A stretch of DNA of 64,000 nucleotides from Streptomyces sp. NBC_01216 (GTDB lineage: Bacteria > Actinomycetota > Actinomycetes > Streptomycetales > Streptomycetaceae). Location of the stretch: contig NZ_CP108677.1 of NCBI RefSeq assembly GCF_035994945.1, positions 186,001 to 250,000 of the forward strand, in the 5' to 3' direction. A model generated the notes under the pieces. That model did not search any database and was not told the DNA's origin. It was given only the letters and a program-made list of their open reading frames with translations. Shown piece after piece: positions 1 to 64,000 of this stretch; the first letter of the stretch is position 1; every line of letters starts with the position of its first letter. Both the position numbers and the translations under genes were made by a program.

Positions 1-834
1 CGCGACGTGGACGTGGTGTGCCATGCGGGGACGTGGGGGGCCTTCTGGGGCCACGCCCGGCAGGAACAGACACACTTCCTGGACCCCGCCCTCGACCTGC
101 TCGAACAGGCGTGTGCGGCGCGGGTGCGTCGTTTCGTCGTGGCATCGACCGTGGCCGTCGGCACCCCGTCCCAGGACGGCGGGCCGGTGGACGACTTCTC
201 AGCCCTGCGGTACACGGGATTCTGGCCGCACGCGGACAGGCTCATCGACCTGGACCACCACATGCGCGAGGCCGCCGGCCGGGGCACCGGCATGGTCGTC
301 CTGCGGCTGGGGCACTTCGTCGGCGCCGGGAACTCCCTCGGCATGATCCCCGCCCTCGTGCCGCGGCTGCGGTCCCGCATGGTGCCCTGGCTCGCCGGCG
401 GCCGCGCCCGTCTGGCGCTCGTGGCGGACACCGACCTCGGGCAGGGCATGGCCCTGGCGGCGCTGGCCGAGAGCCTGGACCCGTACGAGTCCTTCAACAT
501 CTGCGGTCCCGAGTTCCCCACCATGCGGGAGGTCCTGGAGTTCGTCGCGCGGGAGACGGGCCTGCCCCTGCCGCGCTTCAGTGTCCCGTACCGCGCCGGC
601 TACGCCTTCGGTCGTCTGATGGAGGCGCTCCACCCCGTACTTCCGGGCCGGTCCCCGTTCCTGACCCGCTCCCTGGTGCACGTGGCCGAGGACTGGTACT
701 GCGTCGGCGACCGGGCCGCGGAGAAGCTCGGCTACGTGCCGGTGAAGGACTGGCGCACCGCTGTGCGGGAGACCCTCGCGGTACGGGCACCGGACGGATT
801 TCCCTGGCCATCGCTCGCTCAGGAGACAGCGTGA
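1..834 (+). CDS. NAD-dependent epimerase/dehydratase-like protein (5' partial)
   Basis: The reading frame is open from the first base, so the N-terminus with the nucleotide-binding Gly motif lies outside the window; 277 residues are visible. The stretch RRFVVASTVAVG matches the Ser-bearing strand of extended SDR/epimerase proteins, and VLRLGHFVGAGN matches the LRP-x-x-VYGPGN-like segment. The place where YxxxK is expected reads HADRL, so the catalytic Tyr and Lys seem to be absent; the protein may be a non-catalytic or atypical member. Its stop TGA overlaps the GTG start of the peroxiredoxin-like gene (GTGA), so the two are translationally coupled and probably work together. The substrate is unknown. 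Confidence 0.8.
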   Translation, partial: RDVDVVCHAGTWGAFWGHARQEQTHFLDPALDLLEQACAARVRRFVVASTVAVGTPSQDGGPVDDFSALRYTGFWPHADRLIDLDHHMREAAGRGTGMVVLRLGHFVGAGNSLGMIPALVPRLRSRMVPWLAGGRARLALVADTDLGQGMALAALAESLDPYESFNICGPEFPTMREVLEFVARETGLPLPRFSVPYRAGYAFGRLMEALHPVLPGRSPFLTRSLVHVAEDWYCVGDRAAEKLGYVPVKDWRTAVRETLAVRAPDGFPWPSLAQETA

Positions 835-1406
835 AGAACGTGTCGTCGATTGAGCGGCCCGCCGTGCGGTCCGCCCGCAGACTCACCCCCGGGGACGTGG
901 TGAGCCCGAGGGCCGTGGAGACCATCACCGCGCGGACGACGCGTCTGCCGGACCCGGAATCCCTGGTACATCTCCAGTTCCGGCGTTTCGCGGGATGCCC
1001 CGTGTGCAACCTCCACCTCCGGTCGGTGGCCCGGCGCCACGACGAGATCCGCGCCGCCGGCGTGGTCGAGGTGGCGGTGTTCCACTCCCCCGTGGAGGCC
1101 ATGCTTCCGTACCAGGGAGACCTGCCGTTCGCCACCGTCGCGGACCCGGACAAGAAGCTGTACGTGGCCTTCGGCGTGGAGTCCTCACCACGGGCCCTGC
1201 TCGATCCCCGAGCCTGGCCGGCGCTGGTGCGCGGTGCCCTCACCCGTCGGCCGGCCGGCCCTGACGAGGGCGGGGGCGGTCTCGGCCTGCCGGCGGACTT
1301 CCTGATCGGACCGGAAGGCGGCATTCGCGAGGTCCGCTACGGTCGGCACGCCGACGACCAGTGGCCGGTGGAGGAGCTCCTGCGCCTCGCCGCCGTCCAC
1401 CGGTAG
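831..1406 (+). CDS. Peroxiredoxin-like (AhpC/TSA family) protein
   Basis: 191 aa. The segment FRRFAGCPVCNLHLRSV is the hallmark of the peroxiredoxin-like branch of the thioredoxin fold, with a CPVC redox motif near residue 60. It is followed by AVFHSPVEAMLPY and FATVADPDKKLY, which are the fold's typical later strands. Thiol-dependent peroxidase or disulfide reductase activity is inferred from the family. The GTG at 831 overlaps the stop of the epimerase-like gene by 4 nt, and coupling rather than a separate RBS explains the start. The protein is cytoplasmic, with no signal peptide. Confidence 0.82.
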   Translation: MKNVSSIERPAVRSARRLTPGDVVSPRAVETITARTTRLPDPESLVHLQFRRFAGCPVCNLHLRSVARRHDEIRAAGVVEVAVFHSPVEAMLPYQGDLPFATVADPDKKLYVAFGVESSPRALLDPRAWPALVRGALTRRPAGPDEGGGGLGLPADFLIGPEGGIREVRYGRHADDQWPVEELLRLAAVHR

Positions 1407-1462
1407 GACCGGTGGCGGTGACGGTCCTACCGGGGCCGGACGGCGAGGGAGCCACCGCGTCG

Positions 1463-1494
1463 CCTCCCGGCCCCGGCGATACCGGGCCGGGAGG
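1463..1494. terminator. Hairpin between convergent genes
   Basis: A perfect 11-bp stem (CCTCCCGGCCC / GGGCCGGGAGG) with a 10-nt loop lies between the ends of the peroxiredoxin-like gene (+) and the NLP gene (-). There is no U-tract, as is usual in Streptomyces. It probably serves both strands. Confidence 0.6.
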
Positions 1495-1518
1495 CGCGGC
1501 GGGCCGCCGGTGGTCCCG

Positions 1519-2286
1519 CTACAGGTACGGGTCGAAGGGGATGCCCGCCGGTTTGGCCTTCGCCAGATGGGACGCGAAGGAGCCGTCCTTGAGTCCGAAG
1601 TGCGCGCTTCCGAAATCGGCCCCGGTGAGCTTGTCCCGTACCGTCGCCGGGTAGCCCGACCAGCCGACGAGCGTGGGGAACTGCCAGGCGCGGTGGTGGT
1701 TCTCGGGCGGCTCGTCGTTGCTGTTCGCCGCCCGGAAGCAGTGGGTGCCGATACCGTCCTTGTGATAGACGATCTTGGGGTGGCTGCCGTCCCAGCGGAT
1801 GCGGTCGCGCGTATGGACGTCGAAGTCGCCGTGCGCGGAGGTCGCGACGTACTCCGCCACGCCGTCCCGTATCCAGACCACCACGTGCTCCCAGTCGTGC
1901 CGGTGCCCGCCGAGGCTGATGACGGGGAGGGCCTGGTCCTTCTCGAAGTACAGTGCGTAGATGACGGCACACCAGCCGTTGTTGCACTTCCAGCGGGAAT
2001 AGCCGTTGGTGTTGTCGAGGTCGGAGGCGTCCCGGCAACCGCCGTTGAGGGCACCGGTGGGCTTGAGTCCGCCGTTCAGGGTTCCGTTCGCCGCGATGGC
2101 GGGCGTCGGATAGCAGCCGTCGGTGTCGTAGTCGTAGGCCGGTTGGAACGTCCGCTCGATCGCTTCTGCCTGGCCTGGCAGGGCCGGCGGTGGTGCGGCG
2201 AAGGCCGTCTGGGCCACGCCGACGACCAGCGCGAGCGCTGCGCCGACGACCACTAAAGGTCGGGTGATATGCCGGTTCGTCCGCAA
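1519..2286 (-). CDS. Secreted NPP1/NLP (necrosis and ethylene-inducing-like) protein
   Basis: 255 aa from the chosen start. The heptapeptide GHRHDWE, diagnostic of NLP/NPP1 proteins, sits inside ISLGGHRHDWEHVVVW. In this family its His/Asp/Glu residues coordinate the divalent cation needed for action on plant membranes. Four cysteines (CYPTP, GGCRD, CNNGWC) precede it. The frame is open to about 2466, but a TTG at 2286 has AGGAG 7 nt upstream and gives a clean signal peptide: MRTNRHITRP, a hydrophobic core, then TAFA-APPP cleavage. The protein is secreted. Streptomyces NLPs are known in soil and plant-associated strains; toxicity here is inference. Confidence 0.88.
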   Translation of the reverse strand: MRTNRHITRPLVVVGAALALVVGVAQTAFAAPPPALPGQAEAIERTFQPAYDYDTDGCYPTPAIAANGTLNGGLKPTGALNGGCRDASDLDNTNGYSRWKCNNGWCAVIYALYFEKDQALPVISLGGHRHDWEHVVVWIRDGVAEYVATSAHGDFDVHTRDRIRWDGSHPKIVYHKDGIGTHCFRAANSNDEPPENHHRAWQFPTLVGWSGYPATVRDKLTGADFGSAHFGLKDGSFASHLAKAKPAGIPFDPYL

Positions 2287-2644
2287 AGGAGGGCTCCTGA
2301 CCGATCGGTTCGGGGGTGGCGGGCGGGCCGCGACCGTCGTCGGCGGATACGCCCGGAGCATCATTCGCGAACCGAGGGCCTCACAGCAAGAGCCCCGGCG
2401 CCTCCTCTTGAGCGCGCCGGGATTCTCGTAGTACCGCATGACCGGGCAAAACTGACGATACGTCAACTAGGGGGTTCCTGAAGGGGTGACGAGAGACCGC
2501 CGTGGGCGCAGACGTCGCGCGCGGCCTTGGGCACCGCCCTTCGACGGGTCGGCCGCGACGAGCGGGGGGACTCCGGTGGGTGGCGCCGGCGGGCCGGCCC
2601 TCCACGGCGGCGGGGCCGACGTCAGGCGGAGTCGACCGCCTCCG
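2287..2644. other. Intergenic stretch upstream of the NLP gene
   Basis: 358 nt lie between the NLP start (-) and the stop of the small membrane protein (-). The half nearer the NLP gene must hold its promoter, but I see no convincing -35/-10. The rest shows only frame shadows. Confidence 0.4.
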
Positions 2645-2746
2645 TCACCGACCGAGGGTGTTCATCAGGATGATGGCCACGAGGTTTCCGAGGATGACGG
2701 CGACGACGCCACCGATCACGAGCCAGGCTCTGCGTGATTCGTCCAT
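2645..2746 (-). CDS. Small single-pass membrane protein (33 aa)
   Basis: The ORF encodes MDESRRAWLVIGGVVAVILG followed by NLVAIILMNTLGR. A charged N-terminus precedes one hydrophobic segment (about residues 8-29). GGGAGG lies upstream of the ATG, though 12 nt away. The compact layout (acidic/basic N-cap, then TM, then Gly-Arg) looks like a genuine small membrane protein rather than noise. I do not recognise a family. It may be a structural or modulator peptide. Confidence 0.55.
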   Translation of the reverse strand: MDESRRAWLVIGGVVAVILGNLVAIILMNTLGR

Positions 2747-2840
2747 GCGTGCGCCACACCTCCCGGCTCGGTTCGGAAGCCTCGGTGGCGGCGATTCGGC
2801 GGCGACGGCTCGGCGGGTACCGCGCGCCACCGCCACACGG

Positions 2841-2890
2841 GCTTCCACCGGCTTCCACCGGCTTCCACCGGCTTCCACCGGCTTCCACCG
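2841..2890. repeat. Decanucleotide tandem repeat, five copies
   Basis: The unit GCTTCCACCG is repeated five times without a mismatch. It lies 94 nt upstream of the small membrane protein start. No gene on either strand is convincing across it. A 10-bp unit keeps the copies on one helix face. It could be replication slippage (a VNTR) or an array of binding sites. Confidence 0.9.
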
Positions 2891-3028
2891 GCCATGATGC
2901 CTTGGATCCGAGCGTGGCACAGATCGGCCCGGGGCCGCGCCACGACTCCGGGACGGCACACCACACCTCCCCCGCCCCGCGGAGGGGATGTCCTGCTGCG
3001 GCCGGCCCCAGCGGGCGCGACCGCCCCG

Positions 3029-3895
3029 TCAGGAGACCCAGGTCCGGGTCGTCCCCACGACGGCCGAACCATCCTGGTCAGCCAGCTTCAGGCCGGTGAA
3101 GTCACGGGCCCACGGCGAGGTCTGGATGCGGAAGGCGGGGGTTTCCGCGGTCAGCGCCTCCATGACGGACTCGGCGGCGCCGGCCGGACTCTGGGCCCCC
3201 TCCAGAAACCGGCCGGCGGTACGGTCGACATAGCGGCGCATCGCCTCCGCGTACGGGCCGGCCGCGGCCATACGGGCCTCGACGTCGAGTCCGATGTTGC
3301 CGACGAACTCCGAGGCCACGGCGCCGGGCTCGACGACGGACACACCCACCCCGACGGCGGCGGCCACGGGTGCCAGGCTCTCCATGTACCCCTCCACCGC
3401 GAACTTGGCCGCGCAGTAAGCCTCGTTGAAGGGCTGGCCGACGACGCCGCCGACGCTGGTGACCGTGATCAGGCGGCCTCCGGCGGTGCGCAGATGGGGC
3501 AGTGCCGCCTTGGTCACGTTCAGGACTCCGAAGAAGTTCACCTCCATGACCTCACGGACATCGGCGACCGTTTCGAGTTCGAGCGTGCCGACATGCCCGG
3601 CACCGGCGTTGTTGACGACCGCGTCGAGACGGCCGTAGTCCGCGATCACGCCGTCCACGGCGGCGGCCACGGAGCGCTCGTCGACGACGTCGAGCTGCCG
3701 GATGTCGAGCCGGACGCCCGCTTCGGCGGCGGCCGCACGGAGGCTCTCGGCCCGCCCGGTGTCCCGCAGGGTGGCGACCGTGCGCCAGCCGGCCCTGGCG
3801 GCCGCGATCGCGGCCGCCAGGCCGATGCCGGAGGAGGTGCCGGTGATCAGGACGGTGCGGGGGCGGTCGGAGGAAGCGGCGGAGCGGTCGGACAC
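3029..3895 (-). CDS. Short-chain dehydrogenase/reductase (SDR)
   Basis: 288 aa. The Rossmann motif TGTSSGIG is near residue 20, NNAGAG near residue 95, the catalytic Ser is in VTSVGG and the catalytic pair in YCAAK. These are the classical SDR signatures, so it is an NAD(P)H-dependent oxidoreductase; the substrate is unknown. GTG at 3895 is chosen because AAAGG lies 7 nt upstream and the Rossmann motif then starts at the normal distance; a longer in-frame extension would run through the operator region. It is divergent from a MarR regulator, which probably represses it through the palindromes at 3925-3961. Confidence 0.9.
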   Translation of the reverse strand: MSDRSAASSDRPRTVLITGTSSGIGLAAAIAAARAGWRTVATLRDTGRAESLRAAAAEAGVRLDIRQLDVVDERSVAAAVDGVIADYGRLDAVVNNAGAGHVGTLELETVADVREVMEVNFFGVLNVTKAALPHLRTAGGRLITVTSVGGVVGQPFNEAYCAAKFAVEGYMESLAPVAAAVGVGVSVVEPGAVASEFVGNIGLDVEARMAAAGPYAEAMRRYVDRTAGRFLEGAQSPAGAAESVMEALTAETPAFRIQTSPWARDFTGLKLADQDGSAVVGTTRTWVS

Positions 3896-3924
3896 GAGAA
3901 TGCCTTTCACGGAGGGGGAAACTA

Positions 3925-3936
3925 TGTGCGTGCACA
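3925..3936. promoter_or_regulatory. Palindromic operator-like site 1 (SDR/MarR)
   Basis: TGTGC-GT-GCACA is a perfect inverted repeat in the 89-bp divergent interval between the SDR and MarR genes, and it shares the GT centre of site 2. Its position just upstream of the SDR start suits MarR repression. Inference from symmetry and position. Confidence 0.6.
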
Positions 3937-3949
3937 CACACCATACGAT

Positions 3950-3961
3950 TATGTGTACATA
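3950..3961. promoter_or_regulatory. Palindromic operator-like site 2 (SDR/MarR)
   Basis: TATGT-GT-ACATA is a perfect inverted repeat whose centre lies 25 bp from that of site 1. It sits just upstream of the TAGACT -10-like hexamer (3973-3978) of the MarR gene, so MarR binding here would also be autoregulatory. Confidence 0.6.
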
Positions 3962-3984
3962 CACACAACCTCTAGACTGCGGGA

Positions 3985-4461
3985 ATGCCGAAAAAGCTCA
4001 CCGAGGCCGCGATGCCGACGGCCGACTCCGCGTTCTACGGCCTGGTCTGGGCCGGCACCGTACTCACGGACCGCGTGGACCGGGCGCTGGTCAAGGCGCA
4101 CGACCTACCGGTCTCCTGGTTCGAGGTCATGTTGTGGCTGTCTTCCAGCCCCGAACCCGTGCCCGCCTCCGTTCTCGGCAACAGCACCCTGCTCAGCCGC
4201 AGCCAGGTCTCGCGTGTCGTGGACGCGCTCGGGGCACGCGGACTGGTGACCCGTGCGCCGTCGGCCCGTGACGCCAGGTCCGTGGAGATCTCCCTGACGG
4301 ACGCGGGACGAGAGGTGTTCGCCGAGGCCGACGCCACCCGGCGCGCGACTCTGGCTCCGGTGTTCACCGAACTCCTCGACGAGCGGGACCTGGAGTCGCT
4401 GGCCGGCGTGTGGCGCAAGCTGAAGGCCGGGAAGGACACGCGGCCCGGGAGTGGCACCTGA
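3985..4461 (+). CDS. MarR-family transcriptional regulator
   Basis: 158 aa. The winged helix-turn-helix spans about residues 50-120. The recognition region is LLSRSQVSRVVDALGARGLV, followed by the wing RAPSARDARSVEISLTDAG, whose DxRS(V) segment is typical of MarR. TAGACT at 3973-3978 lies 6 nt before the ATG and there is no Shine-Dalgarno, so the mRNA is probably leaderless. It is divergent from the SDR gene, and the two palindromes between them are the likely operators. The ligand is unknown, probably a phenolic or the SDR substrate. Confidence 0.9.
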   Translation: MPKKLTEAAMPTADSAFYGLVWAGTVLTDRVDRALVKAHDLPVSWFEVMLWLSSSPEPVPASVLGNSTLLSRSQVSRVVDALGARGLVTRAPSARDARSVEISLTDAGREVFAEADATRRATLAPVFTELLDERDLESLAGVWRKLKAGKDTRPGSGT

Positions 4462-4736
4462 TCGGAAGTCCGGAACGCGTGCCGTCGGGCGTGCCCCCGA
4501 CGCACCGCGCTTCCGGTGTGCCGCCGTATCCTCCGCCGCGTCCCGGCACGCCCGCGGCGGTGATGGTCTCGGCCGGGGACCCGGGCCACTGTCGCGACGG
4601 AGTGTGGCGACGGGGCCGGGGTGTACGTGTGCCGTGAGGCGCCCGCGGCTCCGGCAGGACGGGGAGCGCCCGCCGGAGCGTCCGAGGAACCTCTCAGTCG
4701 GCCGGGCCGGGCCGGTGGGCGCGGCCCGGTCCGTCG

Positions 4737-5735
4737 TCAGTGCCCGGCGAGCAGTTCCAGCGTGTCGATCACACGGTTCGAGAAGCCCCACTCGTTGTCG
4801 TACCAGGCGACGACCTTGACGTGGCGGCCCTCGACGCGGGTGAGCTCCGAGTCGAAGATCGACGAGGCGGGGTTGCCGGTGATGTCGGAGGACACCAGCG
4901 GGTCGTCCGAGTACTCCAGCACGCCCTTCAGCGGGCCGTCGGCCGCGGCGCGGTAGGCCGCCAGCACGTCCTCGCGCGTCACGTCACGGGCGACCGTGGT
5001 GTTGAGCTCGACGATCGAGCCCACCGGAACGGGCACCCGGATCGAGTCGCCCGAGAGCTTGCCGTCCAGGTTCGGCAGCACGAGGCCGATGGCCTTCGCC
5101 GCGCCCGTCGTGGTGGGCACGATGTTCACGCCGGCGGCACGGGCGCGACGGGGGTCGCGGTGCGGACCGTCCTGGAGGTTCTGCTCCTGCGTGTAGGCGT
5201 GCACCGTCGTCATGAAGCCGTGCTCGATGCCGGCCAGTTCGTCCAGCACCGCGGCCAGCGGTGCGAGCGCGTTGGTGGTGCAGGACGCGTTCGACACGAT
5301 CGTGTGCAGATCGGGGTCGTAGGCGTCGGTGTTGACGCCGTACGCGAGCGTGACATCGGCGCCGTCGGCGGGCGCGCTGACCAGCACCCGCTTCGCGCCG
5401 GCGTCGAGATGGGCGCGGGCGGCCCCGGCCGCCGTGAACCGTCCGGTCGCCTCCAGGACGATGTCCACACCGAGTTCGGCCCAGGGCAGTCGCGCCGGGT
5501 CACGCTCGGCGAGCACCTTGATGCGGCGCCCGTCGACGACCAGGGTGTCACCCTCGACGCCGACCGGACGGCCGAGGCGGCCGGACGTCGAGTCGTAGGC
5601 GAGCAGGCGCGAGAGGGCGACCGGCTCGGTGAGGTCGTTGACGGCGACGATCTCCAGGCCACTGTCGCGCTCCAGCAGCGCGCGCAGCACGTTGCGGCCG
5701 ATGCGGCCGAATCCGTTGATGGCGATACGAGTCAT
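4737..5735 (-). CDS. gap: Glyceraldehyde-3-phosphate dehydrogenase, type I
   Basis: 332 aa, full length for GAPDH. NAD-binding motif NGFGRIGRN lies at the N-terminus and the active-site motif SNASCTTN places the catalytic cysteine at about residue 152. HAYTQEQNLQDGPHRD and WYDNEWGFSNR are also canonical. It converts G3P, NAD+ and phosphate to 1,3-bisphosphoglycerate in glycolysis. The ATG at 5735 has an AAGGGA-type RBS. It stands alone, away from pgk/tpi, so it is likely one of several gap paralogues found in Streptomyces rather than the main glycolytic operon copy. Confidence 0.97.
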   Translation of the reverse strand: MTRIAINGFGRIGRNVLRALLERDSGLEIVAVNDLTEPVALSRLLAYDSTSGRLGRPVGVEGDTLVVDGRRIKVLAERDPARLPWAELGVDIVLEATGRFTAAGAARAHLDAGAKRVLVSAPADGADVTLAYGVNTDAYDPDLHTIVSNASCTTNALAPLAAVLDELAGIEHGFMTTVHAYTQEQNLQDGPHRDPRRARAAGVNIVPTTTGAAKAIGLVLPNLDGKLSGDSIRVPVPVGSIVELNTTVARDVTREDVLAAYRAAADGPLKGVLEYSDDPLVSSDITGNPASSIFDSELTRVEGRHVKVVAWYDNEWGFSNRVIDTLELLAGH

Positions 5736-5848
5736 GAGAGGTGTCCCTTCGGTTCGGAACCAGCGTCCCTCGCGGCGCCGCCGCCTCGACAGCGGCGAGA
5801 TCGCCACCATCCGCAAGGATCACGCCACCACGGGTGGGCGGAGGACGG

Positions 5849-6805
5849 CTATTCGCCGCGGGCGAAGGTGCGCCGGTACTCGGTGGGTGACGTGCCAAGG
5901 ATCCGCTGGAAGTGAAGCCGAAGGTTCGCGCCGGTACCCAGCCCCACGTCCGCGGCGATCTGTTCCACGCTCCGTTCGGAGCGCTCCAGGAGTTCGCGCG
6001 CCACATCGATCCGTGCGCGCATCACCCACTGCATCGGCGTGTAGCCGGTGTCCTCGACGAACCGCCGGGAGAACGTCCGTGCCGACACGCCGGCGTGTCG
6101 CGCCAGCACCTCGAGTGTCAGTGGTTCGCCGAGGCGGTGGAGCGCCCATTCGCGGGTGGCCGCGAACCGCTCACCGAGCGGTTCGGGAACGCTGCGCGGC
6201 ACGTACTGCGCCTGGCCACCGCTGCGGTAGGGAGCCGCCACCAGTCGTCGGGCCGTGTGGTTGGAGGCGGCCACTCCGAGGTCGCCGCGCAGGATGTGCA
6301 GGCAGAGGTCGATTCCCGAGGCCGCGCCGGCGGAGGTCAGCACGCTGCCCTCGTCCACGAACAGGACGTTCTCGTCGACGCGGACCCGCGGGTGCCGGGC
6401 CGCGAGCGCCCGCGCGTAGTGCCAGTGCGTGGTCGCCCGCTTCCCGTCCAGCAGGCCCGTCGCCGCCAGCGCGAACGCGCCCGTCGAGATGGCGGCCAGC
6501 CGCGCGCCTCGGCCGTGCGCCGCGACCAGTGCCTCGACCACGGCCCGGGGAGGACTTTCCCGGTCCGGAAACCGGTAGCCCGGCACGAAGACGATGTCCG
6601 CCCAGCGCAGCGCCTCCAGGCCGTGCGCGACGAAGTACGAGAGGCCGTCGCCCCCGGTGACCAGGCCGGGCTCCGCTCCGCACACTCGCACCTCGTAGGG
6701 CATGCTCCCCCGCGTGGTGAACACCTGAGCAGGAATGCCGACGTCGAGGGGCTTCGCCCCTTCCAGGACGAGGACGGCGACACGAAACAAGGCGATATCC
6801 GGCAC
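5849..6805 (-). CDS. GlxA-type AraC-family transcriptional regulator (DJ-1/PfpI + HTH)
   Basis: 318 aa. Residues 1-170 are a DJ-1/PfpI-like class I amidotransferase fold (VAVLVLEGAKPLDVG, DIVFVPGY, AISTGAFALAATGLLDGKRATTHW); the nucleophile position reads AISTGAF, so no Cys is present and catalysis is unlikely. Residues about 215-318 hold two AraC HTHs, ending LGTSPTEYRRTF. The GTG at 6805 lies 7 nt after TAGTCT (minus strand), so the mRNA is probably leaderless. It is divergent from the MerR gene. The target is unknown. Confidence 0.92.
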   Translation of the reverse strand: MPDIALFRVAVLVLEGAKPLDVGIPAQVFTTRGSMPYEVRVCGAEPGLVTGGDGLSYFVAHGLEALRWADIVFVPGYRFPDRESPPRAVVEALVAAHGRGARLAAISTGAFALAATGLLDGKRATTHWHYARALAARHPRVRVDENVLFVDEGSVLTSAGAASGIDLCLHILRGDLGVAASNHTARRLVAAPYRSGGQAQYVPRSVPEPLGERFAATREWALHRLGEPLTLEVLARHAGVSARTFSRRFVEDTGYTPMQWVMRARIDVARELLERSERSVEQIAADVGLGTGANLRLHFQRILGTSPTEYRRTFARGE

Positions 6806-7018
6806 AGTCGCAAGACTACGCAGCCACGGCGGAGCCGCCGCCCGGCACGCGTCCCGGTCGGCCGGCGCGCCGCCCGGTCCGGGCGGTGTTCCGCCGCGGG
6901 GGCGAGCGGGGCGGGGCGAAGTCGGCCCACACCGAAGGGAGTCGGCCACGACGGCGTGCCCCGGGGGCCGTGTGCGAGGACACGACGGCCGCGCGGAGCA
7001 CCCTTTAGGCTCGAGATC
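6806..7018. promoter_or_regulatory. Divergent promoter region, GlxA-type / MerR
   Basis: 213 nt. Two -10-like hexamers end 7 nt before their start codons: TAGTCT (minus strand, 6813-6818) for the GlxA-type gene and TAGGCT (7006-7011) for the MerR gene. Neither has a Shine-Dalgarno. I see no convincing operator. Confidence 0.5.
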
Positions 7019-7843
7019 GTGAGCAGCGAAGTGGCAGGTCGGACGGCGGCGGACGAGGCGGCGGACGGAACGGTCGGCGTGGGGCCGGGGGCGGCGGAGG
7101 AGGCCGCCCGAGGTGACGGGGGCGTGCGCTACCGCCGTGAGGAACTGGCCACCGCGGCGGGTGTGAAGGTGCGCAACCTGCGCTACTACCAGGAGCGCGG
7201 GCTGCTGCCCGCGCCACGCCGGGAGGGGCGCGTCGCCTGGTACTCCGAGGAGCATCTGGCCCGGCTGCGGCTGATCGACGATCTCCTGGGCAGGGGCTAC
7301 ACGGTGAACGGCATCGCCGAGCTGCTCGCCACCTGGGAGCAGGGTGGGACTATCGCGCAACTCCTCGGGGTGGAGAGGGAGATGACGCGTGACTGGGTCC
7401 AGGAGGAGCCCGTCACCGTGAGCCTGGCCGAGCTCCGGCGGATGTTCGGGCCGGCCGCGACGCCGCGGGACACCCGGCGGGCCGCGGCGCTGGAGTACGT
7501 GCGGGTCGACGGCGACACCGTCACCTTCCCGAGCCGCCGGCTCCTGGAGGCGACACTGACGCTGGTGCGGCAGGGGGTACCTCTCGCGGAGATCCTCGAC
7601 GCCGGGGACTTCGTCCAGACCCAGGCCGCGGCGCTCGCGGACCGGTTCGTCGCCCTCTTCCGCCGGCACGTCATCGGCCCCGAAGGTCTGGGCCGGCTTT
7701 CGGCCACCCAGTTGGATCGGGTCGCGGAGGCCGCGGGGGCCCTGCGGCCGGTGGCGGGGGAAGTCGTGGCCGCGGAGTTCGCCCGCGCGATGGCCCGGCG
7801 GGTGGAGGCCGAGGTCGCCGCGCTGCTGCGTACGGAGCAGTAG
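7019..7843 (+). CDS. MerR-family transcriptional regulator
   Basis: 274 aa. An Ala/Gly/Glu-rich N-terminal tail of about 35 residues precedes the MerR domain, with HTH YRREELATAAGVKVRNLRYY and QERGLLPAPRR, the typical MerR HTH plus wing. The C-terminal part (LEYVRVDGDTVTFPSRRLLE, VTLVRQG-like helices) is a long effector domain rather than a metal-binding loop; no Cys cluster is present, so an organic ligand is more likely. The GTG at 7019 is 7 nt after TAGGCT, so it is probably leaderless. It lies 165 nt upstream of the DUF6230 operon on the same strand and may regulate it via the repeat at 7876-7893. Confidence 0.9.
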   Translation: MSSEVAGRTAADEAADGTVGVGPGAAEEAARGDGGVRYRREELATAAGVKVRNLRYYQERGLLPAPRREGRVAWYSEEHLARLRLIDDLLGRGYTVNGIAELLATWEQGGTIAQLLGVEREMTRDWVQEEPVTVSLAELRRMFGPAATPRDTRRAAALEYVRVDGDTVTFPSRRLLEATLTLVRQGVPLAEILDAGDFVQTQAAALADRFVALFRRHVIGPEGLGRLSATQLDRVAEAAGALRPVAGEVVAAEFARAMARRVEAEVAALLRTEQ

Positions 7844-7875
7844 GACTTGACCGAAAGGGGACACTCACACAACCT

Positions 7876-7893
7876 TGCCAACCACCATTGGCA
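7876..7893. promoter_or_regulatory. Inverted repeat upstream of the DUF6230 operon
   Basis: TGCCAA-CCACCA-TTGGCA is a perfect 6-bp inverted repeat with 6-bp spacer, 33 nt after the MerR gene and 116 nt before the DUF6230 start. It is a candidate operator, possibly for the adjacent MerR protein. Confidence 0.5.
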
Positions 7894-8008
7894 CTCTTAC
7901 ATTCGACTCCACGGTCATACCGGTGAGTAACGATCACGTCTGTCATGGTCACCCCGGTGGTCGACCGGTTCGCACTCCACCTCATCCACCCGTCCGAGGG
8001 GATTCGAC

Positions 8009-9863
<1,855 letters not shown>

Positions 9864-10247
9864 GCCGTGGCCCCTCCGCCCCGTGCCGCGCGGGACCGCG
9901 CTCTCGGGGCGGCGGGGGTCCTCGGCGTCGTACGGATCCCTACCGGGTCCGTACGGCGGTCCGCCCTCCGGTAGCGGACACGTCGGATGAAAGGACGAGG
10001 CACGGGCGTCACGGAGCAGCGCCGCGGAAGGGCCGGCGGGTCACCCGACGGCCACTCAGGAATGCGGCATCGGAAGGGCTTTCCCCGAAACATGCGGCAA
10101 TGGCCGCTCAGCGCACGCGCATTGATCACACGCAATCGAAGTTCCCTACCGATTCAGTCAGGAGAGTTCCTAACTGATCAACAACTCACTTATAGTGCCG
10201 TCGTTGCGACTCCCCTTCCTGTGTGCCCGCTCCCGAGAGTCTGGTCG
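9864..10247. promoter_or_regulatory. Intergenic region with conservon promoter
   Basis: 384 nt between the secreted protein gene and cvnA. It holds the hairpin at 9876-9912, then an AT-richer block. TATAGT at 10191-10196 is a good -10; the -35 (around 10167-10173) is poor, which suggests an activator or alternative sigma factor. The ATG would lie about 45 nt from the transcript start. AGTT-CCT-AACT is a short inverted repeat at 10165-10175. Confidence 0.5.
9876..9912 (+). terminator. Hairpin after the DUF6230 operon
   Basis: CCGCCCCG pairs with CGGGGCGG across a 21-nt GC-rich loop, 12 nt after the stop of the secreted protein gene. Confidence 0.5.
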
Positions 10248-11891
10248 ATGTCGGCGTCACCCTCCCCCTTTCGTCCTGCCCTGACCGCCTCCCTGCTGAC
10301 GGCCGCCGCTGGTGCCGCGCTGACCGCGGCCGCGGTCAGCGCGGCACCAGCCGGAATCCGTCCCACACTGAGCTGGTTCACCGTCTGCGGTGTCCTGCTG
10401 CTCTCCGCCGCGGCGTTCGCCGTGACCTGGTACGGGCGGACAGCGCGCACGCTGAACCGGCGGGCCGAGACCCTCGCCGCCGAGATCGCCTCCCGGGACG
10501 CGTACGCCGTCCGGCGCACGGAGGACCTCGAACGCGAGGCCGCCAGGCTGAAGGAGTGGTACGCGGCGGAGTCGGCGGCCGCGGAGGCGTCCTTGAACGC
10601 GCGCACCGAGGAACTGGCCCGGACCCACAGGGCCCAGACGGAAGCGCTGGTCAGGGAGAGGGCCGCCGATGTCGAACACCTGGAGTCCCGGCTGCGCCGC
10701 GCGGAGTCCGGGCGGTCCGCGGCCATGGCCGCGGCGGCCAACGCGGCCGGCCGGATGCAGGCACTCGCCACGAGCATGCTCGCCGACCTGCGGGAGATGG
10801 AACACCGTCACGCCGACGAGGACGTCCTGACGGACCTGTTGCACCTCGACCACCGCACCGCCCAGGCCGGCCGACTCGCCGACTCCGTCGCCGTGCTGAC
10901 CGGAGCGCGTTCCGGGCGACGCTGGGCGCGTCCGATCGTCATGGAGTCGATCCTGCGCGGCGCCATGGGGCGGATCAGCGGCTACCAGCGCGTGCGGCTG
11001 CACTCCAGCAGCGACGCGGCCGTCGCGGGACACGCGGCCGAGGGTGTCATGCACGCCCTGGCCGAGCTCATGGACAACGCGGCGAACTTCTCGCCGCCCA
11101 CCGCCGAGGTCCACGTCTACGTCGAAGAGGTCCCGGCCGGGATCGTCATCGCCGTCGAGGACAGCGGACTGGTGATGAGCGACGTGCAGCTACGCCGTGC
11201 CGAGGCCGCCGTGAGCGCCGCGACCCGCGATCTGGCCGGCCTGTCCGGCACCCGGCTCGGACTGGCCGTCGTGGGGCGGCTGGCGCGCAAGCACGGACTG
11301 ACCGTGTCCTTCCGGCCCTCGGCGCGCGGAGGCACCGGCGCCCTGCTGATGCTGCCTCAGGAGCTCGTCACCCGTACCCCGGCGGAGCCTCGGGTTCCCG
11401 CGGCCGAGCCGCTGCCTCCCGTGGCGAGCCGCGGCGTGTCCGTGCCCACACCGGTCACGCCCGCGGACACCCCGGCCCCGGAAGCCGAGACCGTCCACGA
11501 CACCGCGTCCGAGAGCACGGGCGAGCACCCGCGGTTCGGCGAGAGCGGCCTGCCGCGACGCCGCCGCGGCAGGGCGCTGGCCGCGGCGCACCCCGAGGGG
11601 CCGGAGTCCGCCGGCGAGAGGACCCCCAGGCCGGTTCCACGCACCCGCGCCGCGGCCGACGCGGCGAACCGGTTCGGCACCTTCCGCCAGGCCGTGCGCG
11701 CCGCCGGCCGGACGGACGCCGGGCCCGAGGGCGACACCCCGGCGACAGCCGACGGCCATCCGGTGCCCGGTAGCCCGGCCGCCCCCGTGCCCGACGCCCC
11801 GTCCGTACCATCCGACCCGGCCGGCCGGACGTCCGCCCCGCGGACGTCTCCGTCCTCGAACCCCTCGCACCCGGAAGGCAATCCGCAATGA
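10248..11891 (+). CDS. cvnA: Conservon sensor-kinase-like protein CvnA
   Basis: 547 aa. Two TM segments (about residues 12-34 and 42-63) flank a short extracytoplasmic loop. A coiled-coil-prone Ala/Glu/Arg-rich region follows (about 65-180), then a HATPase domain with N-box HALAELMDNAANFSPP near residue 273 and G-boxes AVEDSGLVMS and GTRLGLAVVGRLARKHG. A Pro/Ala/Thr-rich tail of about 160 residues ends it. There is no canonical H-box His, as in known conservon CvnA proteins, so classical phosphotransfer is doubtful. Its stop overlaps cvnB (ATGA). It would signal from the membrane to CvnB/C/D. GAGAG upstream of ATG 10248 is a weak RBS. Confidence 0.93.
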   Translation: MSASPSPFRPALTASLLTAAAGAALTAAAVSAAPAGIRPTLSWFTVCGVLLLSAAAFAVTWYGRTARTLNRRAETLAAEIASRDAYAVRRTEDLEREAARLKEWYAAESAAAEASLNARTEELARTHRAQTEALVRERAADVEHLESRLRRAESGRSAAMAAAANAAGRMQALATSMLADLREMEHRHADEDVLTDLLHLDHRTAQAGRLADSVAVLTGARSGRRWARPIVMESILRGAMGRISGYQRVRLHSSSDAAVAGHAAEGVMHALAELMDNAANFSPPTAEVHVYVEEVPAGIVIAVEDSGLVMSDVQLRRAEAAVSAATRDLAGLSGTRLGLAVVGRLARKHGLTVSFRPSARGGTGALLMLPQELVTRTPAEPRVPAAEPLPPVASRGVSVPTPVTPADTPAPEAETVHDTASESTGEHPRFGESGLPRRRRGRALAAAHPEGPESAGERTPRPVPRTRAAADAANRFGTFRQAVRAAGRTDAGPEGDTPATADGHPVPGSPAAPVPDAPSVPSDPAGRTSAPRTSPSSNPSHPEGNPQ

Positions 11892-12289
11892 CCGGCACCA
11901 CCACCGACGAGAAGCTCAGCTGGCTCCTGGAGGGTCTGCTGGAACGCACCCCGGCCACCCGCCACGCCCTGGTGCTCTCCCGCGACGGCCTCAAGCTCTG
12001 CCGTACCCCCGAGCTGTCCGTCGACCAGGCCGACCAGCTGGCCGCGATCGCCGCGGGAATCCAGAGCCTGTCGCACGGTGCCTCCGTGGAGTTCGGTGAC
12101 GGCACCGGCGGGGTCCGCTCCGCGATGGCCGAGTTCTACGGCGGCATCCTGTTCATCGTCGAGGCCGGAGAAGGCGCCCATCTCGCGCTCGTCGCGGACG
12201 AGGACGCCGACGCGGGGCTCGTGGGCCACAACATGTCGGAGCTGGTCGAACAGTTGGGCGAGCACCTGGTGGCGAGGCCACGGGGATGA
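11888..12289 (+). CDS. cvnB: Conservon roadblock/LC7 protein CvnB
   Basis: 133 aa, the usual length. Roadblock/LC7 fold: SWLLEGLLERTPATRHALVL followed by SRDGLKLCRT, LAAIAAGIQSL and GILFIVEAGEGAHLALVADE. In conservons the roadblock protein modulates the partner GTPase CvnD (GAP/GEF-like role by analogy with MglB). The ATG overlaps the cvnA stop and its own stop overlaps the cvnC ATG, so stoichiometric translation is expected. Confidence 0.95.
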   Translation: MTGTTTDEKLSWLLEGLLERTPATRHALVLSRDGLKLCRTPELSVDQADQLAAIAAGIQSLSHGASVEFGDGTGGVRSAMAEFYGGILFIVEAGEGAHLALVADEDADAGLVGHNMSELVEQLGEHLVARPRG

Positions 12290-12639
12290 GCCGCGGCAGG
12301 CCGGGCCGGGACGATTCCCCCGATCGGCTCTACACCCTGACGGGCGGCCGGAGCCGCGCCGGGTCGGACGCCTTCGACCTGGTGACCCTCGTGGTCTCCG
12401 AGAGCGACCCGGCGCCCGGTATGCAGTCCGAACACGCCGCCATCCTGCGCCTGTGCCGCTTCCCCACGGCGGTGGTGGAGGTGGCGGCCGGACTCGGTCT
12501 GCCGGTGTCGATCACCCGGATCCTGCTGGCCGATCTGCACGACACCGGCCGGATCAGCGCCCGTCACCCCCGCACCTCGTACCGCCTTCCCGATCCCGAC
12601 ATCCTGGAGCAGGTGCTCGTTGGACTCCGTAACCTCTGA
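12286..12639 (+). CDS. cvnC: Conservon DUF742 protein CvnC
   Basis: 117 aa. DUF742 pattern: RLYTLTGGRS near the N-terminus, FDLVTLVVSE, SEHAAILRLCRFPTAVVEVA, then an HTH-like winged segment VSITRILLADLHDTGRIS, ending PDILEQVLVGLRNL. In conservons this protein binds the membrane complex with CvnA, B and D. It starts in a 4-nt overlap with cvnB and overlaps cvnD by 20 nt. Confidence 0.95.
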   Translation: MSRGRPGRDDSPDRLYTLTGGRSRAGSDAFDLVTLVVSESDPAPGMQSEHAAILRLCRFPTAVVEVAAGLGLPVSITRILLADLHDTGRISARHPRTSYRLPDPDILEQVLVGLRNL

Positions 12640-13249
12640 ACAGCGCCGGACTCTGCACAGCACCGCCGACAACGGTCTGAAGATCGTCGTCGTCGGCGGT
12701 TTCGGAGTCGGCAAGACCACCATGGTCCGCTCGGTCAGCGAGATCCGTCCGCTGAACACCGAGGAGACGATGACGCAGGCGGGCGAGAGCGTCGACGACA
12801 CCGAAGGGGTCGCCGGGAAGACCGCCACCACCGTGGCCTTCGACTTCGGCAGGATCTCCCTGGACGCCCGCAACGTCCTCTACCTGTTCGGCGCGCCGGG
12901 GCAGGAGCGCTTCTGGTTCCTCTGGGACCGGCTCTTCTCCGGGACGCTCGGCGCGGTCGTGCTGGTCGACACCCGTCGGCTCGCCGACTCCTGGTACGCG
13001 ATCGACCGCCTGGAGCACCACGGCACGCCGTTCGTCGTCGCCTGCAACGACTTCGGGGGCCCCGCCCACACCACCGCCCAGATCCGCGAGGCCCTCGACC
13101 TCGCCGACGAGGTACCGCTGGTCCTGTGCGACGCCCGCTCGCGCGAGTCCAGCAAGCAGGTCCTGATCTCGCTCGTCGAGCATCTGAGGACCGTCGTCGC
13201 CTCGGACCCGCAGCAGAACCCTCAGCCGACCCCGGAGCCCGCCCCGTGA
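12620..13249 (+). CDS. cvnD: Conservon GTP-binding protein CvnD
   Basis: 209 aa. P-loop GGFGVGKTT near residue 25, switch/G3-like segment LFGAPGQERFWFLWDRLFSG with the DxxG position replaced by GAPGQ, and an ACNDF motif in the G4 place (NKxD in canonical GTPases) – all as in conservon small GTPases. It is the output GTPase of the module. The start is TTG at 12620 inside cvnC; the next in-frame candidates would remove the region ahead of the P-loop, and GGAG lies upstream. A Pro/Gln-rich tail ends it. Its stop overlaps the P450 GTG start (GTGA). Confidence 0.95.
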   Translation: MDSVTSEQRRTLHSTADNGLKIVVVGGFGVGKTTMVRSVSEIRPLNTEETMTQAGESVDDTEGVAGKTATTVAFDFGRISLDARNVLYLFGAPGQERFWFLWDRLFSGTLGAVVLVDTRRLADSWYAIDRLEHHGTPFVVACNDFGGPAHTTAQIREALDLADEVPLVLCDARSRESSKQVLISLVEHLRTVVASDPQQNPQPTPEPAP

Positions 13250-14475
13250 CTTCCCCCGCGCCCCAGCCCGTCCTCCTGAGCGGGCCCCGGTTCCAGACCG
13301 ATCCGGTCGAGCTGTACCGGCAGATCCGGCGCGAACACGGCGCCGTCGCGCCGGTCCTGCTGGACGGGGACGTGCCCGCCTGGCTGGTCCTCGGCTACCG
13401 CGAACTGCACCAGGTCACCAGTGACCCGGTGCTCTTCTCCCGCGACTCCGAGCTGTGGAACCAGTGGGAGAACATCCCGGCCGACTGGCCGCTGCTCCCC
13501 ATGATCGGCCGCAAGCAGCCGTCGATCCTGTACACCGTCGGCGAGCGGCACCGCGAGCGGGCCGCCGTCGTCTCCGGTGCCCTGGAGGCGATCGACCCGT
13601 TCGTCCTCAGGGAGCGGGCGGAGCGATTCGCGGACGAACTCATCGACGGCCTGTGCGGCAGGGGCTCGTGCGACATCATCGCCGAGTACGCGATGCTGCT
13701 GCCGGTGCGCGTCCTCGCGAGCGTCTACGGCTTCGCCGACGAGCAGGGTCCGGGCCTGGTCACCGCCATGAATGACATGATCAACGGTCAGGAGGGCGCC
13801 CTGGAGGGCCAGCGCCACCTGGGCGAGTCGATGTTCGCGCTGCTCGCCGCGAAGTCCGAGCAGCCGGGCGACGACGTGGCCTCCCGGATGCTCGGCAACC
13901 GCTCCGGCTTCACGTTGGAGGAGGTCGCCCAGGACCTGATGGTGATGATGGCCGCCGGCCACCAGCCCACGGCCGACTGGATCGGCAACTCGCTGCGCCT
14001 CATGCTCACCGACGACCGGTTCGCCGCCTCGCTGTCGGGCGGACGCCACAGCGTCGGCGAGGCGATGAACGAGGTCCTGTGGGAGGACACCCCGACCCAG
14101 AACGTCGCCGGCCGGTGGACCTCGCGCGACACCCGTCTCGGCGGGCGGCGGATCGGCCGCGGGGACCTCCTCCTGCTGGGCCTGGCCGCCGCCAACTCCG
14201 ATCCGCACGTCCGGGCCGACGCCGGCGCGCTGACCGGTGGCAACAACGCGTACCTCTCGTTCGGCCACGGCGAGCACCGCTGTCCCTTCCCCGCTCAGGA
14301 GGTCGCCGAGACCATCGCGCGGACGGGCATCGAGGTACTGCTCGACCGGCTGCCGGACGTGGACCTCGCGGTGTCCGCGGACGCGCTCTCCCGACGCCCC
14401 TCGCCCTGGCTGCGCGGCCTGTCCGCGCTCCCCGTGACCTACACCCCGACTCCCGCCCTTGGAGCCTTCCGATGA
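13246..14475 (+). CDS. cvnE: Conservon cytochrome P450 CvnE, CYP157-type (lacks EXXR)
   Basis: 409 aa. The heme loop FGHGEHRC places the axial Cys at 346. The I-helix reads MMAAGHQPTADW. The K-helix position that carries the otherwise universal ExxR reads EVLW (276-279) within NEVLWEDTPTQ, so the Arg is absent. This is the known hallmark of the CYP157 family, which occurs in conservons next to CYP154. The GTG overlaps the cvnD stop, and its own stop overlaps the CYP154 ATG. Redox partners are not encoded nearby. It may hydroxylate a signal or serve a structural or ligand-sensing role. Confidence 0.93.
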   Translation: MTSPAPQPVLLSGPRFQTDPVELYRQIRREHGAVAPVLLDGDVPAWLVLGYRELHQVTSDPVLFSRDSELWNQWENIPADWPLLPMIGRKQPSILYTVGERHRERAAVVSGALEAIDPFVLRERAERFADELIDGLCGRGSCDIIAEYAMLLPVRVLASVYGFADEQGPGLVTAMNDMINGQEGALEGQRHLGESMFALLAAKSEQPGDDVASRMLGNRSGFTLEEVAQDLMVMMAAGHQPTADWIGNSLRLMLTDDRFAASLSGGRHSVGEAMNEVLWEDTPTQNVAGRWTSRDTRLGGRRIGRGDLLLLGLAAANSDPHVRADAGALTGGNNAYLSFGHGEHRCPFPAQEVAETIARTGIEVLLDRLPDVDLAVSADALSRRPSPWLRGLSALPVTYTPTPALGAFR

Positions 14476-15713
14476 GCTGCCCGCACGATCCCGCCGCGTC
14501 CGTGACCGACGCTCTCGTCCTGGACCCGTTCGTGACCGACCTCGACGGGGAGAGCGCCCGGCTGCGCGACGCGGGCCCGCTCGCGCGTGTGGTGCTGCCC
14601 GGCGGGGTGGCCTGCTGGGCGGTCACGCACCACGCCGAGGCCCGGCGCCTGCTCACCGACTCCCGCCTGGTCAAGGACATCGACGCGTGGGGGGCCTGGC
14701 AGCGTGGGGTGATACCCCTGGACTGGCCGCTGATCGGGCTCGCCAACCCCGGCAAGTCCATGCTGACCGTGGACGGCGACGAGCACCGTCGTCTGCGCGC
14801 CCTGGTCGCGCAGGCGCTCACCGCGCGCCGGGTGGAGCGGCTGCGCGCGGGCATCGAAGCCCTGACGGAGAGCATGCTGGACCGGCTCGCCGAGCGCCCG
14901 GCCGGTGAGGTCGTCGACCTGAAGGCGGAGTTCGCGTACCCGCTTCCGATGAACGTGGTCGGTGAGCTGATGGGCGTCGACCGCGCCGACCACCCCCGGA
15001 TGAAGGCCCTGTTCGACAGCTTCTTCTCCACGCAGACTCCGCCGGAGGAAGTCCCGCGGATGATGGCGGACCTCGGCGCGCTGTTCGCGGGAATCGTGGC
15101 GGAGAAGACGGCACGGCCGGGCGATGACCTCACCAGTGCCCTGATCGAGGCGTCCGAGGGCGGCGACCGGCTCAGCACGGAGGAGATCACCAACACCCTC
15201 CAGCTGATGGTGGCGGCCGGGCACGAGACGACGATCAGCCTGATCGTGAACGCCGTCGTGGCCCTGGAGACCCACCCCGAGCAGCGCGCCCTGGTCCTCA
15301 AGGGCGAGGTGCCGTGGGAGAACGTGATCGAGGAGACCCTGCGGTGGTCGACGCCGACGTCACACGTCCTGATCCGGTTCGCCACCGAGGACATCGAGGT
15401 GGGTGACCGGGTGCTGCCGCAGGGCGACGCCCTGATCGTGTCGTTCGGGGCGATCGGCCGGGACGAGCGGCAGCACGGTCCGACGGCGGGCGCGTTCGAC
15501 GTGACCCGTACGCCGAACCGTCACCTCTCCTTCGGTCACGGCCCGCATGTGTGTCCGGGGGCCGCACTGTCCCGGCTGGAGGCGTCGGTGGCGCTCCCGG
15601 CGCTGTACGCGCGCTTCCCGGAACTCGGGCTGGCCGTGCCGCCGGCGGAGCTGCGCAACAAGCCGGTCGTCACGCAGAACGACCTGTTCGACCTCCCGGT
15701 CGTCCTGGCCTGA
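14472..15713 (+). CDS. cvnF: Conservon cytochrome P450, CYP154-type (CvnF)
   Basis: 413 aa. All P450 motifs are present: I-helix AAGHETT, K-helix ETLR (288-291) and heme loop FGHGPHVC with the axial Cys at 361. It is the CYP154-like partner that follows CYP157 in conservons. CYP154 enzymes accept macrolide-like and steroid substrates in vitro, but the in vivo substrate is unknown. ATGA overlaps the cvnE stop. The terminator palindrome at 15760-15787 closes the operon, so the six genes form one unit. Confidence 0.93.
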   Translation: MSCPHDPAASVTDALVLDPFVTDLDGESARLRDAGPLARVVLPGGVACWAVTHHAEARRLLTDSRLVKDIDAWGAWQRGVIPLDWPLIGLANPGKSMLTVDGDEHRRLRALVAQALTARRVERLRAGIEALTESMLDRLAERPAGEVVDLKAEFAYPLPMNVVGELMGVDRADHPRMKALFDSFFSTQTPPEEVPRMMADLGALFAGIVAEKTARPGDDLTSALIEASEGGDRLSTEEITNTLQLMVAAGHETTISLIVNAVVALETHPEQRALVLKGEVPWENVIEETLRWSTPTSHVLIRFATEDIEVGDRVLPQGDALIVSFGAIGRDERQHGPTAGAFDVTRTPNRHLSFGHGPHVCPGAALSRLEASVALPALYARFPELGLAVPPAELRNKPVVTQNDLFDLPVVLA

Positions 15714-15759
15714 CCTCGCGGCCCGCTCCGCCGACCATGCCCGCCCCTCGTCCCGGCCC

Positions 15760-15787
15760 CTCGTCCCGGCCCGCGGGCCGGGACGAG
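15760..15787 (+). terminator. Terminator of the conservon operon
   Basis: A perfect palindrome: CTCGTCCCGGCCC, GC, GGGCCGGGACGAG (13-bp arms). The left arm is part of a tandem copy of CCCCTCGTCCCGGCCC, so an alternative, longer hairpin can also form. No U-tract. Confidence 0.75.
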
Positions 15788-15828
15788 GCGGGGCGGCGGA
15801 GCGGGCGGACCGCACGGTAGCCGCGGCC

Positions 15829-15846
15829 GTATACCGTGCGGCATAC
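15829..15846. promoter_or_regulatory. Operator-like palindrome of the toxin-antitoxin operon
   Basis: GTATACCGTGCGGCATAC is an 18-bp dyad (GTAT-x-CCG-TG-CGG-x-ATAC) with one mismatched pair. It overlaps the -10-like CATACT (15842-15847), which is 6 nt before the antitoxin ATG. This is where a ribbon-helix-helix antitoxin would autorepress. Confidence 0.7.
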
Positions 15847-15853
15847 TCGGCTC

Positions 15854-16105
15854 ATGGCAGACACGACCGTCAAGATCGACGACACGACACGGAACCGGCT
15901 CAAGGCCCTGGCCGATGCCGTCGGCCTGTCCATGAAGGACTATCTGGCGCAGCTGGCCGTCGAGAAGGAACACGAGCGGCGGCTGGACACCGCGACCGCG
16001 GCGTTCCGCAGGGCCATCGGCGCCCCCGGGATCACGGACCGTTTCGACGCCGACTTCGGGGGTCTGCCGAAGCCCGTCGGCCACGCGACGTCCCGGGCGG
16101 CCTGA
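15854..16105 (+). CDS. Antitoxin (ribbon-helix-helix type)
   Basis: 83 aa. The N-terminus ADTTVKIDDTTRNRLKALAD followed by AVGLSMKDYLAQLAVEKE is a ribbon-helix-helix pattern: a beta strand (TVKIDD) followed by helices. The C-terminal half (RRAIGAPGITDRFDADFGGL) is the sort of toxin-wrapping tail found in such antitoxins. The ATG lies 6 nt after CATACT, so it is probably leaderless. The toxin gene starts 4 nt after its stop. The upstream dyad supports autoregulation. Confidence 0.78.
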   Translation: MADTTVKIDDTTRNRLKALADAVGLSMKDYLAQLAVEKEHERRLDTATAAFRRAIGAPGITDRFDADFGGLPKPVGHATSRAA

Positions 16106-16109
16106 ACCG

Positions 16110-16487
16110 GTGGAGCTGCATGTCGACCACCGCTGGCTGCTGGCGCGTCAGGAGGACATCCTGCGCGCCGACCTCACCGTCGACGACCTGTCCGTCCTGG
16201 TCGGCATGGCGGCCCGGCACCGCGTGAACACCCCGCGTCTCGACCAGGCCGACCCGGACGCCTTCTGGCGCGCCGCGGTGTTCCTGGAGGAATGCGTGCT
16301 GCTGCGCCCGCTGCCCGCCCGCAACGAGCTCTACGGGTACGGCCTCGCCGTCGCCTACCTGGAGGCTTCCGGGCACCGCGTCGACACCACGTACGAACCC
16401 TGGCGCGACCTGATCCGGGACATCCGCGCGCTGCGTGTGGACGTGTTCGAGGTCGCCGGGCGCCTGCGGGCGTGGCGGCTGCCGTAG
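16110..16487 (+). CDS. Doc-like (Fic-fold) toxin component, degenerate active site
   Basis: 125 aa. The layout matches Streptomyces 'fic family' toxin partners: LHVDHRWLLARQEDI at the start (Doc begins LxLxHVxxIH-type), MAARHRVNTP, AVFLEECVLLRPLPARNELYGYGLAVAYLEASGH split over the central helix. The PARNELYGYGLAVAYL segment sits where Fic/Doc proteins carry HPFxxGNGR/NKRTA, but most catalytic residues (His, Gly-Asn-Gly) are missing. If toxic, it works by another mechanism, or is inactive. GTG at 16110 lies 4 nt after the antitoxin stop. The pair is a bicistronic toxin-antitoxin module by arrangement. Confidence 0.65.
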   Translation: MELHVDHRWLLARQEDILRADLTVDDLSVLVGMAARHRVNTPRLDQADPDAFWRAAVFLEECVLLRPLPARNELYGYGLAVAYLEASGHRVDTTYEPWRDLIRDIRALRVDVFEVAGRLRAWRLP

Positions 16488-16521
16488 CCGACGACCCGCG
16501 CTCGCTCCCGGAGGAGACTTG

Positions 16522-17124
16522 ATGATCACCTGGCGTCGGCTGACCGAGGAGGACTTCCCCCTGCTCCGGAAGTGGCTGGCCGAGCCCCATGTGGCGCGCT
16601 GGTGGAACCACGAGACGTCCGCCGAGGCGGTCGCCCGCGACTTCGGTCCGGCCGCCCGTGGCGAGGAACCCTCGGAGGACTGGCTCGCGTGCGTGGACGG
16701 CGTGCCCGTGGGTCTGATGCAGCGGTGCCGCTGGGGGGACTACCCGGAGTACCGGGAGGAACTCGCCGCGGTGCTGTCGGTCCCGCAGGAGGCGACGTCG
16801 CTCGACTACCTGATCGGCTCCCCGGCACTCACCGGCCGGGGTCTCGGGCCCCGTGTGATCCGGGCGATGGTCGAACGCACCTGGCACGACCGGCCCCGCA
16901 GCCCGGCGGTCGTCGTGGCGGTCGTGGCAGCCAACCGGGCATCGTGGCGGGCGCTGGAGAAGGCCGGCCTGGAACGGGTCGCCGAAGGCGACCTGGAGCC
17001 GGACAACCCGGTCGACGATCCGCTCCACTACGTCTACCGGATCGACCGGCCGCAGGGGGCCCGGGACACCGGACCGGAGCGGCGGGGGAACGGAGCGGTG
17101 CCCCGCGGGACGGACACCCCCTGA
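16522..17124 (+). CDS. GNAT-family acetyltransferase
   Basis: 200 aa. GNAT core: LTEEDFPLLRKWLAEPHVARWW at the N-terminus (a pattern seen in AAC(6')-like and siderophore GNATs), acetyl-CoA segment SPALTGRGLGPRVIRAMVE and NRASWRALEKAGLERV. GGAGGAG precedes the ATG by about 8 nt. The C-terminal tail (30 residues) is polar and disordered. An aminoglycoside 6'-N-acetyltransferase-like role is possible but cannot be decided from sequence. It is downstream of the toxin gene by 34 nt, so it may be co-transcribed. Confidence 0.85.
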   Translation: MITWRRLTEEDFPLLRKWLAEPHVARWWNHETSAEAVARDFGPAARGEEPSEDWLACVDGVPVGLMQRCRWGDYPEYREELAAVLSVPQEATSLDYLIGSPALTGRGLGPRVIRAMVERTWHDRPRSPAVVVAVVAANRASWRALEKAGLERVAEGDLEPDNPVDDPLHYVYRIDRPQGARDTGPERRGNGAVPRGTDTP

Positions 17125-17151
17125 CCGGGCCGCGGCTCTCCGTGAGGTTTC

Positions 17152-17784
17152 CTAGAGGCTGAGCGCGTCCTCCGCGTTGTCCGTCCACACGGTCACGGAG
17201 TTCCTGTCGGGCGAGACGTGGAGCCCGGGGGTGGACACCGCGAGCGGCGACTGCTCCAGATCGGAGGCCGTGTACATCGTCATCGCGATGGAGTCCACGG
17301 TCCTACCCCTGCCGTCGTCGAGTCCACCCATCAGCCCGGCGTACGCCGACCGGCCGGGGGCGAGCGTGAGCGCGTCCGCGGGCCCGGGGGCCGTGCCCCG
17401 TTCGGTGGCCTGCCCGTCGAGGTCGCCGAAGGTGACGACGGGGTGGCCCAGCGCCTTGCACGGACGGGTGCCCCGGTTGGTGATCGTCAGCAGATAGCTG
17501 CTGGTCGTGGGCTCCGCCAGGGTCGCCGTGAAGGTGACGTCGGCGGTGCCGCACGGGTGGACGCCGGACGGACCGGCCGGGGAACCACCGCCACCGGAGG
17601 CGCCCTCGTCGGGGGTAGCCGAGGGCGGGGCCTTCGTGGGGGCCGCCGATGCCGTCGGCGTCGAGGGCGTCACCGGCGGACGTTCCTGACCGCCCGCGGC
17701 CCCGTCATCGCCGGGCCCGCAGGCGGTCAGGACGAGCGCGGACACGGCAACGAGGAGGGCTGCGGCTCTGCGAACGGTGCTCAT
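17152..17784 (-). CDS. DUF4232 lipoprotein
   Basis: 210 aa. A signal peptide with lipobox LTAC puts the acylated Cys at 22. A Pro/Thr/Ser/Ala linker (about 25-70) leads into a DUF4232 domain (HPCGTADVTFTATLAE, LLTITNRGTRPCKALGHPVV, LTLAPGRSAYAGL) with two Cys that are likely disulfide-bonded. It is a membrane-anchored extracytoplasmic protein of unknown role, common and multi-copy in Streptomyces. It faces the GNAT gene convergently and is 27 nt from it. Confidence 0.88.
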   Translation of the reverse strand: MSTVRRAAALLVAVSALVLTACGPGDDGAAGGQERPPVTPSTPTASAAPTKAPPSATPDEGASGGGGSPAGPSGVHPCGTADVTFTATLAEPTTSSYLLTITNRGTRPCKALGHPVVTFGDLDGQATERGTAPGPADALTLAPGRSAYAGLMGGLDDGRGRTVDSIAMTMYTASDLEQSPLAVSTPGLHVSPDRNSVTVWTDNAEDALSL

Positions 17785-17906
17785 GACGGTGACCCCCGAA
17801 GGTGTGACGCGCCCGGCACGATGCCGAGCGGAGCTCCAGGGTCGTGGAGAAAGTTCACAGCCCGGTGACGAGGTCTCGCCGAAATCACCACGGTCGCCGG
17901 GGGGTC

Positions 17907-17933
17907 GTCCCCCGCCCGAGGGCGGCGGGGGAC
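17907..17933. terminator. Hairpin downstream of the MarR gene
   Basis: GTCCCCCGCC / GGCGGGGGAC is a 10-bp stem with a 7-nt loop. It lies 38 nt beyond the stop of the minus-strand MarR gene and upstream of the lipoprotein gene. Confidence 0.5.
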
Positions 17934-17970
17934 GTTCCCCCGGAGGGCCGGCCGGGGCCGGAGGCGGGAC

Positions 17971-18420
17971 TCAGGCGTTCTTCTCCATGGTGGGGCGCAG
18001 ACGCTCGAGAAGGGCGAAGAGCGTCGCGCTCTCGTTCTCGTCGAGGATGTCCAGCGCGCTGTGGGTGGCCTGCATCTCCTCGCGCACACGGCGGATGGTC
18101 TCGCGGCCCTCGTCGGTCGCCACGACGTTCTTCACCCGGCGGTCCGACGGATCGGGCTCACGGCGTACCAGCGCACGGGCCTCAAGACGGTCCACGATCC
18201 CGGTGACGTTCGAGGCGTCGCACACCAGCCGGGTGGCGAGTCCCCGCATCGGGACCGGCCCGTCGAGCTGGGCCAGGACCTTGGCCTGGGTCGAGGTCAG
18301 ACCGTGGCGCGCGGCGGCGGCCGCGAAGTCTCGCCACTGGGCGGTGCCGATGACGGCGAGCAGCTCCAGGAGCTGGAGTTTCGTCGGGGCGAGGGGGGCG
18401 CTGGCGCTCATGGTGGCCAT
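17971..18420 (-). CDS. MarR-family transcriptional regulator
   Basis: 149 aa. wHTH: LTSTQAKVLAQLDGPVPMRG, RLVCDASNVTGIVDRLEARA, and wing RREPDPSDRRVKNVVATDEG with the DRRxK motif. It is divergent from an MFS exporter gene. The TCAA...TTGA repeat at 18444-18459 between them is the likely operator. Two ATGs are possible (18420 and 18411); the second leaves a better spacing from TAGGATGG. It probably senses a drug or aromatic exported by the MFS protein. Confidence 0.9.
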   Translation of the reverse strand: MATMSASAPLAPTKLQLLELLAVIGTAQWRDFAAAAARHGLTSTQAKVLAQLDGPVPMRGLATRLVCDASNVTGIVDRLEARALVRREPDPSDRRVKNVVATDEGRETIRRVREEMQATHSALDILDENESATLFALLERLRPTMEKNA

Positions 18421-18443
18421 CCTACGCAGGATGCTTCACATTA

Positions 18444-18459
18444 TCAATTATTTACTTGA
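18444..18459. promoter_or_regulatory. MarR/MFS operator-like repeat and promoter
   Basis: TCAA-N8-TTGA inside an AT-rich block of the 129-bp divergent region. It overlaps TTGACG (18456-18461), the -35 of a candidate MFS promoter (spacer 18, TACCGT at 18480-18485). A second dyad, TTGAT-N10-ATCAA, lies around 18497-18516. Confidence 0.55.
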
Positions 18460-18549
18460 CGACCTTAAATATGTACCTCTACCGTCGACGGAGTTGCTTG
18501 ATGTACTCAAAGATCAACCCCTTGAATCGTCGAGAAGGACCTCCTCTTC

Positions 18550-20079
18550 ATGAGCCCCGCCTCCCCCTCCGTCGCCACCGGGCGCAGAAGCGAGACGGTC
18601 ATCGTCTTCGCCCTGAGCCTCGCCGCCATGGTCGTGTCGATGATGCAGACCCTGCCGGTCCCCATCCTGGGCCTGATCCGCCAGGACCTCGGGGTCTCGA
18701 CCAGCGAAGTCAGCTGGGTCACCACCGCCACCCTGCTGTCCGCCGCCGTGTTCACCCCGTTGCTCGGCCGCTTCGGCGACCAGCACGGCAAGAAGCCCAC
18801 TCTGGTCGGCGTGCTCGTGGTCATGGTGGCGGGCTCCGTCATCGCCGCGCTGGCGACCTCCCTGCCGTTGCTGATCCTGGGCCGCGTCCTCCAGGGCGCC
18901 GCGACCGCGATCTTCCCGCTGGCGCTGTCGGTCCTGCGCGAGGAAGTCCGGCCGCAGAAGCTCCCGGGCGCCATGGCCCTGGTCAGCGGGACCCTGGCAT
19001 TCGGCAGCGGTCTGGCGCTCGTCGCCACCGGTCTGCTGACCTCCGGGTCCGGCGCCGACTACCGTGACGCCTTCTGGATGGCGACGGGCTTCGCCGTACT
19101 CGCCCTGCTCGCGGTGCTCGTCCTCGTCCCGGCCACCCGGCACAAGACCGGCGGGCGCACCGACTTCCTCGGGGCACTGGCCCTCGGCATCGCGCTTCTG
19201 CTGCTCCTGCTGGCCATCTCCCAGGGACACGAATGGGGCTGGGGCTCAGGCCGGACACTGGGCGCCTTCACGGGCTCGGCCGTCGTGACCGTGGTGTGGG
19301 TCGTCATCGAGCGCCGGGTCGCCGAGCCGCTCGTCGACATGCGCATGTTCGTCCACCGGCCCGTGCTGATGGCGAACCTGGCCGGTGTCCTGGTCGGCTT
19401 CGGCATGTTCGCGAACTTCCTCGGCGTCTCCTACCTGGTACAGATGCCCGAGGCGCTGACCGGATTCGGCTTCGACGCGTCCATCCTGCGGGCGTCCGTC
19501 GAGTTCCTGCTGCCCGGCGCCATCGTCTCGCTGCTCGCCTCCCCCATCGGCGGCCGGATCGTCCGTCATCGCGGTCCGCGGTTCGCCCTCGGTCTGGCCG
19601 CCGCCTTCGGTGCCGTCGGCTTCGGATGGCTGGCCCTCGACCACGGCCACACCTTCTCGGTGATCGGCGCCGGACTGATCGTCGGCGCGGCGGTCAGCTT
19701 CGGCTACGCCGCCATGCCCGCCGTGATCATGTCGAGCGTCCCGCACCACCAGAGCGGCATCGCCAACGGCATCAACTCGATCTCCCGGTCCACGGGCAGC
19801 GCGATCGGCAGCGCCGTCGTCACCACGATCCTGGCGTCGAAGACCGTCGAACACCTGCCGGCGGGGGTGCCGCCGCTGCCCGCCGAGTCCGGGTTCACGC
19901 TCACCTTCGGCATCGGGGCGGTCGCCTTCGCGCTCGTCGCGGTGATCGCCCGGCTCGGACTGCGCGGACAGCACGGCCCGCGGCCCGTCGCGACGGCCAC
20001 GGGCACGACGTCCGAGGACGAGAAGGCCCCGGGGACGATGCCCGGCGGTGCGACGGCGGAGCCGGCCGCCGTCCGCTGA
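18550..20079 (+). CDS. MFS drug exporter (DHA2-type, 14-TM pattern)
   Basis: 509 aa. The MFS signature is LGRFGDQHGKKPTLVG (loop 2-3), with motif C-like region LVSGTLAFGSGLALVATG. About 14 hydrophobic segments are visible, the usual count of DHA2 drug/proton antiporters (QacA/EmrB-like). A short polar C-tail ends it. It is divergently paired with a MarR regulator. It exports a small hydrophobic compound by proton exchange; the substrate is unknown. A strong hairpin terminates it at 20106-20151. Confidence 0.9.
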   Translation: MSPASPSVATGRRSETVIVFALSLAAMVVSMMQTLPVPILGLIRQDLGVSTSEVSWVTTATLLSAAVFTPLLGRFGDQHGKKPTLVGVLVVMVAGSVIAALATSLPLLILGRVLQGAATAIFPLALSVLREEVRPQKLPGAMALVSGTLAFGSGLALVATGLLTSGSGADYRDAFWMATGFAVLALLAVLVLVPATRHKTGGRTDFLGALALGIALLLLLLAISQGHEWGWGSGRTLGAFTGSAVVTVVWVVIERRVAEPLVDMRMFVHRPVLMANLAGVLVGFGMFANFLGVSYLVQMPEALTGFGFDASILRASVEFLLPGAIVSLLASPIGGRIVRHRGPRFALGLAAAFGAVGFGWLALDHGHTFSVIGAGLIVGAAVSFGYAAMPAVIMSSVPHHQSGIANGINSISRSTGSAIGSAVVTTILASKTVEHLPAGVPPLPAESGFTLTFGIGAVAFALVAVIARLGLRGQHGPRPVATATGTTSEDEKAPGTMPGGATAEPAAVR

Positions 20080-20105
20080 CCCGCGCAACGGGGCGGGACG
20101 AGGAC

Positions 20106-20151
20106 GGGGCGCCCCCGCCGGAACGGACGGAGGTTCCGGCCGGGGCGCCCC
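20106..20151. terminator. Bidirectional terminator between MFS (+) and hydrolase (-)
   Basis: A 19-bp stem with a single mismatch: GGGGCGCCCCCGCCGGAAC pairs with GTTCCGGCCGGGGCGCCCC, 8-nt loop. It lies between convergent genes. Confidence 0.8.
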
Positions 20152-20203
20152 TTCCGCGCCCCGCTCGACGCCGTGGCGGACCGTCAGCGCCCGGCCGGCG
20201 GCG

Positions 20204-21031
20204 TCAGTCCTTCAGGAAGTCGAGCAGGTCCCGGTTGAAGCGCTCCTTGTGGCCCGCGACCATCGCGATCCCGTGCGAGCCCCCCTCGTACACCTTCAGC
20301 GTGGCGTCGGGGACGATGTCCACTGTCTTTCGGGCGGTCGCGTCGATGGGGACGATCCGGTCGTCGTCACCGTGCACGATCAGCGTGGGGACGTCGAACT
20401 TCGCGAGGTCCTCGTGGAAGTCGGTGTAGCCGAACGCGTCCACGCAGTCCACGGCGCCCTGGACGGTCTGGTGCATCGCCATGAACCAGAAGGCGTCCTG
20501 ATTGCCCTGCGTGGCCGCGCTGCCTTGGCGGTCCGCGGAGAAGAACCCGACGGCGGTGTCCTTCCAGAACTGGGACCGTTCCCGGAGGATGCCCTCCTTG
20601 AGACCGTCGAACACCTCGCCCGGAACGCCCTCGGGGTTCCCCGGGCCCTGGAGCATCAGCGGCGGCACGGCCGACAGCAGCACCGCGGATCGGACCCGGA
20701 AGGTGCCGTGACGTCCGATGTACCGGGCGAGTTCGCCGCCGCCCATCGAGTGGGCCACGAGAGTGACGTCCCGCAGGTCGAGACCAGTGAGCAGGTCGTC
20801 GAGATCGTCGGCGAAGGTGTCGAAGTCGTACCCGTCGTAGACCGGCGCGGAGCGGCCGTGACCGCGGCGGTCGTGCGCGACGGCGCGGAACCCCGCGTCG
20901 GCGACCGCCTTCATCTGGTCCTGCCAGGCGTCGCCGTTGAGGGGCCAGCCGTGGAGGAAGACCACGGGACGTCCACGGCCCCAGTCCTTGTAGAAGATGT
21001 CCACGCTGTCGCGTGTCGTGTGGAACGGCAT
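20204..21031 (-). CDS. Alpha/beta hydrolase, non-heme chloroperoxidase/esterase type
   Basis: 275 aa. The fold motifs FLHGWPLNGDAW (oxyanion loop), VAHDRRGHGRS, VAHSMGGGEL (nucleophile Ser), HGDDDRIVP (Asp) and GGSHGIAM (His) match the cofactor-free haloperoxidase/arylesterase family. AAGGAG lies 9 nt before the ATG. It is cytoplasmic. It could hydrolyse esters or form peracids; no halogenase partner is nearby. Confidence 0.92.
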   Translation of the reverse strand: MPFHTTRDSVDIFYKDWGRGRPVVFLHGWPLNGDAWQDQMKAVADAGFRAVAHDRRGHGRSAPVYDGYDFDTFADDLDDLLTGLDLRDVTLVAHSMGGGELARYIGRHGTFRVRSAVLLSAVPPLMLQGPGNPEGVPGEVFDGLKEGILRERSQFWKDTAVGFFSADRQGSAATQGNQDAFWFMAMHQTVQGAVDCVDAFGYTDFHEDLAKFDVPTLIVHGDDDRIVPIDATARKTVDIVPDATLKVYEGGSHGIAMVAGHKERFNRDLLDFLKD

Positions 21032-21340
21032 GGGCCTGTTCTCCTTGTGAGAGAGGCGGGAGGAGCGTCGTCCGGTCTTCCGGGAGCCGGTTTCCCGTGG
21101 TGGCCACGGACACCGCGGGACCTCACAGGGCGTCCGCGGCCACGCGTCCATCACACCCCCGCCCCCGCGAATCCGCATCCGCGCCGACGGCCGGACCGTC
21201 GCTCCCTCCTCGGGAGTCCGGGTCGGCGTGGCCGTCTCCTCGCGCGGGATGACACGATGGCCACGCCGCCCGCCCGACGTCGTCCGTCGGGCCGGGACCG
21301 CCGTACACGTACCCCGATCAGCGCTAAGGAGGGACGGGCC
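21032..21340. other. Divergent intergenic region (hydrolase / KhtT)
   Basis: 309 nt with no credible gene. It must carry both promoters, but I could not point to clear -10 elements. Confidence 0.4.
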
Positions 21341-21826
21341 GTGCCCGCTCCGCGGATGAGAACGACACCCCTGCCCGGCATCGGTGTCCAGTACGACCTC
21401 ACCACCCGTGAGCATCGTCATCTGTCGGTGATCGCGCACCGCGACGGAACCCGGTCGGTGAACGTGTACCGGTCGGACGACCCCGACGCCTGCGCACAGT
21501 CGTTGCATCTGACGGAGCCGGAGACGGAGTCACTCATCGACGCGTTGCTGCCGACGCACCACAGTCCCAGCGTGCTGCACACCACGGACCTGGGACTGGT
21601 CGCCGAGCGGATCGAGCTGTCCGCGCAGGCGCACTGGAACGGGCGGCTGCTGGGCGAGATGCGGATACGGACGGAGACGGGCGTGTCGATCGTCGCCGTG
21701 CTGCGGCGGGCCGAGGCGATCCCCTCCCCCACACCTGACTTCCGCCTGGCCGGCGGGGACACCCTGATCGTCATCGGCACCCGGGAGGGTGTCGACGCGG
21801 CGGCGACGATCCTCGGACGGGAGTGA
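21341..21826 (+). CDS. Cation:proton antiporter regulatory subunit (KhtT-like)
   Basis: 161 aa. The N-terminal part is a KhtT-type fold, and the C-terminal 80 residues form an RCK_C/TrkA-C domain ending LAGGDTLIVIGTREGVDAAATIL, the typical signature. It gates the partner antiporter in response to ligand (cyclic di-AMP or nucleotides in relatives). AAGGAGG lies 8 nt before GTG 21341; an ATG at 21356 is the alternative. The antiporter gene starts 4 nt after its stop, so the two form an operon. Confidence 0.9.
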   Translation: MPAPRMRTTPLPGIGVQYDLTTREHRHLSVIAHRDGTRSVNVYRSDDPDACAQSLHLTEPETESLIDALLPTHHSPSVLHTTDLGLVAERIELSAQAHWNGRLLGEMRIRTETGVSIVAVLRRAEAIPSPTPDFRLAGGDTLIVIGTREGVDAAATILGRE

Positions 21827-21830
21827 GCGG

Positions 21831-23093
21831 ATGCACTCCGCGGTCTTCCTGATCGAGTTCGGTGCGATCATCCTCGGCCTGGGCCTGCTGGGGAGGTTCG
21901 CGGGGCGCTTCCGGTTCTCGCCGATTCCGCTCTACCTCCTCGCCGGGCTCGCGTTCGGCAAGGGCGGTCTGCTGCCGCTGGGAGCCAGTGAGGAGTTCGT
22001 CGCGATCGGCGCCGAGATCGGCGTCATCCTGCTCCTGCTCATGCTGGGGCTCGAGTACACCGCGAGCGACCTCGTCTCGCAGCTGAAGTCCCAGTACCCC
22101 GCCGGACTGGTCGACTTCGCCCTCAACGCCCTGCCCGGCGCGCTCGCGGCCCTGCTGCTCGGCTGGGGTCCGGTGGGGGCCGTGGTCCTGGGCGGGGTCA
22201 CCTGGATCTCGTCCTCGGGTGTGATCGCCAAGGTCCTCGGCGACCTCGGCCGCCTGGGCAACCGGGAGACGCCGGTGGTCCTGAGCATCCTGGTCCTCGA
22301 GGACCTGGCGATGGCCGTGTACCTGCCCATCGTCACGGCCTTGCTCGCGGGGGTGAGCCTCGCCGCGGGCAGTGTCACCCTGGCCATCGCCCTCGGAGTG
22401 GCCGGCGCGGTGCTCTTCGTCGCGGTCCGGTACGGTCGGCTGATCTCGCGCTTCGTCTCCAGTGAGGACCCCGAGAAGCTGCTGCTGGTCGTCCTGGGCC
22501 TGACCCTGCTCGTCGCCGGAATCGCCCAGCAGCTGCAGGTCTCGGCCGCGGTGGGCGCGTTCCTGGTGGGCATCGCGCTGTCGGGTGAGGTCGCCGAAGG
22601 CGCGCATTCCCTGCTCAGTCCGCTGCGTGACCTGTTCGCGGCCGTCTTCTTCGTCTTCTTCGGACTGCACACCGATCCGGCCAGCATCCCGCCGGTTCTG
22701 CTGCCGGCCCTCGCGCTGGCGGTCGTCACCGCACTGACCAAGATCGCCACGGGATACTGGGCCGCCCGGCGCGCCGGGGTCGGAGCGAAGGGCCGCTGGC
22801 GGGCCGGCGGAACGCTGGTGGCTCGCGGCGAGTTCTCCATCGTCATCGCGGGACTCGCCGTCAATGCCGGCGTCCAGCCAGCCCTGGGGCCGTTCGCCAC
22901 GGCGTACGTCCTGATCCTGGTGATCGTCGGTCCGCTGACGGCCCGCTACACCGAGCCGGTCGCGACATACGTCCTCGGGCGCCTGCGACGTCCCGCCGTG
23001 GCCGGGCACCCGGACCGGGACGTGGTGTCCGCCGTCGTGCCCCGCGAGCCGGTGGGAGCCGGGGACGACCCGGGAGCGGCCGGCCGGCACTGA
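21831..23093 (+). CDS. K+/H+ antiporter (KhtU-like, CPA2 family)
   Basis: 420 aa. About 12 hydrophobic segments. CPA2 (KefB/KhtU) features: FGKGGLLPLGASEEF, LLLLMLGLEYTASDL, SSSGVIAKVLGDLGRLGNRETPV split over the conserved region, and SAAVGAFLVGIALSGEVAE. Together with the adjacent KhtT-like protein it is a regulated K+ (or Na+)/proton efflux antiporter of the plasma membrane for pH, osmotic or electrophile stress. A short polar C-terminal tail has no NAD-binding domain, as expected when KhtT is a separate protein. Confidence 0.93.
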   Translation: MHSAVFLIEFGAIILGLGLLGRFAGRFRFSPIPLYLLAGLAFGKGGLLPLGASEEFVAIGAEIGVILLLLMLGLEYTASDLVSQLKSQYPAGLVDFALNALPGALAALLLGWGPVGAVVLGGVTWISSSGVIAKVLGDLGRLGNRETPVVLSILVLEDLAMAVYLPIVTALLAGVSLAAGSVTLAIALGVAGAVLFVAVRYGRLISRFVSSEDPEKLLLVVLGLTLLVAGIAQQLQVSAAVGAFLVGIALSGEVAEGAHSLLSPLRDLFAAVFFVFFGLHTDPASIPPVLLPALALAVVTALTKIATGYWAARRAGVGAKGRWRAGGTLVARGEFSIVIAGLAVNAGVQPALGPFATAYVLILVIVGPLTARYTEPVATYVLGRLRRPAVAGHPDRDVVSAVVPREPVGAGDDPGAAGRH

Positions 23094-23144
23094 ACGCCGG
23101 CGGGGAGGTCCCGGGTGCCGTCGTGGGCGGTGCGCCGCTACGGC

Positions 23145-23930
23145 TCAGGAGTCGAACGGGATGATGCCCAGGGGCGTGGAGGTGGGCTGAGCGGACCCGC
23201 CGGACGGCTCCACCGTCACGCCGACGGCGACGGCGTCGCCGAGCGGGCCGTCCAGGACCCGCGGGGCCGAGCGCCCGGTGCCGGGCAGCAGACCGGCGGG
23301 ACGCAGGTCTCCCGACGCGGCCGCGTACCAGAGTTCGTACACGTGGCCGCCGGACAGGGGCGGCAGCCTCTGCGCCGTGAACGCCGCCCGGCCCTCGCTG
23401 CGGGAGACGACGACCGCGGCCGTGGAGCCGCCGGTGAGCGTCCGGGTGTGAAGGCTGGCGTCCGGGGCGGTGAGGACGGCATCGAAGGCGGCGGCCTCGG
23501 AGCGGGCCGCGACGGCCTGGGCCCTGACCCGGGCCGCGTCGTCCCGGGCGTCCTCGGCCCGCGAGAACTGCCACGCGGCGAGACCGCCGAGCGACACCGC
23601 CGCGGCGAGGGAGGCGGCCAGGGCCAGGTTCAGGGCTCGACGGCCGCGCGCCGCGGGCCCACGGCGCGCCGCCGGGGCCGGCGCCGGACCGGTCCGGCCC
23701 GGTTGCGGCACCCGGGTGATCCCGTCCAGGACGCGCGCCCGCAGGTCCCGTGGTGGTTGAACGAGGTCCGCGGCGCCGAGCAGCGCCGCTGTCTCCCGGA
23801 ACTGCTCCACCTCGCGCCGGCATGCCTCGCAGCCGGCGAGGTGCCTCTCGAAGGCGGCCTCCTCGGCCGGCGGCAGGGCGTGGAGGGCGTACGCTCCCGC
23901 ATCGAGGTGCGGGTCCCCGGTGGGGTTCAT
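23145..23930 (-). CDS. rskA: Anti-sigma factor (RskA-type, zinc-binding)
   Basis: 261 aa. An N-terminal ZAS-like domain carries HLAGCEAC (HxxxCxxC), then an Ala/Pro/Arg linker, one TM segment at about residues 98-122 and an extracytoplasmic RskA C-terminal domain (LSGGHVYELWYAAASGDLRP, TVEPSGGSAQPTSTPLG). The stop of the sigma gene overlaps its ATG, so it is co-translated with the sigma factor it sequesters. Release probably follows a redox or envelope signal that acts on the Cys pair or by proteolysis. Confidence 0.88.
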   Translation of the reverse strand: MNPTGDPHLDAGAYALHALPPAEEAAFERHLAGCEACRREVEQFRETAALLGAADLVQPPRDLRARVLDGITRVPQPGRTGPAPAPAARRGPAARGRRALNLALAASLAAAVSLGGLAAWQFSRAEDARDDAARVRAQAVAARSEAAAFDAVLTAPDASLHTRTLTGGSTAAVVVSRSEGRAAFTAQRLPPLSGGHVYELWYAAASGDLRPAGLLPGTGRSAPRVLDGPLGDAVAVGVTVEPSGGSAQPTSTPLGIIPFDS

Positions 23931-24493
23931 GGGCCCTCCTCCAGACAAGCGCGCAGATGCCGGAGCCCCGCGCGCATACGTGACTTCACCGTCCCCGTGG
24001 GAGTCGAGAGCGCTTCGGCCACCTCGACGTAGGTCATGCCCTGATAGAAGGCGAGGACGAGCGGCACCCGGTGCGGGCCTGTCAGGGCGGCGAGGCAGCG
24101 GTGGACGCGACGGCATTCGTCATGGCCCTCCACGGCGTCGGCCACCTCGTCGTGCTCCCGGTCGGGCGAGAGGCGCCAGGCCCGGGTCTCGCGCTCCGTA
24201 CGTGCCTGGACCGAGCGGACACGGTCCACGGCCCTGCGGTGGGCGAGAGTCAGCACCCACGCCTTGGCCGTGCCCCGGTCGTGCCGGTAGCGCTCCGCCG
24301 TCCGCCAGACCTCGATCATGACGTCCTGGGTCACCTCCTCGGCCTGCGCGGCGTCCCGCAGGATGCGGCAGCTCATGCCCATCACCGTCTCGGCGAGCGC
24401 GTCGTACACCGCGGCGAACGCGGCCTCGTCGCCGTCGGCCGTGCGTCGCAGAAGCTCGCCGAGGTGACGGTCCGACTCGGATCCGTGCGGCAC
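23927..24493 (-). CDS. sigK: ECF RNA polymerase sigma factor (SigK-like)
   Basis: 188 aa. Region 2: ETVMGMSCRILRDAAQAEEV and TQDVMIEVWRTAERY; region 4: LTGPHRVPLVLAFYQGMTYV then EVAEALSTPTGTVKSRM RAGLRHL. The order sigma then RskA-type anti-sigma resembles actinobacterial SigK. GTG 24493 has AGGAG 6 nt upstream and begins at the right distance from region 2. Promoter targets are unknown. Confidence 0.93.
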   Translation of the reverse strand: MPHGSESDRHLGELLRRTADGDEAAFAAVYDALAETVMGMSCRILRDAAQAEEVTQDVMIEVWRTAERYRHDRGTAKAWVLTLAHRRAVDRVRSVQARTERETRAWRLSPDREHDEVADAVEGHDECRRVHRCLAALTGPHRVPLVLAFYQGMTYVEVAEALSTPTGTVKSRMRAGLRHLRACLEEGP

Positions 24494-24642
24494 GCGATGC
24501 TCCTCTTCTCGTCCCCGGGGCCGGATCGCGGAGCGGCGTCTGCCGCCGGGTTCCGCGCCCGTTGCGATCGTGCGCCCGGAGCGGCGGTTCCGCAGCGGAC
24601 CTCGGCCGAAAGGCGGAACAGCGCGTACGGGCGCGTGCGGCC

Positions 24643-25203
24643 TCATGACACCGCCTGAGGCGTGGCGAGGCCGCGCCGGTCGCCGGGGCGGGGTCCTGGA
24701 CCGCCGCGGCCGGCGCCCCGGCGGTCCCGGCCGTGGGCGGCGTCGTGGCCGTGACCGCCGCCGAGCGGAAGGGCGAGGTCCAGCCGGACGTGAACGGTCT
24801 TGCCACCGAGCGCGGGCACGACGGTCGTCCTGCCGCCCAGCCCGCCGATCACCACCATGCCGAAGCCGCCCCGGGGGACCGGCTCGGTCCGGTCACGGTG
24901 CGAGGCCCGGTCCGCGGGCCCCGCCGGAAGCTGGGGCATCTCCTCGCTGCGGTCGGCCACGGCGATGTCCACAGCGGCGCCCCGCATCGCGAGGGTGAGG
25001 ACGCAGGGTCCCCTGCTGTGCAGGACCGCGTTGGTGACCAGCTCCGAGACGATCAGTACCGCGTCCGCCGTCCGCTCCGGCCCGGCACCGGCCGACAAGA
25101 GCCATCGCGCGGTGACGCGTCGGGCGACGGCCGGGGTGTGGAGTCCGTGGGGCAGGGCGACGATGTGCCGCTCTCCGCTCGGTGCCGCTGTCCGGATGGT
25201 CAT
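24643..25203 (-). CDS. ATP-binding protein, anti-sigma/serine kinase-type HATPase
   Basis: 186 aa. The HATPase_c fold has N-box SELVTNAVLHS and G-box GGFGMVVIGGLGG, as in the many Streptomyces RsbW/SpoIIAB-like proteins. Such kinases phosphorylate anti-anti-sigma antagonists or bind sigma factors. The last 35 residues are a Gly/Arg/His-rich low-complexity tail. The gene is divergent from the His-rich secreted protein, and lies 149 nt upstream of sigK. Confidence 0.85.
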   Translation of the reverse strand: MTIRTAAPSGERHIVALPHGLHTPAVARRVTARWLLSAGAGPERTADAVLIVSELVTNAVLHSRGPCVLTLAMRGAAVDIAVADRSEEMPQLPAGPADRASHRDRTEPVPRGGFGMVVIGGLGGRTTVVPALGGKTVHVRLDLALPLGGGHGHDAAHGRDRRGAGRGGPGPRPGDRRGLATPQAVS

Positions 25204-25511
25204 GATCGCTCCCCGAATCCGTTCCGTCGGGAGGAGAGGCCCTCACACGGGATTCGTAGCCGGACCCCTGACGGATGGCGCGGCGGGAGTCGAGGTGGCG
25301 GTGTTCCGGTCCTCCCGGGCTCCTGCCCGGGAGGACCGCCTCCGGAACGCCCGGAATCGACGTCCGGAAAGATTCTCCGCCACCGACGTCATCCGCGGCT
25401 CGATTCGTTTCGAATCCCCTGTGTCACGCCGATCCGGCGAAGTCCTCGTCCCCTTCCGGACGTCATCGCTTCGCCGGTACCACTGCCGCATCACGAGGGA
25501 AGTGCGTTTCG
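25204..25511. promoter_or_regulatory. Divergent region with a perfect hairpin
   Basis: 308 nt between HATPase (-) and the His-rich gene (+). GGTCCTCCCGGGC-TCCT-GCCCGGGAGGACC at 25308-25337 is a 13-bp perfect stem with a 4-nt loop. Since both neighbours read away from it, it cannot terminate either; it is in the position of a promoter or leader element. The AT-richer part (25370-25510) is nearer the His-rich gene. Confidence 0.55.
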
Positions 25512-25895
25512 ATGACACCCACCACGAAGATCCGCCGGCTCGTGGCCGGCGCCGCCTCGGCAGGTCTGCTCGCCGGTGGCGCCGCGCTCGGGCTGTCGGC
25601 CCCGGCGTCGGCGGCCCCCGCGCCGGCCTCCGTCGCCACCGTCGTCAGCCACGACAACGACCACCGCCACCACGACCGGTGCGTGTGGAAGAAGGGGCAC
25701 TGGGACAAGCGCTGGGTCCCGGGACACTGGGAGAAGAAGGTCACCCACCACAAGACCTGGCACAAGGGCGACGACAAGCACGGCCATCCCCACAAGGGGC
25801 ACTGGGACAACGACCGCCACTACAAGTGGGTCTACGTTCCGGGCCACTGGGACCACCACTGGGTGAAGGGTCACTGGGACTGCCACCACAGGTGA
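25512..25895 (+). CDS. Secreted His/Trp-rich repeat protein
   Basis: 127 aa. Signal peptide with AGAASAGLLAGGAAL core and SASA-AP cleavage. The mature part is a set of GHW repeats: KGHWDKRWVPGHWEKK, HPHKGHWDNDRHYKWV, VPGHWDHHWVKGHWD. The five GHW motifs and alternating PGHW/KGHW units resemble YXWGXW-type beta repeats and may bind metal (Cu/Zn/Ni) or stack as a ladder. No enzyme motif. Terminator hairpin follows at 25917-25943. Confidence 0.85.
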   Translation: MTPTTKIRRLVAGAASAGLLAGGAALGLSAPASAAPAPASVATVVSHDNDHRHHDRCVWKKGHWDKRWVPGHWEKKVTHHKTWHKGDDKHGHPHKGHWDNDRHYKWVYVPGHWDHHWVKGHWDCHHR

Positions 25896-25916
25896 CCGTC
25901 AGCGCGATCCGGGAGC

Positions 25917-25943
25917 GAGGCCGGGCACCGGGTGCCCGGCCTC
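25917..25943 (+). terminator. Terminator of the His-rich gene
   Basis: GAGGCCGGGCAC / GTGCCCGGCCTC is a perfect 12-bp stem with a 3-nt loop, 21 nt after the stop. Confidence 0.7.
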
Positions 25944-26147
25944 ACCGCTGCACGACGCCCTTCCGTTTCCCGGCGGTCGATGAACGAACACGATCGCCCC
26001 GTGTCCGAATGACGCCGCGTCGGATTTCTTTCGATCTCCCTGTGCACGCTGGGGCTGCGGGGCTCGCTGTCACCGGTGGAGGCAGCGGCCTCCAGTACCG
26101 CGGGAGGGGATGAGGGGCGGTGCTCGGAACCGGAGGGAGGGCGACGC

Positions 26148-26339
26148 ATGCAGCACACCGGAGCGGAGTCGTGGGTGGAGGTCGCCGTGGTCGCGAGGGT
26201 GTTCGGAGCGGACGTCCTGCGCTGCGGGCGGCGGGTCCTCACCGCGCTCGTACACAGGGCCGTCGCCGAGATCGGTGCCACGGCGGCACCGCTCCGTCCG
26301 GGTGGGCCACGCGACGGACGGTGCGGGGTGCGGAGGTGA
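26148..26339 (+). CDS. Small ORF coupled to an ECF sigma factor (63 aa)
   Basis: ATG 26148 is preceded by GGAGGGAGG about 8 nt upstream, a strong RBS. The stop TGA (26337-26339) overlaps the GTG of the ECF gene (GTGA). The sequence MQHTGAESWVEVAVVARVFG then LRCGRRVLTALVHRAV has a short amphipathic helix pattern; no family recognised. It could be a leader peptide that couples translation of the sigma factor. Coding is uncertain. Confidence 0.45.
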   Translation: MQHTGAESWVEVAVVARVFGADVLRCGRRVLTALVHRAVAEIGATAAPLRPGGPRDGRCGVRR

Positions 26340-26950
26340 GCGATGTCGGTACCGAGGAGTCCGGCGGTCCGGCCGGCCCGCCTCAGCCCTCGTGCCCCGA
26401 GGCGGACTGGCCGCCGGCGATCGACGGACGCTACTGGGCGTTCCACGCGGCGCACTTCGAGCGCTTCCTCTCCTACGCCCGGTACGACCTGCGATCGGAG
26501 GAGGCGGCCGAGGCCGCGGTGGACGCCACGTTCCGGGATCTGATGCGGCTGTGGCCCCGGGTGGCCGCCATGGAGAAGCCGGCCGCCTACGCGTGGACCG
26601 TCCTCAAGAAGCGGATCATCGACCAGGGCCGACGGCGCGGACGCGATGACATCCCGGTGGACGGGGAACTGCTGCGGGGCGTCCTGGACGACCGGGCCAC
26701 GGGGACCGATCCGTACGACGCGCTGACGGAGCGGATCGCCCTGCACGAGGCGATCGGACACCTGCCGGAACGTCAACGCGACACGGTCAGGCTCTGCTTC
26801 CTGCTCGACCAGCCGACCGACGCCGTCGCGGAGACACTCGGCGTCGACGAGGCCACCGTGCGGTCGCATCTGCGCCTGGCCAAGGCCCGGCTCGCGCGGC
26901 TCCTGCGCAAGCCCGTCTCGGATTCCGAGGGCGGGAGGGCCCGGTCATGA
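26336..26950 (+). CDS. ECF-type RNA polymerase sigma factor
   Basis: 204 aa. Region 2: FHAAHFERFLSYARYDLRSE, ATFRDLMRLWPRVAAMEKPA and YAWTVLKKRIIDQGRR. Region 4: IGHLPERQRDTVRLCFLLDQ, PTDAVAETLGVDEATVRSHL. No typical anti-sigma gene lies next to it; instead its stop overlaps the ATG of a 658-aa protein with an IclR-type ligand domain. GTG 26336 is chosen from the GTGA overlap with the upstream small ORF; a GTG at 26321 is possible. Confidence 0.85.
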   Translation: MSDVGTEESGGPAGPPQPSCPEADWPPAIDGRYWAFHAAHFERFLSYARYDLRSEEAAEAAVDATFRDLMRLWPRVAAMEKPAAYAWTVLKKRIIDQGRRRGRDDIPVDGELLRGVLDDRATGTDPYDALTERIALHEAIGHLPERQRDTVRLCFLLDQPTDAVAETLGVDEATVRSHLRLAKARLARLLRKPVSDSEGGRARS

Positions 26951-28923
26951 ACCAGACGCAGGGCGGCTCCGGTTCCCTGGAGGAACTGCTGGCCGCGGCG
27001 GCGTCCGCCGTCCCCGTCCCGCGCACCGGCATCGCGGCCTCCCGGATGCGTCTGTCGCTACGGACGAACGACCCGGTGAGCTGGCCGGGCGCCTCGCCGG
27101 GGCCGGCGGGTAGCGCCGGGGCTTCCCGCGGAGGGGGCGGTTCCCTCACCCGGGGCAGCCCGACCGGCGGTGCCCCGGAGCGCGCGGTCGCGCCCGTCCG
27201 CGCGGGTACGCCGCTGGACGCCGAGGACGCCGACCGCGAACTCGAGGCGCTGAGCACGGCCATCGTGCTCGCTCCCGACGCGGGCGCGCATCTCGCCGTC
27301 TTCGCCGAGAACGCGGCGGCCTATCCCGAGGGCGCGCTGGTCTTCGCCTGCGTGTTGCACCTGGCGGGCGACGGCGAAGGAGCGACCTTCTGGTGGCGGC
27401 TCGCGGCGGGAGCGGAGCTGCACCGCGCGGTCTCCTGCCTGATCCTCGACCACACCCGGCGGGGCGAGTTCGAGGACGCCGACGTCTGGGCGGGGCGGCT
27501 GCCCGAAGGCCCGCCGTGCCCCGATCCGGACTGGCACGACCGGCCCTGTCTGACGGCCGAGGCGCGTCAGGCGCTCGCCCGCGCCCGGCACCGGGTGCGC
27601 CGGACCACGCACGAGGACCTCGGAGAGGTGCCGACGGCGGACACGAGCCTGGCGAAGGCGGTGTTCACGCTCGCCGTCCGCGCGGACCGGCCGGTCCGCG
27701 CGGACTGGATACTGGCCGCTCCGCGGACCGCCGCGCCTCCGCCCCGTACGGCCCGTTCCGTGCCGGGCGGCCCCGGGACCACCCGGCAGCCCGGCGGAAC
27801 GACCCAGGCTCGGGCGGGGTCGCGGGCCGGGGCGGAAGGACGGGCGGGAGCGCCCGGAGGGCCGGAGGCGCCGCCCCCGGATGGCGGCGGCAGCGCCGTC
27901 TACGCGGCCGCACCCCTGCGGCACACCTCCCTCACCGCGCTCGCCCGACGGGTACCGCGGGCGTCCCCGGCTCCCGACCGCTGGGCCGAGGCCCTGCGGG
28001 TGCTGGACGTCCTGGACGCCGTGCTCCGGGCCCGAAGACCCCTCGGTACCGGGGAGATCGCGGTGGCGGCGCGGCTGCACCCCTCGCCGCTGGCACTCCT
28101 GCTGGACTGGTTGTGCGGCCACCTGCTGCTGGTGCGGCTGCCCGACGGCGCGTTCACCGCCGGACCGCTGTTCCGTCCGGACACCGGCGGCGATCCCGTC
28201 CTGCGGCGCGGTGCGCTACGGCAGGTGCTGGACGAGCTGCGGGAGAGCACCGGCGCGGCGGTCTACGTCAGCCGGTACGCCGCGGGAGAGGTCGAGATCC
28301 AGCACTGTGCCGACGGTCCCGACACCCCGGCCGTGCACCAGTGGGTCGACTTCCGCGAGGCCGCGCACGCGAGCGCGGTGGGCAAGTGCCTCATGGCGCA
28401 ACTGGACTTCGGCGCGCGCATGGACCACCTCGCCCGCCATCGCCCGGTGCGGCTGACCGACCGGACGATCACCGACCCGGCCGCGCTGTTCCGTACGCTG
28501 GACGGCCACGGCCCGCACGCCGGTCAGTTCGACCTACTGGAGTACTCGCGGCACGAGGTCTGCGCCGCGGTCCCCCTCACCGTGGCCGGCCGGCCCGCGT
28601 GCGTCGCGCTGTCCCTGCCCGTGATCCGGGGCCACCGTCTGACGCGGGCGGCGCGCACCCTGTCCGACCGTTCGGGGCTGCTCCTGCTCACGCTGATCGC
28701 GGCGTTGCCCGTCGACGGGGACCCCGCCCGGTGGAACCCGCGGCCCGGGCCGCGGGGGCGTGCCGCCGACCCGACCGGCCCCTCCCCGGGCACCGCGTAC
28801 ACGGCCTTCAGTCCGTCCGTGGGGTCCGGATGGACGGCGGCGGCGTCCGGACTCGCTCATCCCGCGAGCCTGCTCGCACCCTTACCCGAACACGGTCCGG
28901 CGGAAGCTCGCCGGCCCCGGTAG
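26947..28923 (+). CDS. Large regulator with IclR-type C-terminal ligand domain, in ECF operon
   Basis: 658 aa. Residues about 85-210 form Ala-rich helical repeats (LAVFAENAAAYPEGALVFAC, LHLAGDGEGATFWWRLAAGA, HRAVSCLILDHTRRGEFEDA), TPR-like. A Pro/Arg/Gly-rich linker follows (about 255-320). Then an HTH-like segment (EALRVLDVLDAVLRARRPLG, TGEIAVAARLHPSPLALLLD) and an IclR C-terminal domain (REAAHASAVGKCLMAQLDFG, RHRPVRLTDRTI, EVCAAVPLTV, then LTLIAALPVDG). The start overlaps the sigma stop (ATGA). The order TPR-like, wHTH, IclR effector domain suggests a ligand-responsive regulator or unusual anti-sigma of the upstream ECF factor. Confidence 0.75.
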   Translation: MNQTQGGSGSLEELLAAAASAVPVPRTGIAASRMRLSLRTNDPVSWPGASPGPAGSAGASRGGGGSLTRGSPTGGAPERAVAPVRAGTPLDAEDADRELEALSTAIVLAPDAGAHLAVFAENAAAYPEGALVFACVLHLAGDGEGATFWWRLAAGAELHRAVSCLILDHTRRGEFEDADVWAGRLPEGPPCPDPDWHDRPCLTAEARQALARARHRVRRTTHEDLGEVPTADTSLAKAVFTLAVRADRPVRADWILAAPRTAAPPPRTARSVPGGPGTTRQPGGTTQARAGSRAGAEGRAGAPGGPEAPPPDGGGSAVYAAAPLRHTSLTALARRVPRASPAPDRWAEALRVLDVLDAVLRARRPLGTGEIAVAARLHPSPLALLLDWLCGHLLLVRLPDGAFTAGPLFRPDTGGDPVLRRGALRQVLDELRESTGAAVYVSRYAAGEVEIQHCADGPDTPAVHQWVDFREAAHASAVGKCLMAQLDFGARMDHLARHRPVRLTDRTITDPAALFRTLDGHGPHAGQFDLLEYSRHEVCAAVPLTVAGRPACVALSLPVIRGHRLTRAARTLSDRSGLLLLTLIAALPVDGDPARWNPRPGPRGRAADPTGPSPGTAYTAFSPSVGSGWTAAASGLAHPASLLAPLPEHGPAEARRPR

Positions 28924-29049
28924 GCGGACACCCGGGCCGTGCGCGCGGCCCGGCACCGCGGGGAGCCCCGAGCCACGCGCGCGAAAACCCGTCCCGTCGC
29001 GGGGACGGTGACGGGTGGCGGAACGGCTCCCGGGCGGGTCGCCGTCGCG

Positions 29050-29388
29050 TCATGCGGGCGCGTCGGCGTGCCGCAGTTCGGCGAGCAGTTCGCTCTGGCC
29101 GGCCAGGAGTTCGGTGAGGATCCTCCGGGCCGCGCGCAGGAGCTCGGCCACGTCGCCGCCCGCCAGCGCGTAGCTGACGGTGGAGCCGTCACGGATCGAG
29201 ACCACGATGCCGGAGCGGCGCAGCACCGCCAGCTGCTGGGAGAGGCTGGAGGGTTCGATCTCGATGTCGTTCAGCAGTTCGCGCACCGGTAGCGGGCCGT
29301 CCTGGAGAAGTTCCAGAACACGGATTCGGACCGGGTGACCGAGCATGCGAAAGAACTCCGCCTTGGCCTGGTACAGCGGTACCTGCAT
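29050..29388 (-). CDS. ArsR-family transcriptional regulator
   Basis: 112 aa. Typical ArsR wHTH: AEFFRMLGHPVRIRVLELLQ, then LPVRELLNDIEIEPSSLSQQ and LAVLRRSGIVVSIRDGSTVSYAL. No CxC in the recognition helix, so it is not a classic As/Cd sensor. A C-terminal Leu-rich helix is likely the dimer interface. The inverted repeat at 29528-29549 lies upstream and is a candidate autoregulatory operator. No target gene is obvious nearby. Confidence 0.9.
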   Translation of the reverse strand: MQVPLYQAKAEFFRMLGHPVRIRVLELLQDGPLPVRELLNDIEIEPSSLSQQLAVLRRSGIVVSIRDGSTVSYALAGGDVAELLRAARRILTELLAGQSELLAELRHADAPA

Positions 29389-29527
29389 GCAACAACGCTC
29401 CTGCCGGGGTATGGGCTGCTGGGTGGGGGCGGCGACCGGCAGTGCGCCGGGTCCTCCACGACCGTGTTCACGATCCTGCCGTGCCGGGACCCGCCCCCAC
29501 CTGCAGCTGACCTTTTTTGGATGTGTC

Positions 29528-29549
29528 GAGTTGAAGATTTCTTCAACTC
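29528..29549. promoter_or_regulatory. Perfect inverted repeat upstream of ArsR gene
   Basis: GAGTTGAAG-ATTT-CTTCAACTC has 9-bp arms and a 4-nt spacer, 139 nt upstream of the ArsR start and 34 nt beyond the roadblock stop (both genes read minus). No T-run follows on the minus strand (an A-run does), so operator fits better than terminator. The AT content here is far above the surroundings. Confidence 0.6.
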
Positions 29550-29583
29550 ATGGGCACACGTGATCAGGCAGATCGACGAACGA

Positions 29584-29958
29584 CTAGAGCTCGAGATCCT
29601 TCTCGATGCGGCGGAGTTGGTGGCGGGCCATCGCGAGATTGGCCCGTCCCTTGTCCAGGACGATGTACAGGAAAAGACCGTTGCCGCCCCGGCCCTTGAG
29701 GAGCCGGATGAGGTGGTACTGGCCGCCGAGGGTGATCAGCATGTCCTCGATCTCCTCCTGGAGACCCAGCATCTCCATGGCGCGGGTCTTCGCCCGGATC
29801 ACGTCGGTGTTGCCCGCGGCGGCGACCGTCAGGTCGAGGTCCTTGCTGCCGCCGAGGGTTCCGAGCGCCATGCCGCTCGTGTAGTCGACGAGGGCGACGC
29901 CCACGGTCCCCTCGATCGAGGCCATCGCCTCCTTCAAAGACGTCTCCACATTCACCAC
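29584..29958 (-). CDS. Orphan roadblock/LC7-like protein
   Basis: 124 aa. The roadblock fold signature is MASIEGTVGVALVDYTSGMA followed by LGTLGGSKDLDLTVAAAGNT and LITLGGQYHLIRLLKGRGGN. It is similar in outline to CvnB/MglB but there is no GTPase, DUF742 or kinase gene beside it. Starts with tandem GTGs (29958, 29955); GAGGGAG lies about 10 nt upstream. It may work with conservon or other GTPases elsewhere. Confidence 0.78.
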   Translation of the reverse strand: MVNVETSLKEAMASIEGTVGVALVDYTSGMALGTLGGSKDLDLTVAAAGNTDVIRAKTRAMEMLGLQEEIEDMLITLGGQYHLIRLLKGRGGNGLFLYIVLDKGRANLAMARHQLRRIEKDLEL

Positions 29959-30212
29959 AGCGCTCGCTCCCTCAACTCATGATGGTCCGGCCGGCGGTGG
30001 CCCCCCGGTCGGTCGGTGATCGAGACGCTACTGACCGGCGTCGAGGAAGGAGGAGGAAAGCGGCTGGTCGGCTGAAAACCGATCATCCCGCTCCGCACTC
30101 CGCCGTGGACGTGCCCGGTGACACCCCCGCTCTTCGCGTCTCCCCTCGAGCGGTGTGCCGGGACGCCGCGGCCTCCTTGCGGCACGCGGACCGGCGCCGG
30201 ATCATCCGCCCC

Positions 30213-30872
30213 ATGAGAAGACTCTCCGCGCGAATCGATTCCTCCGAGGTCGCACCGTACGGGCGGCGGACGTGGACGGCCGGTCCACCACCCACCGGTG
30301 ACGTCCCGACGACCGCCGCGCTAGCCTCGCCGCGCCCCGCGAGCACGGGCGGAACCGGCGCCGGGAGCCGGATCGCTCCGCGCGGGCGGCGCGAGGAGTG
30401 CGGGGCGGCGGACCGCGCGGACGGGACGGCGCTCTACCTGCGCTTCGCCTCGCCGCTCCGCAACGAGCGGGGCCATTTCACAGGGGTGTTCGGACTGGTC
30501 AACAGGCTGGCACGGGAAGGACGCCTGTCCGCGGCGGAAGAGTCCTTCCGCCGGGCCGGCAACCGCTGGTACGACGCCGCCTACCCCGACCCGTCGTCGG
30601 TCGACCCGGCCGTCTACGACGCCGTGAAGAACCCCGGCGCCGCCGCCTGGTTCAAGCCATCGGCGCACCACCTCATCGAGCGCGTCGGCGGCTACCCGGC
30701 GATCCTGGCCGCCCACGCGGTCCCCTGCCGGCCGCTGCGCTGTGCGGACCCGGGCCGGATCGTCTACGAGGACGACGTGCAGATCGTGGTCGTGCCGTAC
30801 GGCGTCTCGTCCCGCCGCCCCTGTGAGGTCGGGGGTGGGTGCCCCGCACGGGGCCGGTCCGGCGCCCCCTGA
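30213..30872 (+). CDS. Conserved hypothetical protein, 5' end uncertain
   Basis: The C-terminal 140 residues look conserved: ALYLRFASPLRNERGHFTGV, FGLVNRLAREGRLSAAEESF, RRAGNRWYDAAYPDPSSVDP, then AAWFKPSAHHLIERVGGY and GRIVYEDDVQIVVVPYG. Relatives appear to begin right at the LYLRF segment, but there is no ATG/GTG/TTG in frame between 30216 and there. ATG 30213 gives 219 aa with a non-conserved N-terminal extension; a GTG at 30398 is out of frame, so a frameshift or non-standard start is possible. The stop TGA lies on the edge of a palindromic repeat (30871-30914). Confidence 0.55.
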   Translation: MRRLSARIDSSEVAPYGRRTWTAGPPPTGDVPTTAALASPRPASTGGTGAGSRIAPRGRREECGAADRADGTALYLRFASPLRNERGHFTGVFGLVNRLAREGRLSAAEESFRRAGNRWYDAAYPDPSSVDPAVYDAVKNPGAAAWFKPSAHHLIERVGGYPAILAAHAVPCRPLRCADPGRIVYEDDVQIVVVPYGVSSRRPCEVGGGCPARGRSGAP

Positions 30873-30914
30873 GGGCCTGTCGGGTGGCCTCCGACCGGGC
30901 GGTCACGCCCTGGC
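30871..30914 (-). repeat. Truncated copy of a dispersed palindromic element
   Basis: GCCTGTCGGGTGGCC followed by a middle part matches the reverse complement of the element at 50600-50667 over about 40 nt with two mismatches; the right arm is missing. It begins on the stop codon of the upstream hypothetical gene. Confidence 0.75.
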
Positions 30915-31030
30915 ACGCGCGGGACGGATCCCGGCCGACCGGTGCGGTGGACGGGGCGCGGCACCGTCGATCCCGCGCGGCACCCCGGAGAAGCCCGCCC
31001 GGCCCGGTGCGTCGGGCGGGCGTGACGCCG

Positions 31031-32263
31031 CTACCGGGGCAGGGTGGACAGGGCCGCGAGCGCGGGGCCGAAGGCCCCGCCCAGCTGGTAACAGAGGTGG
31101 AACAGGCCGATCGCCGTGGGGCGCTGCGCCTCCGGTGCGACTCCGGCCGCGTAGGCGGCGAGCGTGGCGTTGCCGGCGGTCGTCGCGAGGGCCGACAGCG
31201 CGAACGCCGGCAGCAGGAGGGGGACCCAGGGGGTCAGATCGGCGGTGAGCCGCGCGAGCAGGCCGAGGCCGATCAGGAGCGCCACCACCCGGGCCCCGCC
31301 CATCCGGCCGGCAGTGGCGGCCAGGAGCCAGGAGCAGAGGGAGCCCGCGAGGAGGGCGACGAGCTGTCCGGCGCCGATGGCGGCGGTGGACCAGTCCGTT
31401 CGCGCCGCGAGTTGCCCCGGCAGGCCGAAGAGGAGGGTGAAGTACGAGGTGGACAGGGCGCAGGCGAGCAGTGCGCAGAGCGCGAACGCCGGAGTGCGCA
31501 GGAGTGCGGCCGGGAGGAATCCGTCGGGGCGGGCCCGGACGTGCAGCGCCAGCAGCGCGCCGCCCGCCGCCGCCGCGATCGCCGCCGGAAGCGGGTAGCG
31601 GGGGGTCAGCACCAGGAAGCTCGCCAGAGTGGCGAGCAGGGCCGCTCCCCGGGCGTCGAAGGGAGTGGTCGGGGCCGGCGGCGCGGGCGGCGCGGCACGC
31701 AGGGCCGCGGGGAGGGCCAGCAGGGCCGGGACGGAGAGCATCAGCGAGACGCGCCAGCTCAGCGTGTCGGCGATCAGCGACCCGAGGAGCGGGCCGACCG
31801 CAGCGAAGACCCCGAAGCCCATGGCGATGACGCCCATCCGCCGGACCGTACGGGCCAGGCTCATGGCCGAGGCGACGAGCCCGGCTCCGCCGAACGCCTG
31901 GGCCGCCCGGCCCGGCAGGGCGAGCGCCATCCAGGGGGCGAGCGCGACCGCCACCGTGCCCGCGGCGAGCAGGAGGGCGCTGACCCGAAGCGTGGTGCGG
32001 AGTCCCCGGCGGCGCAGCAGGCCCGCCATCAGGGGGGTGCCGACCGCCAGGGCCCACGCGAAGGCGGTGACGAACCAGCCGGCCGTCAGGGTCGTGGTCG
32101 CGAACGACCTGGCGATGTCCGGGAGGATCAGGACCGGGCTGTTGGCTCCCGCCGCCATGGGCGCCGCCAGCAGGGCGGGCCAGAGGGCCGGGATCTCGCG
32201 GCGCGGTGGGGCGGCGGGTGGTGAGTGCGCGGTGAACTCCGCGGCGGCGTCATGGGCAGGCAC
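31031..32263 (-). CDS. MFS transporter
   Basis: 410 aa, 12-TM pattern: LWPALLAAPMAAGANSPVLI, PDIARSFATTTLTAGWFVTA, then LMAGLLRRRGLRTTLRVSAL (loop 2-3 motif) and GIDGRVLGPLLGSL-type helices (MGFGVFAAVGPLLGSLIADT). Similar to Bcr/CynX-like actinobacterial MFS exporters. GTG 32263 is chosen for AAGGGAG 5 nt upstream. It is divergent from a MarR gene, which probably represses it through the dyad at 32290-32305. Confidence 0.88.
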   Translation of the reverse strand: MPAHDAAAEFTAHSPPAAPPRREIPALWPALLAAPMAAGANSPVLILPDIARSFATTTLTAGWFVTAFAWALAVGTPLMAGLLRRRGLRTTLRVSALLLAAGTVAVALAPWMALALPGRAAQAFGGAGLVASAMSLARTVRRMGVIAMGFGVFAAVGPLLGSLIADTLSWRVSLMLSVPALLALPAALRAAPPAPPAPTTPFDARGAALLATLASFLVLTPRYPLPAAIAAAAGGALLALHVRARPDGFLPAALLRTPAFALCALLACALSTSYFTLLFGLPGQLAARTDWSTAAIGAGQLVALLAGSLCSWLLAATAGRMGGARVVALLIGLGLLARLTADLTPWVPLLLPAFALSALATTAGNATLAAYAAGVAPEAQRPTAIGLFHLCYQLGGAFGPALAALSTLPR

Positions 32264-32289
32264 GACGGCTCCCTTGCTCAGAATTAAGA

Positions 32290-32305
32290 ATCTCAACGTT
32301 AAGAT
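32290..32305. promoter_or_regulatory. Operator-like dyad of MFS/MarR pair, site 1
   Basis: ATCTCAACGTTAAGAT is a 16-bp palindrome with one mismatched pair, centred on AACGTT, in the AT-rich 113-bp divergent region. TCAAT-N9-ATTGA at 32330-32348 is a second, weaker dyad. Confidence 0.65.
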
Positions 32306-32376
32306 AAAAGCAGGGAGCCCGGACGGTCGTCAATTGTCTTAGCATTGAGTAATTACTGCCTCGAAGGGAGTCACCC

Positions 32377-32940
32377 GTGGGCGACGCCGTGGACGCGATC
32401 ACCGACCAGTGGACGAAGGAGCGGCCCGACCTGGCGGAACGTCTCTGGCCACTGCATGTACTGGGGCGGCTCCAGCGCCTCGGGCAGGTGCTGGACAAGG
32501 AGTTCAAGGCGTTCGCGGCCGGTCACGGACTCGAACTGGGCGAGGCCGACGTGCTGGCCACGCTGCGGCGGTCCGGATCCCCGTACGAGCTGACGGCGGG
32601 CGCGCTCCTCAGGGAGTCCATGGTGACGTCGGGCGCGATCACCCACCGCATCGACCGCATGGAGACGAAGGGCCTCGTGGAACGGGTGCGCCACGGGGGC
32701 GACCGGCGTACCGTCACCATCCGGCTCACCGATCACGGGCAGCGGCTCATCGACGACTACATCGCCGGCCATCTCGACAACGAGGCGCGACTGCTGCGCG
32801 CGTTCGGCCGGGAGGAGTGCGAGCGGCTCGGCGACGCGCTGCGCACCCTCCTCGAATCGCTGGGCGACACGGCCGAGGGCCGGCGCGCGCACTCCCGGAC
32901 GCGGCGATCCGGCCTGAGCCACCCGGCGGACTCCGGGTGA
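32377..32940 (+). CDS. MarR-family transcriptional regulator
   Basis: 187 aa. wHTH: LELGEADVLATLRRSGSPYE, LTAGALLRESMVTSGAITHR, IDRMETKGLVERVRHGGDRR with the wing TVTIRLTDHG. AAGGGAG lies 6 nt before GTG 32377. Divergent from the MFS gene; likely represses that gene and itself. C-terminal 40 residues are polar and Arg-rich. Confidence 0.9.
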   Translation: MGDAVDAITDQWTKERPDLAERLWPLHVLGRLQRLGQVLDKEFKAFAAGHGLELGEADVLATLRRSGSPYELTAGALLRESMVTSGAITHRIDRMETKGLVERVRHGGDRRTVTIRLTDHGQRLIDDYIAGHLDNEARLLRAFGREECERLGDALRTLLESLGDTAEGRRAHSRTRRSGLSHPADSG

Positions 32941-32986
32941 GACCGCCTCCCAGGGGTCAGCGGGCGCGTTCGGCAGGACACGACGG

Positions 32987-34810
32987 TCAGCGCCGGTCGG
33001 CCTTGTCCAGCTCCTCGTCCAGGGCCATCGCCGCGGTGATCAGCGCGAGGTGGGTGAACGCCTGCGGGAAGTTTCCGAGTTGTTCGCCCGTCGGACCGAT
33101 CTCCTCGGAGAACAGGCCGACATGGTTGGCGTAGGTCAGCATCTTGTCCATCGCGTAGCGAGCCTGCCGCACACGGCCCGCGCGTGCCATGGCGTTGACG
33201 TAGAGGAAGCTGCACAGCGAGAAGGTGCCCTCGGAGCCGCGCAGGCCGTCAGGCGACGCCTCCGGGTTGTAGCGGTACACGAGACTGTCGGTGACCAGCT
33301 CGCGGTCGATCGCGTCCAGGGTGGACAGCCAGTGCGAGGACTTCGGCGAGATGAAGCCGAGCAGCGGCATCAGCAGGAGCGACGCGTCCAGGACGTCACT
33401 GCCGTAGTGCTGCACGAACGCCCCGCGGTCGGGGTTCCAGCCACGCCTCATCACCTGCGTGAGGATGGCGTCCCGGGTGGCCGTCCAGCGCGTCAGGTCG
33501 GCCGGCCGGGCGTACTCGGTGGCCAGCCGGACGCCCCGGTCGAACGCGACCCAGCACATCACCCGGCTGAAGGTGAAGTCCCGGCGCCCGCCGCGGGTCT
33601 CCCAGACGCCCTCGTCGGGACGGTCCCAGTGCGCCGCGAGCCAGTCGAGGAGCGCCGCGAACCCCAGCCACCCTTCGTAACCGGCGAGTTCGGCGACGTC
33701 CGGGGAATGCGTGAGGCCGTACGCGAACTCCCCGTAGATGTCGAGCTGGAGCTGGTCCGCCGCCGCGTTCCCGGCCCGCACCGGGGCGGAGTCGCGGTAG
33801 CCGCTCAGGTGGTCCAGGACCTCCTCGGGGAGCCGGGGGTCGCCGTCGACGCGGTACATGATCTGGAGCGGCTCCCCGCCCGCCGCGCTGGTCGCCCGCA
33901 GGCACCCGCCGAGCCACGCGCGAAAGGCGTCGGCCTCCTCGACGTAGCCGAGGTCGATCAGGACCCGAACCGACAGCGACGCGTCCCGGATCCAGGTGTA
34001 GCGGTAGTCCCAGTTACGCTCCCCGCCGACCTGCTCCGGCAGACCCGTCGTCGGCGACGCGATAGGGGCGCCGGTGGGCGCGTAGATGAGGAGCTTGAGG
34101 GTGATCGCCGACCGGTTGACCATCTGCTGCCAGCGGCCCCGGTAGCGGCAGCGGCCCATCCAGTCGTGCCAGAACCCCATGGTCGCCTCGAACTCCGTAC
34201 GGAAGCCCTCGACGCTCGCCGGCTGGGGCTCGGGAGACCCGGCGGCGCGGGTCTCCAGGAGGATTCCGGCACGCTCCCCCTGTCGCAGGGTGACGGTGGC
34301 CCGCACGTCCTGCCCGTCGGCCACGAGCGGGATGTCGCTCTGGAGGTGGATGTCGAGACCGGGCCCGCGGAAGACGGCCCCCTGTCCTTCGAGCGCGAGG
34401 GTGTGCGCGGCGCGGCCGTAGTCGAACCGCGGGCGGCACTCCAGACCGAAGGTGACGGTGCCGCGGACGACGCGCAGGACCCGCATCAGCCGGCGCCGGT
34501 CGTCGGCCACCTCGGGACGGTCGGCGACCGGCATGAAGTCGACCACCTCCCCCACCCCTTCCGGGGTCAGGAACCGGGTGACCAGCACGGCCGTGTCGGG
34601 AAGGTACAGCTGGCGCACGGTCGTGTCCTCGTGCAGCGGCGCGATCGTGAAGTGGCCACCGCGCTCGGCGTCGAGGAGGGCGGCGAAGATGCTCGGCGAG
34701 TCGAACCGGGGTGCGCACATCCAGTCGACGGAACCCCCGCCGGAGACCAGCGCGGCGCTCTGGAGGTCTCCGATCAGTCCGTGATCGGCGATCGGTGGGT
34801 ACGCACGCAT
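32987..34810 (-). CDS. GH15 glucoamylase/trehalase-like protein
   Basis: 607 aa. Domains: N-terminal trehalase-like/DUF5911 domain (ADHGLIGDLQSAALVSGGGS, VDWMCAPRFDSPSIFAALLD) and a C-terminal GH15 (alpha/alpha)6 barrel (GGERNWDYRYTWIRDASLSV with acidic residues, FVQHYGSDVLDASLLLMPLL, SEEIGPTGEQLGNFPQAFTH). The family includes trehalases and glucoamylases; the final substrate (trehalose or maltodextrin) needs assay. No signal peptide, so cytoplasmic. GAGGG precedes ATG 34810. Confidence 0.92.
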   Translation of the reverse strand: MRAYPPIADHGLIGDLQSAALVSGGGSVDWMCAPRFDSPSIFAALLDAERGGHFTIAPLHEDTTVRQLYLPDTAVLVTRFLTPEGVGEVVDFMPVADRPEVADDRRRLMRVLRVVRGTVTFGLECRPRFDYGRAAHTLALEGQGAVFRGPGLDIHLQSDIPLVADGQDVRATVTLRQGERAGILLETRAAGSPEPQPASVEGFRTEFEATMGFWHDWMGRCRYRGRWQQMVNRSAITLKLLIYAPTGAPIASPTTGLPEQVGGERNWDYRYTWIRDASLSVRVLIDLGYVEEADAFRAWLGGCLRATSAAGGEPLQIMYRVDGDPRLPEEVLDHLSGYRDSAPVRAGNAAADQLQLDIYGEFAYGLTHSPDVAELAGYEGWLGFAALLDWLAAHWDRPDEGVWETRGGRRDFTFSRVMCWVAFDRGVRLATEYARPADLTRWTATRDAILTQVMRRGWNPDRGAFVQHYGSDVLDASLLLMPLLGFISPKSSHWLSTLDAIDRELVTDSLVYRYNPEASPDGLRGSEGTFSLCSFLYVNAMARAGRVRQARYAMDKMLTYANHVGLFSEEIGPTGEQLGNFPQAFTHLALITAAMALDEELDKADRR

Positions 34811-34980
34811 CAATGCCCTCGATTCCTTGGTCGGGACCGGGCGCGGCACACCGCGTCGCTCGCCCGCTCCACGCAACCCGCAGCGGCCGGCGGTGGCAAC
34901 ACGGACCGGCCGATCGGGTGAACCGCGGGACCGGTCCCGGCCGCGACCGCCGGCCCCTGCCCGCGCGGGGGCGTCGGCCG

Positions 34981-36060
34981 TCAGGGTGTGGCCCTCGTGG
35001 TGGCCGACGTCCGGAGGTACTCCGTCTGGTCGGCGAGGAACCCGGCGGCGAAGAGGCCGCGCGGGTCGAGGACGGCGGTCAGCAGCAGACGTGGCCGCGA
35101 GCGTTCGACGTCGTACTCCAGCAGGGAGTGCGTGGCGTGCGGATAGCGTGCGACCCGGAGGGCCGGGGCCGGCAGGAGCGCGCGGTAGCGGGACTCGGTG
35201 TCGGCGACGTCGACGTTGACGTCGTGCCCGGCCAGGACCAGGAGGACAGGCACACCGCGTACCGCACGGAGGTCGGCGGAGGCGTCGGCCGTGTGGTTCC
35301 TCGTGACGAAGCGCCAGCGGGCGGCGGTCATGTCCCGCACGTCGCCGACCGTGTCCCGGTACTCCTCGAATGACGCTCCGCGCCTCAGCAGGTCCAGTGT
35401 CGTCTCGCGCCGGCGCAGAGCGACGGCCGTCTCCTCCGGGGACGCACCCTCCTCCCGCAGTCGCGCCAGGAGGTTGTAGCGCCCCTGCTGCCGCCAGTCG
35501 ACGGCGGGCGAGACGGCGATGACGAACTGGAGGCGTGGGTCCGCGGCCGCCACCTTGGGCAGGACCCAGCCCGCCTGACTGGCTCCCCACAGGCCGACGC
35601 GGCCACCATCGATGTCCGACCGGGCGCGCCCCCACGCCACCGCGGCCAGGGTCTCACGCGCCCGGTCTTCCATGCTCTGGTCGAGCCAGTCGCCCTCCGA
35701 GCCCGCCACCCCGGGCTTGCTGAACGACAGCGAGGCGTATCCGGCGCGGGCGAACGCCTCCCACAGGGGCCGGTAGAACGTCTCGTGCGTCGCGTCGACG
35801 GGCCCGTCTCCGTGGACGAAGACGACCAGCCCGAACGGCCCGTCGCCGCGCTCCGGCCGCGCGAGGACACCGTCGAGCGACCGGCCGTCGTGCCGGAGGG
35901 AGACATGCTCCTCCCGCAGCGCATAGGTGTTCCGCCAGAGCACCACGCCTCCCAGCGCGAGGGTCGTCAGCAGGACACCGACCAGTGTCCACAGCGTCAG
36001 GCGCCACCCGCGGCGGCCTCGTCGCGGGTGGTCGATTCCGCGTCGTCCGTCTCTTGTCAT
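34981..36060 (-). CDS. Membrane-anchored alpha/beta hydrolase
   Basis: 359 aa. Arg-rich N-terminus, then a TM segment at about residues 22-44 (LTLWTLVGVLLTTLALGGVV) and a hydrolase domain: GLVVFVHGDGPVDATHETFY, ASLSFSKPGVAGSEGDWLDQ, GLWGASQAGWVLPKVAAADP (nucleophile Ser in GASQAG), VLAGHDVNVDV (Asp) and HATHSL (His). An extracytoplasmic esterase-like role is likely; the active site faces outside. ATG 36060 has GAGGGG upstream; an ATG at 36075 has none. Confidence 0.85.
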   Translation of the reverse strand: MTRDGRRGIDHPRRGRRGWRLTLWTLVGVLLTTLALGGVVLWRNTYALREEHVSLRHDGRSLDGVLARPERGDGPFGLVVFVHGDGPVDATHETFYRPLWEAFARAGYASLSFSKPGVAGSEGDWLDQSMEDRARETLAAVAWGRARSDIDGGRVGLWGASQAGWVLPKVAAADPRLQFVIAVSPAVDWRQQGRYNLLARLREEGASPEETAVALRRRETTLDLLRRGASFEEYRDTVGDVRDMTAARWRFVTRNHTADASADLRAVRGVPVLLVLAGHDVNVDVADTESRYRALLPAPALRVARYPHATHSLLEYDVERSRPRLLLTAVLDPRGLFAAGFLADQTEYLRTSATTRATP

Positions 36061-36158
36061 CCGGAGCCCCCTCATTCCGTTCAGTTCAATAACGCTCGTT
36101 TCAAGAATGAACGTATTAGACTCGATCGCGCAAGGTCGGACGAAGGAGGAGGAGCGCG

Positions 36159-36797
36159 ATGACGACGGGAAACCCGGGAAGCGGGCCGGTGGTCCGCCGG
36201 GGCGTGCCGGAGGGGAGCGAGCGAGAGGTCGCCGCCCTCTACTGGGAGGCGTTCGGCCGCAAGCTCGGGGCGGCGCTCGGCCCGCCCGGCAAGGCGCGGG
36301 CGTTCCTCGCCGCGCACCTGCGGCACGACCGCGGCGTCACCGCGCTCGCCGGCGGCCGGGTGGTCGGCGTCGCCGGGTACCGGCTCGACGGACGGTCACT
36401 CACCGGCGGAGGCGCCGTGGACGTGCTCGCTGCCTACGGAGCACTCCGCGGGCTGCCGAGACTGGCGCTGCTCGCCCTCCTCGAACGGACCGCGGGCGAC
36501 GCGGAGCTGCTGATGGACGGCATCGCGGTGGACGCCGCGCACCGGGGCGGCGGCATCGGCGGGCGCCTGCTCACGGAGATCGCCGCCGTCGCGGCCGAGC
36601 ACGGCAGCCGGCACATCCGGCTGGACGTGATCGACGTGAACCCGCGCGCCCGCGCCCTGTACGAACGCCACGGCTTCGTCGCCACGCGGACCGAGCGGAC
36701 CCCGTACCTGCGGCGGCTGATGGGATTCGGCGCGGTGACGACCATGCGGCGGCCGGTGACGGCCGCGGACCTCACCGGCGGGCGGGAGGCGCGATGA
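36159..36797 (+). CDS. GNAT-family acetyltransferase
   Basis: 212 aa. Acetyl-CoA motif AHRGGGIGGRLLTEIAAVAA (RxxGxG-type), LDVIDVNPRARALYERHGFV. The N-terminus resembles GNATs with a LYWEAFGRKLGAALG segment. The stop overlaps the ATG of the downstream PaaX-type regulator (ATGA). It is divergent from the membrane-anchored hydrolase; TTCA-AGAA-TGAA near 36100-36111 and TATTAG at 36114-36119 are possible control elements. Confidence 0.87.
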   Translation: MTTGNPGSGPVVRRGVPEGSEREVAALYWEAFGRKLGAALGPPGKARAFLAAHLRHDRGVTALAGGRVVGVAGYRLDGRSLTGGGAVDVLAAYGALRGLPRLALLALLERTAGDAELLMDGIAVDAAHRGGGIGGRLLTEIAAVAAEHGSRHIRLDVIDVNPRARALYERHGFVATRTERTPYLRRLMGFGAVTTMRRPVTAADLTGGREAR

Positions 36798-37741
36798 CCG
36801 GCGGCGACGCGGCGGACCCGGCCGGCGGCGGCCGGCCGGAGAGACCGGAGATCCCGACCCGGCTGCTCGTGCACGCCCTCGTCCGGGAGGACGGCACCGT
36901 CGACGGCACGGACCTCTACGCGGTCGCCGGTGTCCTGGGCATGACGGACCAGCAGGTGCGGCTGTGCGTCAGACGTCTGGTGGCGGACGGCCGCTTCACC
37001 CAGGAGGGACGCGGACGCAAGGCCGTGCTCCGGGTCGTCGCCGATGAGACGGGCTCCCTCGCACCGGACGCCGACTACGTCCGCCACGCCTACCGGCAGG
37101 ACCAGGGACTCGCCCCCTGGCAGGGCACCTGGTTCCTGTTCGGTTTCGCCGTCCCCGAGGCACGGCGGTCCGCACGCGACGCCCTGCGCGACACGCTGCT
37201 GCATCTCGGCGCCGCGCCCGTGCACGGCGGCCTGTACGTCACCGCCCATCCTGTCGGCGCACTCGTCCGGGCCCGCGCCCGGCACCTCGGAGTCCTCCCC
37301 TCGGTCACCTTCCTGACCAGCGGGGACCTCTCCGTGGGAGGGGTCGACGATCCGCGGGAGCTGGCCGCCACGCTGTGGCCCCTCGACACGATCGCCGCCG
37401 GCCACCAGCGACTCGCGGCGTTCGCCGGAGACTGCCTGGCCCGACTCGACGACGCGACGCCGCTGACGGGGACCGAGCGGCTCACCATGGCGGTGGAGCT
37501 CGCCGCCGTGTTCACCGACGCGATGCGTCCCGACCCGCTTCTGCCGCCCGAACTCCTGCCCCCCGCGTGGCCGGGCGCGCGGGCACGCCGACTGGCCGCC
37601 GACTGCTGGACCCGGCTCCTCGCCCGGAGCGCCCCCGGTCACGGGCCCGCCGACGGGCACCCCGACCGCTCCCCCGGGTCCACCCTCCGGCTCTTCGCGC
37701 TCTTCTCGGACGCGCTCCCCGGCGTCGGGACAGCGGTCTGA
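36794..37741 (+). CDS. PaaX-family transcriptional regulator
   Basis: 315 aa. N-terminal wHTH (LLVHALVREDGTVDGTDLYA, VAGVLGMTDQQVRLCVRRLV), central PaaX segment WQGTWFLFGFAVPEARRSAR then DTLLHLGAAPVHGGLYVTAH, and the C-terminal PaaX_C helices (LPPELLPPAWPGARARRLAA). PaaX represses phenylacetate catabolism in other bacteria; here no paa genes are nearby, so the ligand may differ. Translationally coupled to the GNAT gene. Confidence 0.88.
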   Translation: MTGGDAADPAGGGRPERPEIPTRLLVHALVREDGTVDGTDLYAVAGVLGMTDQQVRLCVRRLVADGRFTQEGRGRKAVLRVVADETGSLAPDADYVRHAYRQDQGLAPWQGTWFLFGFAVPEARRSARDALRDTLLHLGAAPVHGGLYVTAHPVGALVRARARHLGVLPSVTFLTSGDLSVGGVDDPRELAATLWPLDTIAAGHQRLAAFAGDCLARLDDATPLTGTERLTMAVELAAVFTDAMRPDPLLPPELLPPAWPGARARRLAADCWTRLLARSAPGHGPADGHPDRSPGSTLRLFALFSDALPGVGTAV

Positions 37742-37966
37742 CGGCCGCGGCCGAGGCCCCGGCGGCGCGGGGTGAAGAGTCACGACCGGGGCACCCGGGC
37801 GTGCCCGCACCGGGCACCCGCCGCAAGCCGGGCAAACGGCGGGGATACGCTTCCAGGAGACGGAAAAGACCGAAGCTCCCGGGGTGACCGCGGCGGCCCC
37901 AGCCACGCGGCGATCCTCCGGAGTCCGCGGCCCCGGGAGCTCGGGGACTCAGGGATGGAGCAGCAC

Positions 37967-39286
37967 ATGACGAGCCTCAGCCGCACCGCACTGGTCGAGG
38001 ATCTGATGGGGCGTTTCCCGCACGTACCCCGGGAAGCCGTGATCAAGGAAGACCTCCTGCGGGGCGGCATGGCCTTCGACGAGTCGGCGCTGAGCGACAC
38101 CGCCGACGGGGCGTCCGGAGACGTCAAACCGAAGTCGTACTTCATCTTCTCCTTCGACCACCGCACGCTTCCGGAGCTCGGTGCCGCGGCGCTCAACCGG
38201 CCACCCGAGGAGATCGTGCTCACCGGAGGCCCGTACGGGCTGCGGCGCACCGTCGTGTCCGTACGCGTCAACCCCGACTCCCCGTACGTCGTGCGCGGCG
38301 GCGAGGACGGGACGCTGGGCCTGTACCTGGACGGGGCTCGGATCGCGGACGTCGGCCTGCCGCCGATGCCGGAGTACTACCGGCACACGCTGTCGAACGG
38401 CAAGTCCGTCATGGAGGTCGCGCCGACCATCCAGTGGGGATACCTCATCTATCTGACGGTGTTCCGGGTGTGCCAGTACTTCGGCGCGAAGGAGGAGTGC
38501 CAGTTCTGCGACATCAACCACAACTGGCGCCAGCACAAGGCCGCGGGCCGTCCGTACACCGGTGTGAAGCCGGTGGAGGAGGTGCTGGAGGCGCTGGAGA
38601 TCATCGACCGGTACGACACCGCGGGCACCTCACGCGCCTACACCCTCACGGGTGGCTCCATCACCTCCCAGGTGGGCGGCCGTGACGAGGCCGACTTCTA
38701 CGGCCACTACGCCCAGGCCATCGAGGAACGCTTCCCGGGCCGCTGGACGGGCAAGGTCGTCGCTCAGGCGCTGCCCCGCGACGCCGTGCAGCGCTTCCAC
38801 GACTACGGCATCCGGATCTACCATCCCAACTTCGAGGTCTGGGACCGGCGCTTGTTCGAGCTGCACTGCCCGGGCAAGGAGCGCTACGTCGGCCGTGACG
38901 AGTGGCACCGCAGGATTCTGGACGCCGCGGAGGTGTTCGGTGCGCGCCAGGTGATCCCCAACTTCGTGGCGGGGATCGAGATGGCCGAGCCCTTCGGCTT
39001 CACGAAGGTGAGTGAGGCGATCGAGTCGACCGCGGAGGGCCTGCGGTTCTTCATGTCGAAGGGTGTCGTGCCGCGCTTCACCACCTGGTGCCCGGAGCCC
39101 ACGACTCCGTTGGGCAAGGCCAATCCGCTGGGCGCGCCGCTGGAGTACCACATCCGCCTCCTGGAGACGTACCGGGCGACGCTCGAGGAGTTCGGCCTGA
39201 GCTCGCCGCCCGGTTACGGTCCGGCCGGCCCCGGTCGCGCGGTGTTCTCGGTGAGCTCCTTCATGGACAGCCTCGAAGGACTCTGA
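37967..39286 (+). CDS. Radical SAM family protein with CX8CX2C motif
   Basis: 439 aa. Motif C169-x8-C178-x2-C181 within FRVCQYFGAKEECQFCD sits where CX3CX2C is expected, followed by LTGGS (GGE-like) and TIM-barrel strands (VVAQALPRDAVQRFHDYGIR, RFTTWCPEPTTPLGKANPLG). A [4Fe-4S] cluster is inferred. The alternative ATG 37955 precedes ATG 37967, but GGAG lies 6 nt before the latter. It stands alone, between a regulator operon and a hydrolase, so its substrate is unclear. A single-electron/radical methyl or C-C chemistry is possible. Confidence 0.82.
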   Translation: MTSLSRTALVEDLMGRFPHVPREAVIKEDLLRGGMAFDESALSDTADGASGDVKPKSYFIFSFDHRTLPELGAAALNRPPEEIVLTGGPYGLRRTVVSVRVNPDSPYVVRGGEDGTLGLYLDGARIADVGLPPMPEYYRHTLSNGKSVMEVAPTIQWGYLIYLTVFRVCQYFGAKEECQFCDINHNWRQHKAAGRPYTGVKPVEEVLEALEIIDRYDTAGTSRAYTLTGGSITSQVGGRDEADFYGHYAQAIEERFPGRWTGKVVAQALPRDAVQRFHDYGIRIYHPNFEVWDRRLFELHCPGKERYVGRDEWHRRILDAAEVFGARQVIPNFVAGIEMAEPFGFTKVSEAIESTAEGLRFFMSKGVVPRFTTWCPEPTTPLGKANPLGAPLEYHIRLLETYRATLEEFGLSSPPGYGPAGPGRAVFSVSSFMDSLEGL

Positions 39287-39388
39287 CGGAACCGGCCCCG
39301 ACTCCGTGGCGGGTCCCGCTCCGGACGCCGCCGGGCGGCGGGGTAACCCGCTTGCCCGTCGCGCACGTCCCGTGTGAGGGTGCCGCGC

Positions 39389-40234
39389 ATGCCTGCCTTC
39401 TCCGCTCCCGACGGGACCGAACTCGCCTACCACCGACGGGGGGACGGGGACGGTCCTCCCGTCGTCTGCCTCCCGGGCGGTCCGATGCAGGATTCCGCGT
39501 ACCTGGGCGACCTCGGCGGTCTCGCCGCGCGTCGGCCGCTGGTCCTGCTGGATCTGCGCGGAACCGGCCGGTCCGCGACACCGGTGGACCCCGCGACGTA
39601 CCGCTGCGACCGGCTCGTCGACGATGTGGAGGCGCTGCGGGAACATCTCGGCCTGGGCACGGTCGACCTGCTGGCGCATTCCGGCGGCACCAACCTGGCG
39701 GCGGCGTACGCGAGCCGCCACCCGGAGCGGATCGGCAGACTGGCGCTGATCACACCGAGCGTGCTGGCCTTCGGCGTGGCGGTCACCGCCGACGACCGGC
39801 TGGAGGCGGCACGGCTGCACCAGGGCGAGCCGTGGTTCCCGGAGGCGTTCGCGGCGCTCGAGGCCCTCGTGTCCGGTCAGGGTACGGCCAGCTCGTTCCA
39901 GGCCATCGCCCCTTTCCTGTACGGCCGCTGGGACGGGACCGCCCGCGCCCACCAGGCCGCGGCGGACGGACAGCGCAACGGGGAGGCCGCCGCGACGTAC
40001 GGCGCCGAGGGTGCCTTCGATCCCCCGGCCGTCCGGGCCGCGCTCGGTCGCCTCGGGTCGCCCGTCCTCCTGCTGGCCGGTGAGGCCGACCTCAACTCCC
40101 CTCCGCGCGCCGTCGCCGAGGTGGCCGAGGTCTTCCCGCGCGCGGAACTCGTCGTACAGCGGGGGGCCGGACACTTCCCCTGGCTCGACGACTCCGAGCT
40201 GTTCGTGACGAGCACCGCGGCGTTTCTCGCGTGA
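39389..40234 (+). CDS. Alpha/beta hydrolase (proline iminopeptidase-like)
   Basis: 281 aa. CLPGGPMQDSAYL resembles the HGGPG oxyanion motif of S33 iminopeptidases. LLAHSGGTNLAAAYA contains the nucleophile Ser, LLAGEADLNSPP the Asp and GAGHFPWLDD the His. GAGGG lies 8 nt before ATG 39389; a GTG at 39374 would add five residues. It may be an esterase or aminopeptidase. Follows the radical SAM gene by 102 nt on the same strand. Confidence 0.86.
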   Translation: MPAFSAPDGTELAYHRRGDGDGPPVVCLPGGPMQDSAYLGDLGGLAARRPLVLLDLRGTGRSATPVDPATYRCDRLVDDVEALREHLGLGTVDLLAHSGGTNLAAAYASRHPERIGRLALITPSVLAFGVAVTADDRLEAARLHQGEPWFPEAFAALEALVSGQGTASSFQAIAPFLYGRWDGTARAHQAAADGQRNGEAAATYGAEGAFDPPAVRAALGRLGSPVLLLAGEADLNSPPRAVAEVAEVFPRAELVVQRGAGHFPWLDDSELFVTSTAAFLA

Positions 40235-40327
40235 CGGAGCACCGGCGGCCGGGGGCACGGGGCCGGCGAGAGGGCCCTGTCCGTCGGCGGCGGACGTGCC
40301 GCGTACGGACTCGGTCGCCGACGTGCG

Positions 40328-41014
40328 TCAGGGCGTCGCGCAGGCCGGATGACCCCAGCCGTCGGGGTTCTTCGTGATCGTCTCGCCCTTGGCATAGGGG
40401 CTTCCGCAACGGCATCGGCCGGAGAACCTGGCCTTCAGGGAACCACCGCCCGTCGTGCGAGAGCCCGGGCGGCGGGCCGTCGGCCGGCCTCCGGCGCCGA
40501 CGGGCCTCGCGGCGCCGCCGCCGGGTCCGGCGGGCGGCAGCTCGGAGCCGGCCGCCGAGCCGATGGCCTGCTGGGTGCGGGCGGCGTGGCCGGCCGCCCG
40601 GTCGGCGGCGTCGTTCAGACGGTCCCCGTCGACCTGGTGCGCCGGGGTGTGGACGAAGTCCACCTGGCGGCCGGCCAGGAGTTCGTCGATCCGCACGACC
40701 AGGTCCTTGTTCGCCACCGGGGAGCCCGAGGCGGTCTTCCAGCCCTTGCGGCGCCAGCCCGGCAGCCAGGTCGTGACCGCCTTCATGGCGTACTGGGAGT
40801 CCATCCGGATCTCCACCGGCGCCGCCGGGTCGAGGGCCTCCAGGAGTCTCTGGAGCGCGGTGAGTTCGGCGACGTTGTTCGTCGCGCTGCCCAGCGGACC
40901 GGCCTCCCAGGTCGCGACCTCGCCGTCCGTCCCGGCGACGACCCATGCCCAGGCCGCGGGCCCGGGATTGCCCTTCGACGCGCCGTCGCACGCCGCGATG
41001 ATCTTCTGCACCAT
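40328..41014 (-). CDS. rnhA: Ribonuclease HI with Cys-rich C-terminal tail
   Basis: 228 aa. The RNase HI core (residues 1-145) has the acidic residues in ACDGASKGNPGP (Asp), NNVAELTALQRLLEAL (Glu), MDSQYA (Asp) and DRLNDAADRAA (Asp). The C-terminal 80 residues form a linker ending in FSGRCRCGSPYAKGETITKN and HPAC, a Cys-rich zinc-binding candidate not found in E. coli RNase HI. It degrades RNA of RNA:DNA hybrids; the tail may direct it to partners or nucleic acid. Confidence 0.92.
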   Translation of the reverse strand: MVQKIIAACDGASKGNPGPAAWAWVVAGTDGEVATWEAGPLGSATNNVAELTALQRLLEALDPAAPVEIRMDSQYAMKAVTTWLPGWRRKGWKTASGSPVANKDLVVRIDELLAGRQVDFVHTPAHQVDGDRLNDAADRAAGHAARTQQAIGSAAGSELPPAGPGGGAARPVGAGGRPTARRPGSRTTGGGSLKARFSGRCRCGSPYAKGETITKNPDGWGHPACATP

Positions 41015-41101
41015 GCCACGATCCTGGCATGCCGGGGGCCGGAGGCACACACGCCGATCCGGTGGGCGCTCCCCGTCCCGGCCACCCGGGGCCCCACACC
41101 G

Positions 41102-41677
41102 CTATCCGGCGGCGCCGAGGAAGCCGAGCACCTGTTCGGTGAGCAGGGTCGCGGCGCTCGCGTCGTAGGACGGCAGGGTGCTGTCGGCGAACAGGTGCTC
41201 CTCGCCGGGGTAGAGGAAGAGCTCGGCCTTCCCGGTGCTCGCGACGAGCGCGCGGGCGGCGTCGAGGTCGCCCTCCCCGGTGAAGTACGGGTCGCCGTCC
41301 ATACCGTGCACCTGCACCGGAACGCCGTCCGGCCAGCCGCCGAAGTCGTCCGCGGGGATGCAGGCACTGAAGAGGAGGGCCCCGGTGGCGCCGGGCCTGG
41401 TCTGCGCGAGCCGCTGCGCGGGGAGCACGCCCAGGGAGAATCCGGCGAGGACGAGCCCGTCCGGCAGCGACTCGGCGGCGTGGACACCGCGCTCGACGAT
41501 CGTGTCGAAGCCGAGGGCCTGGGCGTGTCCGACACCCTCTTCGAGCGTGTCGAAGACGCGGCCCTCGTACAGGTCGGGCACGTGCACGGTGTGGCCGTGC
41601 CGGCGCAGTTCGCCGGCGAAGGCGGTGACGCCCGCCGTCAGACCGTGCGCGTGGTGGAACAGCAGTACCTCGGCCAT
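41102..41677 (-). CDS. Dienelactone hydrolase family protein
   Basis: 191 aa. FHHAHGLTAGVTAFAGELRR, VLAGFSLGVLPAQRLAQT (nucleophile position GFSLG; classic dienelactone hydrolase has Cys), VHGMDGDPYFTGEGD (Asp) and YPGEEHLFAD (His). Cytoplasmic; substrate unknown. It lies 88 nt from rnhA in the same orientation. Confidence 0.88.
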   Translation of the reverse strand: MAEVLLFHHAHGLTAGVTAFAGELRRHGHTVHVPDLYEGRVFDTLEEGVGHAQALGFDTIVERGVHAAESLPDGLVLAGFSLGVLPAQRLAQTRPGATGALLFSACIPADDFGGWPDGVPVQVHGMDGDPYFTGEGDLDAARALVASTGKAELFLYPGEEHLFADSTLPSYDASAATLLTEQVLGFLGAAG

Positions 41678-42262
41678 GGGACTCCTTCTCGTGGGACGCC
41701 CGCCTCTGGCTGCGAGCGCACCCCTCGGTGAGCGTCGGCTGACGGGAGGGTCGGCGCCGCCACTCCCCTGGGGCGGGAAGGCGCCCGCCGGTCCGCCGGC
41801 CTCATGAGCCTAAGGCTGCTCTCGGGCGAGGTGTCCGGACGCCGGCTCTGTCGGGGAGGGGACATGCCTCGGGAACCGGGGGCAGGGGAGTCGAGGCCCA
41901 CAGACCGGCCCGCGCTGTCGCCGCGCGCGCTCGTGGGGTCCGTCGCGGTGCGGCGGTCGGGTCACCGGCGGACTCTCGCCTCCGCACCGGGACCTCAACA
42001 CGCGCATAAAAAGCCATAAAACGACCAGTTACCCTCCAAGGATCAATCTTCCTTTGCTCGCAATTATCGGATGATGTCGGACATTTCTTCCAGGTGACAT
42101 GACTCACGGGCACGCGACCCGGTGACCCGCCCACGGACCCCATCTCCCAGCGTTTCAGGGAGATTCGGGGCCTCCTCCACCTTCGCGGCCCCGCCCGCCG
42201 GCCACTCGGAGCGTCTTGTTATCGACGGCATTTCTCGCCTACGGTCACCTCCATTCGGATGG
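41678..42262. promoter_or_regulatory. Long 5' region before the riboswitch
   Basis: 585 nt with no credible gene; 42000-42080 is clearly AT-richer than its surroundings. TTGTTA (42216-42221) and TACGGT (42240-42245), spacer 18, form a good promoter just ahead of the riboswitch. The stretch from 41690 to 42200 is unexplained and could hold distal control sites. Confidence 0.5.
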
Positions 42263-42426
42263 AACGCCGAATCCTGCCACCATCCGCAATTCCCACTATT
42301 CACCGCCGGCAGGAGCGGGGGACCCATGTATTCGCCGGTCCGGACTCCGGAACGGCTAGGGGTGAAGTCGCACCTGTGCGACCGGGCATCTCCAGCCCGA
42401 ACCCGACAGCTCACCCCGCAGGCGCC
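42263..42426 (+). ncRNA. ydaO/yuaA c-di-AMP riboswitch
   Basis: Conserved blocks of the ydaO-yuaA family are visible: CGCCGAATCCTGCC, then GGCAGGAGCGGGGGACCCA, GGGGTGAAGTCG, and the 3' core CCCGAACCCGACAGCTCACC followed by CCGCAGGCG. The family binds c-di-AMP and commonly controls cell-wall hydrolase and K+ genes. It ends about 16 nt before the start codon of the LysM/SLT gene. High c-di-AMP is expected to switch expression off. Confidence 0.9.
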
Positions 42427-42442
42427 GGAGAGGAAATCCGTC

Positions 42443-43309
42443 ATGCCTGCAAACGGTAAGCACCGACGCCCGAAGCGTCGCCCGCTCGCCCGTGGTATCG
42501 CCCTGATCAGCACGGGTAGCGCCGCCCTGACGCTTCCGCTGGTCGCGTCCGCCACCGCCCACGCGGCTCCCGAGATCACTCCTGCCATTGCCACGGCTAA
42601 CGCCGCCGCAAATGTCTCTCAAAAGATCACGGAATCCCTTCCGGCGGCACCCGCCACCACCCCAAAGACGTACACCGTCGCGCCGGGGGACTCTCTCTCG
42701 ATGATCGCTTACGAACAGGGCGTCCGAGGCGGTTGGAAGGTTCTCTACCGCGCCAATCACGACGCGGTCGGTGACAATCCGTCACTTATTCATCCCGGGC
42801 TCAAGCTGACGCTTCACCGGAATTCCACAGCGGCCAAGCCGAAGTCCTCCGCACCCGCGCAGAAGACGAAGACGAAGACGGCCGAGCCGGCACAGGCCAC
42901 GTCCACCGACCGGGCCAGCCGATCCCAGCAGCGCACCACCCCCGCGCCGCAGACGCAGGCCGCCGCTCCCGTCGCGGCCAAGAACTACACGAACGACCTC
43001 GACGGCTGGATAAGGGAGTCGCTGGACGTGATGGCCCAGCACGGCATCCCCGGCTCCTACGAGGGAATCCACCGCAACATCATGCGCGAGTCCTCCGGCA
43101 ACCCGCAGGCCGTGAACAACTGGGACTCCAACGCTGCGGCCGGCACCCCCTCGAAGGGCCTGCTGCAGGTCATCCAGCCGACGTTCCTCGCCTACCACGT
43201 GCCCGGTACGTCCATGGACCTGTTCGACCCGGTCGCCAACATCACCGCCGCCTGCAACTACGCGGCCGACCGCTACGGCTCCATCGACAACGTCTTCGGC
43301 GCCTACTGA
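42443..43309 (+). CDS. Secreted LysM + SLT lytic transglycosylase-like cell-wall hydrolase
   Basis: 288 aa. Signal peptide (basic MPANGKHRRPKRRP, then a hydrophobic core and AHAAP cleavage), LysM at about 75-120 (YTVAPGDSLSMIAYEQGVRG, NHDAVGDNPSLIHPGLKLTL), a Lys/Thr/Pro/Gln linker, and an SLT-type domain at about 190-288 with IMRESSGNPQAVNNWDSNAA and GLLQVIQPTFLAYH (Glu catalytic, GLLQ motif). It likely cleaves peptidoglycan. GGAGAGGAAATCC lies upstream. The gene is controlled by the c-di-AMP riboswitch, tying wall remodelling to second messenger. Confidence 0.93.
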   Translation: MPANGKHRRPKRRPLARGIALISTGSAALTLPLVASATAHAAPEITPAIATANAAANVSQKITESLPAAPATTPKTYTVAPGDSLSMIAYEQGVRGGWKVLYRANHDAVGDNPSLIHPGLKLTLHRNSTAAKPKSSAPAQKTKTKTAEPAQATSTDRASRSQQRTTPAPQTQAAAPVAAKNYTNDLDGWIRESLDVMAQHGIPGSYEGIHRNIMRESSGNPQAVNNWDSNAAAGTPSKGLLQVIQPTFLAYHVPGTSMDLFDPVANITAACNYAADRYGSIDNVFGAY

Positions 43310-43344
43310 CCGGGGCGACGGCGCTTCCTGACGGGCGCGCCGCC

Positions 43345-43383
43345 TCAGAGCCTGTCGGGTGACCTTCGATCGACAGGCTCTCA
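43345..43383. repeat. Compact copy of the palindromic element
   Basis: CAGAGCCTGTCG-GGTGACCTTCGAT-CGACAGGCTCT: 11-bp arms with 13-nt loop. The left arm extends into GGGTGACC like the other copies, but the inner part has collapsed. It sits after the hydrolase gene and could also help termination. Confidence 0.7.
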
Positions 43384-43394
43384 CCGCGACAGGA

Positions 43395-43429
43395 GGAAGG
43401 CCCTGACCGCTCGGGGGTCAGGGCCTTCC
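43395..43429 (+). terminator. Terminator after the hydrolase gene
   Basis: GGAAGGCCCTGACC / GGTCAGGGCCTTCC: 14-bp perfect stem with a 7-nt loop, followed by CCCCC. Strong. Confidence 0.85.
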
Positions 43430-43512
43430 CCCCTGTCGTCCGCGCGCCCGCGATGCGGCGCGGGCCCCTCGGGACGCGGGTGGGGACGCACGCGGTGGCA
43501 GCGCCGCCCGGA

Positions 43513-44583
43513 CTACAGCGTGCCGCGCCGCCATTCGCGGACCAGCAGGTAGCCGAGGTAAAGACCGCCGATGGCCATCGTGTAGATGCCCACCGGCAGA
43601 TTCTCCAGGAGCGGCATCTGCTGGGCGGCGAGATCGGCCAGGACCAGCAGCAGCGCGCCCAACAGCATGGACAGCGCGAGCTGGGGGCCTGATCCGCGCG
43701 ACAGCCGCTTGGCGATCTGGGGGGCCGTCAGGGAGATGAAGGCGATCGGCCCCGCCACGCTCACCGCACCGGCCGACAGCACGATCGCCAGGGTGACGGC
43801 GACGGTCTTGGTCCGGGCGGGCCGGCCGCCGAGCGCCGCCGCGGTGTCGTCACCCATCTCGCCGATTCCGATGTCCCGCGAGAGCAGCACGGCGAGCGGT
43901 ACGACCCCGGCGAGGACCAGCCAGATCGTGGTCGCGTCCTCCCAGGAGCGGGCCGACAGGCTGCCGTTGACGTAGGCGCTGAGCACGGTCGCCTTGTCCC
44001 GCTCGACGGCGTAGACGACGTACTGGATGACGGCGACCGCCATGGCGGAGACGCCGATACCGGCGACGACGAGGCGCACCGGGTTACGGAAGCCGGTCCC
44101 GGTCGACACGTAGACGAGCACCATGGCCAGGACCGCGCCGAGGAGTGCTCCGGCGGATACCGGCACGGTGTCCGGCAGGAGCAGGGCGACGACGGCCGCG
44201 CCCGCGCCCGCGCCAGCGCCGAGTCCGATCACGTCCGGACTGCCGAGGGGATTGCGGGTGACCGACTGGAACAGCGCTCCGGAGAGGCCGAACGCGGCGC
44301 CCGTGCCGATGCCGACGACCAGTCGCGGGCCGCGCAGGCGGTTGAGGACGAAGGCGTTCTTGCCTTCCGCCCCGCCGAGCAACGCCGAGGGGAGATCGGG
44401 AAGCCGGATACCGAGGCGGCCCAGCGTGAGCGTGGCCGTCGCGGCGACGACGAGCAGGAACAGCAGGCCGATCGCCAGGAGGATCGTGGAGGTGCGTACG
44501 CGTACCGACACCGTGCCGCCGATCCTGACGACGCGTGTGCCCGAGGGCGCCCGGACGGGAGCCGGGGTCGGCTGGGCGCTCAT
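43513..44583 (-). CDS. FecCD-type siderophore ABC transporter permease (2)
   Basis: 356 aa. FecCD family with 9-10 TM segments: FVLNRLRGPRLVVGIGTGAA, FGLSGALFQSVTRNPLGSPD, GGRPARTKTVAVTLAIVLSA, GPIAFISLTAPQIAKRLSRG. The ATG overlaps the stop of the first permease (ATGA). It forms the second half of the heterodimeric membrane channel. Confidence 0.93.
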   Translation of the reverse strand: MSAQPTPAPVRAPSGTRVVRIGGTVSVRVRTSTILLAIGLLFLLVVAATATLTLGRLGIRLPDLPSALLGGAEGKNAFVLNRLRGPRLVVGIGTGAAFGLSGALFQSVTRNPLGSPDVIGLGAGAGAGAAVVALLLPDTVPVSAGALLGAVLAMVLVYVSTGTGFRNPVRLVVAGIGVSAMAVAVIQYVVYAVERDKATVLSAYVNGSLSARSWEDATTIWLVLAGVVPLAVLLSRDIGIGEMGDDTAAALGGRPARTKTVAVTLAIVLSAGAVSVAGPIAFISLTAPQIAKRLSRGSGPQLALSMLLGALLLVLADLAAQQMPLLENLPVGIYTMAIGGLYLGYLLVREWRRGTL

Positions 44584-45617
44584 GCGCTCCCTCTCATCCG
44601 GCGGACGGCCAGCAGGAGCGCGGGCGCTCCTATAAAAGCGGTGACGACGCCGACCATGACCTCCTGCGGGCGGAGCAGCACGCGCCCGACGACGTCGGCG
44701 CAGAGCAGGAGCGTGGGACCGGCCAGGGTCGAGAAGAGGATCTGGAGACGGAAGTCGACGCCGACCAGGGCGCGTACGAGGTGCGGAACGGCGAGACCGA
44801 CGAACGCGACGGGACCGACGGCAGCGGTGGCGGCCGCGCTGAGGAGGGTGGCCGCGAGCAGTCCCGCCGCCTTCGTCCGCGCCGGGCCGGCACCGAGGGC
44901 GGTCGCCGCGTCGTCGCCCAGGGCCATCACGTTGAGGCCGGGCGCGATCACGAGTGCGAGGAGAAGCCCCACGGCGGCGAAGGGCAGGACGGACCAGAAG
45001 ACCTCGAAGTCCCGCCCGCCCAGGGCTCCGACGACCCAGTAGCGGTAGCTGTCGAAGACCTTGGGTCTGGTCAGGGTGACGGCCTGGACGAAGGCCGCGA
45101 GGACGGCGGAGAGGACGGCTCCGGCCAGCACCAGGCGGGCCGGGCCGGCGTTCGTCCCGGCGGAGCCGATGAGGTGCACGACGAGTCCGGCGAGCAGGGC
45201 GCCCGGCAGAGCCCACCAGAGGGTGGCGGACCGCCCCGTGACGCCGAGGAACGCGGTCGCGGCGACGATGCTCGCCGAGGCGCCCGCGTTGATGCCCAGA
45301 AGTCCGGGCTCGGCGAGGGGGTTCCGGGTGACTCCCTGCATCAGGGTGCCGGCGACCGCCAGGCTCACGCCGGCGAGGACTCCGATCGCGGTCCGCGGGT
45401 AGCGGCTCTCGACGACGGTGGTCAGATAGGCGTCGCCGTGGCCCGCGAGGACATCCACGACCGAACGGAACGACGTGGTCTTGCTGCCGAACATCACGCT
45501 CGCGAGCATCGCGAGGACGAGGGCGGTCAGACAGATCGTCAGGGACAGCGCCAGCCGGGCGGCGCCGGCACGCGAGGTGCTGGTACCACCCGGCTCGGCG
45601 AGCACGGAGGAGGCCAT
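44580..45617 (-). CDS. FecCD-type siderophore ABC transporter permease (1)
   Basis: 345 aa. Ten TM segments. VVESRYPRTAIGVLAGVSLA, VAGTLMQGVTRNPLAEPGLL, GAGPARTKAAGLLAATLLSA, GPVAFVGLAVPHLVRALVGV are diagnostic. Follows the substrate-binding protein by 16 nt and overlaps the second permease. With it, forms the ferric-siderophore channel. Confidence 0.93.
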   Translation of the reverse strand: MASSVLAEPGGTSTSRAGAARLALSLTICLTALVLAMLASVMFGSKTTSFRSVVDVLAGHGDAYLTTVVESRYPRTAIGVLAGVSLAVAGTLMQGVTRNPLAEPGLLGINAGASASIVAATAFLGVTGRSATLWWALPGALLAGLVVHLIGSAGTNAGPARLVLAGAVLSAVLAAFVQAVTLTRPKVFDSYRYWVVGALGGRDFEVFWSVLPFAAVGLLLALVIAPGLNVMALGDDAATALGAGPARTKAAGLLAATLLSAAATAAVGPVAFVGLAVPHLVRALVGVDFRLQILFSTLAGPTLLLCADVVGRVLLRPQEVMVGVVTAFIGAPALLLAVRRMRGSA

Positions 45618-45633
45618 GCGCAGGGAACCGTGT

Positions 45634-46686
45634 CTACTTCCCGGCCTTGGCGACGGCCTTGTCGATCAGGGGCAGGTAGCGCTCGATGCTCCACGGCACG
45701 GTGAGCGGGTTGATCATCGAGGAGGCCGTGACGAAGGGGGTGTCGTGGCTGTACACGATGGCGCCCTTCTTGACCGCGGGGATGGCGGCGTACAGCGGCT
45801 GGGCCTCGATCTGCTCGCGCGACTTCTCGTCCATGTAGAACGTGAACACGACGTCGCTGCCGGCGAGCTTGTTGGCGTTCTCCAGGCCGATGATCGCGGA
45901 GTCCGTACCCTCGGTCTCCTTGAACTCGTTGACGACCGGGTCGACCTTGAGGCCGAGGGACGTGAGCATCTCCACGCGCTGCTCCTTCGGCTTGAACACG
46001 CCGAGGGTGCCGGGGCCGGTGTTGTAGATGTAGGAGAACGTGACGTTCTTGTATTTCGACCGGCCGGCGGCGGCCCCGGCCAGCTGCTCACGGATCTTCG
46101 CGGTCAGCGCCTTGCCCTCCTCGGGCTCACCGAGGGCCTTGGCGACGATGTCGATCTGCTGGTCCCAGTCGGTGCTCCACGCCTTGTCGGGGTAGGCCAC
46201 GGTCGGCGCGATGTCCTTGAGGACGTCGTACTGCTCCTTGGTGACGCCGGACCAGGGGGCGAGGATCACATCGGGCTCGAGCTCGGTGATGGCCTCGATG
46301 TCGAGCTCCTCCATCCCCTTGAACTGCTGGGGGAGCTTGTCGCCCGCCTTGGTGACGGCCTCGTGGATCCACGGCAGGTAGCCGGTCTTGTCGCTGCCCC
46401 AGGGATAGCTCTCGATGCCGACCGGTGTGTGGCCGAGCGCGATGGCGGTCTCGGCGGAGCCCTGTCCGAGGGTGACGATGCGCTGGGGCCGGCTGGTGAT
46501 GGTCGCCTCGCCGAGCGCGCTCTTGATGGTCACGGGGAAGGCGCCGCTGCTTTTCTTCGCGTCGCCGGAGCCGACGGTGTCCTTCTTCTCGCCCGAGCCG
46601 CAGCCACCGACGAGGAGGGAGAGCGTTGCGGCGGCTGCCGTGGCGACGGCTGCGCGACGGCGGATGCGGGTCACTGCGAGGGGCAT
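45634..46686 (-). CDS. Iron-siderophore ABC transporter substrate-binding lipoprotein
   Basis: 350 aa. Lipobox LVGGC with Cys at 29, then a class III binding-protein fold: ATITSRPQRIVTLGQGSAET, ALGHTPVGIESYPWGSDKTG, ELEPDVILAPWSGVTKEQYD, VPWSIERYLPLIDKAVAKA. It binds ferric siderophore outside the membrane and hands it to the permeases. An iron box at 46780-46798 precedes it. The operon lacks an ATPase gene, so one is shared from elsewhere. Confidence 0.93.
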   Translation of the reverse strand: MPLAVTRIRRRAAVATAAAATLSLLVGGCGSGEKKDTVGSGDAKKSSGAFPVTIKSALGEATITSRPQRIVTLGQGSAETAIALGHTPVGIESYPWGSDKTGYLPWIHEAVTKAGDKLPQQFKGMEELDIEAITELEPDVILAPWSGVTKEQYDVLKDIAPTVAYPDKAWSTDWDQQIDIVAKALGEPEEGKALTAKIREQLAGAAAGRSKYKNVTFSYIYNTGPGTLGVFKPKEQRVEMLTSLGLKVDPVVNEFKETEGTDSAIIGLENANKLAGSDVVFTFYMDEKSREQIEAQPLYAAIPAVKKGAIVYSHDTPFVTASSMINPLTVPWSIERYLPLIDKAVAKAGK

Positions 46687-46779
46687 GGACGATCCTTCTC
46701 TGCGGGCAGTCGATGCGGAGGGGACCTGTGCGCGACGGACGCGCACAGGCCTGGTCCCGGCCCCGAAGCCGATAGGTAC

Positions 46780-46798
46780 TTAGGTAAAGCTAAGTTAG
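46780..46798. promoter_or_regulatory. Iron box (DmdR/DtxR operator)
   Basis: TTAGGTAAAGCTAAGTTAG matches the DtxR/DmdR consensus TTAGGTTAGSCTAACCTAA at about 14 of 19 positions, about 94 bp upstream of the binding-protein start. It lies in an AT-rich patch. Iron-replete DmdR1 is expected to repress here. Confidence 0.75.
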
Positions 46799-46910
46799 GT
46801 TTCCCTTATCTCCAAATCAAGAGCCCGACGGGTGCGGGCCGCGATACCTCGCGACGGGACACCGCCCGGCCGGCACGGTGGCGGGCTCTTCCCCCGGCGG
46901 CCAAGGGAGT

Positions 46911-48044
46911 TCAGCACGCGAGCCGGAGCGGAGGACGCCAGACCCGGCCGTCGCCGGGTGTTCCGGGACTCGGCCGATACCGGAGCGGCACGAGATGAGT
47001 CGAGGCCGTCGTCTCGTTGCGGGTGCCGAGCCAGAGGTCGATGACCTGCCACGGCCGGCCGTCGAGCACCGCCACCGTGCGCGGCTGACCCCCACAGCTG
47101 TTGCCGTCGAAGACGCGCCGTCCGTACACGGGCGCGCCCCAGCCGACGTTTCCTGGGGCGCTCCAGCCCGAGTAGAGGCCGGGTGACGTGGCGTAACCGA
47201 TGGGTGTGCCGGCGCAGTAGCCGCAGCCCTGGTCGGAGTAGGTCAGGACGTAGACGCGGTGCACGGGGTCCCAGTAACCCCCCGGGCCCTCCACGTGGGA
47301 AAGTCCCGCGATCTTGGCGACGCCGACACCGGGCTCTCCGCCGCTGCCCGTGCGGTCGAGTTGCTGGAGCGAGAGCGCTGCGGTGCCCGGCCGGGTGCAG
47401 ACGAGAGCGGGCCGCCCGCCGGGCTCGCCTGACTCGATGAAGCCGAAGTCGCCGTTGCCCAGGCAGATGTCGAGAGCCGGCTTGCGGTACCAGCCGGACG
47501 GCGGACCGGCGGTGGGGCCGCACGGTCCGGCCGGGCCCGCGCACCCCATGGCGTTGTAAGCGTGCGGAGCGCCCAGGCTGTACTGCCGCGGGGCATTGAA
47601 CCACAGGACGAAGGCGCCGTCGTCGGCACCCCAGCCGGACCGGCGGATCATCCGTGGGTTGAAGCAGCCCTGCCCGGTGCCTCCACAGGTCTCCTGCCAG
47701 CTCTGCCGGGTGGAAGGGTCATCCGATCCCGGGTCGAAGAGCAGCCTGGGCGCGGTCCAGGGGCCGGTGAGCGACGGGGCCGTGGAGACGCCGAATCCGC
47801 ACCAGGGGGTGGAGCGGACGAACCATTCGTAGCCGCAGCCGTACATCGTCCCGTACATGAAGTAGGCGCCGTCGAAGCGAGCGATCACCCCGTCGTGCAG
47901 GTCCAGCCCGCGTACGGTCAGCGCGCTCGGCATCCGGCCACCGCCGGGTGCCGGTTCCAGACCGTGCGCCACCGGCGCGCACACGAACAGCGCGCACAGC
48001 GCGTACACCAGGGCGCTGAGGAGATTCCTGGCCCCCACGCGCAC
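46911..48044 (-). CDS. Secreted GH43-like/beta-propeller protein
   Basis: 377 aa. Signal peptide MRVGARNLLSALVYALCALF then VCAPVAHG. The mature protein has repeated propeller-like blades (LHDGVIARFDGAYFMYGTMY, GFGVSTAPSLTGPWTAPRLL, MIRRSGWGADDGAFVLWFNA, DICLGNGDFGFIESGEPGGR, SGWSAPGNVGWGAPVYGRRV) and many Cys, in a GH43/arabinanase-like layout; the catalytic acids are not certain. GTG 48044 has GGAGG 7 nt upstream. Extracellular; substrate unknown. Confidence 0.78.
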   Translation of the reverse strand: MRVGARNLLSALVYALCALFVCAPVAHGLEPAPGGGRMPSALTVRGLDLHDGVIARFDGAYFMYGTMYGCGYEWFVRSTPWCGFGVSTAPSLTGPWTAPRLLFDPGSDDPSTRQSWQETCGGTGQGCFNPRMIRRSGWGADDGAFVLWFNAPRQYSLGAPHAYNAMGCAGPAGPCGPTAGPPSGWYRKPALDICLGNGDFGFIESGEPGGRPALVCTRPGTAALSLQQLDRTGSGGEPGVGVAKIAGLSHVEGPGGYWDPVHRVYVLTYSDQGCGYCAGTPIGYATSPGLYSGWSAPGNVGWGAPVYGRRVFDGNSCGGQPRTVAVLDGRPWQVIDLWLGTRNETTASTHLVPLRYRPSPGTPGDGRVWRPPLRLAC

Positions 48045-48403
48045 CCCCTTCCCTCCGTCTCGTGCCACAGGTCCCCATGAAATCCCATCAAGTATCTGAA
48101 CATACTTTCATTTCATCCATATTCGCCCGTCCGGTCCGCTCCGTCAGCCCTCACACCCGCCCGGCGTACGCCGTCCGCGCGACGGCCGAATGCCATTGGT
48201 CCCTCGGGAAACCATTCGACGCAACACCTGACGCACACCGTCCGCCCTGCTTTCGGCCACTCCTGGAGACCAACGGCCGTCGGCCCGGAGACGCCCCCGA
48301 AGTTCATCCAAGGATTACTGGATGGCCGTATACCTTTGGGGCTGGTTCCCTCATCCTGTCCACGGCGTGCCGCGGGGGCCCGCCGTGACACGAGAGGCGG
48401 GGC
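48045..48403. promoter_or_regulatory. Divergent region (GH43-like / phospholipase C), possible PHO box
   Basis: 359 nt. GTTCATCCAAG (48302-48312) fits the Streptomyces PHO-box 11-mer at 10 of 11 positions; the next 11 nt (48313-48323) fit poorly. TATACC at 48329-48334 is a possible -10 for the phospholipase gene. The stretch near 48080-48120 is AT-rich and may carry the minus-strand promoter. Confidence 0.5.
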
Positions 48404-50443
48404 ATGACTCCCATCAGCCGCAGGGGATTCGTCGGCATCGGGGCAGGGCTCGTGGCCGGGGCGGCGCTGCCGTCCGGCGCCGCGACGGCGGCGCCCTCGG
48501 CCGCCGCGCGGGCCGCCGTCGGTGACCTCACCGACGTCCGCCACGTGGTGATCCTCATGCAGGAGAACCGCAGCTTCGACCACTACTTCGGCGCTCTGCG
48601 CGGCGTCCGCGGCTTCGGCGACCGCGCCGCCGGCACCATCCCCGGCGGCCGGGGCGTGTTCGAGCAACCGAACTGGGGCGGTCGGCAGTACCCCTGGAAG
48701 CTCAGCGCCACCCCGCCCGCCGGCGGTGTCGACGGGGAGACCCTGGCCCAGTGCAACGGCGACCTGCCGCACAGCTGGACCTCGCAGCACGCGGCCTGGA
48801 ACAAGGGCCGGATGGACAACTGGGTCACCGGCGTCGGCAACACCCGCACCCTGGGACATCTCGACCGTGCCGACATCCCCTTCCACTACGCGCTCGCCGA
48901 CAACTACACCATCTGCGACGCCTACTTCTGCTCGGCGCTCAGCTCCACGGGTCCCAACCGCACCTTCCTGTGGAGCGGCAGGATCGATGCCTCAAGCAAG
49001 GACGGCGGCGACGAGTCCGGGCTGAGCTGGGAGACGTACGCCGAGGCACTCCAGCGAGCCGGGGTGACGTGGAAGGTCTACCAGAACGCCCAGGACAACT
49101 ACGGCGACAACGGCCTGGCCTACTTCACGAGGTTCACCGACGCGCGGCCGGGTGACCCGCTGTACGACCGCGGCATGGGCTCGGTCCCCGCGGTCACCGG
49201 CTCCACCCCCGACGACATCGCGGCCTCGATCCGCGCCGACGTCCTCTCCGGCATCCTTCCACAGGTCTCGTGGGTGGTCGCCGGCGAGGCGTTCTGCGAG
49301 CACCCCTACGCGCCGCCCGGCGACGGCGCCCACTTCGTCGACCTCGTCTACCGCGCCCTCGCCGCCGACCGCGAGGTCTTCGACTCGACCGTCCTGTTCC
49401 TCAACTACGACGAGAACGACGGCTTCTTCGACCACGTACCACCGCCGGTGGCCCCGCCGGGGACCCCGGGCGAGTACATCGGCAAAGTGCCGATCGGCCT
49501 CGGCTTCCGGGTCCCGATGATCGTCATGTCACCCTGGACCCGCGGCGGCTGGGTCAGCTCCGAGGTCTTCGACCACACATCCGTCCTGCGCTTCCTGGAG
49601 ACCTGGACGGCGGCCCTCGGCACGCCCGCGGCCTGCCCCCACATCAGCGACTGGCGCCGGAGGGTCACCGGTGACCTGACCGGCGTGTTCGACTTCGCCC
49701 GCCCCGTCTACGGGGTACCCGCCGGCCTGCCCTCGACCGCGAAGGTCATCGGCCAGTCCACCTGCGCGCCACTGCCTAACCCGGTGCCCCAGAACAACGC
49801 GCTCCCCGAGCAGGAACCGGGCAACCGCCCCGCTCGCGCCCTGCCGTACCAGGTCAACGGCAACCTCGACCGCTTCGAGTTCGGCGCGGCGGGCAAGATC
49901 CTGGCCTGGTTCTCCATGACGAACGAGGGCCCGCAAGCCACCCGGCCGGCCCACTTCTCGATCCACCCGCACCAGTACCGCGACACGGCGGCCTGGCAGT
50001 ACACCGTCGACCCGGAAAGTACGTCGACCGACTACTTCAACATCGGCACGGGCTGGGGCGGGGGCAGGTACGACCTCTCGATGATGGGCCCCAACCGCTT
50101 CCTGCGCCGCTTCACCGGCGACGCGTCCAAGGCGGGGAAGGAGATCGAGGTCGCGGCCCGGTTCGCGACCGAACCGGGCACCGGGAAGACGGCCGTCTAC
50201 TTCCGGATGACCAACTCCTCCGGAAGCCCCGTCACCTTCACGATCCGCTCGAACGACTACCGCTCGGACGGCCCCTGGACCTACCCGGTCGCCGCACACT
50301 CCTCACGGGAGGACTGGTTCAACGCGGTGGCCTACACCGACGGCTGGTACGACTTCACCGTTCTCGCCGACATCGACGGCACCTGGTCGCGCCGCTACAC
50401 CGGCCACATCGAGACGGGCGCTCCGAGCGTCACCGGCTCCTGA
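48404..50443 (+). CDS. plcC: Tat-exported phosphocholine-specific phospholipase C
   Basis: 679 aa. The twin-Arg signal SRRGFVG (residues 5-11) starts a Tat leader. The phosphoesterase domain reads VRHVVILMQENRSFDHYFGA, DNYTICDAYFCSALSSTGPN, LNYDENDGFFDHVPPP, as in bacterial non-hemolytic PLC/acid phosphatase AcpA-like enzymes. Two C-terminal DUF756 domains (about 480-580 and 590-670) are typical. It hydrolyses phosphatidylcholine/sphingomyelin, likely to release phosphate; a possible PHO box upstream supports phosphate control. Confidence 0.93.
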   Translation: MTPISRRGFVGIGAGLVAGAALPSGAATAAPSAAARAAVGDLTDVRHVVILMQENRSFDHYFGALRGVRGFGDRAAGTIPGGRGVFEQPNWGGRQYPWKLSATPPAGGVDGETLAQCNGDLPHSWTSQHAAWNKGRMDNWVTGVGNTRTLGHLDRADIPFHYALADNYTICDAYFCSALSSTGPNRTFLWSGRIDASSKDGGDESGLSWETYAEALQRAGVTWKVYQNAQDNYGDNGLAYFTRFTDARPGDPLYDRGMGSVPAVTGSTPDDIAASIRADVLSGILPQVSWVVAGEAFCEHPYAPPGDGAHFVDLVYRALAADREVFDSTVLFLNYDENDGFFDHVPPPVAPPGTPGEYIGKVPIGLGFRVPMIVMSPWTRGGWVSSEVFDHTSVLRFLETWTAALGTPAACPHISDWRRRVTGDLTGVFDFARPVYGVPAGLPSTAKVIGQSTCAPLPNPVPQNNALPEQEPGNRPARALPYQVNGNLDRFEFGAAGKILAWFSMTNEGPQATRPAHFSIHPHQYRDTAAWQYTVDPESTSTDYFNIGTGWGGGRYDLSMMGPNRFLRRFTGDASKAGKEIEVAARFATEPGTGKTAVYFRMTNSSGSPVTFTIRSNDYRSDGPWTYPVAAHSSREDWFNAVAYTDGWYDFTVLADIDGTWSRRYTGHIETGAPSVTGS

Positions 50444-50862
50444 GAGCCGTCCCGTCGTCCACAGCGGGTCGACGCGGCGTGGGACGCGGCACGTCGCGGG
50501 GCGGCGGGTCGGCCTCGTACGGGGCGCACGCGATCCGACAACGCCGCGTGGTGCCGTGGCCGGCCTCGTGCGCCCTTCGGGGATGACGGGACAGCCCTGA
50601 GAGCCTGTCGGGTGGCCGTCGATCGCCAGGGCGTGATCGCCCGGTCAGAGGCCACCCGACAGGCTCTGAGCTGGCGACGGCTCCCCGACACCGGCAGGCC
50701 GACGGACCGGGCCGGGGAGCCCTGGCGGTGAGCGGGGCCGGTGAACCGGGAAGACGCGGGAATTCCTGGGCGGCAGGCGGGACGACGGCGGCATTCGACA
50801 TTCGGGCGTCCACGCGCCGCGCGTTCCGCGACGGACATCCCATACGCGGTGATAATCCGCGT
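50444..50862. other. Intergenic region with palindromic element
   Basis: 419 nt with no credible gene. It holds the element at 50600-50667 and the USP promoter palindrome at 50841-50865; the rest is featureless. Confidence 0.5.
50600..50667 (+). repeat. Full palindromic (MITE-like) element
   Basis: AGAGCCTGTCGGGTGGCC (50600-50617) and GGCCACCCGACAGGCTCT (50650-50667) are perfect 18-bp terminal inverted repeats around a 32-nt middle that contains GGGCG-TGAT-CGCCC. Related copies lie at 30871, 43345 and 63408. No transposase is present. Confidence 0.85.
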
Positions 50863-50865
50863 ATG
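50841..50865. promoter_or_regulatory. Palindromic promoter/operator of the USP gene
   Basis: CATACGCGG-TGATAAT-CCGCGTATG: perfect 9-bp arms around GATAAT (50851-50856), a -10-like hexamer 6 nt before ATG 50863. The right arm ends in the start codon. A repressor here would block RNA polymerase; on the leaderless transcript only the right arm would be present. Confidence 0.8.
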
Positions 50866-51783
50866 AGCGAAGAGGCGTCAGTCGTCGTCGGTGTGGACGG
50901 GTCCGAGCACAGCCTCCGGGCGCTCGGCTGGGCGCTGAGCGTCGCGCGCGACATCGGCGCTCCCCTGCTCGTCGCCCATGTGCGCTCCGACGCCCTGCAA
51001 CTCGGATCCGCCCGGATCTCCTCCCTCGGCGGCATGCCCGAGATCCCCGACGCGGTCACCGACGGCGTCCGCACCTGGGTCGCGGGCCACGCGGCGGACG
51101 TGGCGGTGCGGTACGCCTCACTCGACGGCACCGTGACCGAGGCGCTGCTGACCTCGGCCCGCAACGCGCGGCTGTTGGTGATCGGCTCGCGCGGACACGG
51201 CGGATTCGCGACGCTGCTTCTCGGCTCGACCAGCCGGGCCCTGGCGTCGAGCGCCCCGTGTCCGGTCGTCGTCGTCCCGCACGAGGCACGCGCCGTGTCA
51301 CTGGAGAGCGGCGCGGAAGCCGGCCGGGTCATGCTCGGGCTGCACACCGAGGAGACCGCGGACGAGGTGGTCGACTTCGCGTTCCAGGCGGCGGGGCGGC
51401 GGGGCGTGGCGCTCGAAGCGCTGACCGCCTTCCGGCTGCCGGCCTCTCCGGCGATGCTCGTCGGCCCGCCGGCACCGGCCCTGCAGATGCCCGGGCAGAT
51501 GTCCATGGACGAGGCGTCGGATCTGGTGCGGGAGACCGAACGGCGCCAGGGCGAACGGCTGCGGCCCTTCACCGAGCGGTACCCGGGCGTCGAGGTCGTG
51601 CCGGCCGTCGTGCCCGCGGACGCGGCGGGACGCCTCGTCGAGGCGTCCCGCACCGCGGGACTCGTCGTCGTCGGCCGCCACCGGCACCGGCACCGGATGG
51701 AGACGCTGCTCATGGGGTCCGTCGCCCACGCGGTCCTCCACCACGCGCACTGTCCGGTCGCGGTGGTACCCGCCGCCCGCTGA
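50863..51783 (+). CDS. Universal stress protein, two UspA domains
   Basis: 306 aa. Domain 1 (about 1-140): VVVGVDGSEHSLRALGWALS and ATP-binding GSRGHGGFATLLLGSTSRAL with GxxG-x9-GS. Domain 2 (about 150-306) ends VVGRHRHRHRMETLLMGSVA, where the second Gly of the motif is lost, so it may not bind ATP. UspA proteins respond to stress, often hypoxia or nutrient limitation. No RBS; leaderless from the palindrome at 50841-50865. Confidence 0.92.
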   Translation: MSEEASVVVGVDGSEHSLRALGWALSVARDIGAPLLVAHVRSDALQLGSARISSLGGMPEIPDAVTDGVRTWVAGHAADVAVRYASLDGTVTEALLTSARNARLLVIGSRGHGGFATLLLGSTSRALASSAPCPVVVVPHEARAVSLESGAEAGRVMLGLHTEETADEVVDFAFQAAGRRGVALEALTAFRLPASPAMLVGPPAPALQMPGQMSMDEASDLVRETERRQGERLRPFTERYPGVEVVPAVVPADAAGRLVEASRTAGLVVVGRHRHRHRMETLLMGSVAHAVLHHAHCPVAVVPAAR

Positions 51784-51829
51784 CGCGGGTGGCGGCACCG
51801 GCGGCACGGCCGACCCCGCGGCGGCCGGG

Positions 51830-52270
51830 TCAGGGCAGGCGCAGAGTGACCCAGGGAATGGTGTCGCCCGGCAGCAGGTACCGCTCGGTCTCCACGAAGC
51901 CGTGTGCCAAGGCGAACCGCAGACCGTCCTCGTTCGACGAGAGGACGACGGTCTCGATCGTCCGGGCACCTTTCTCGAGGGCTCGGGCCAGCCCCCGGGC
52001 GTAGAGGGCTTCCCCCACACCGCGCCCACGGTGCCCGGCGAGGGTCCGGGCGATCACCGTCGCCACCGCCTCGTCGTCGGCGGGTGGACGCACCGTCGAG
52101 CAGCCGACGAGGACGTCCCCCTGGTAGGCGACCTCCAGGTGGTTGCGGTGCAGCCTGACACGCACCTCGTCGAGGGTGAGGCGAGCCGTCGGGATGATCG
52201 CGTTGTGGACGTGTCGCCAGTCCTGGGCCATGGCGTCGCCGTCGACGGCGAGGATACGGAGTCCGGTCAT
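51830..52270 (-). CDS. GNAT-family N-acetyltransferase
   Basis: 146 aa, the standard length. TVIARTLAGHRGRGVGEALY contains the acetyl-CoA motif (RxxGxG), then ETVVLSSNEDGLRFALAHGF. The N-terminal part has HNAIIPTARLTLDEVRVRLH. Acceptor unknown. It is convergent with the USP gene. Confidence 0.85.
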   Translation of the reverse strand: MTGLRILAVDGDAMAQDWRHVHNAIIPTARLTLDEVRVRLHRNHLEVAYQGDVLVGCSTVRPPADDEAVATVIARTLAGHRGRGVGEALYARGLARALEKGARTIETVVLSSNEDGLRFALAHGFVETERYLLPGDTIPWVTLRLP

Positions 52271-52370
52271 GCCCGCATCCAACCCGGCGGAGGCCATCCG
52301 GTCCACCGGGTATCCCCCGCGCCGCCGCGGCATCCCGCGAGGGGTCCCCGGGGATGCCGCCGCCGGCGGT

Positions 52371-52637
52371 TCAGCGCGTGTCGCCCTCCCAGTCCCAGCG
52401 CAGCGAGTCGCCCTCACGCGGTCCGTACCGGGCGCGACCTCCCGGCCCGTAGGCCCCTATCTCGGTGCCGAGGGCCGCACCCTCGGTCAGTTCACGGCTC
52501 GTCCAGCCCGTCACGTCGAGCAGCAGCCCGTCCAGCGGCCCGGCCACCAACTCGCGGTAGTCACGCCCCGGTCTCGGGCCGGGATGGGGATCGTCGTGGT
52601 CAGCGCCGTACACGCGGCCTCGCATCAACTCGTCCAT
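52371..52637 (-). CDS. Hypothetical protein (88 aa)
   Basis: Sequence begins MDELMRGRVYGADHDDPHPG then DYRELVAGPLDGLLLDVTGW and ends GPREGDSLRWDWEGDTR. Acidic and compact; no TM, no domain recognised. The frame allows ATGs at 52637 and 52625. It precedes the GNAT gene in the same orientation by 100 nt. Confidence 0.6.
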   Translation of the reverse strand: MDELMRGRVYGADHDDPHPGPRPGRDYRELVAGPLDGLLLDVTGWTSRELTEGAALGTEIGAYGPGGRARYGPREGDSLRWDWEGDTR

Positions 52638-52790
52638 ACCCGGCAGCATCGCACCCGGCACTGACACACGCCCGGCCTCGCGGGCGTACGGCGGTACGGC
52701 CGGACGACGCTTCCCGGGGAAGAAGCCACCGCCCCGCCTCGGAGCACCGTCCGGCGTCCCGGGACGGTCCGCTCGTTCTCCGGGACCCGC

Positions 52791-53057
52791 TCACTCCCCC
52801 GGTCTTTCCCGGCGCGCCGTGAGCGAGGCCACCACGACGCCCGCGAGACCCGCCCAGGCCGCGGCACCGGGTCCGACGGCCCCCCAGCCGACCACGCCCA
52901 GCAGGACGGCTACGGTCAGACCGGTACCGAGTGCACGGCGGTCCGTGACGAACGACCAGGCACGACGGCCGGCACCCGGCTCGCGCAGTTCCCGGACCGC
53001 CGCCCGGCACACCAGAGCCGCGGCGACGATCACCGCTGTCATGACGGTCGGGTCCAT
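52791..53057 (-). CDS. Small integral membrane protein (88 aa)
   Basis: Two TM segments are visible: residues about 3-18 (PTVMTAVIVAAALVCR) and about 46-80 (LGTGLTVAVLLGVVGWGAVG then AWAGLAGVVVASLTA). The loop between is Arg-rich. No family recognised. An AGG-rich sequence (GAGAGGCAGG) precedes the ATG. Confidence 0.6.
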   Translation of the reverse strand: MDPTVMTAVIVAAALVCRAAVRELREPGAGRRAWSFVTDRRALGTGLTVAVLLGVVGWGAVGPGAAAWAGLAGVVVASLTARRERPGE

Positions 53058-53308
53058 GGCACCTGCCTCTCCCCTGCGTGTTCTCCCGAATCCATGCTCT
53101 CCCGGAGCGCGACCACACGCCCCCGGCGGGCGGCTCCCCGTCGGCTGAGGTGTCCCCGCCCGCGGCACGTCAGCCGGAGTGAGGAAGGTGCCCACCGCAC
53201 GGGGAACGGGGGTGGCGCCCGCCCCGCCACCGCCTCCTGTCACGCCTGGCATGGCCGAGGACCGCGGGATAGGGTCGGCGGCGAGTCACAAGGAGCAGGG
53301 GGAACGCC

Positions 53309-53596
53309 ATGCGGGAGACGTCCGGCGAACAGACGGGTGTGGTGCTCTACTGGCGCCCGCTGTGCATGTTCTGCCTCAAGCTGCGTCTGCGGCTGCTTTT
53401 CAGCCCTCGCCGTCTGACGTACACGAAGGTCAACATCTGGCGGGATCCCGAGGCCGCGGCGTTCGTCCGCTCGGTCGCGAACGGGTTCGAGACGGTACCG
53501 ACCGTCACCGTGGCCGGACAGGCCCTGGTGAACCCGTCCAAGCGACAGCTGATGGAGGCCGTCGAGCGGCTCGCGCCGCAGGCACTCGGACGCTGA
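53309..53596 (+). CDS. Glutaredoxin/mycoredoxin-like protein
   Basis: 95 aa. CMFC (residues 19-22) is the CxxC thiol site after a beta strand VVLYWRPL, and VPTVTVAG provides the cis-Pro loop typical of thioredoxin-fold glutaredoxins. Actinobacteria use mycothiol; the protein may be mycoredoxin-type, reducing mixed disulfides. AGGAG lies about 14 nt upstream with GGGGGA nearer. Single gene, flanked by unrelated genes. Confidence 0.85.
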   Translation: MRETSGEQTGVVLYWRPLCMFCLKLRLRLLFSPRRLTYTKVNIWRDPEAAAFVRSVANGFETVPTVTVAGQALVNPSKRQLMEAVERLAPQALGR

Positions 53597-53857
53597 GCGT
53601 CCACCGGGCCGGCCGGGGCGGGGATCCGGTCGGCGCGGCTGCCGGCCGTCGCCCCGGGAGCGGAGCCCCCGAGCCGGCCACGACACGCCTCACTCACGCA
53701 TGGCGACCGTTCGGAGACCGAGCGTGGCGTGCGACGGCGGCCGGGGCGCCTGCGCCCACGGCCGTGCGGCGGTCCGCCGCCGGAGGCCCGGCCGCGCCGC
53801 GCCCTCCGATCCGCGCCCGAGATGCGCCGTGCGGCGGCGGGGGAGCATCCTGACTGT

Positions 53858-56416
53858 GTGACGTCCCACGGCGTGGCCGGGCCCGATCCGTCGGTGGGGG
53901 CCGGAGAGCAGTCCCCCACCGCGAACCCCGGTGGGCCGACACCTCGCGGGCGGCGACCTGAAGGGCCGCTCACCGGCGGCATGCGGGACACGCTCCCGCT
54001 GGTGCTCTCCGAGGCCGCTCTGCGGGCGATCGAGGCGGTCGGCGGCTACGCGGGAGGCGTCTACCTGCGCTCCGGCACGGCGGGTCTGCTGCGGCTCGCG
54101 GTGCTCGCCGGTCTGCCCGGTCCGCTGTTCCGCCCCTGGTGGCGCATGCACGTGAACCGGCCGTTCCCGGTGGCCGAGGCGTACCGTTCGGGGCAGCCGG
54201 TGCACCTGGCGGACGTCGAGGAGGCCATGCGGATGTTTCCGCAGTTCGTGGCCAGTCTGCCGTTCGCCTTCGGCTCGCTGTACGCACCCGTCGTCCACGG
54301 CCGGGAGAGGTACGGAGTCCTGGTGGTGCTGCGGGCGCCCAGTGCCGGTGTCCCCGTCAACGCCAGGGACCGGGGACGGCTGACGCGTGAGGCGCAACGG
54401 CTGGCCGCCGCCCTCGGAAAGCTGGCGTCGGAGGGCACGGCCGTCGAGTGGCCGTCCGAGCCGGTGTGCGTCCAGCTCCCTTCCCCCGGGACGAAACCTG
54501 TGCGGATCGGCTACTTCGACTGGGACCTCGACACCGGGGCCGTCACCGCCGACGAGGGGCTGCGCGCGATCATCGGCGACGGCGACGAGTTCCCCGGCAC
54601 CATCGAGGCGCTGACCGCCCGGCTGGCACCGGAGGACACGTACGCGCTGTGGACGATGGCCCGCCGGGCGGCCGGGTCCGGCGGGGCGGTGGCGCGCAGA
54701 ATCCGTCTGAAGGGGCCCGATGGTGGACTTCACCTCTTGGAGGTGTCCGCCCGGGCTTCGCCGGAGGCCGGGCCCGGGCACCGCAAGGGGCGCTTCCTCA
54801 CCGGCTCCCTGGTCGATCTGGGCACCGGGCTGGTGGGATCGGACGCCACCGACCGGCTGCCCCGGGCCATCCTCGCGATCGACCGCCTGGGCCGGATCAC
54901 GTATGTCAACCATCTCGCCGAGGCACTGCTCGGCGAGGCACGCGGCAGACTCGCGGGGCGAAGCCTGTGGCAGGTCATGCCCTGGTTCGACCAGGCCGCC
55001 CACGAGGAGGAGCTGCGGGCGGCGCTGCTGGCGGAGGAGCCCCGGCACTTCCAGGCACGGACCGCGTCCGGGCAGTGGTTGTCGGTCTCGCTCTACCCCG
55101 GTCACGACGGGGTGACCATCGTGCTCCTCCCGGACCGGGCGCCCGCCTACCAGCCCAGTTCCGTCACCCGCCGCGACGCGGGTCTCGGCTCAGCCGCCGA
55201 CCAGGCGTCCGCGCTCTACCGCCCGGTGGCGCTCGCGATCGCCCTCAGCGAGGCCGTCACGGCTCGGCAGGTCTCCGCGGTGGTCACCGACGAACTGCTG
55301 CCCGCGTTCGGCGGTCGACAGCTGGCGATCTACCTGCTCAGCGAGCGCCATCTCTACCTTGCGTGGGAGACCGGCTTCCCCCAGGGTTTCCTGGAGCCCT
55401 TCGAGGGTGTCGGGCTCGACGCCCGGGTGCCCGGGGTGGAGACGCTCACGACGGGCCGTCCGATGTTCTACGAGTCGATGGAACAACTCGGCAAGGCATA
55501 TCCGGGGCTTCCCCTCGACGCCGAGTCGGGCGCCCGTGCGTTCCTCCCGCTGATCGCCTCGGGGCGCCCGGTCGGCTCCTGCATCCTCGGCTTCGACCGG
55601 CCCCGGGGCTTCAGCCCGGAAGAGCGGACCGTGCTGACCGCGCTGGCCGGGCTGATCGCCCAGGCACTGGAGCGGGCCCGGAGGTACGACTCCGAGGCCG
55701 CGCTCGCCCGCGGGCTCCAGGACGCGCTGCTGCCGGGTCGGCTGCCGGTGCGCGACCGGCTCGACACGGTGGCCCGGTACCTCCCGGGCACACAGGGCAT
55801 GGACGTGGGCGGCGACTGGTACGACGTGATCGACACCGGCGACGGACTGCTGGCACTGACCATCGGCGACGTCCAGGGGCATGGCGTCGCCGCCGCGGCC
55901 ACGATGGGACAACTGCGAAGCGCCGTACGAGCCTTCGCGCTCGGAGGGCTTGCCCCTCAGGCGGTCGTCACCGGCACCAACCGACTCCTGATCGACCTCG
56001 ATCCGGGCCAGTTCGCCAGTAGTTGCTACATCCTTCTCGATCCGGAGAACGGCCACTGCCAGGGAGTGCGCGCCGGGCACCCGCAGCCGTTGCTGCGGAG
56101 GCCGGACGGCACCACGGAGATCATGAACCTGGCGGGCGGACTGGTGCTGGGCATCGACAACGACGCCACGTACCCCGTCACCGAGTTCCGGATGGAACCG
56201 GGCGCCAGCCTCGCGTTGTTCACGGACGGTCTGGTGGAGGCGCCGGGAACCGATATCGACGAGGGGATGGAACGGCTTCGCCGGACCTTCGCCGTGACCG
56301 GTTCGGGCCCTCTCACCGAGACGGCCGACCGGCTGATCCGTCACGCGCGTCAGGCGACCGACCGTCCGGACGACATCGCCCTGCTCCTGGCGGCGCGTTG
56401 GAGCCAGCCCTCCTGA
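53858..56416 (+). CDS. PAS/GAF-domain PP2C (SpoIIE-type) phosphatase
   Basis: 852 aa. N-terminal GAF-like domain (about 55-190), a PAS-like segment near 220 (FDWDLDTGAVTADEGLRAII), a second PAS near 340 (AILAIDRLGRITYVNHLAEA), a GAF (about 460-605), then a SpoIIE phosphatase (about 625-850) with GGDWYD, IGDVQGHG and FTDGLVE metal-binding motifs. It would dephosphorylate anti-anti-sigma-like targets in response to ligand and redox. GTG 53858 is 6 nt after CATCCT, suggesting a leaderless mRNA. A classical Streptomyces multi-sensor phosphatase. Confidence 0.93.
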   Translation: MTSHGVAGPDPSVGAGEQSPTANPGGPTPRGRRPEGPLTGGMRDTLPLVLSEAALRAIEAVGGYAGGVYLRSGTAGLLRLAVLAGLPGPLFRPWWRMHVNRPFPVAEAYRSGQPVHLADVEEAMRMFPQFVASLPFAFGSLYAPVVHGRERYGVLVVLRAPSAGVPVNARDRGRLTREAQRLAAALGKLASEGTAVEWPSEPVCVQLPSPGTKPVRIGYFDWDLDTGAVTADEGLRAIIGDGDEFPGTIEALTARLAPEDTYALWTMARRAAGSGGAVARRIRLKGPDGGLHLLEVSARASPEAGPGHRKGRFLTGSLVDLGTGLVGSDATDRLPRAILAIDRLGRITYVNHLAEALLGEARGRLAGRSLWQVMPWFDQAAHEEELRAALLAEEPRHFQARTASGQWLSVSLYPGHDGVTIVLLPDRAPAYQPSSVTRRDAGLGSAADQASALYRPVALAIALSEAVTARQVSAVVTDELLPAFGGRQLAIYLLSERHLYLAWETGFPQGFLEPFEGVGLDARVPGVETLTTGRPMFYESMEQLGKAYPGLPLDAESGARAFLPLIASGRPVGSCILGFDRPRGFSPEERTVLTALAGLIAQALERARRYDSEAALARGLQDALLPGRLPVRDRLDTVARYLPGTQGMDVGGDWYDVIDTGDGLLALTIGDVQGHGVAAAATMGQLRSAVRAFALGGLAPQAVVTGTNRLLIDLDPGQFASSCYILLDPENGHCQGVRAGHPQPLLRRPDGTTEIMNLAGGLVLGIDNDATYPVTEFRMEPGASLALFTDGLVEAPGTDIDEGMERLRRTFAVTGSGPLTETADRLIRHARQATDRPDDIALLLAARWSQPS

Positions 56417-56452
56417 GAGGCCCCTGGTCACGGGCCCGCGGGGAGCCGATAC

Positions 56453-56668
56453 TCAGAAGCGGTAGCTGTCCCCCATCGTCGGCGGCGCGCTGTGCGCCGC
56501 CCGGGACGAGAACGAGACGCGGTCACTGCTCGCCTGGAGCCGGCGGTCCTGCTCGATCAGCAGGCCGTCCGCGTTCTCCGTCCGTGTGCGGCTTCGCCGC
56601 AACAGGGTGACGATCAGCAGCGCCGCGGCGCCGCCGAGGACACCGAACAAGACCAGTACGGAACCCAT
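56453..56668 (-). CDS. Small membrane protein (71 aa)
   Basis: MGSVLVLFGVLGGAAALLIV then TLLRRSRTRTENADGLLIEQ: one TM segment (residues 3-22), then a positively charged cytoplasmic tail (positive-inside). GGGGG lies 6 nt before ATG 56668. No known family. Confidence 0.6.
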   Translation of the reverse strand: MGSVLVLFGVLGGAAALLIVTLLRRSRTRTENADGLLIEQDRRLQASSDRVSFSSRAAHSAPPTMGDSYRF

Positions 56669-57001
56669 TTCATACCCCCGTATCGTCAGAGCCGTTCCCC
56701 GGCCCGTCCAGTCCTCAAGGTAGGCGGAGACGAACGCGAGGATCAAGGCTTCCGCCGCGGGTCCTCTCGTGCCGTACGGCACCCCTCGCGTCCCCGACCG
56801 GAGCCACCTCGCCGGGGGGCGGTGGTCACCCGGTCGGCTGCGTGTCACTGGTCGCGGCCGTGGGGCGGGGCGAGGCTGGAGCAGCTGACACCGCCCCGGT
56901 GACGAGCGGTCGCCCCGCTTCCCGGCGCCGGACGCGCGACCGCCCCGGTCCGACGTGCGGGCGGGGCGGTCGGATGCACTCCGTCAGGGGTGCGAGGTCG
57001 C
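56669..57001. other. Intergenic region
   Basis: 333 nt. Besides the hairpin at 56938-56973, I see only frame shadows. It must contain the promoter of the 71-aa membrane protein. Confidence 0.4.
56938..56973 (-). terminator. Terminator of the cyclophilin gene
   Basis: CGACCGCCCCG / CGGGGCGGTCG: 11-bp perfect stem, 14-nt loop, 28 nt beyond the stop of the minus-strand cyclophilin gene. Confidence 0.65.
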
Positions 57002-57505
57002 TCAGGCCTTGTCCTCGACGACGCCGGAGGCGGCGACGGCGATCTTGGCCGTGGTGGCACCGGAGCGGGAGCCCAGGGCCTCGATCTTCTTGACCAGTTC
57101 CTGGCCCTCGACGACCTCGCCGAAGACGACGTGCTTGTTGTCGAGCCAGTCGGTCACGACCGTGGTGATGAAGAACTGCGAGCCGTTGGTGTGGGGACCG
57201 GCGTTCGCCATCGACAGAAGGTACGGGCGGTCGTGCTTGAGCGTGAAGTTCTCGTCGGCGAACTTCTCGCCGTAGATGCTCTTGCCGCCGGTGCCGTTGC
57301 CCCTCGTGAAGTCGCCGCCCTGAAGCATGAACTGGGGGATGACGCGGTGGAACGGCGAGCCGGCGTAGCCGAAGCCGTGCTCACCGGTGGCGAGCTCACG
57401 GAAGTTCTTCGTCGTCTTCGGGACGACGTCGTCGAACAGCTGGAAGACGATCCGGCCGGCCGGCTCGTCGTTGATGGTGATGTCGAAGTACACGTTGTTG
57501 CTCAT
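57002..57505 (-). CDS. ppiA: Peptidyl-prolyl cis-trans isomerase (cyclophilin)
   Basis: 167 aa, normal for single-domain cyclophilin. [20 protein letters not shown] includes the catalytic Arg, and NGSQFFITT and [10 protein letters not shown] are canonical. It has no signal peptide, so it is cytoplasmic and assists protein folding. AGGATG lies ahead of the ATG. Confidence 0.97.
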
Positions 57506-57649
57506 GGGGACATCCTGTCATTCCCGTCCCGCGCTCGCGCGCACGGGCTGCCGTGTGTGGGCAGGTACCCGTCCCGCGCTTCACCCGGCTGACCGATCGG
57601 CCGGGCAACACCGGTCCCCCGGCCGGGGGACCGGGCGCCCGAGGAGCCG

Positions 57650-57868
57650 TCAGGCCGATGCCTCGCCGCCGAGGACGTCCAGCGCGCCGCCCGCAGGAAG
57701 CGGAGCGGTCTCTTCCAGAAGGGAGCCGAGGGCGGTGTCGTTCTGGAGGAGACCCGTGGTTCCCGCGACGGCTCCGGTGTCGGCGGAGGCGTTCGGCGGC
57801 GGGGTGACGAGGGCCGTGACGACACCGGCCGCGAGGGAGGCGATGGCGAGCATGCTGCGCTTCTTCAT
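57650..57868 (-). CDS. Small secreted protein (72 aa)
   Basis: MKKRSMLAIASLAAGVVTAL then VTPPPNASA-DTGAVAG: a clear Sec signal peptide, leaving about 42 residues rich in Leu, Gly and Ala (LLQNDTALGSLLEETAPLPA). No Cys and no chaplin motif. Function unknown. Confidence 0.65.
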   Translation of the reverse strand: MKKRSMLAIASLAAGVVTALVTPPPNASADTGAVAGTTGLLQNDTALGSLLEETAPLPAGGALDVLGGEASA

Positions 57869-58002
57869 GCCCTGGTCAACTGCCGAGGGGCCCCGGGGGT
57901 TACGGTCTCCTTCCGATCCGGTCGCCCGACGGAGAGCCCCGGTCACGATGACGCTCGTGAGACGGGACGTTCAGCGCCCGCCTCGGCCTCGGGCCGGCCG
58001 GG

Positions 58003-58968
58003 TCAGCCCCTCCCACCCCGGGGCCCGCGCCACCTCCGGGTGGGACCGCGGCCAGGTCCGGTGTCCGGGCCGCGCGGTGGCGTGTGCGTGGGGTCGATCG
58101 GCGGGTAGTCGGGCGGCAGGCGCACCAGCCGGCGCCGGATCAGACGCTCGTGGGCCAGACGTCCGACCATCGCACCCCCGTACACCACGAAGCCCACTCC
58201 GACGAGCCAGGATTGCAGGACCAGGACCGTGCCGAACTGACCGTAGGTCACCGCGTTGGAGGCGATCAACGGGGAGAAGACGAACTGGGAGAAGACCCTC
58301 AGGCCGAGCAGCCCGAGAGCCGTGCACAGCGCGCCCGGGGCCAGCGCGCGCCAGCGGATACGTCCACACAGCAGGAAACGCTGCGACCACCAGAAAAAGA
58401 GGAAGGTGCCCACCACGTCTCCGAGGGTGACGAGGACGGTGACCGCGGCGGGGACGTCCTCGGGTGGTGGGCCGGCGACGAAGAGCAGCAGGGCCGCGAT
58501 CAGGACGGCGAGCCAGACGACGTGACGCCACATGGTGTGCCAGCGGGCGGTGGACAGGTCCCAGGCCCGCTCGTACCCGGTCTGGACGGCCGACCCGAAG
58601 GTGACGCCGAACGCGGCCAGCGCGGCGAGTCCGAAGGCGGTGGTGCGCTGCAACGCCTGGCCGGGCTTGCCGAAGAGTTGCTCGACCTCCTCCTGCGACA
58701 CCTCCGAGACGCCGAGCCCCTGGACGAGCCAGCGGGCGAAGCCCTGCCCGCTGGAGAGGTCGGCGGCGGCCACCACGATGAGCAGCGGCACGAGGGTGAG
58801 CAGGCTGAGCGCCGCGAACCCCATCGACCGGTGCATGAGCTCCATCTCCCGCCCGCGGTTCCAGGCGAGCCCGACGACGGAGGTCCGGACGGCCCGGTGG
58901 TACCGCCGGAGGCGGTGACCGGAGTCGGCGGAGGGGCGGTCGCGGGAGGCGCCGGAGGTGGGGGGCAT
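58003..58968 (-). CDS. YihY/BrkB family inner-membrane protein
   Basis: 321 aa. Six TM segments; MGFAALSLLTLVPLLIVVAA and VTLGDVVGTFLFFWWSQRFL are typical of YihY (formerly ribonuclease BN). N-terminal RRYHRAVRTSVVGLAWNRGR is the amphipathic conserved region. The function is unknown. Start ATG 58968 chosen to drop a non-conserved extension. Confidence 0.88.
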   Translation of the reverse strand: MPPTSGASRDRPSADSGHRLRRYHRAVRTSVVGLAWNRGREMELMHRSMGFAALSLLTLVPLLIVVAAADLSSGQGFARWLVQGLGVSEVSQEEVEQLFGKPGQALQRTTAFGLAALAAFGVTFGSAVQTGYERAWDLSTARWHTMWRHVVWLAVLIAALLLFVAGPPPEDVPAAVTVLVTLGDVVGTFLFFWWSQRFLLCGRIRWRALAPGALCTALGLLGLRVFSQFVFSPLIASNAVTYGQFGTVLVLQSWLVGVGFVVYGGAMVGRLAHERLIRRRLVRLPPDYPPIDPTHTPPRGPDTGPGRGPTRRWRGPRGGRG

Positions 58969-59050
58969 GCCACGGAGCGTTCCCGCCGGAAGCCGGGAAC
59001 CCTCCGCGGTGCCGCCGAACGGGTGCGGCCGCCGTGCCGCGGGAGCGGAT

Positions 59051-59524
59051 TCAGCGGACGAGGGGGCGGGCGGCGGGGCCGGGGCGGACCGAGACGTCGA
59101 AGGGGCCGAGGGCGGCACGCTCCTCGCCCTCACACAGGACGACGACCCGGACGGGCTCCCCGCAGCGCGTGTGCCGGATCTCCAGCGTGGGCCCCTCGGG
59201 GGCGCCGTGATGCGTGTCGCCCCACTGCGCGAGGGACAGCAGCACCGGCCAGAGGTCGCGCCCCTTGGCGGTCAGCCGGTACTCGGACCGGGTACGGGCT
59301 CCGGGCTCGCGGTAGGGCTCGGCTCGCAGGACGCCGGCGCCGACCAGCTTGCGCAGCCGGTCGGCGAGGACGGCCTCCGACAGGCCGAGGTGGCGCCGGA
59401 ACTCGTCGTAGCGGCGGACGCCGTTGAAGGCGTCGCGCACGATCAGCAGGGACCACTTCTCGCCGACGACGTCGAGCGCGCGGCGGACCGGGCAGTTCTC
59501 GGTGTCGATCTCCAGCCACTCCAT
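59051..59524 (-). CDS. HxlR-family transcriptional regulator
   Basis: 157 aa. NCPVRRALDVVGEKWSLLIV has the HxlR/YodB hallmark Cys and helix, then VRRYDEFRRHLGLSEAVLAD (wHTH). HxlR proteins often sense electrophiles or aldehydes by Cys modification. The thioesterase gene is divergent 109 bp away, so it is the probable target. Confidence 0.92.
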   Translation of the reverse strand: MEWLEIDTENCPVRRALDVVGEKWSLLIVRDAFNGVRRYDEFRRHLGLSEAVLADRLRKLVGAGVLRAEPYREPGARTRSEYRLTAKGRDLWPVLLSLAQWGDTHHGAPEGPTLEIRHTRCGEPVRVVVLCEGEERAALGPFDVSVRPGPAARPLVR

Positions 59525-59553
59525 CAGCCCACCCTACCGGGCTGGCTTCGTCG

Positions 59554-59583
59554 TTGACAGTCAGCTGATGCGCCCTCTAACTT
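59554..59583 (+). promoter_or_regulatory. Promoter of the thioesterase gene
   Basis: TTGACA (59554-59559), 18-nt spacer, TAACTT (59578-59583). TCAGCTGA at 59561-59568 is a perfect 8-bp palindrome in the spacer, a candidate HxlR operator. Confidence 0.7.
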
Positions 59584-59633
59584 CGATCTTCACAGCCGAC
59601 CGGCGCCGGTCGGGCGGAACGGAGCGAAATACC

Positions 59634-60122
59634 ATGAAGCGGTCACGCACGGTCGAGTGGGAGGACGCCTCGGTCACCGCGAGCGCGGTGGGGACCATGG
59701 CGGGCCTCGACTTCCTGCGGGAGCTCGCGGCCGGCCGGTTGCCCGGCCCGCCCGTGGGAGCGCTGCTCGGTTTCACCCTGCTGGAGGTCGACCACGGCCG
59801 GGCGGTGTTCTCCTTCGAACCGGGCGAGCAGCACTACAACCCGATCGGCAGCGTGCACGGCGGGGTCTACGCCACCCTGCTGGACTCGGCGGCCGGATGC
59901 GCGGTGCACTCGACGCTGCCTCGGGGCACGGCGTACACCTCTCTGGACCTGTCCACCCGCTTCCTGCGCCCGATCACGACGGACACCGGCACGGTGCGCG
60001 CGATCGGCACGGTGATGAGCCGGGGCCGCCGCACTGCGCTCGCCGAGGCGGGACTGTACGACGCCTCCGACCAGCTCCTCGCGCACGCCACGAGCACCTG
60101 CATGCTGTTCCCCGTGGAGTGA
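59634..60122 (+). CDS. PaaI-type thioesterase (hotdog fold)
   Basis: 162 aa. HYNPIGSVHGGVYATLLDSA contains the HGG...D signature of PaaI-like acyl-CoA thioesterases, followed by TSLDLSTRFLRPITTDTGTV. It hydrolyses aromatic or fatty acyl-CoA; substrate unknown. Divergent from the HxlR gene, which probably regulates it from the promoter at 59554-59583. Confidence 0.9.
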   Translation: MKRSRTVEWEDASVTASAVGTMAGLDFLRELAAGRLPGPPVGALLGFTLLEVDHGRAVFSFEPGEQHYNPIGSVHGGVYATLLDSAAGCAVHSTLPRGTAYTSLDLSTRFLRPITTDTGTVRAIGTVMSRGRRTALAEAGLYDASDQLLAHATSTCMLFPVE

Positions 60123-60254
60123 GGCGGCGGGACCGGCCCGCACGGGAGGGAGCACGGCCGACGGGGTGAGCCGCCCCGGAGGACGCATCCGTGCGGATCG
60201 TCGCCCGCCGGCGCCGACGGGACGCTTCGCCGGCGGCCGGTCTCCGGCGCCCCG

Positions 60255-60623
60255 TCAGAGGCGGCCCAGCACGCGGCGGGTGCGCGTGCAGTCGTCCGGC
60301 AGGGTGTTCAGTCCGCGGGTGGATGCCTGGAGCGCGGCGCTGACCAGGGTGGCCAGCAGGTCGATGTCGGAACCCATGTCCAGATGGACCGTCACCCAGC
60401 CCGAACCCGCCCGGAGCCGTACGGCACTCGATCCCAGCAGGGCCGGCCGCAGTCTCGCGATCATGATCCGGGTGAGGTGCACGTCCGCCTCGTGTTCGCC
60501 GTGGAAGTGGACGATCTCCTGCGTGGCGGTGCGCAGACCGAGCTCTGCGCCGCACCGGGCGCGGTCGGCGGTCAGCGAGGGCCAGCTCATCAGACGTTCA
60601 CTGGCGTGCCTGGCTGTGTTCAT
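60255..60623 (-). CDS. Luciferase-family (DUF5519-like) protein
   Basis: 122 aa. RCGAELGLRTATQEIVHFHG, EHEADVHLTRIMIARLRPAL, SGWVTVHLDMGSDIDLLATL match actinobacterial proteins annotated as luciferase domain proteins (DUF5519-type). No flavin site is visible, and function is unknown. The strand beyond 60623 continues open but without conservation, so the ATG at 60623 is preferred. Confidence 0.72.
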   Translation of the reverse strand: MNTARHASERLMSWPSLTADRARCGAELGLRTATQEIVHFHGEHEADVHLTRIMIARLRPALLGSSAVRLRAGSGWVTVHLDMGSDIDLLATLVSAALQASTRGLNTLPDDCTRTRRVLGRL

Positions 60624-60870
60624 ACCCAGGAGCGTGCCGGGACCGGGGACCCGACACAAGCGTCCTGGCGAAAGAATTCCGCCGAGGCGGGAATTCGACT
60701 GTCGTGACGTCACGGGGCGACACCGGAGCGGTGCGCACGGTTCCCGAACGCCCCTGTCCAGAGCCCGGATCGACCCTCCTGCCGGGCCACCGCAGGACGC
60801 GTCCGGACAGCTGTGCGAGACGGCCGGAATCCCGCCCCGGCTCCGGCGTCGGACCTGCCCGGCCCCCCCT

Positions 60871-60978
60871 CGCGCGGCGTACTCGGCGGCGCTCGTCCGC
60901 GACAGTCTGAGCGGGCTCCTCAAGTACCGGGACGACATCGTCAGGGCAGCCGCCGAGCTCGCCCTGGACGCGATGTGA
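60871..60978 (+). pseudogene. Gene remnant, possible C-terminus of a MoxR-like ATPase
   Basis: An in-frame segment without a start, AAYSAALVRDSLSGLLKYRD then DIVRAAAELALDAM, ends at a TGA at 60976-60978. It reads like the terminal helices of an AAA protein and lies 36 nt before a damaged CoxE-like gene; MoxR-type ATPases usually sit next to CoxE. Assignment is weak. Confidence 0.3.
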
Positions 60979-61014
60979 GCGCGCCCGGCGGGACCGCCCG
61001 CGCGGCCCGACGGG

Positions 61015-61628
61015 ATGTCCCGCCCGCGGGCGGAGGCGGACGGCGGGTCCGAGGCGCGGGGGCCCGGGGACCGGCTCACTGGTCTCGTGCACGCGCTGCG
61101 GGAGCACGGCGTCGCGGTCGGCACCGGCGAGACCGTGGACGCGGGGCGGCGCTGGAGGCGGTCGGGTTCGCGGACCGGGAGCGGATGCGGGAGGCCCTGG
61201 CGGCCACACTGCTGCACCGGGAAGGACAGCGGACACTCTTCGACCAGGTGTTCGACCTGTACTTCCCGGCGTCGACCGGTGGCCCGGCAGCGGGCATCCT
61301 CGCGGAGGCCGGGCTGACCGGCTGGCACGGGCAGAGCCACTACGGGACGGCACTGGCCGGATTCGCCGATCGGTACCCCGACGCGGTAGGTCCGCGCACC
61401 GCCGTCTTCATCCTGGGTGACGCCCGGACGAACAGCACCGACCCCCGCCCGGCCGCGCGGCAGATCGCGGACCGGGCCCGCATGGTCTGCTGGCTCAACC
61501 CCGAGCCCCGCTCGCCGTGGTCGACGGGTGATTCGGTGGCGCTTCTCTACGCCGAACCGGTCGAGATGCACCCGTGCCGGAACGCGCGCGAGCTCGGCGA
61601 CCTCGTCGGCCGCGTGATGCCCCTCTGA
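61015..61628 (+). pseudogene. Decayed VWA/CoxE-like gene (frameshift plus internal deletion)
   Basis: The first part, GDRLTGLVHALREHGVAVGT then GETVDAG, is in frame 1 and matches the CoxE N-terminus. The coding frame shifts near 61141-61146, and AALEAVGFADRERMREALAA, LFDQVFDLYFPA follow in frame 3. Then the sequence jumps straight to GLTGWHGQSHYGTALAGFAD, RTAVFILGDARTNSTDP and RARMVCWLNPEPRSPWSTGD, the C-terminal VWA part. Roughly 150-200 residues of the middle are missing. It is a pseudogene, sitting near the ATPase remnant at 60871. Confidence 0.72.
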
Positions 61629-61865
61629 GCAGCGGCACGAGCCTCCGTGGGCGGGTGGACTGCGGTGGCTCCGGATTCCCGGGTCGCCTCGCGCGGGTCC
61701 GGCCGGCTCCGGCCCGCTCTGGCACAGACGGCCGCTCGGACCGATCCTGGAAGGGAGGGGCGGGGAAGCCCGGGGCGGTGAAGGACAGGCCGCGGTGCGG
61801 AGCGTCGCGGCCGGGAGCATACGCGTTGGCCGGGGCGGCCCGGCGGTCGCGGTGGGTGAGGTGTG

Positions 61866-62234
61866 ATGGCGCGCGTCGTGATCGACGACACGGACCTGGT
61901 GGTCCGGCTGTCCCTCCGCGAGACACTGGGAGCCCGCCGTCGCGAGGTACGGGTGCCCCTGGCGGCCCTTCGCGAGGTGTATGTCGAACCGGACTGGTGG
62001 CGGGCGCTGCGGGGCCGCTGCGGCAGAGGCATGTGGGTACCCGGTCGCCTGTGCGTGGGTGTCCGCCTCCTCCCCGACGGCAGGGACTTCGCGGTGGTCC
62101 GGGAGGGTGCCCCGGTGGTGTGTGTCGAACTGCGCCGGAGCGCGCCGTACGGCCGCCTGGCGGTCTCCGACCCGGACCCCGAGGGGGTGCTCGGCGCACT
62201 CCTGCCGCACGTCCCGGCCGACCGACTCGGGTGA
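61866..62234 (+). CDS. Conserved hypothetical protein (122 aa)
   Basis: Begins MARVVIDDTDLVVRLSLRET then VRVPLAALREVYVEPDWWRA, GRGMWVPGRLCVGVRLLPDG, APVVCVELRRSAPYGRLAVS. It has a beta-rich, PH-like (bPH) feel with WW and Cys residues; no function known. GAGG lies close to ATG 61866; GTG 61863 is immediately before it. Confidence 0.72.
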   Translation: MARVVIDDTDLVVRLSLRETLGARRREVRVPLAALREVYVEPDWWRALRGRCGRGMWVPGRLCVGVRLLPDGRDFAVVREGAPVVCVELRRSAPYGRLAVSDPDPEGVLGALLPHVPADRLG

Positions 62235-62300
62235 CCGACGCGGTCGGCCGGTCCGTCCGGACGCGACGGGCGGAACGGAGGTGGGGCGGGGCAGGGCGGT

Positions 62301-62504
62301 TCAGGCGGGGCTGACGTTCTCGGCCTGAGGGCCCTTCGGCCCCTGGACGACATCGAACTCGACCTGCTGGCCCTCTGCGAGTTCCCGGTACCCGGTGGTG
62401 GCGATGGCCGAGTAGTGGACGAACACGTCCGGGCCGCCGCCGTCCTGGGCGATGAAGCCGAAGCCCTTCTCCGCGTTGAACCACTTCACTGTGCCGGTTG
62501 CCAT
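62301..62504 (-). CDS. cspA: Cold shock protein
   Basis: 67 aa. The CSD RNA-binding motifs KGFGFIAQD (RNP1) and VFVHYSAI (RNP2) are present, with the canonical [10 protein letters not shown] start. It binds single-stranded RNA/DNA and works as an RNA chaperone. AAGGAG lies 8 nt before the ATG. No cold box could be located with confidence. Confidence 0.97.
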
Positions 62505-62696
62505 GATGATCTCCTTCTTGGGGCGGGAGCGACTCCCGCGGTGCGCGCCCGGCCGGCGGCCGCGGTTCGCGGCCCGCGGCGGACCGCACACCTCCATGGT
62601 CCCTCTTTCCGGCCGGGACGTTCCAGCGGCCGCTCCCGGACCTTCCCGTCCGGGACCGGCTGTACGGCGCGGGGCGGGCCGAACTAGCGTGGCCCC

Positions 62697-63281
62697 ATGG
62701 AACTCATCGGAGAGATCGCGGCCGACCGACCCCTGCTCGTACTGGCCGTCAAGGAAGAGGCGCAGTTCCTCGACACGGACCTGCCGATCCTGCTCACCGG
62801 CATGGGCAAGGTGAACGCGGCCATCGCGCTCGCGAGCACCCTCGCCGCGGGTCCGCGGCCGACCGGAGTCGTCAACCTGGGCACGGCGGGCGCACTGCGT
62901 ACGGGCTGGACCGGGACACATGTGGTGGGCACGGTGCTCCAGCACGATCTCGACGGTGAGCTCCTGGCGACGCTGACCGGTGAGACATACGGGGAACCGT
63001 TGACGCTGCCGGACGGGGGTGACGTCGTCCTCGCCACCGGTGACGCGTTCATCTCCGAGGAAGCCGCGCGCGTCCGGCTGGCCGCACGGGCCGCACTGGT
63101 CGACATGGAGGGGTACGCGCTGGCGACGGCCGCCGCCACGGCCGGCGTTCCGCTGCGGATCGTCAAACACGTCAGCGACGAGGCGGGCGACGGCGCCGCC
63201 CGGACCTGGCGGGAATCGGTGGCCGAGTGCGCACGGGCCCTGGCGGAGTGGGCCGAGCAGAACACCCCGTACCGCTCCTGA
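62697..63281 (+). CDS. Nucleosidase (MTA/SAH nucleosidase-like, PNP fold)
   Basis: 194 aa. [11 protein letters not shown] (Gly-rich PNP motif), [32 protein letters not shown] (MEG active-site Glu) and [11 protein letters not shown] are the family signatures. It hydrolyses N-glycosidic bonds of purine nucleosides or adenosyl compounds. TAGCGT (62685-62690) is 6 nt before the ATG, so it is probably leaderless. Confidence 0.85.
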
Positions 63282-63407
63282 GGCAACCGCCCGCCCTGGC
63301 CTCCGAGCGGGCCCCGGACCGCACGCCGCGGCCGGGGGGGCGAGGCCGGCCGAGTGGGCGCGGCGGCGCGGGCGGGTGTCTACCGGTGCGCGGGGCGGGT
63401 GCGCGGC

Positions 63408-63424
63408 TCAGAGCCTGTCGGGGG
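63408..63424 (-). repeat. End of the palindromic element in the GlxA-type gene
   Basis: TCAGAGCCTGTCGGGG (63408-63423) matches the element's left end for about 15 nt and encodes the stop and last residues (DRL-stop) of the AraC-like gene. The inner part and right arm are not present. Confidence 0.6.
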
Positions 63425-64000
63425 ACGGCCCGAAGCGGCGGCGGTAGTCCGACGGGGTCAGGCCGGTCACCCTGCGCATCAGCACCCGCAGATGAGCCGC
63501 CGTACCGATGCCGCTGGCGCGCGCCACCACGTCGAGGCGGACCTCTCCCCGCTCGATGATCCGGCAGGCCAGAGCCACCCGCTCGCCGGTGAGCCAGGCC
63601 AGGGGTGTGGTGCCGAGCTGTGCCCGGAAGCGCCGGTGGAGCGTCGCGGGACTGACGGCCGCGCGGGCCGCGAGGTCGGCCACGCCGAGCGGGGAGTCGA
63701 GGCGTTCCTGTGCCCAGGCGAGCAGCGGAGCGAGGGACTCGGCCCGCTGCTCGGGAACGGGGCGTTCCACGAACTGCCGTTGTCCGCCGTCCCGGTGAGC
63801 CGCGAAGACGAGCCTTCGGCTGACCGCGTTGGCCACCTCGGCACCGTGGTCGCGGCGCACGACGTGGAGTCCGAGGTCCAGGGCGGCGGCACTGCCCGCG
63901 GCGGTGAGGATGTCGCCGTCGTCGACGAAGAGGACGTCCGGTTCGAGCAGCACCGAGGGAAACCGGGCGCGGAACTCGTCGGCCCACTGCCAGTGTGCCG
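63408..64000 (-). CDS. GlxA-type AraC regulator (N-terminus outside window)
   Basis: At least 197 codons. AHWQWADEFRARFPSVLLEP, DVLFVDDGDILTAAGSAAAL (end of the DJ-1/PfpI part), then two AraC HTHs: PLGVADLAARAAVSPATLHR and RFRAQLGTTPLAWLTGERVA with LTPSDYRRRFGPSPDRL as the C-terminus. The last codons and stop lie in a copy of the GAGCCTGTCGGG element, so the repeat supplies the C-terminal residues. The N-terminus continues past base 64000. Confidence 0.9.
   Translation of the reverse strand, partial: AHWQWADEFRARFPSVLLEPDVLFVDDGDILTAAGSAAALDLGLHVVRRDHGAEVANAVSRRLVFAAHRDGGQRQFVERPVPEQRAESLAPLLAWAQERLDSPLGVADLAARAAVSPATLHRRFRAQLGTTPLAWLTGERVALACRIIERGEVRLDVVARASGIGTAAHLRVLMRRVTGLTPSDYRRRFGPSPDRL

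Follow-up and report, generated by a model that had tools for sequence, protein, structure and literature searches.

A dispersed palindromic repeat at gene 3' ends of Streptomyces sp. NBC_01216, a probable MITE family with the ends of IS5-family elements

The window (the whole 64-kb stretch of Streptomyces sp. NBC_01216 DNA analysed here) carries a dispersed palindromic repeat, and all four loci named in the original prediction were present. The 18-mer of the repeat end had six window matches with up to 3 mismatches, versus a mean of 0.13 and a maximum of 2 in shuffled sequences. The copy at 50598..50669 (no strand assigned) is a deletion form of the MITE, 66 bp long, that has perfect 17-bp TIRs and a 3-bp duplication, TGA at 50598-50600 and TGA at 50667-50669 flanking the element at 50601-50666. 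The perfect repeat claimed for this copy was there, but its 18 bp consist of the 17-bp TIR and one base of the target duplication. It begins 157 bp past the end of the upstream + strand gene, and its RNA fold was calculated at -57 kcal/mol (z -8.4). At 43345..43383 (no strand assigned) lies a 33-bp minimal form, in which the left hairpin is joined to the right end (43348-43380) between TCA at 43345-43347 and TCA at 43381-43383. This copy sits between the stop codon at 43307-43309 and a hairpin which, judged by eye, is terminator-like.

The other two copies directly adjoin stop codons. On the + strand at 30870..30914, a truncated copy with a single element end (GGGCCTGTCGGGTGGCCTCCGACCGGGCGG...) runs from 30873 to about 30914, directly after the TGA (30870-30872) with which the upstream + gene ends; no far end was found at this locus. 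On the - strand at 63408..63422, a regulator, presumably of the AraC type, ends with the stop codon TCA at 63408-63410, and its last four codons (PDRL) are encoded by a 12-bp remnant of one element end at 63411-63422. This remnant is the weakest of the four window loci. No U tract was seen after the copies at the four loci. One further match of the 18-mer (3 mismatches, at 11953) is probably due to chance.

The genome-wide search for the 18-mer gave 335 matches (172 + 163, up to 2 mismatches) in the 7.7-Mb genome, versus 1 + 1 for the reversed pattern. The ends are GAGCCTGTCGGGTGRCC, and the full-length form is a short non-coding element of 163 bp with a 17-bp TIR and a mean column identity of 90% (20 copies). 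Many deletion forms exist, the shortest being 33 bp, and hairpins range from -22 to -110 kcal/mol. The 11 copies of 163 bp in this genome were only 80-94% alike, so a fresh burst here was ruled out. The 163-bp form may have collapsed repeatedly to 33 bp in this genome, the simplest route being a deletion that joined the CGACAGGC direct repeats in the left hairpin and at the right end. Allowing up to 1 mismatch, the 20-mer end was present in 21 of 392 genomes of the genus, with 202 matches in this one. The Rfam scan of the window and the element loci gave nothing relevant; the element loci had six matches with E 0.03-0.4, far under their gathering scores, and no element reached such a score. 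No phage record matched the MITE. The titles and abstract openings of the literature held no description of the repeat, and its end sequence was found in 0 papers in literature text; as subscription papers are mostly outside this coverage, both results are weak evidence of newness.

We also analysed the flanks of the elements. From 94 candidates in this genome, 82 elements were kept; the other-species set was drawn from at least 120 stretches, many from S. anulatus NRRL B-2873 and NBC_01669, and held 104 elements after 24 ends were dropped as duplicates or as too near the locus edge. Among 81 pairs scored in this genome, 28 had TSA on both sides, and 26 of them were identical (TGA/TGA 15, TCA/TCA 11, mixed 2). 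In other species, 61 of the 63 such pairs among the matches listed were identical (34 + 27, mixed 2, of 80 pairs). The target-site duplication that the original prediction proposed to look for is TSA. Empty sites were also found. The window copy at 43345 is missing at the equivalent place in the relative G064, the S. anulatus copy L286 is missing in strain McG3, and the orthologs of the S. anulatus insertions L286, L313 and L344 in this genome have their stop codons at unchanged places. L250 gave no clear ortholog alignment, and at L269 both genomes have an old element.

An IS with the same TIR, also proposed as a check, was found outside this genome. L314, in strain NBC_01669, which also carries many MITE copies, is a 1,015-bp IS with MITE ends, TGA/TGA flanks and a stop-to-stop open frame of 303 codons; plasmid copies 98% identical to it are annotated as IS5 family transposase. 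A second IS with MITE ends (L184, in G220) encodes a transposase that matches NF033580 (IS5 family) with 208.9 bits at a cut-off of 110, as well as PF01609 and PF13340. The flanking triplets of IS copies sometimes disagree (L184, TCA/TGA; a plasmid copy, TTA/TGA). No cognate IS was found in the present genome, where the best of 22 transposase matches was 49% identical and no MITE ends were seen at the 22 loci. In the 2.4 Mb sampled, six inward end pairs lay 0.5-3.5 kb apart, but they were rejected as ISs: their inner sequence was of the MITE type throughout, and none of the 22 transposase matches lay within them. The L184-type transposase was present in 1 of 150 genus genomes at E 1e-90, with internal stops, and a PDB sequence search with it gave no match. 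With the search for a cognate transposase here negative, present mobility in this genome is only putative.

The common inner core has several end types around it, of which the window repeat shows one; this goes beyond the earlier reading. The inner hairpin core of about 93 bp matched in 75 of 150 genus genomes, a count not like for like with that of the ends (BLAST at E 0.001, scoring 6 candidates in each genome, versus a near-exact 20-mer in 392 genomes), and it recurs in other genera. It was found inside 5-13 kinds of inverted ends, depending on the threshold. Single linkage gave 9 clusters at 12 of 15 but only 5 at 11 of 15, in a clustering that omits L310, L398, L399, L410 and L413, and these counts may be one too high, since the singleton L415 probably starts inside its true end. 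The script-reported TIRs of L410, L413, L442 and L446 are doubtful. The window repeat is one branch of a palindrome family in Streptomyces and relatives, with a common inner hairpin and branch-specific ends. Three plasmid ISs, 1,071-1,098 bp long, carry the second end type, CTAGGGCCTGTCTGG, and in one of them two reading-frame pieces match PF13340 and PF01609; a plasmid search with the AGAGCCTGTGTCA end gave no match. Because two end types match different IS5-type ISs, the core has probably changed transposase partners, either by end capture or by co-diversification.

The history of the ends and the role of the core are inferred here. The elements are built around the core, which is retained across differing ends. 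It is quite plausible, though short of probable, that the ends co-diversified gradually with their transposases around one vertically inherited core, with no swapping of ends. The end types have a loose GG-C-TGTC pattern in common and grade into each other, merging at 11 of 15, a pattern equally compatible with gradual co-diversification and with swapping. Against it, cores averaged 87% identity between 18 chosen end types, the ends of which matched not far above shuffled sequence (0.57 versus 0.48), and the two end types with partner ISs differ in transposase layout, with one ORF versus two. The core covaries, with compensatory changes, although hairpin-templated repair in palindromes can mimic this signal. 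Together with the conservation, it suggests that the core hairpin may be under constraint, as DNA or as 3'-UTR RNA. As a tentative proposal, this could be an actinobacteria-wide modular element, whose covarying hairpin core with near-invariant internal-loop motifs (CAAGGCG / CAACGC) would be the selected unit. It would borrow the ends of available IS5-type transposons, settle at gene 3' ends through stop-containing targets (CTGAG, CTAG) with the stop rebuilt by duplication, and act there as a 3'-UTR RNA or DNA hairpin.

The predicted location at or near 3' ends and on stop codons was borne out. The target CTSAG contains stop codons, and the duplicated triplet was the gene's stop codon in 48 of 82 elements of this genome (34 were off any stop) and in 59 of 104 from other species among the matches listed, with gene ends taken from the codon-usage gene caller of this analysis and no annotation used. 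A caller-independent codon-score test placed 48/82 and 62/104 (again among the matches listed) on a stop, versus 321/2457 unoccupied CTSAG sites. Some C-termini were rewritten by copies, with tails such as EPVG and PDRL before the stop. In counts which, like the distance and convergent-region counts and this genome's stop excess below, omit 11 of the 82 elements that overlap a called gene, CTSAG occupancy was close to 15% within 0-30 bp past gene 3' ends and dropped to some 1% at more than 160 bp. Of 315 C-TGA-G stop codons beside a non-coding gap in the 2.4 Mb sampled, 46 carried a copy (0.146). CTSAG sites 1-30 bp past a stop were as full (13/81, 0.160), which ruled out pure stop-codon specificity. 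Since exact stops had no excess over these sites, the bias is toward gene 3' ends rather than the codon.

That insertions lie almost only at or just past gene 3' ends would mainly reflect purifying selection, and the unexplained excess there may be target preference or retention. It is possible, though somewhat doubtful, that the transposition complex actively targets gene 3' ends (termination zone, supercoiling or terminator hairpins) beyond selection alone. In intergenic regions between convergent genes, where no promoters are expected, 24/136 stops were occupied versus 7/117 other CTSAG sites, with occupancy of 3/24 at 1-30 bp, 3/22 at 31-80 bp and 1/71 beyond 80 bp. Active targeting would also agree with core elements that have other ends. 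A stop overlapped an end in 14 of 28 (40 core copies minus L310, L398, L399, L400, L410, L413 and 6 without detected TIRs), and 9 of 14 with CTAG at an end were on a stop, versus 64 of 321 non-coding CTAG sites in the sample of this genome, a rough control as the core elements come from other genomes. However, selection against breaking terminators, together with unannotated elements, could yield the same gradient, and the excess at stops was 2-4 fold, its lowest value coming from the other-species matches listed once divergent regions were left out (1.8, p 0.03).

Very probably, the repeat is a family of MITEs that IS5-family (DDE) transposases mobilise in trans. The target duplications, the empty sites and the same-ended IS in a MITE-rich strain support the predicted non-autonomous element mobilised in trans, as far as sequence comparison can tell. 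The transposase would cut at CTSAG and duplicate TSA, the duplication itself being seen in the sequence. Because TGA reads as a stop on one strand or the other, a gene with an insertion at its C-TGA-G stop still ends at the nearer of the two duplicated triplets, and this intact stop was seen against orthologs. REP/BIME palindromes are 3'-end extragenic hairpins in hundreds of copies, not known to make target duplications and linked to a RAYT gene. The present elements share this location, form and copy number, and their covarying core could be read as a functional hairpin maintained by the host and spread by a REP-associated tyrosine transposase or gene conversion. This is very improbable, as the 3-bp TSA duplications and TIRs common to DDE ISs are not expected of REP spread, and neither these features nor ends of DDE transposases are known from REP/BIME. 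Immobile intrinsic terminators of common ancestry, an explanation which the original prediction had itself set against mobility, would account for the 3'-end location and the hairpins but are extremely improbable given the duplications, the empty sites in relatives, the high copy number of the end in few genomes, the position of the 43345 copy, with a stop on one side and a terminator-like hairpin on the other, and the missing U tract at the window copies.

The MITE reading also agrees with known systems. The partner ISs resemble the IS5 family (IS427/IS1031-like groups) in TIRs, transposase and length (about 1 kb), whereas the MITEs carry no gene; the IS1031 group follows a 'TNA' target rule. 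In the available text of PMC3281130, IS427 members are about 1 kb with one ORF or two, and those in its Table 2 have mostly a 2-bp duplication, versus TSA here. RUP (Streptococcus pneumoniae, IS630-Spn1) and Correia/NEMIS (Neisseria) are non-autonomous, below 200 bp and mostly intergenic, with IS-like TIRs, target duplication and hairpin transcripts, according to the portion of PMC2229807 at hand. The present element shares these features, its hairpin transcripts being predicted, but it is G+C-rich, its target is CTSAG/TSA rather than TA, the majority of copies are on stop codons, and an inner core is conserved across several end types. The same portion reports stop codons inside such elements, with no duplication of the gene's own stop (PMC2229807). 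MITEAba12, a MITE of the bacterium Acinetobacter, has a complete IS, ISAba12, as a relative, and the accessible part of its description has one insertion fusing a gene to a premature stop (PMC6382973), whereas the present elements restore the stop where it was.

By landing on stops and rebuilding them, a transposon-derived element of this kind can multiply to hundreds of copies at small cost to a gene-dense genome. For annotation, the C-termini of some proteins are partly rewritten by copies. Conservation in MITEs would be expected at the ends; with a core kept while the ends differ, the role of the MITE interior becomes directly testable. Copies adjoining a stop would give the mRNA 3' end a strong hairpin.

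All four copies that the original prediction placed in the window are real, and scans of the window found no further ones. A 66-bp element (50601-50666) lies between two TGA triplets and a 33-bp element (43348-43380) between two TCA triplets, and a truncated copy with one end (30873 to about 30914) begins on the upstream gene's stop codon. The least certain of the four is a 12-bp remnant (63411-63422) that supplies the final codons of a gene on the minus strand, with the adjoining TCA as its stop. Separately from the MITE finding, a c-di-AMP riboswitch (RF00379, 78.4 bits) was found at 42255-42439 (+), upstream of the gene 3' end after which the 33-bp element comes.

The window (G000:C1:186001-250000) belongs to a genome of 7.72 Mb, where the proposed 18-mer gave 335 matches with at most 2 mismatches versus 2 for the reversed control. 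Six 400-kb blocks (2.4 Mb in total) were sampled; of 94 candidates in them, 82 were retained, and both ends are present in 65 of these. The two-ended elements fall into classes of 33 bp (n=26), 48-52 bp (n=9), 77-79 bp (n=4) and 163 bp (n=11), and the remaining sizes occur singly. The 163-bp form would have been shortened to 33 bp by deletion between direct repeats. Two full-length MITEs stand in tandem 166 bp apart (G000:C1:2934265 and 2934431) with one TCA triplet in common, arising either from insertion at the earlier copy's duplication or from unequal crossing-over.

The suggested check for target-site duplications came out positive. Among 81 scored own pairs, which include many degraded or mispaired ones, the flanking triplets were TGA/TGA in 15, TCA/TCA in 11 and mixed in 2; in the other-species set (at least 120 stretches, 80 pairs scored) they were TCA/TCA in 34, TGA/TGA in 27 and mixed in 2. 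The triplets are related directly rather than inverted, so they are a target duplication and not part of the TIR. Since C precedes TSA (S is C or G) in 65/73 own cases and G follows it in 61/74, the target is CTSAG. Empty sites were also observed. Of the genomes in the listed matches, only G064 spans both sides of the 43345 copy; it lacks the copy and has CCA in place of TCA. An S. anulatus copy is absent in strain McG3, where both flanks are 95-96% identical.

Insertion sequences with the same TIR were found in other strains and are of IS5 type. One in Streptomyces sp. NBC_01669 (L314), a strain among those with most stretches in the other-species set, is 1,015 bp long with TGA/TGA flanks and 303 open codons, and one of its ends differs from the MITE's by one mismatch. 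Another (L184, in G220) is flanked by TCA and TGA. Plasmids of NBC_01240 and NBC_01238 carry copies 98% alike, with TTA and TGA at the flanks of the copy that was read. In G220:C1 this IS is found some 20 kb inside one end of the contig and again, in inverted orientation, some 12 kb inside the other, an arrangement like that of the long terminal inverted repeats seen on linear chromosomes. A further element of about 1.5 kb (G258:C20:66276-67783) has perfect copies of the MITE ends, TCA on both sides, a left side like the partner IS and an unrelated open frame; an intact transposase was not seen in it. In the own genome the best transposase relative was 49% identical, and no MITE-type ends were seen at 22 matching loci. 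With end identity to IS5-type ISs, TSA duplication and empty sites all observed, we firmly regard the repeat as a MITE; its copies would be mobilised in trans by the transposases of ISs sharing its ends.

The predicted 3'-end location also held: occupancy is highest at gene 3' ends and falls with distance. With gene ends from a simple codon-usage caller, CTSAG occupancy in the own 2.4 Mb was 46/315 at the stop, 13/81 at 1-30 bp, 4/70 at 31-80 bp, 3/77 at 81-160 bp, 3/245 beyond and 2/154 where no 3' end was present. Occupancy at the stop and just past it indicates that the bias is for gene 3' ends, where the stop is the commonest place for CTSAG. The adjoining triplet is the exact stop codon of the neighbouring gene in 48/82 own elements and 59/104 of the other-species set (48/82 and 62/104 in a caller-independent test, by which 321/2457 unoccupied CTSAG sites are stops). 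Relative to non-coding CTSAG, the odds ratio was 3.8 (p 1e-7) for the own genome and 2.1 (p 0.003) for other species; without divergent regions it was 3.1 and 1.8 (p 0.03), and 3.3 for the own genome on gaps of 6 bp or more.

Where an element lands on a stop codon, the stop is reconstructed. In three S. anulatus insertions aligned to own-genome orthologs, the stop was unmoved with or without the element. Genes whose near triplet encodes an amino acid often continue four codons into the element's end and terminate at GAGCCTGTCGGG-TGA, with tails such as EPVG*. This holds for 5/7 own cases, the other two having a tail of 11 codons and no stop, respectively, and for 4/5 from other species. A small sample of 12 IS ends or unclassified single ends was tested, each on a single side. 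A frame open for all 199 codons examined precedes L314 and L188 (GC3 0.93 and 0.95), and also L270, but with GC3 of 0.68; such a frame was not found for the other nine. Insertions would be purged by purifying selection, with an unexplained 3'-end excess in addition.

A plasmid search with a 163-bp copy matched mainly its inner part (8/10 records), which was enclosed by other inverted ends in two of four places read. This 93-bp core matched 75/150 genus genomes, and the MITE ends, searched more strictly, 21/392. TIRs were present in 34/40 core copies (15-18/18 matching), 4 of the MITE's type and 30 of others, including CTAG-GGCCTGTCGTCAAACTG, CTAG-GGCGTGTTTTGAAAGT, CTAG-GGCCTGTCTGGGGTTG, AGAGCCTGTGTCA, AGAGCCCCGAACAAAATGGG, AGAGTTGCGGACAAAAGGGG and more; 29 TIRs grouped into 13 clusters when 13/15 matches were required, 9 at 12/15 and 5 at 11/15. 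Among 18 chosen end types, core identity averaged 87% (minimum 76%), and the ends reached 57% in the best 14-mer register versus 48% when shuffled. ISs of 1,071-1,098 bp on three plasmids proved to carry one of the other end types, and two frame pieces from one of these ISs match IS4/5-type families. The core would thus have changed its transposase partner.

A stop codon overlaps an end in 14 of the 28 core elements with other end types; a gene end lies no more than 60 bp away, whether outside the element or within it, in 5, further away in 3 and nowhere in 6. CTAG-ended ones were on a stop in 9/14 cases versus 64/321 for CTAG sites in the own sample's non-coding DNA, a rough control from different genomes. 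At two core elements (L403, L411), frames from both sides end in TAG.

The core alignment showed double changes in 13/33 pairs, with 40 such cells versus a shuffled mean of 11 and 5 pairs with 9 cells in the best slid version. CAAGGCG and CAACGC, in or beside an internal loop, are present in nearly all copies, exceptions including L425, L431, L439 and L447. A covariance model matched 28/197 class genomes at E 1e-4, in 8/90 genera: 14 of the own genus and 14 from seven others. Two of the latter, G446 and G456, with 17 and 18 matches, represent separate bursts, in other genera, of elements that carry the core. Of 20 places that were read, 8 in the own genus and 12 elsewhere, inverted ends enclosed the core in 14 and were not found in 4; 2 look spurious. 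Conservation of the core within differing ends, together with covariation, was observed directly, and the core hairpin would have a function, which we suggest only loosely.
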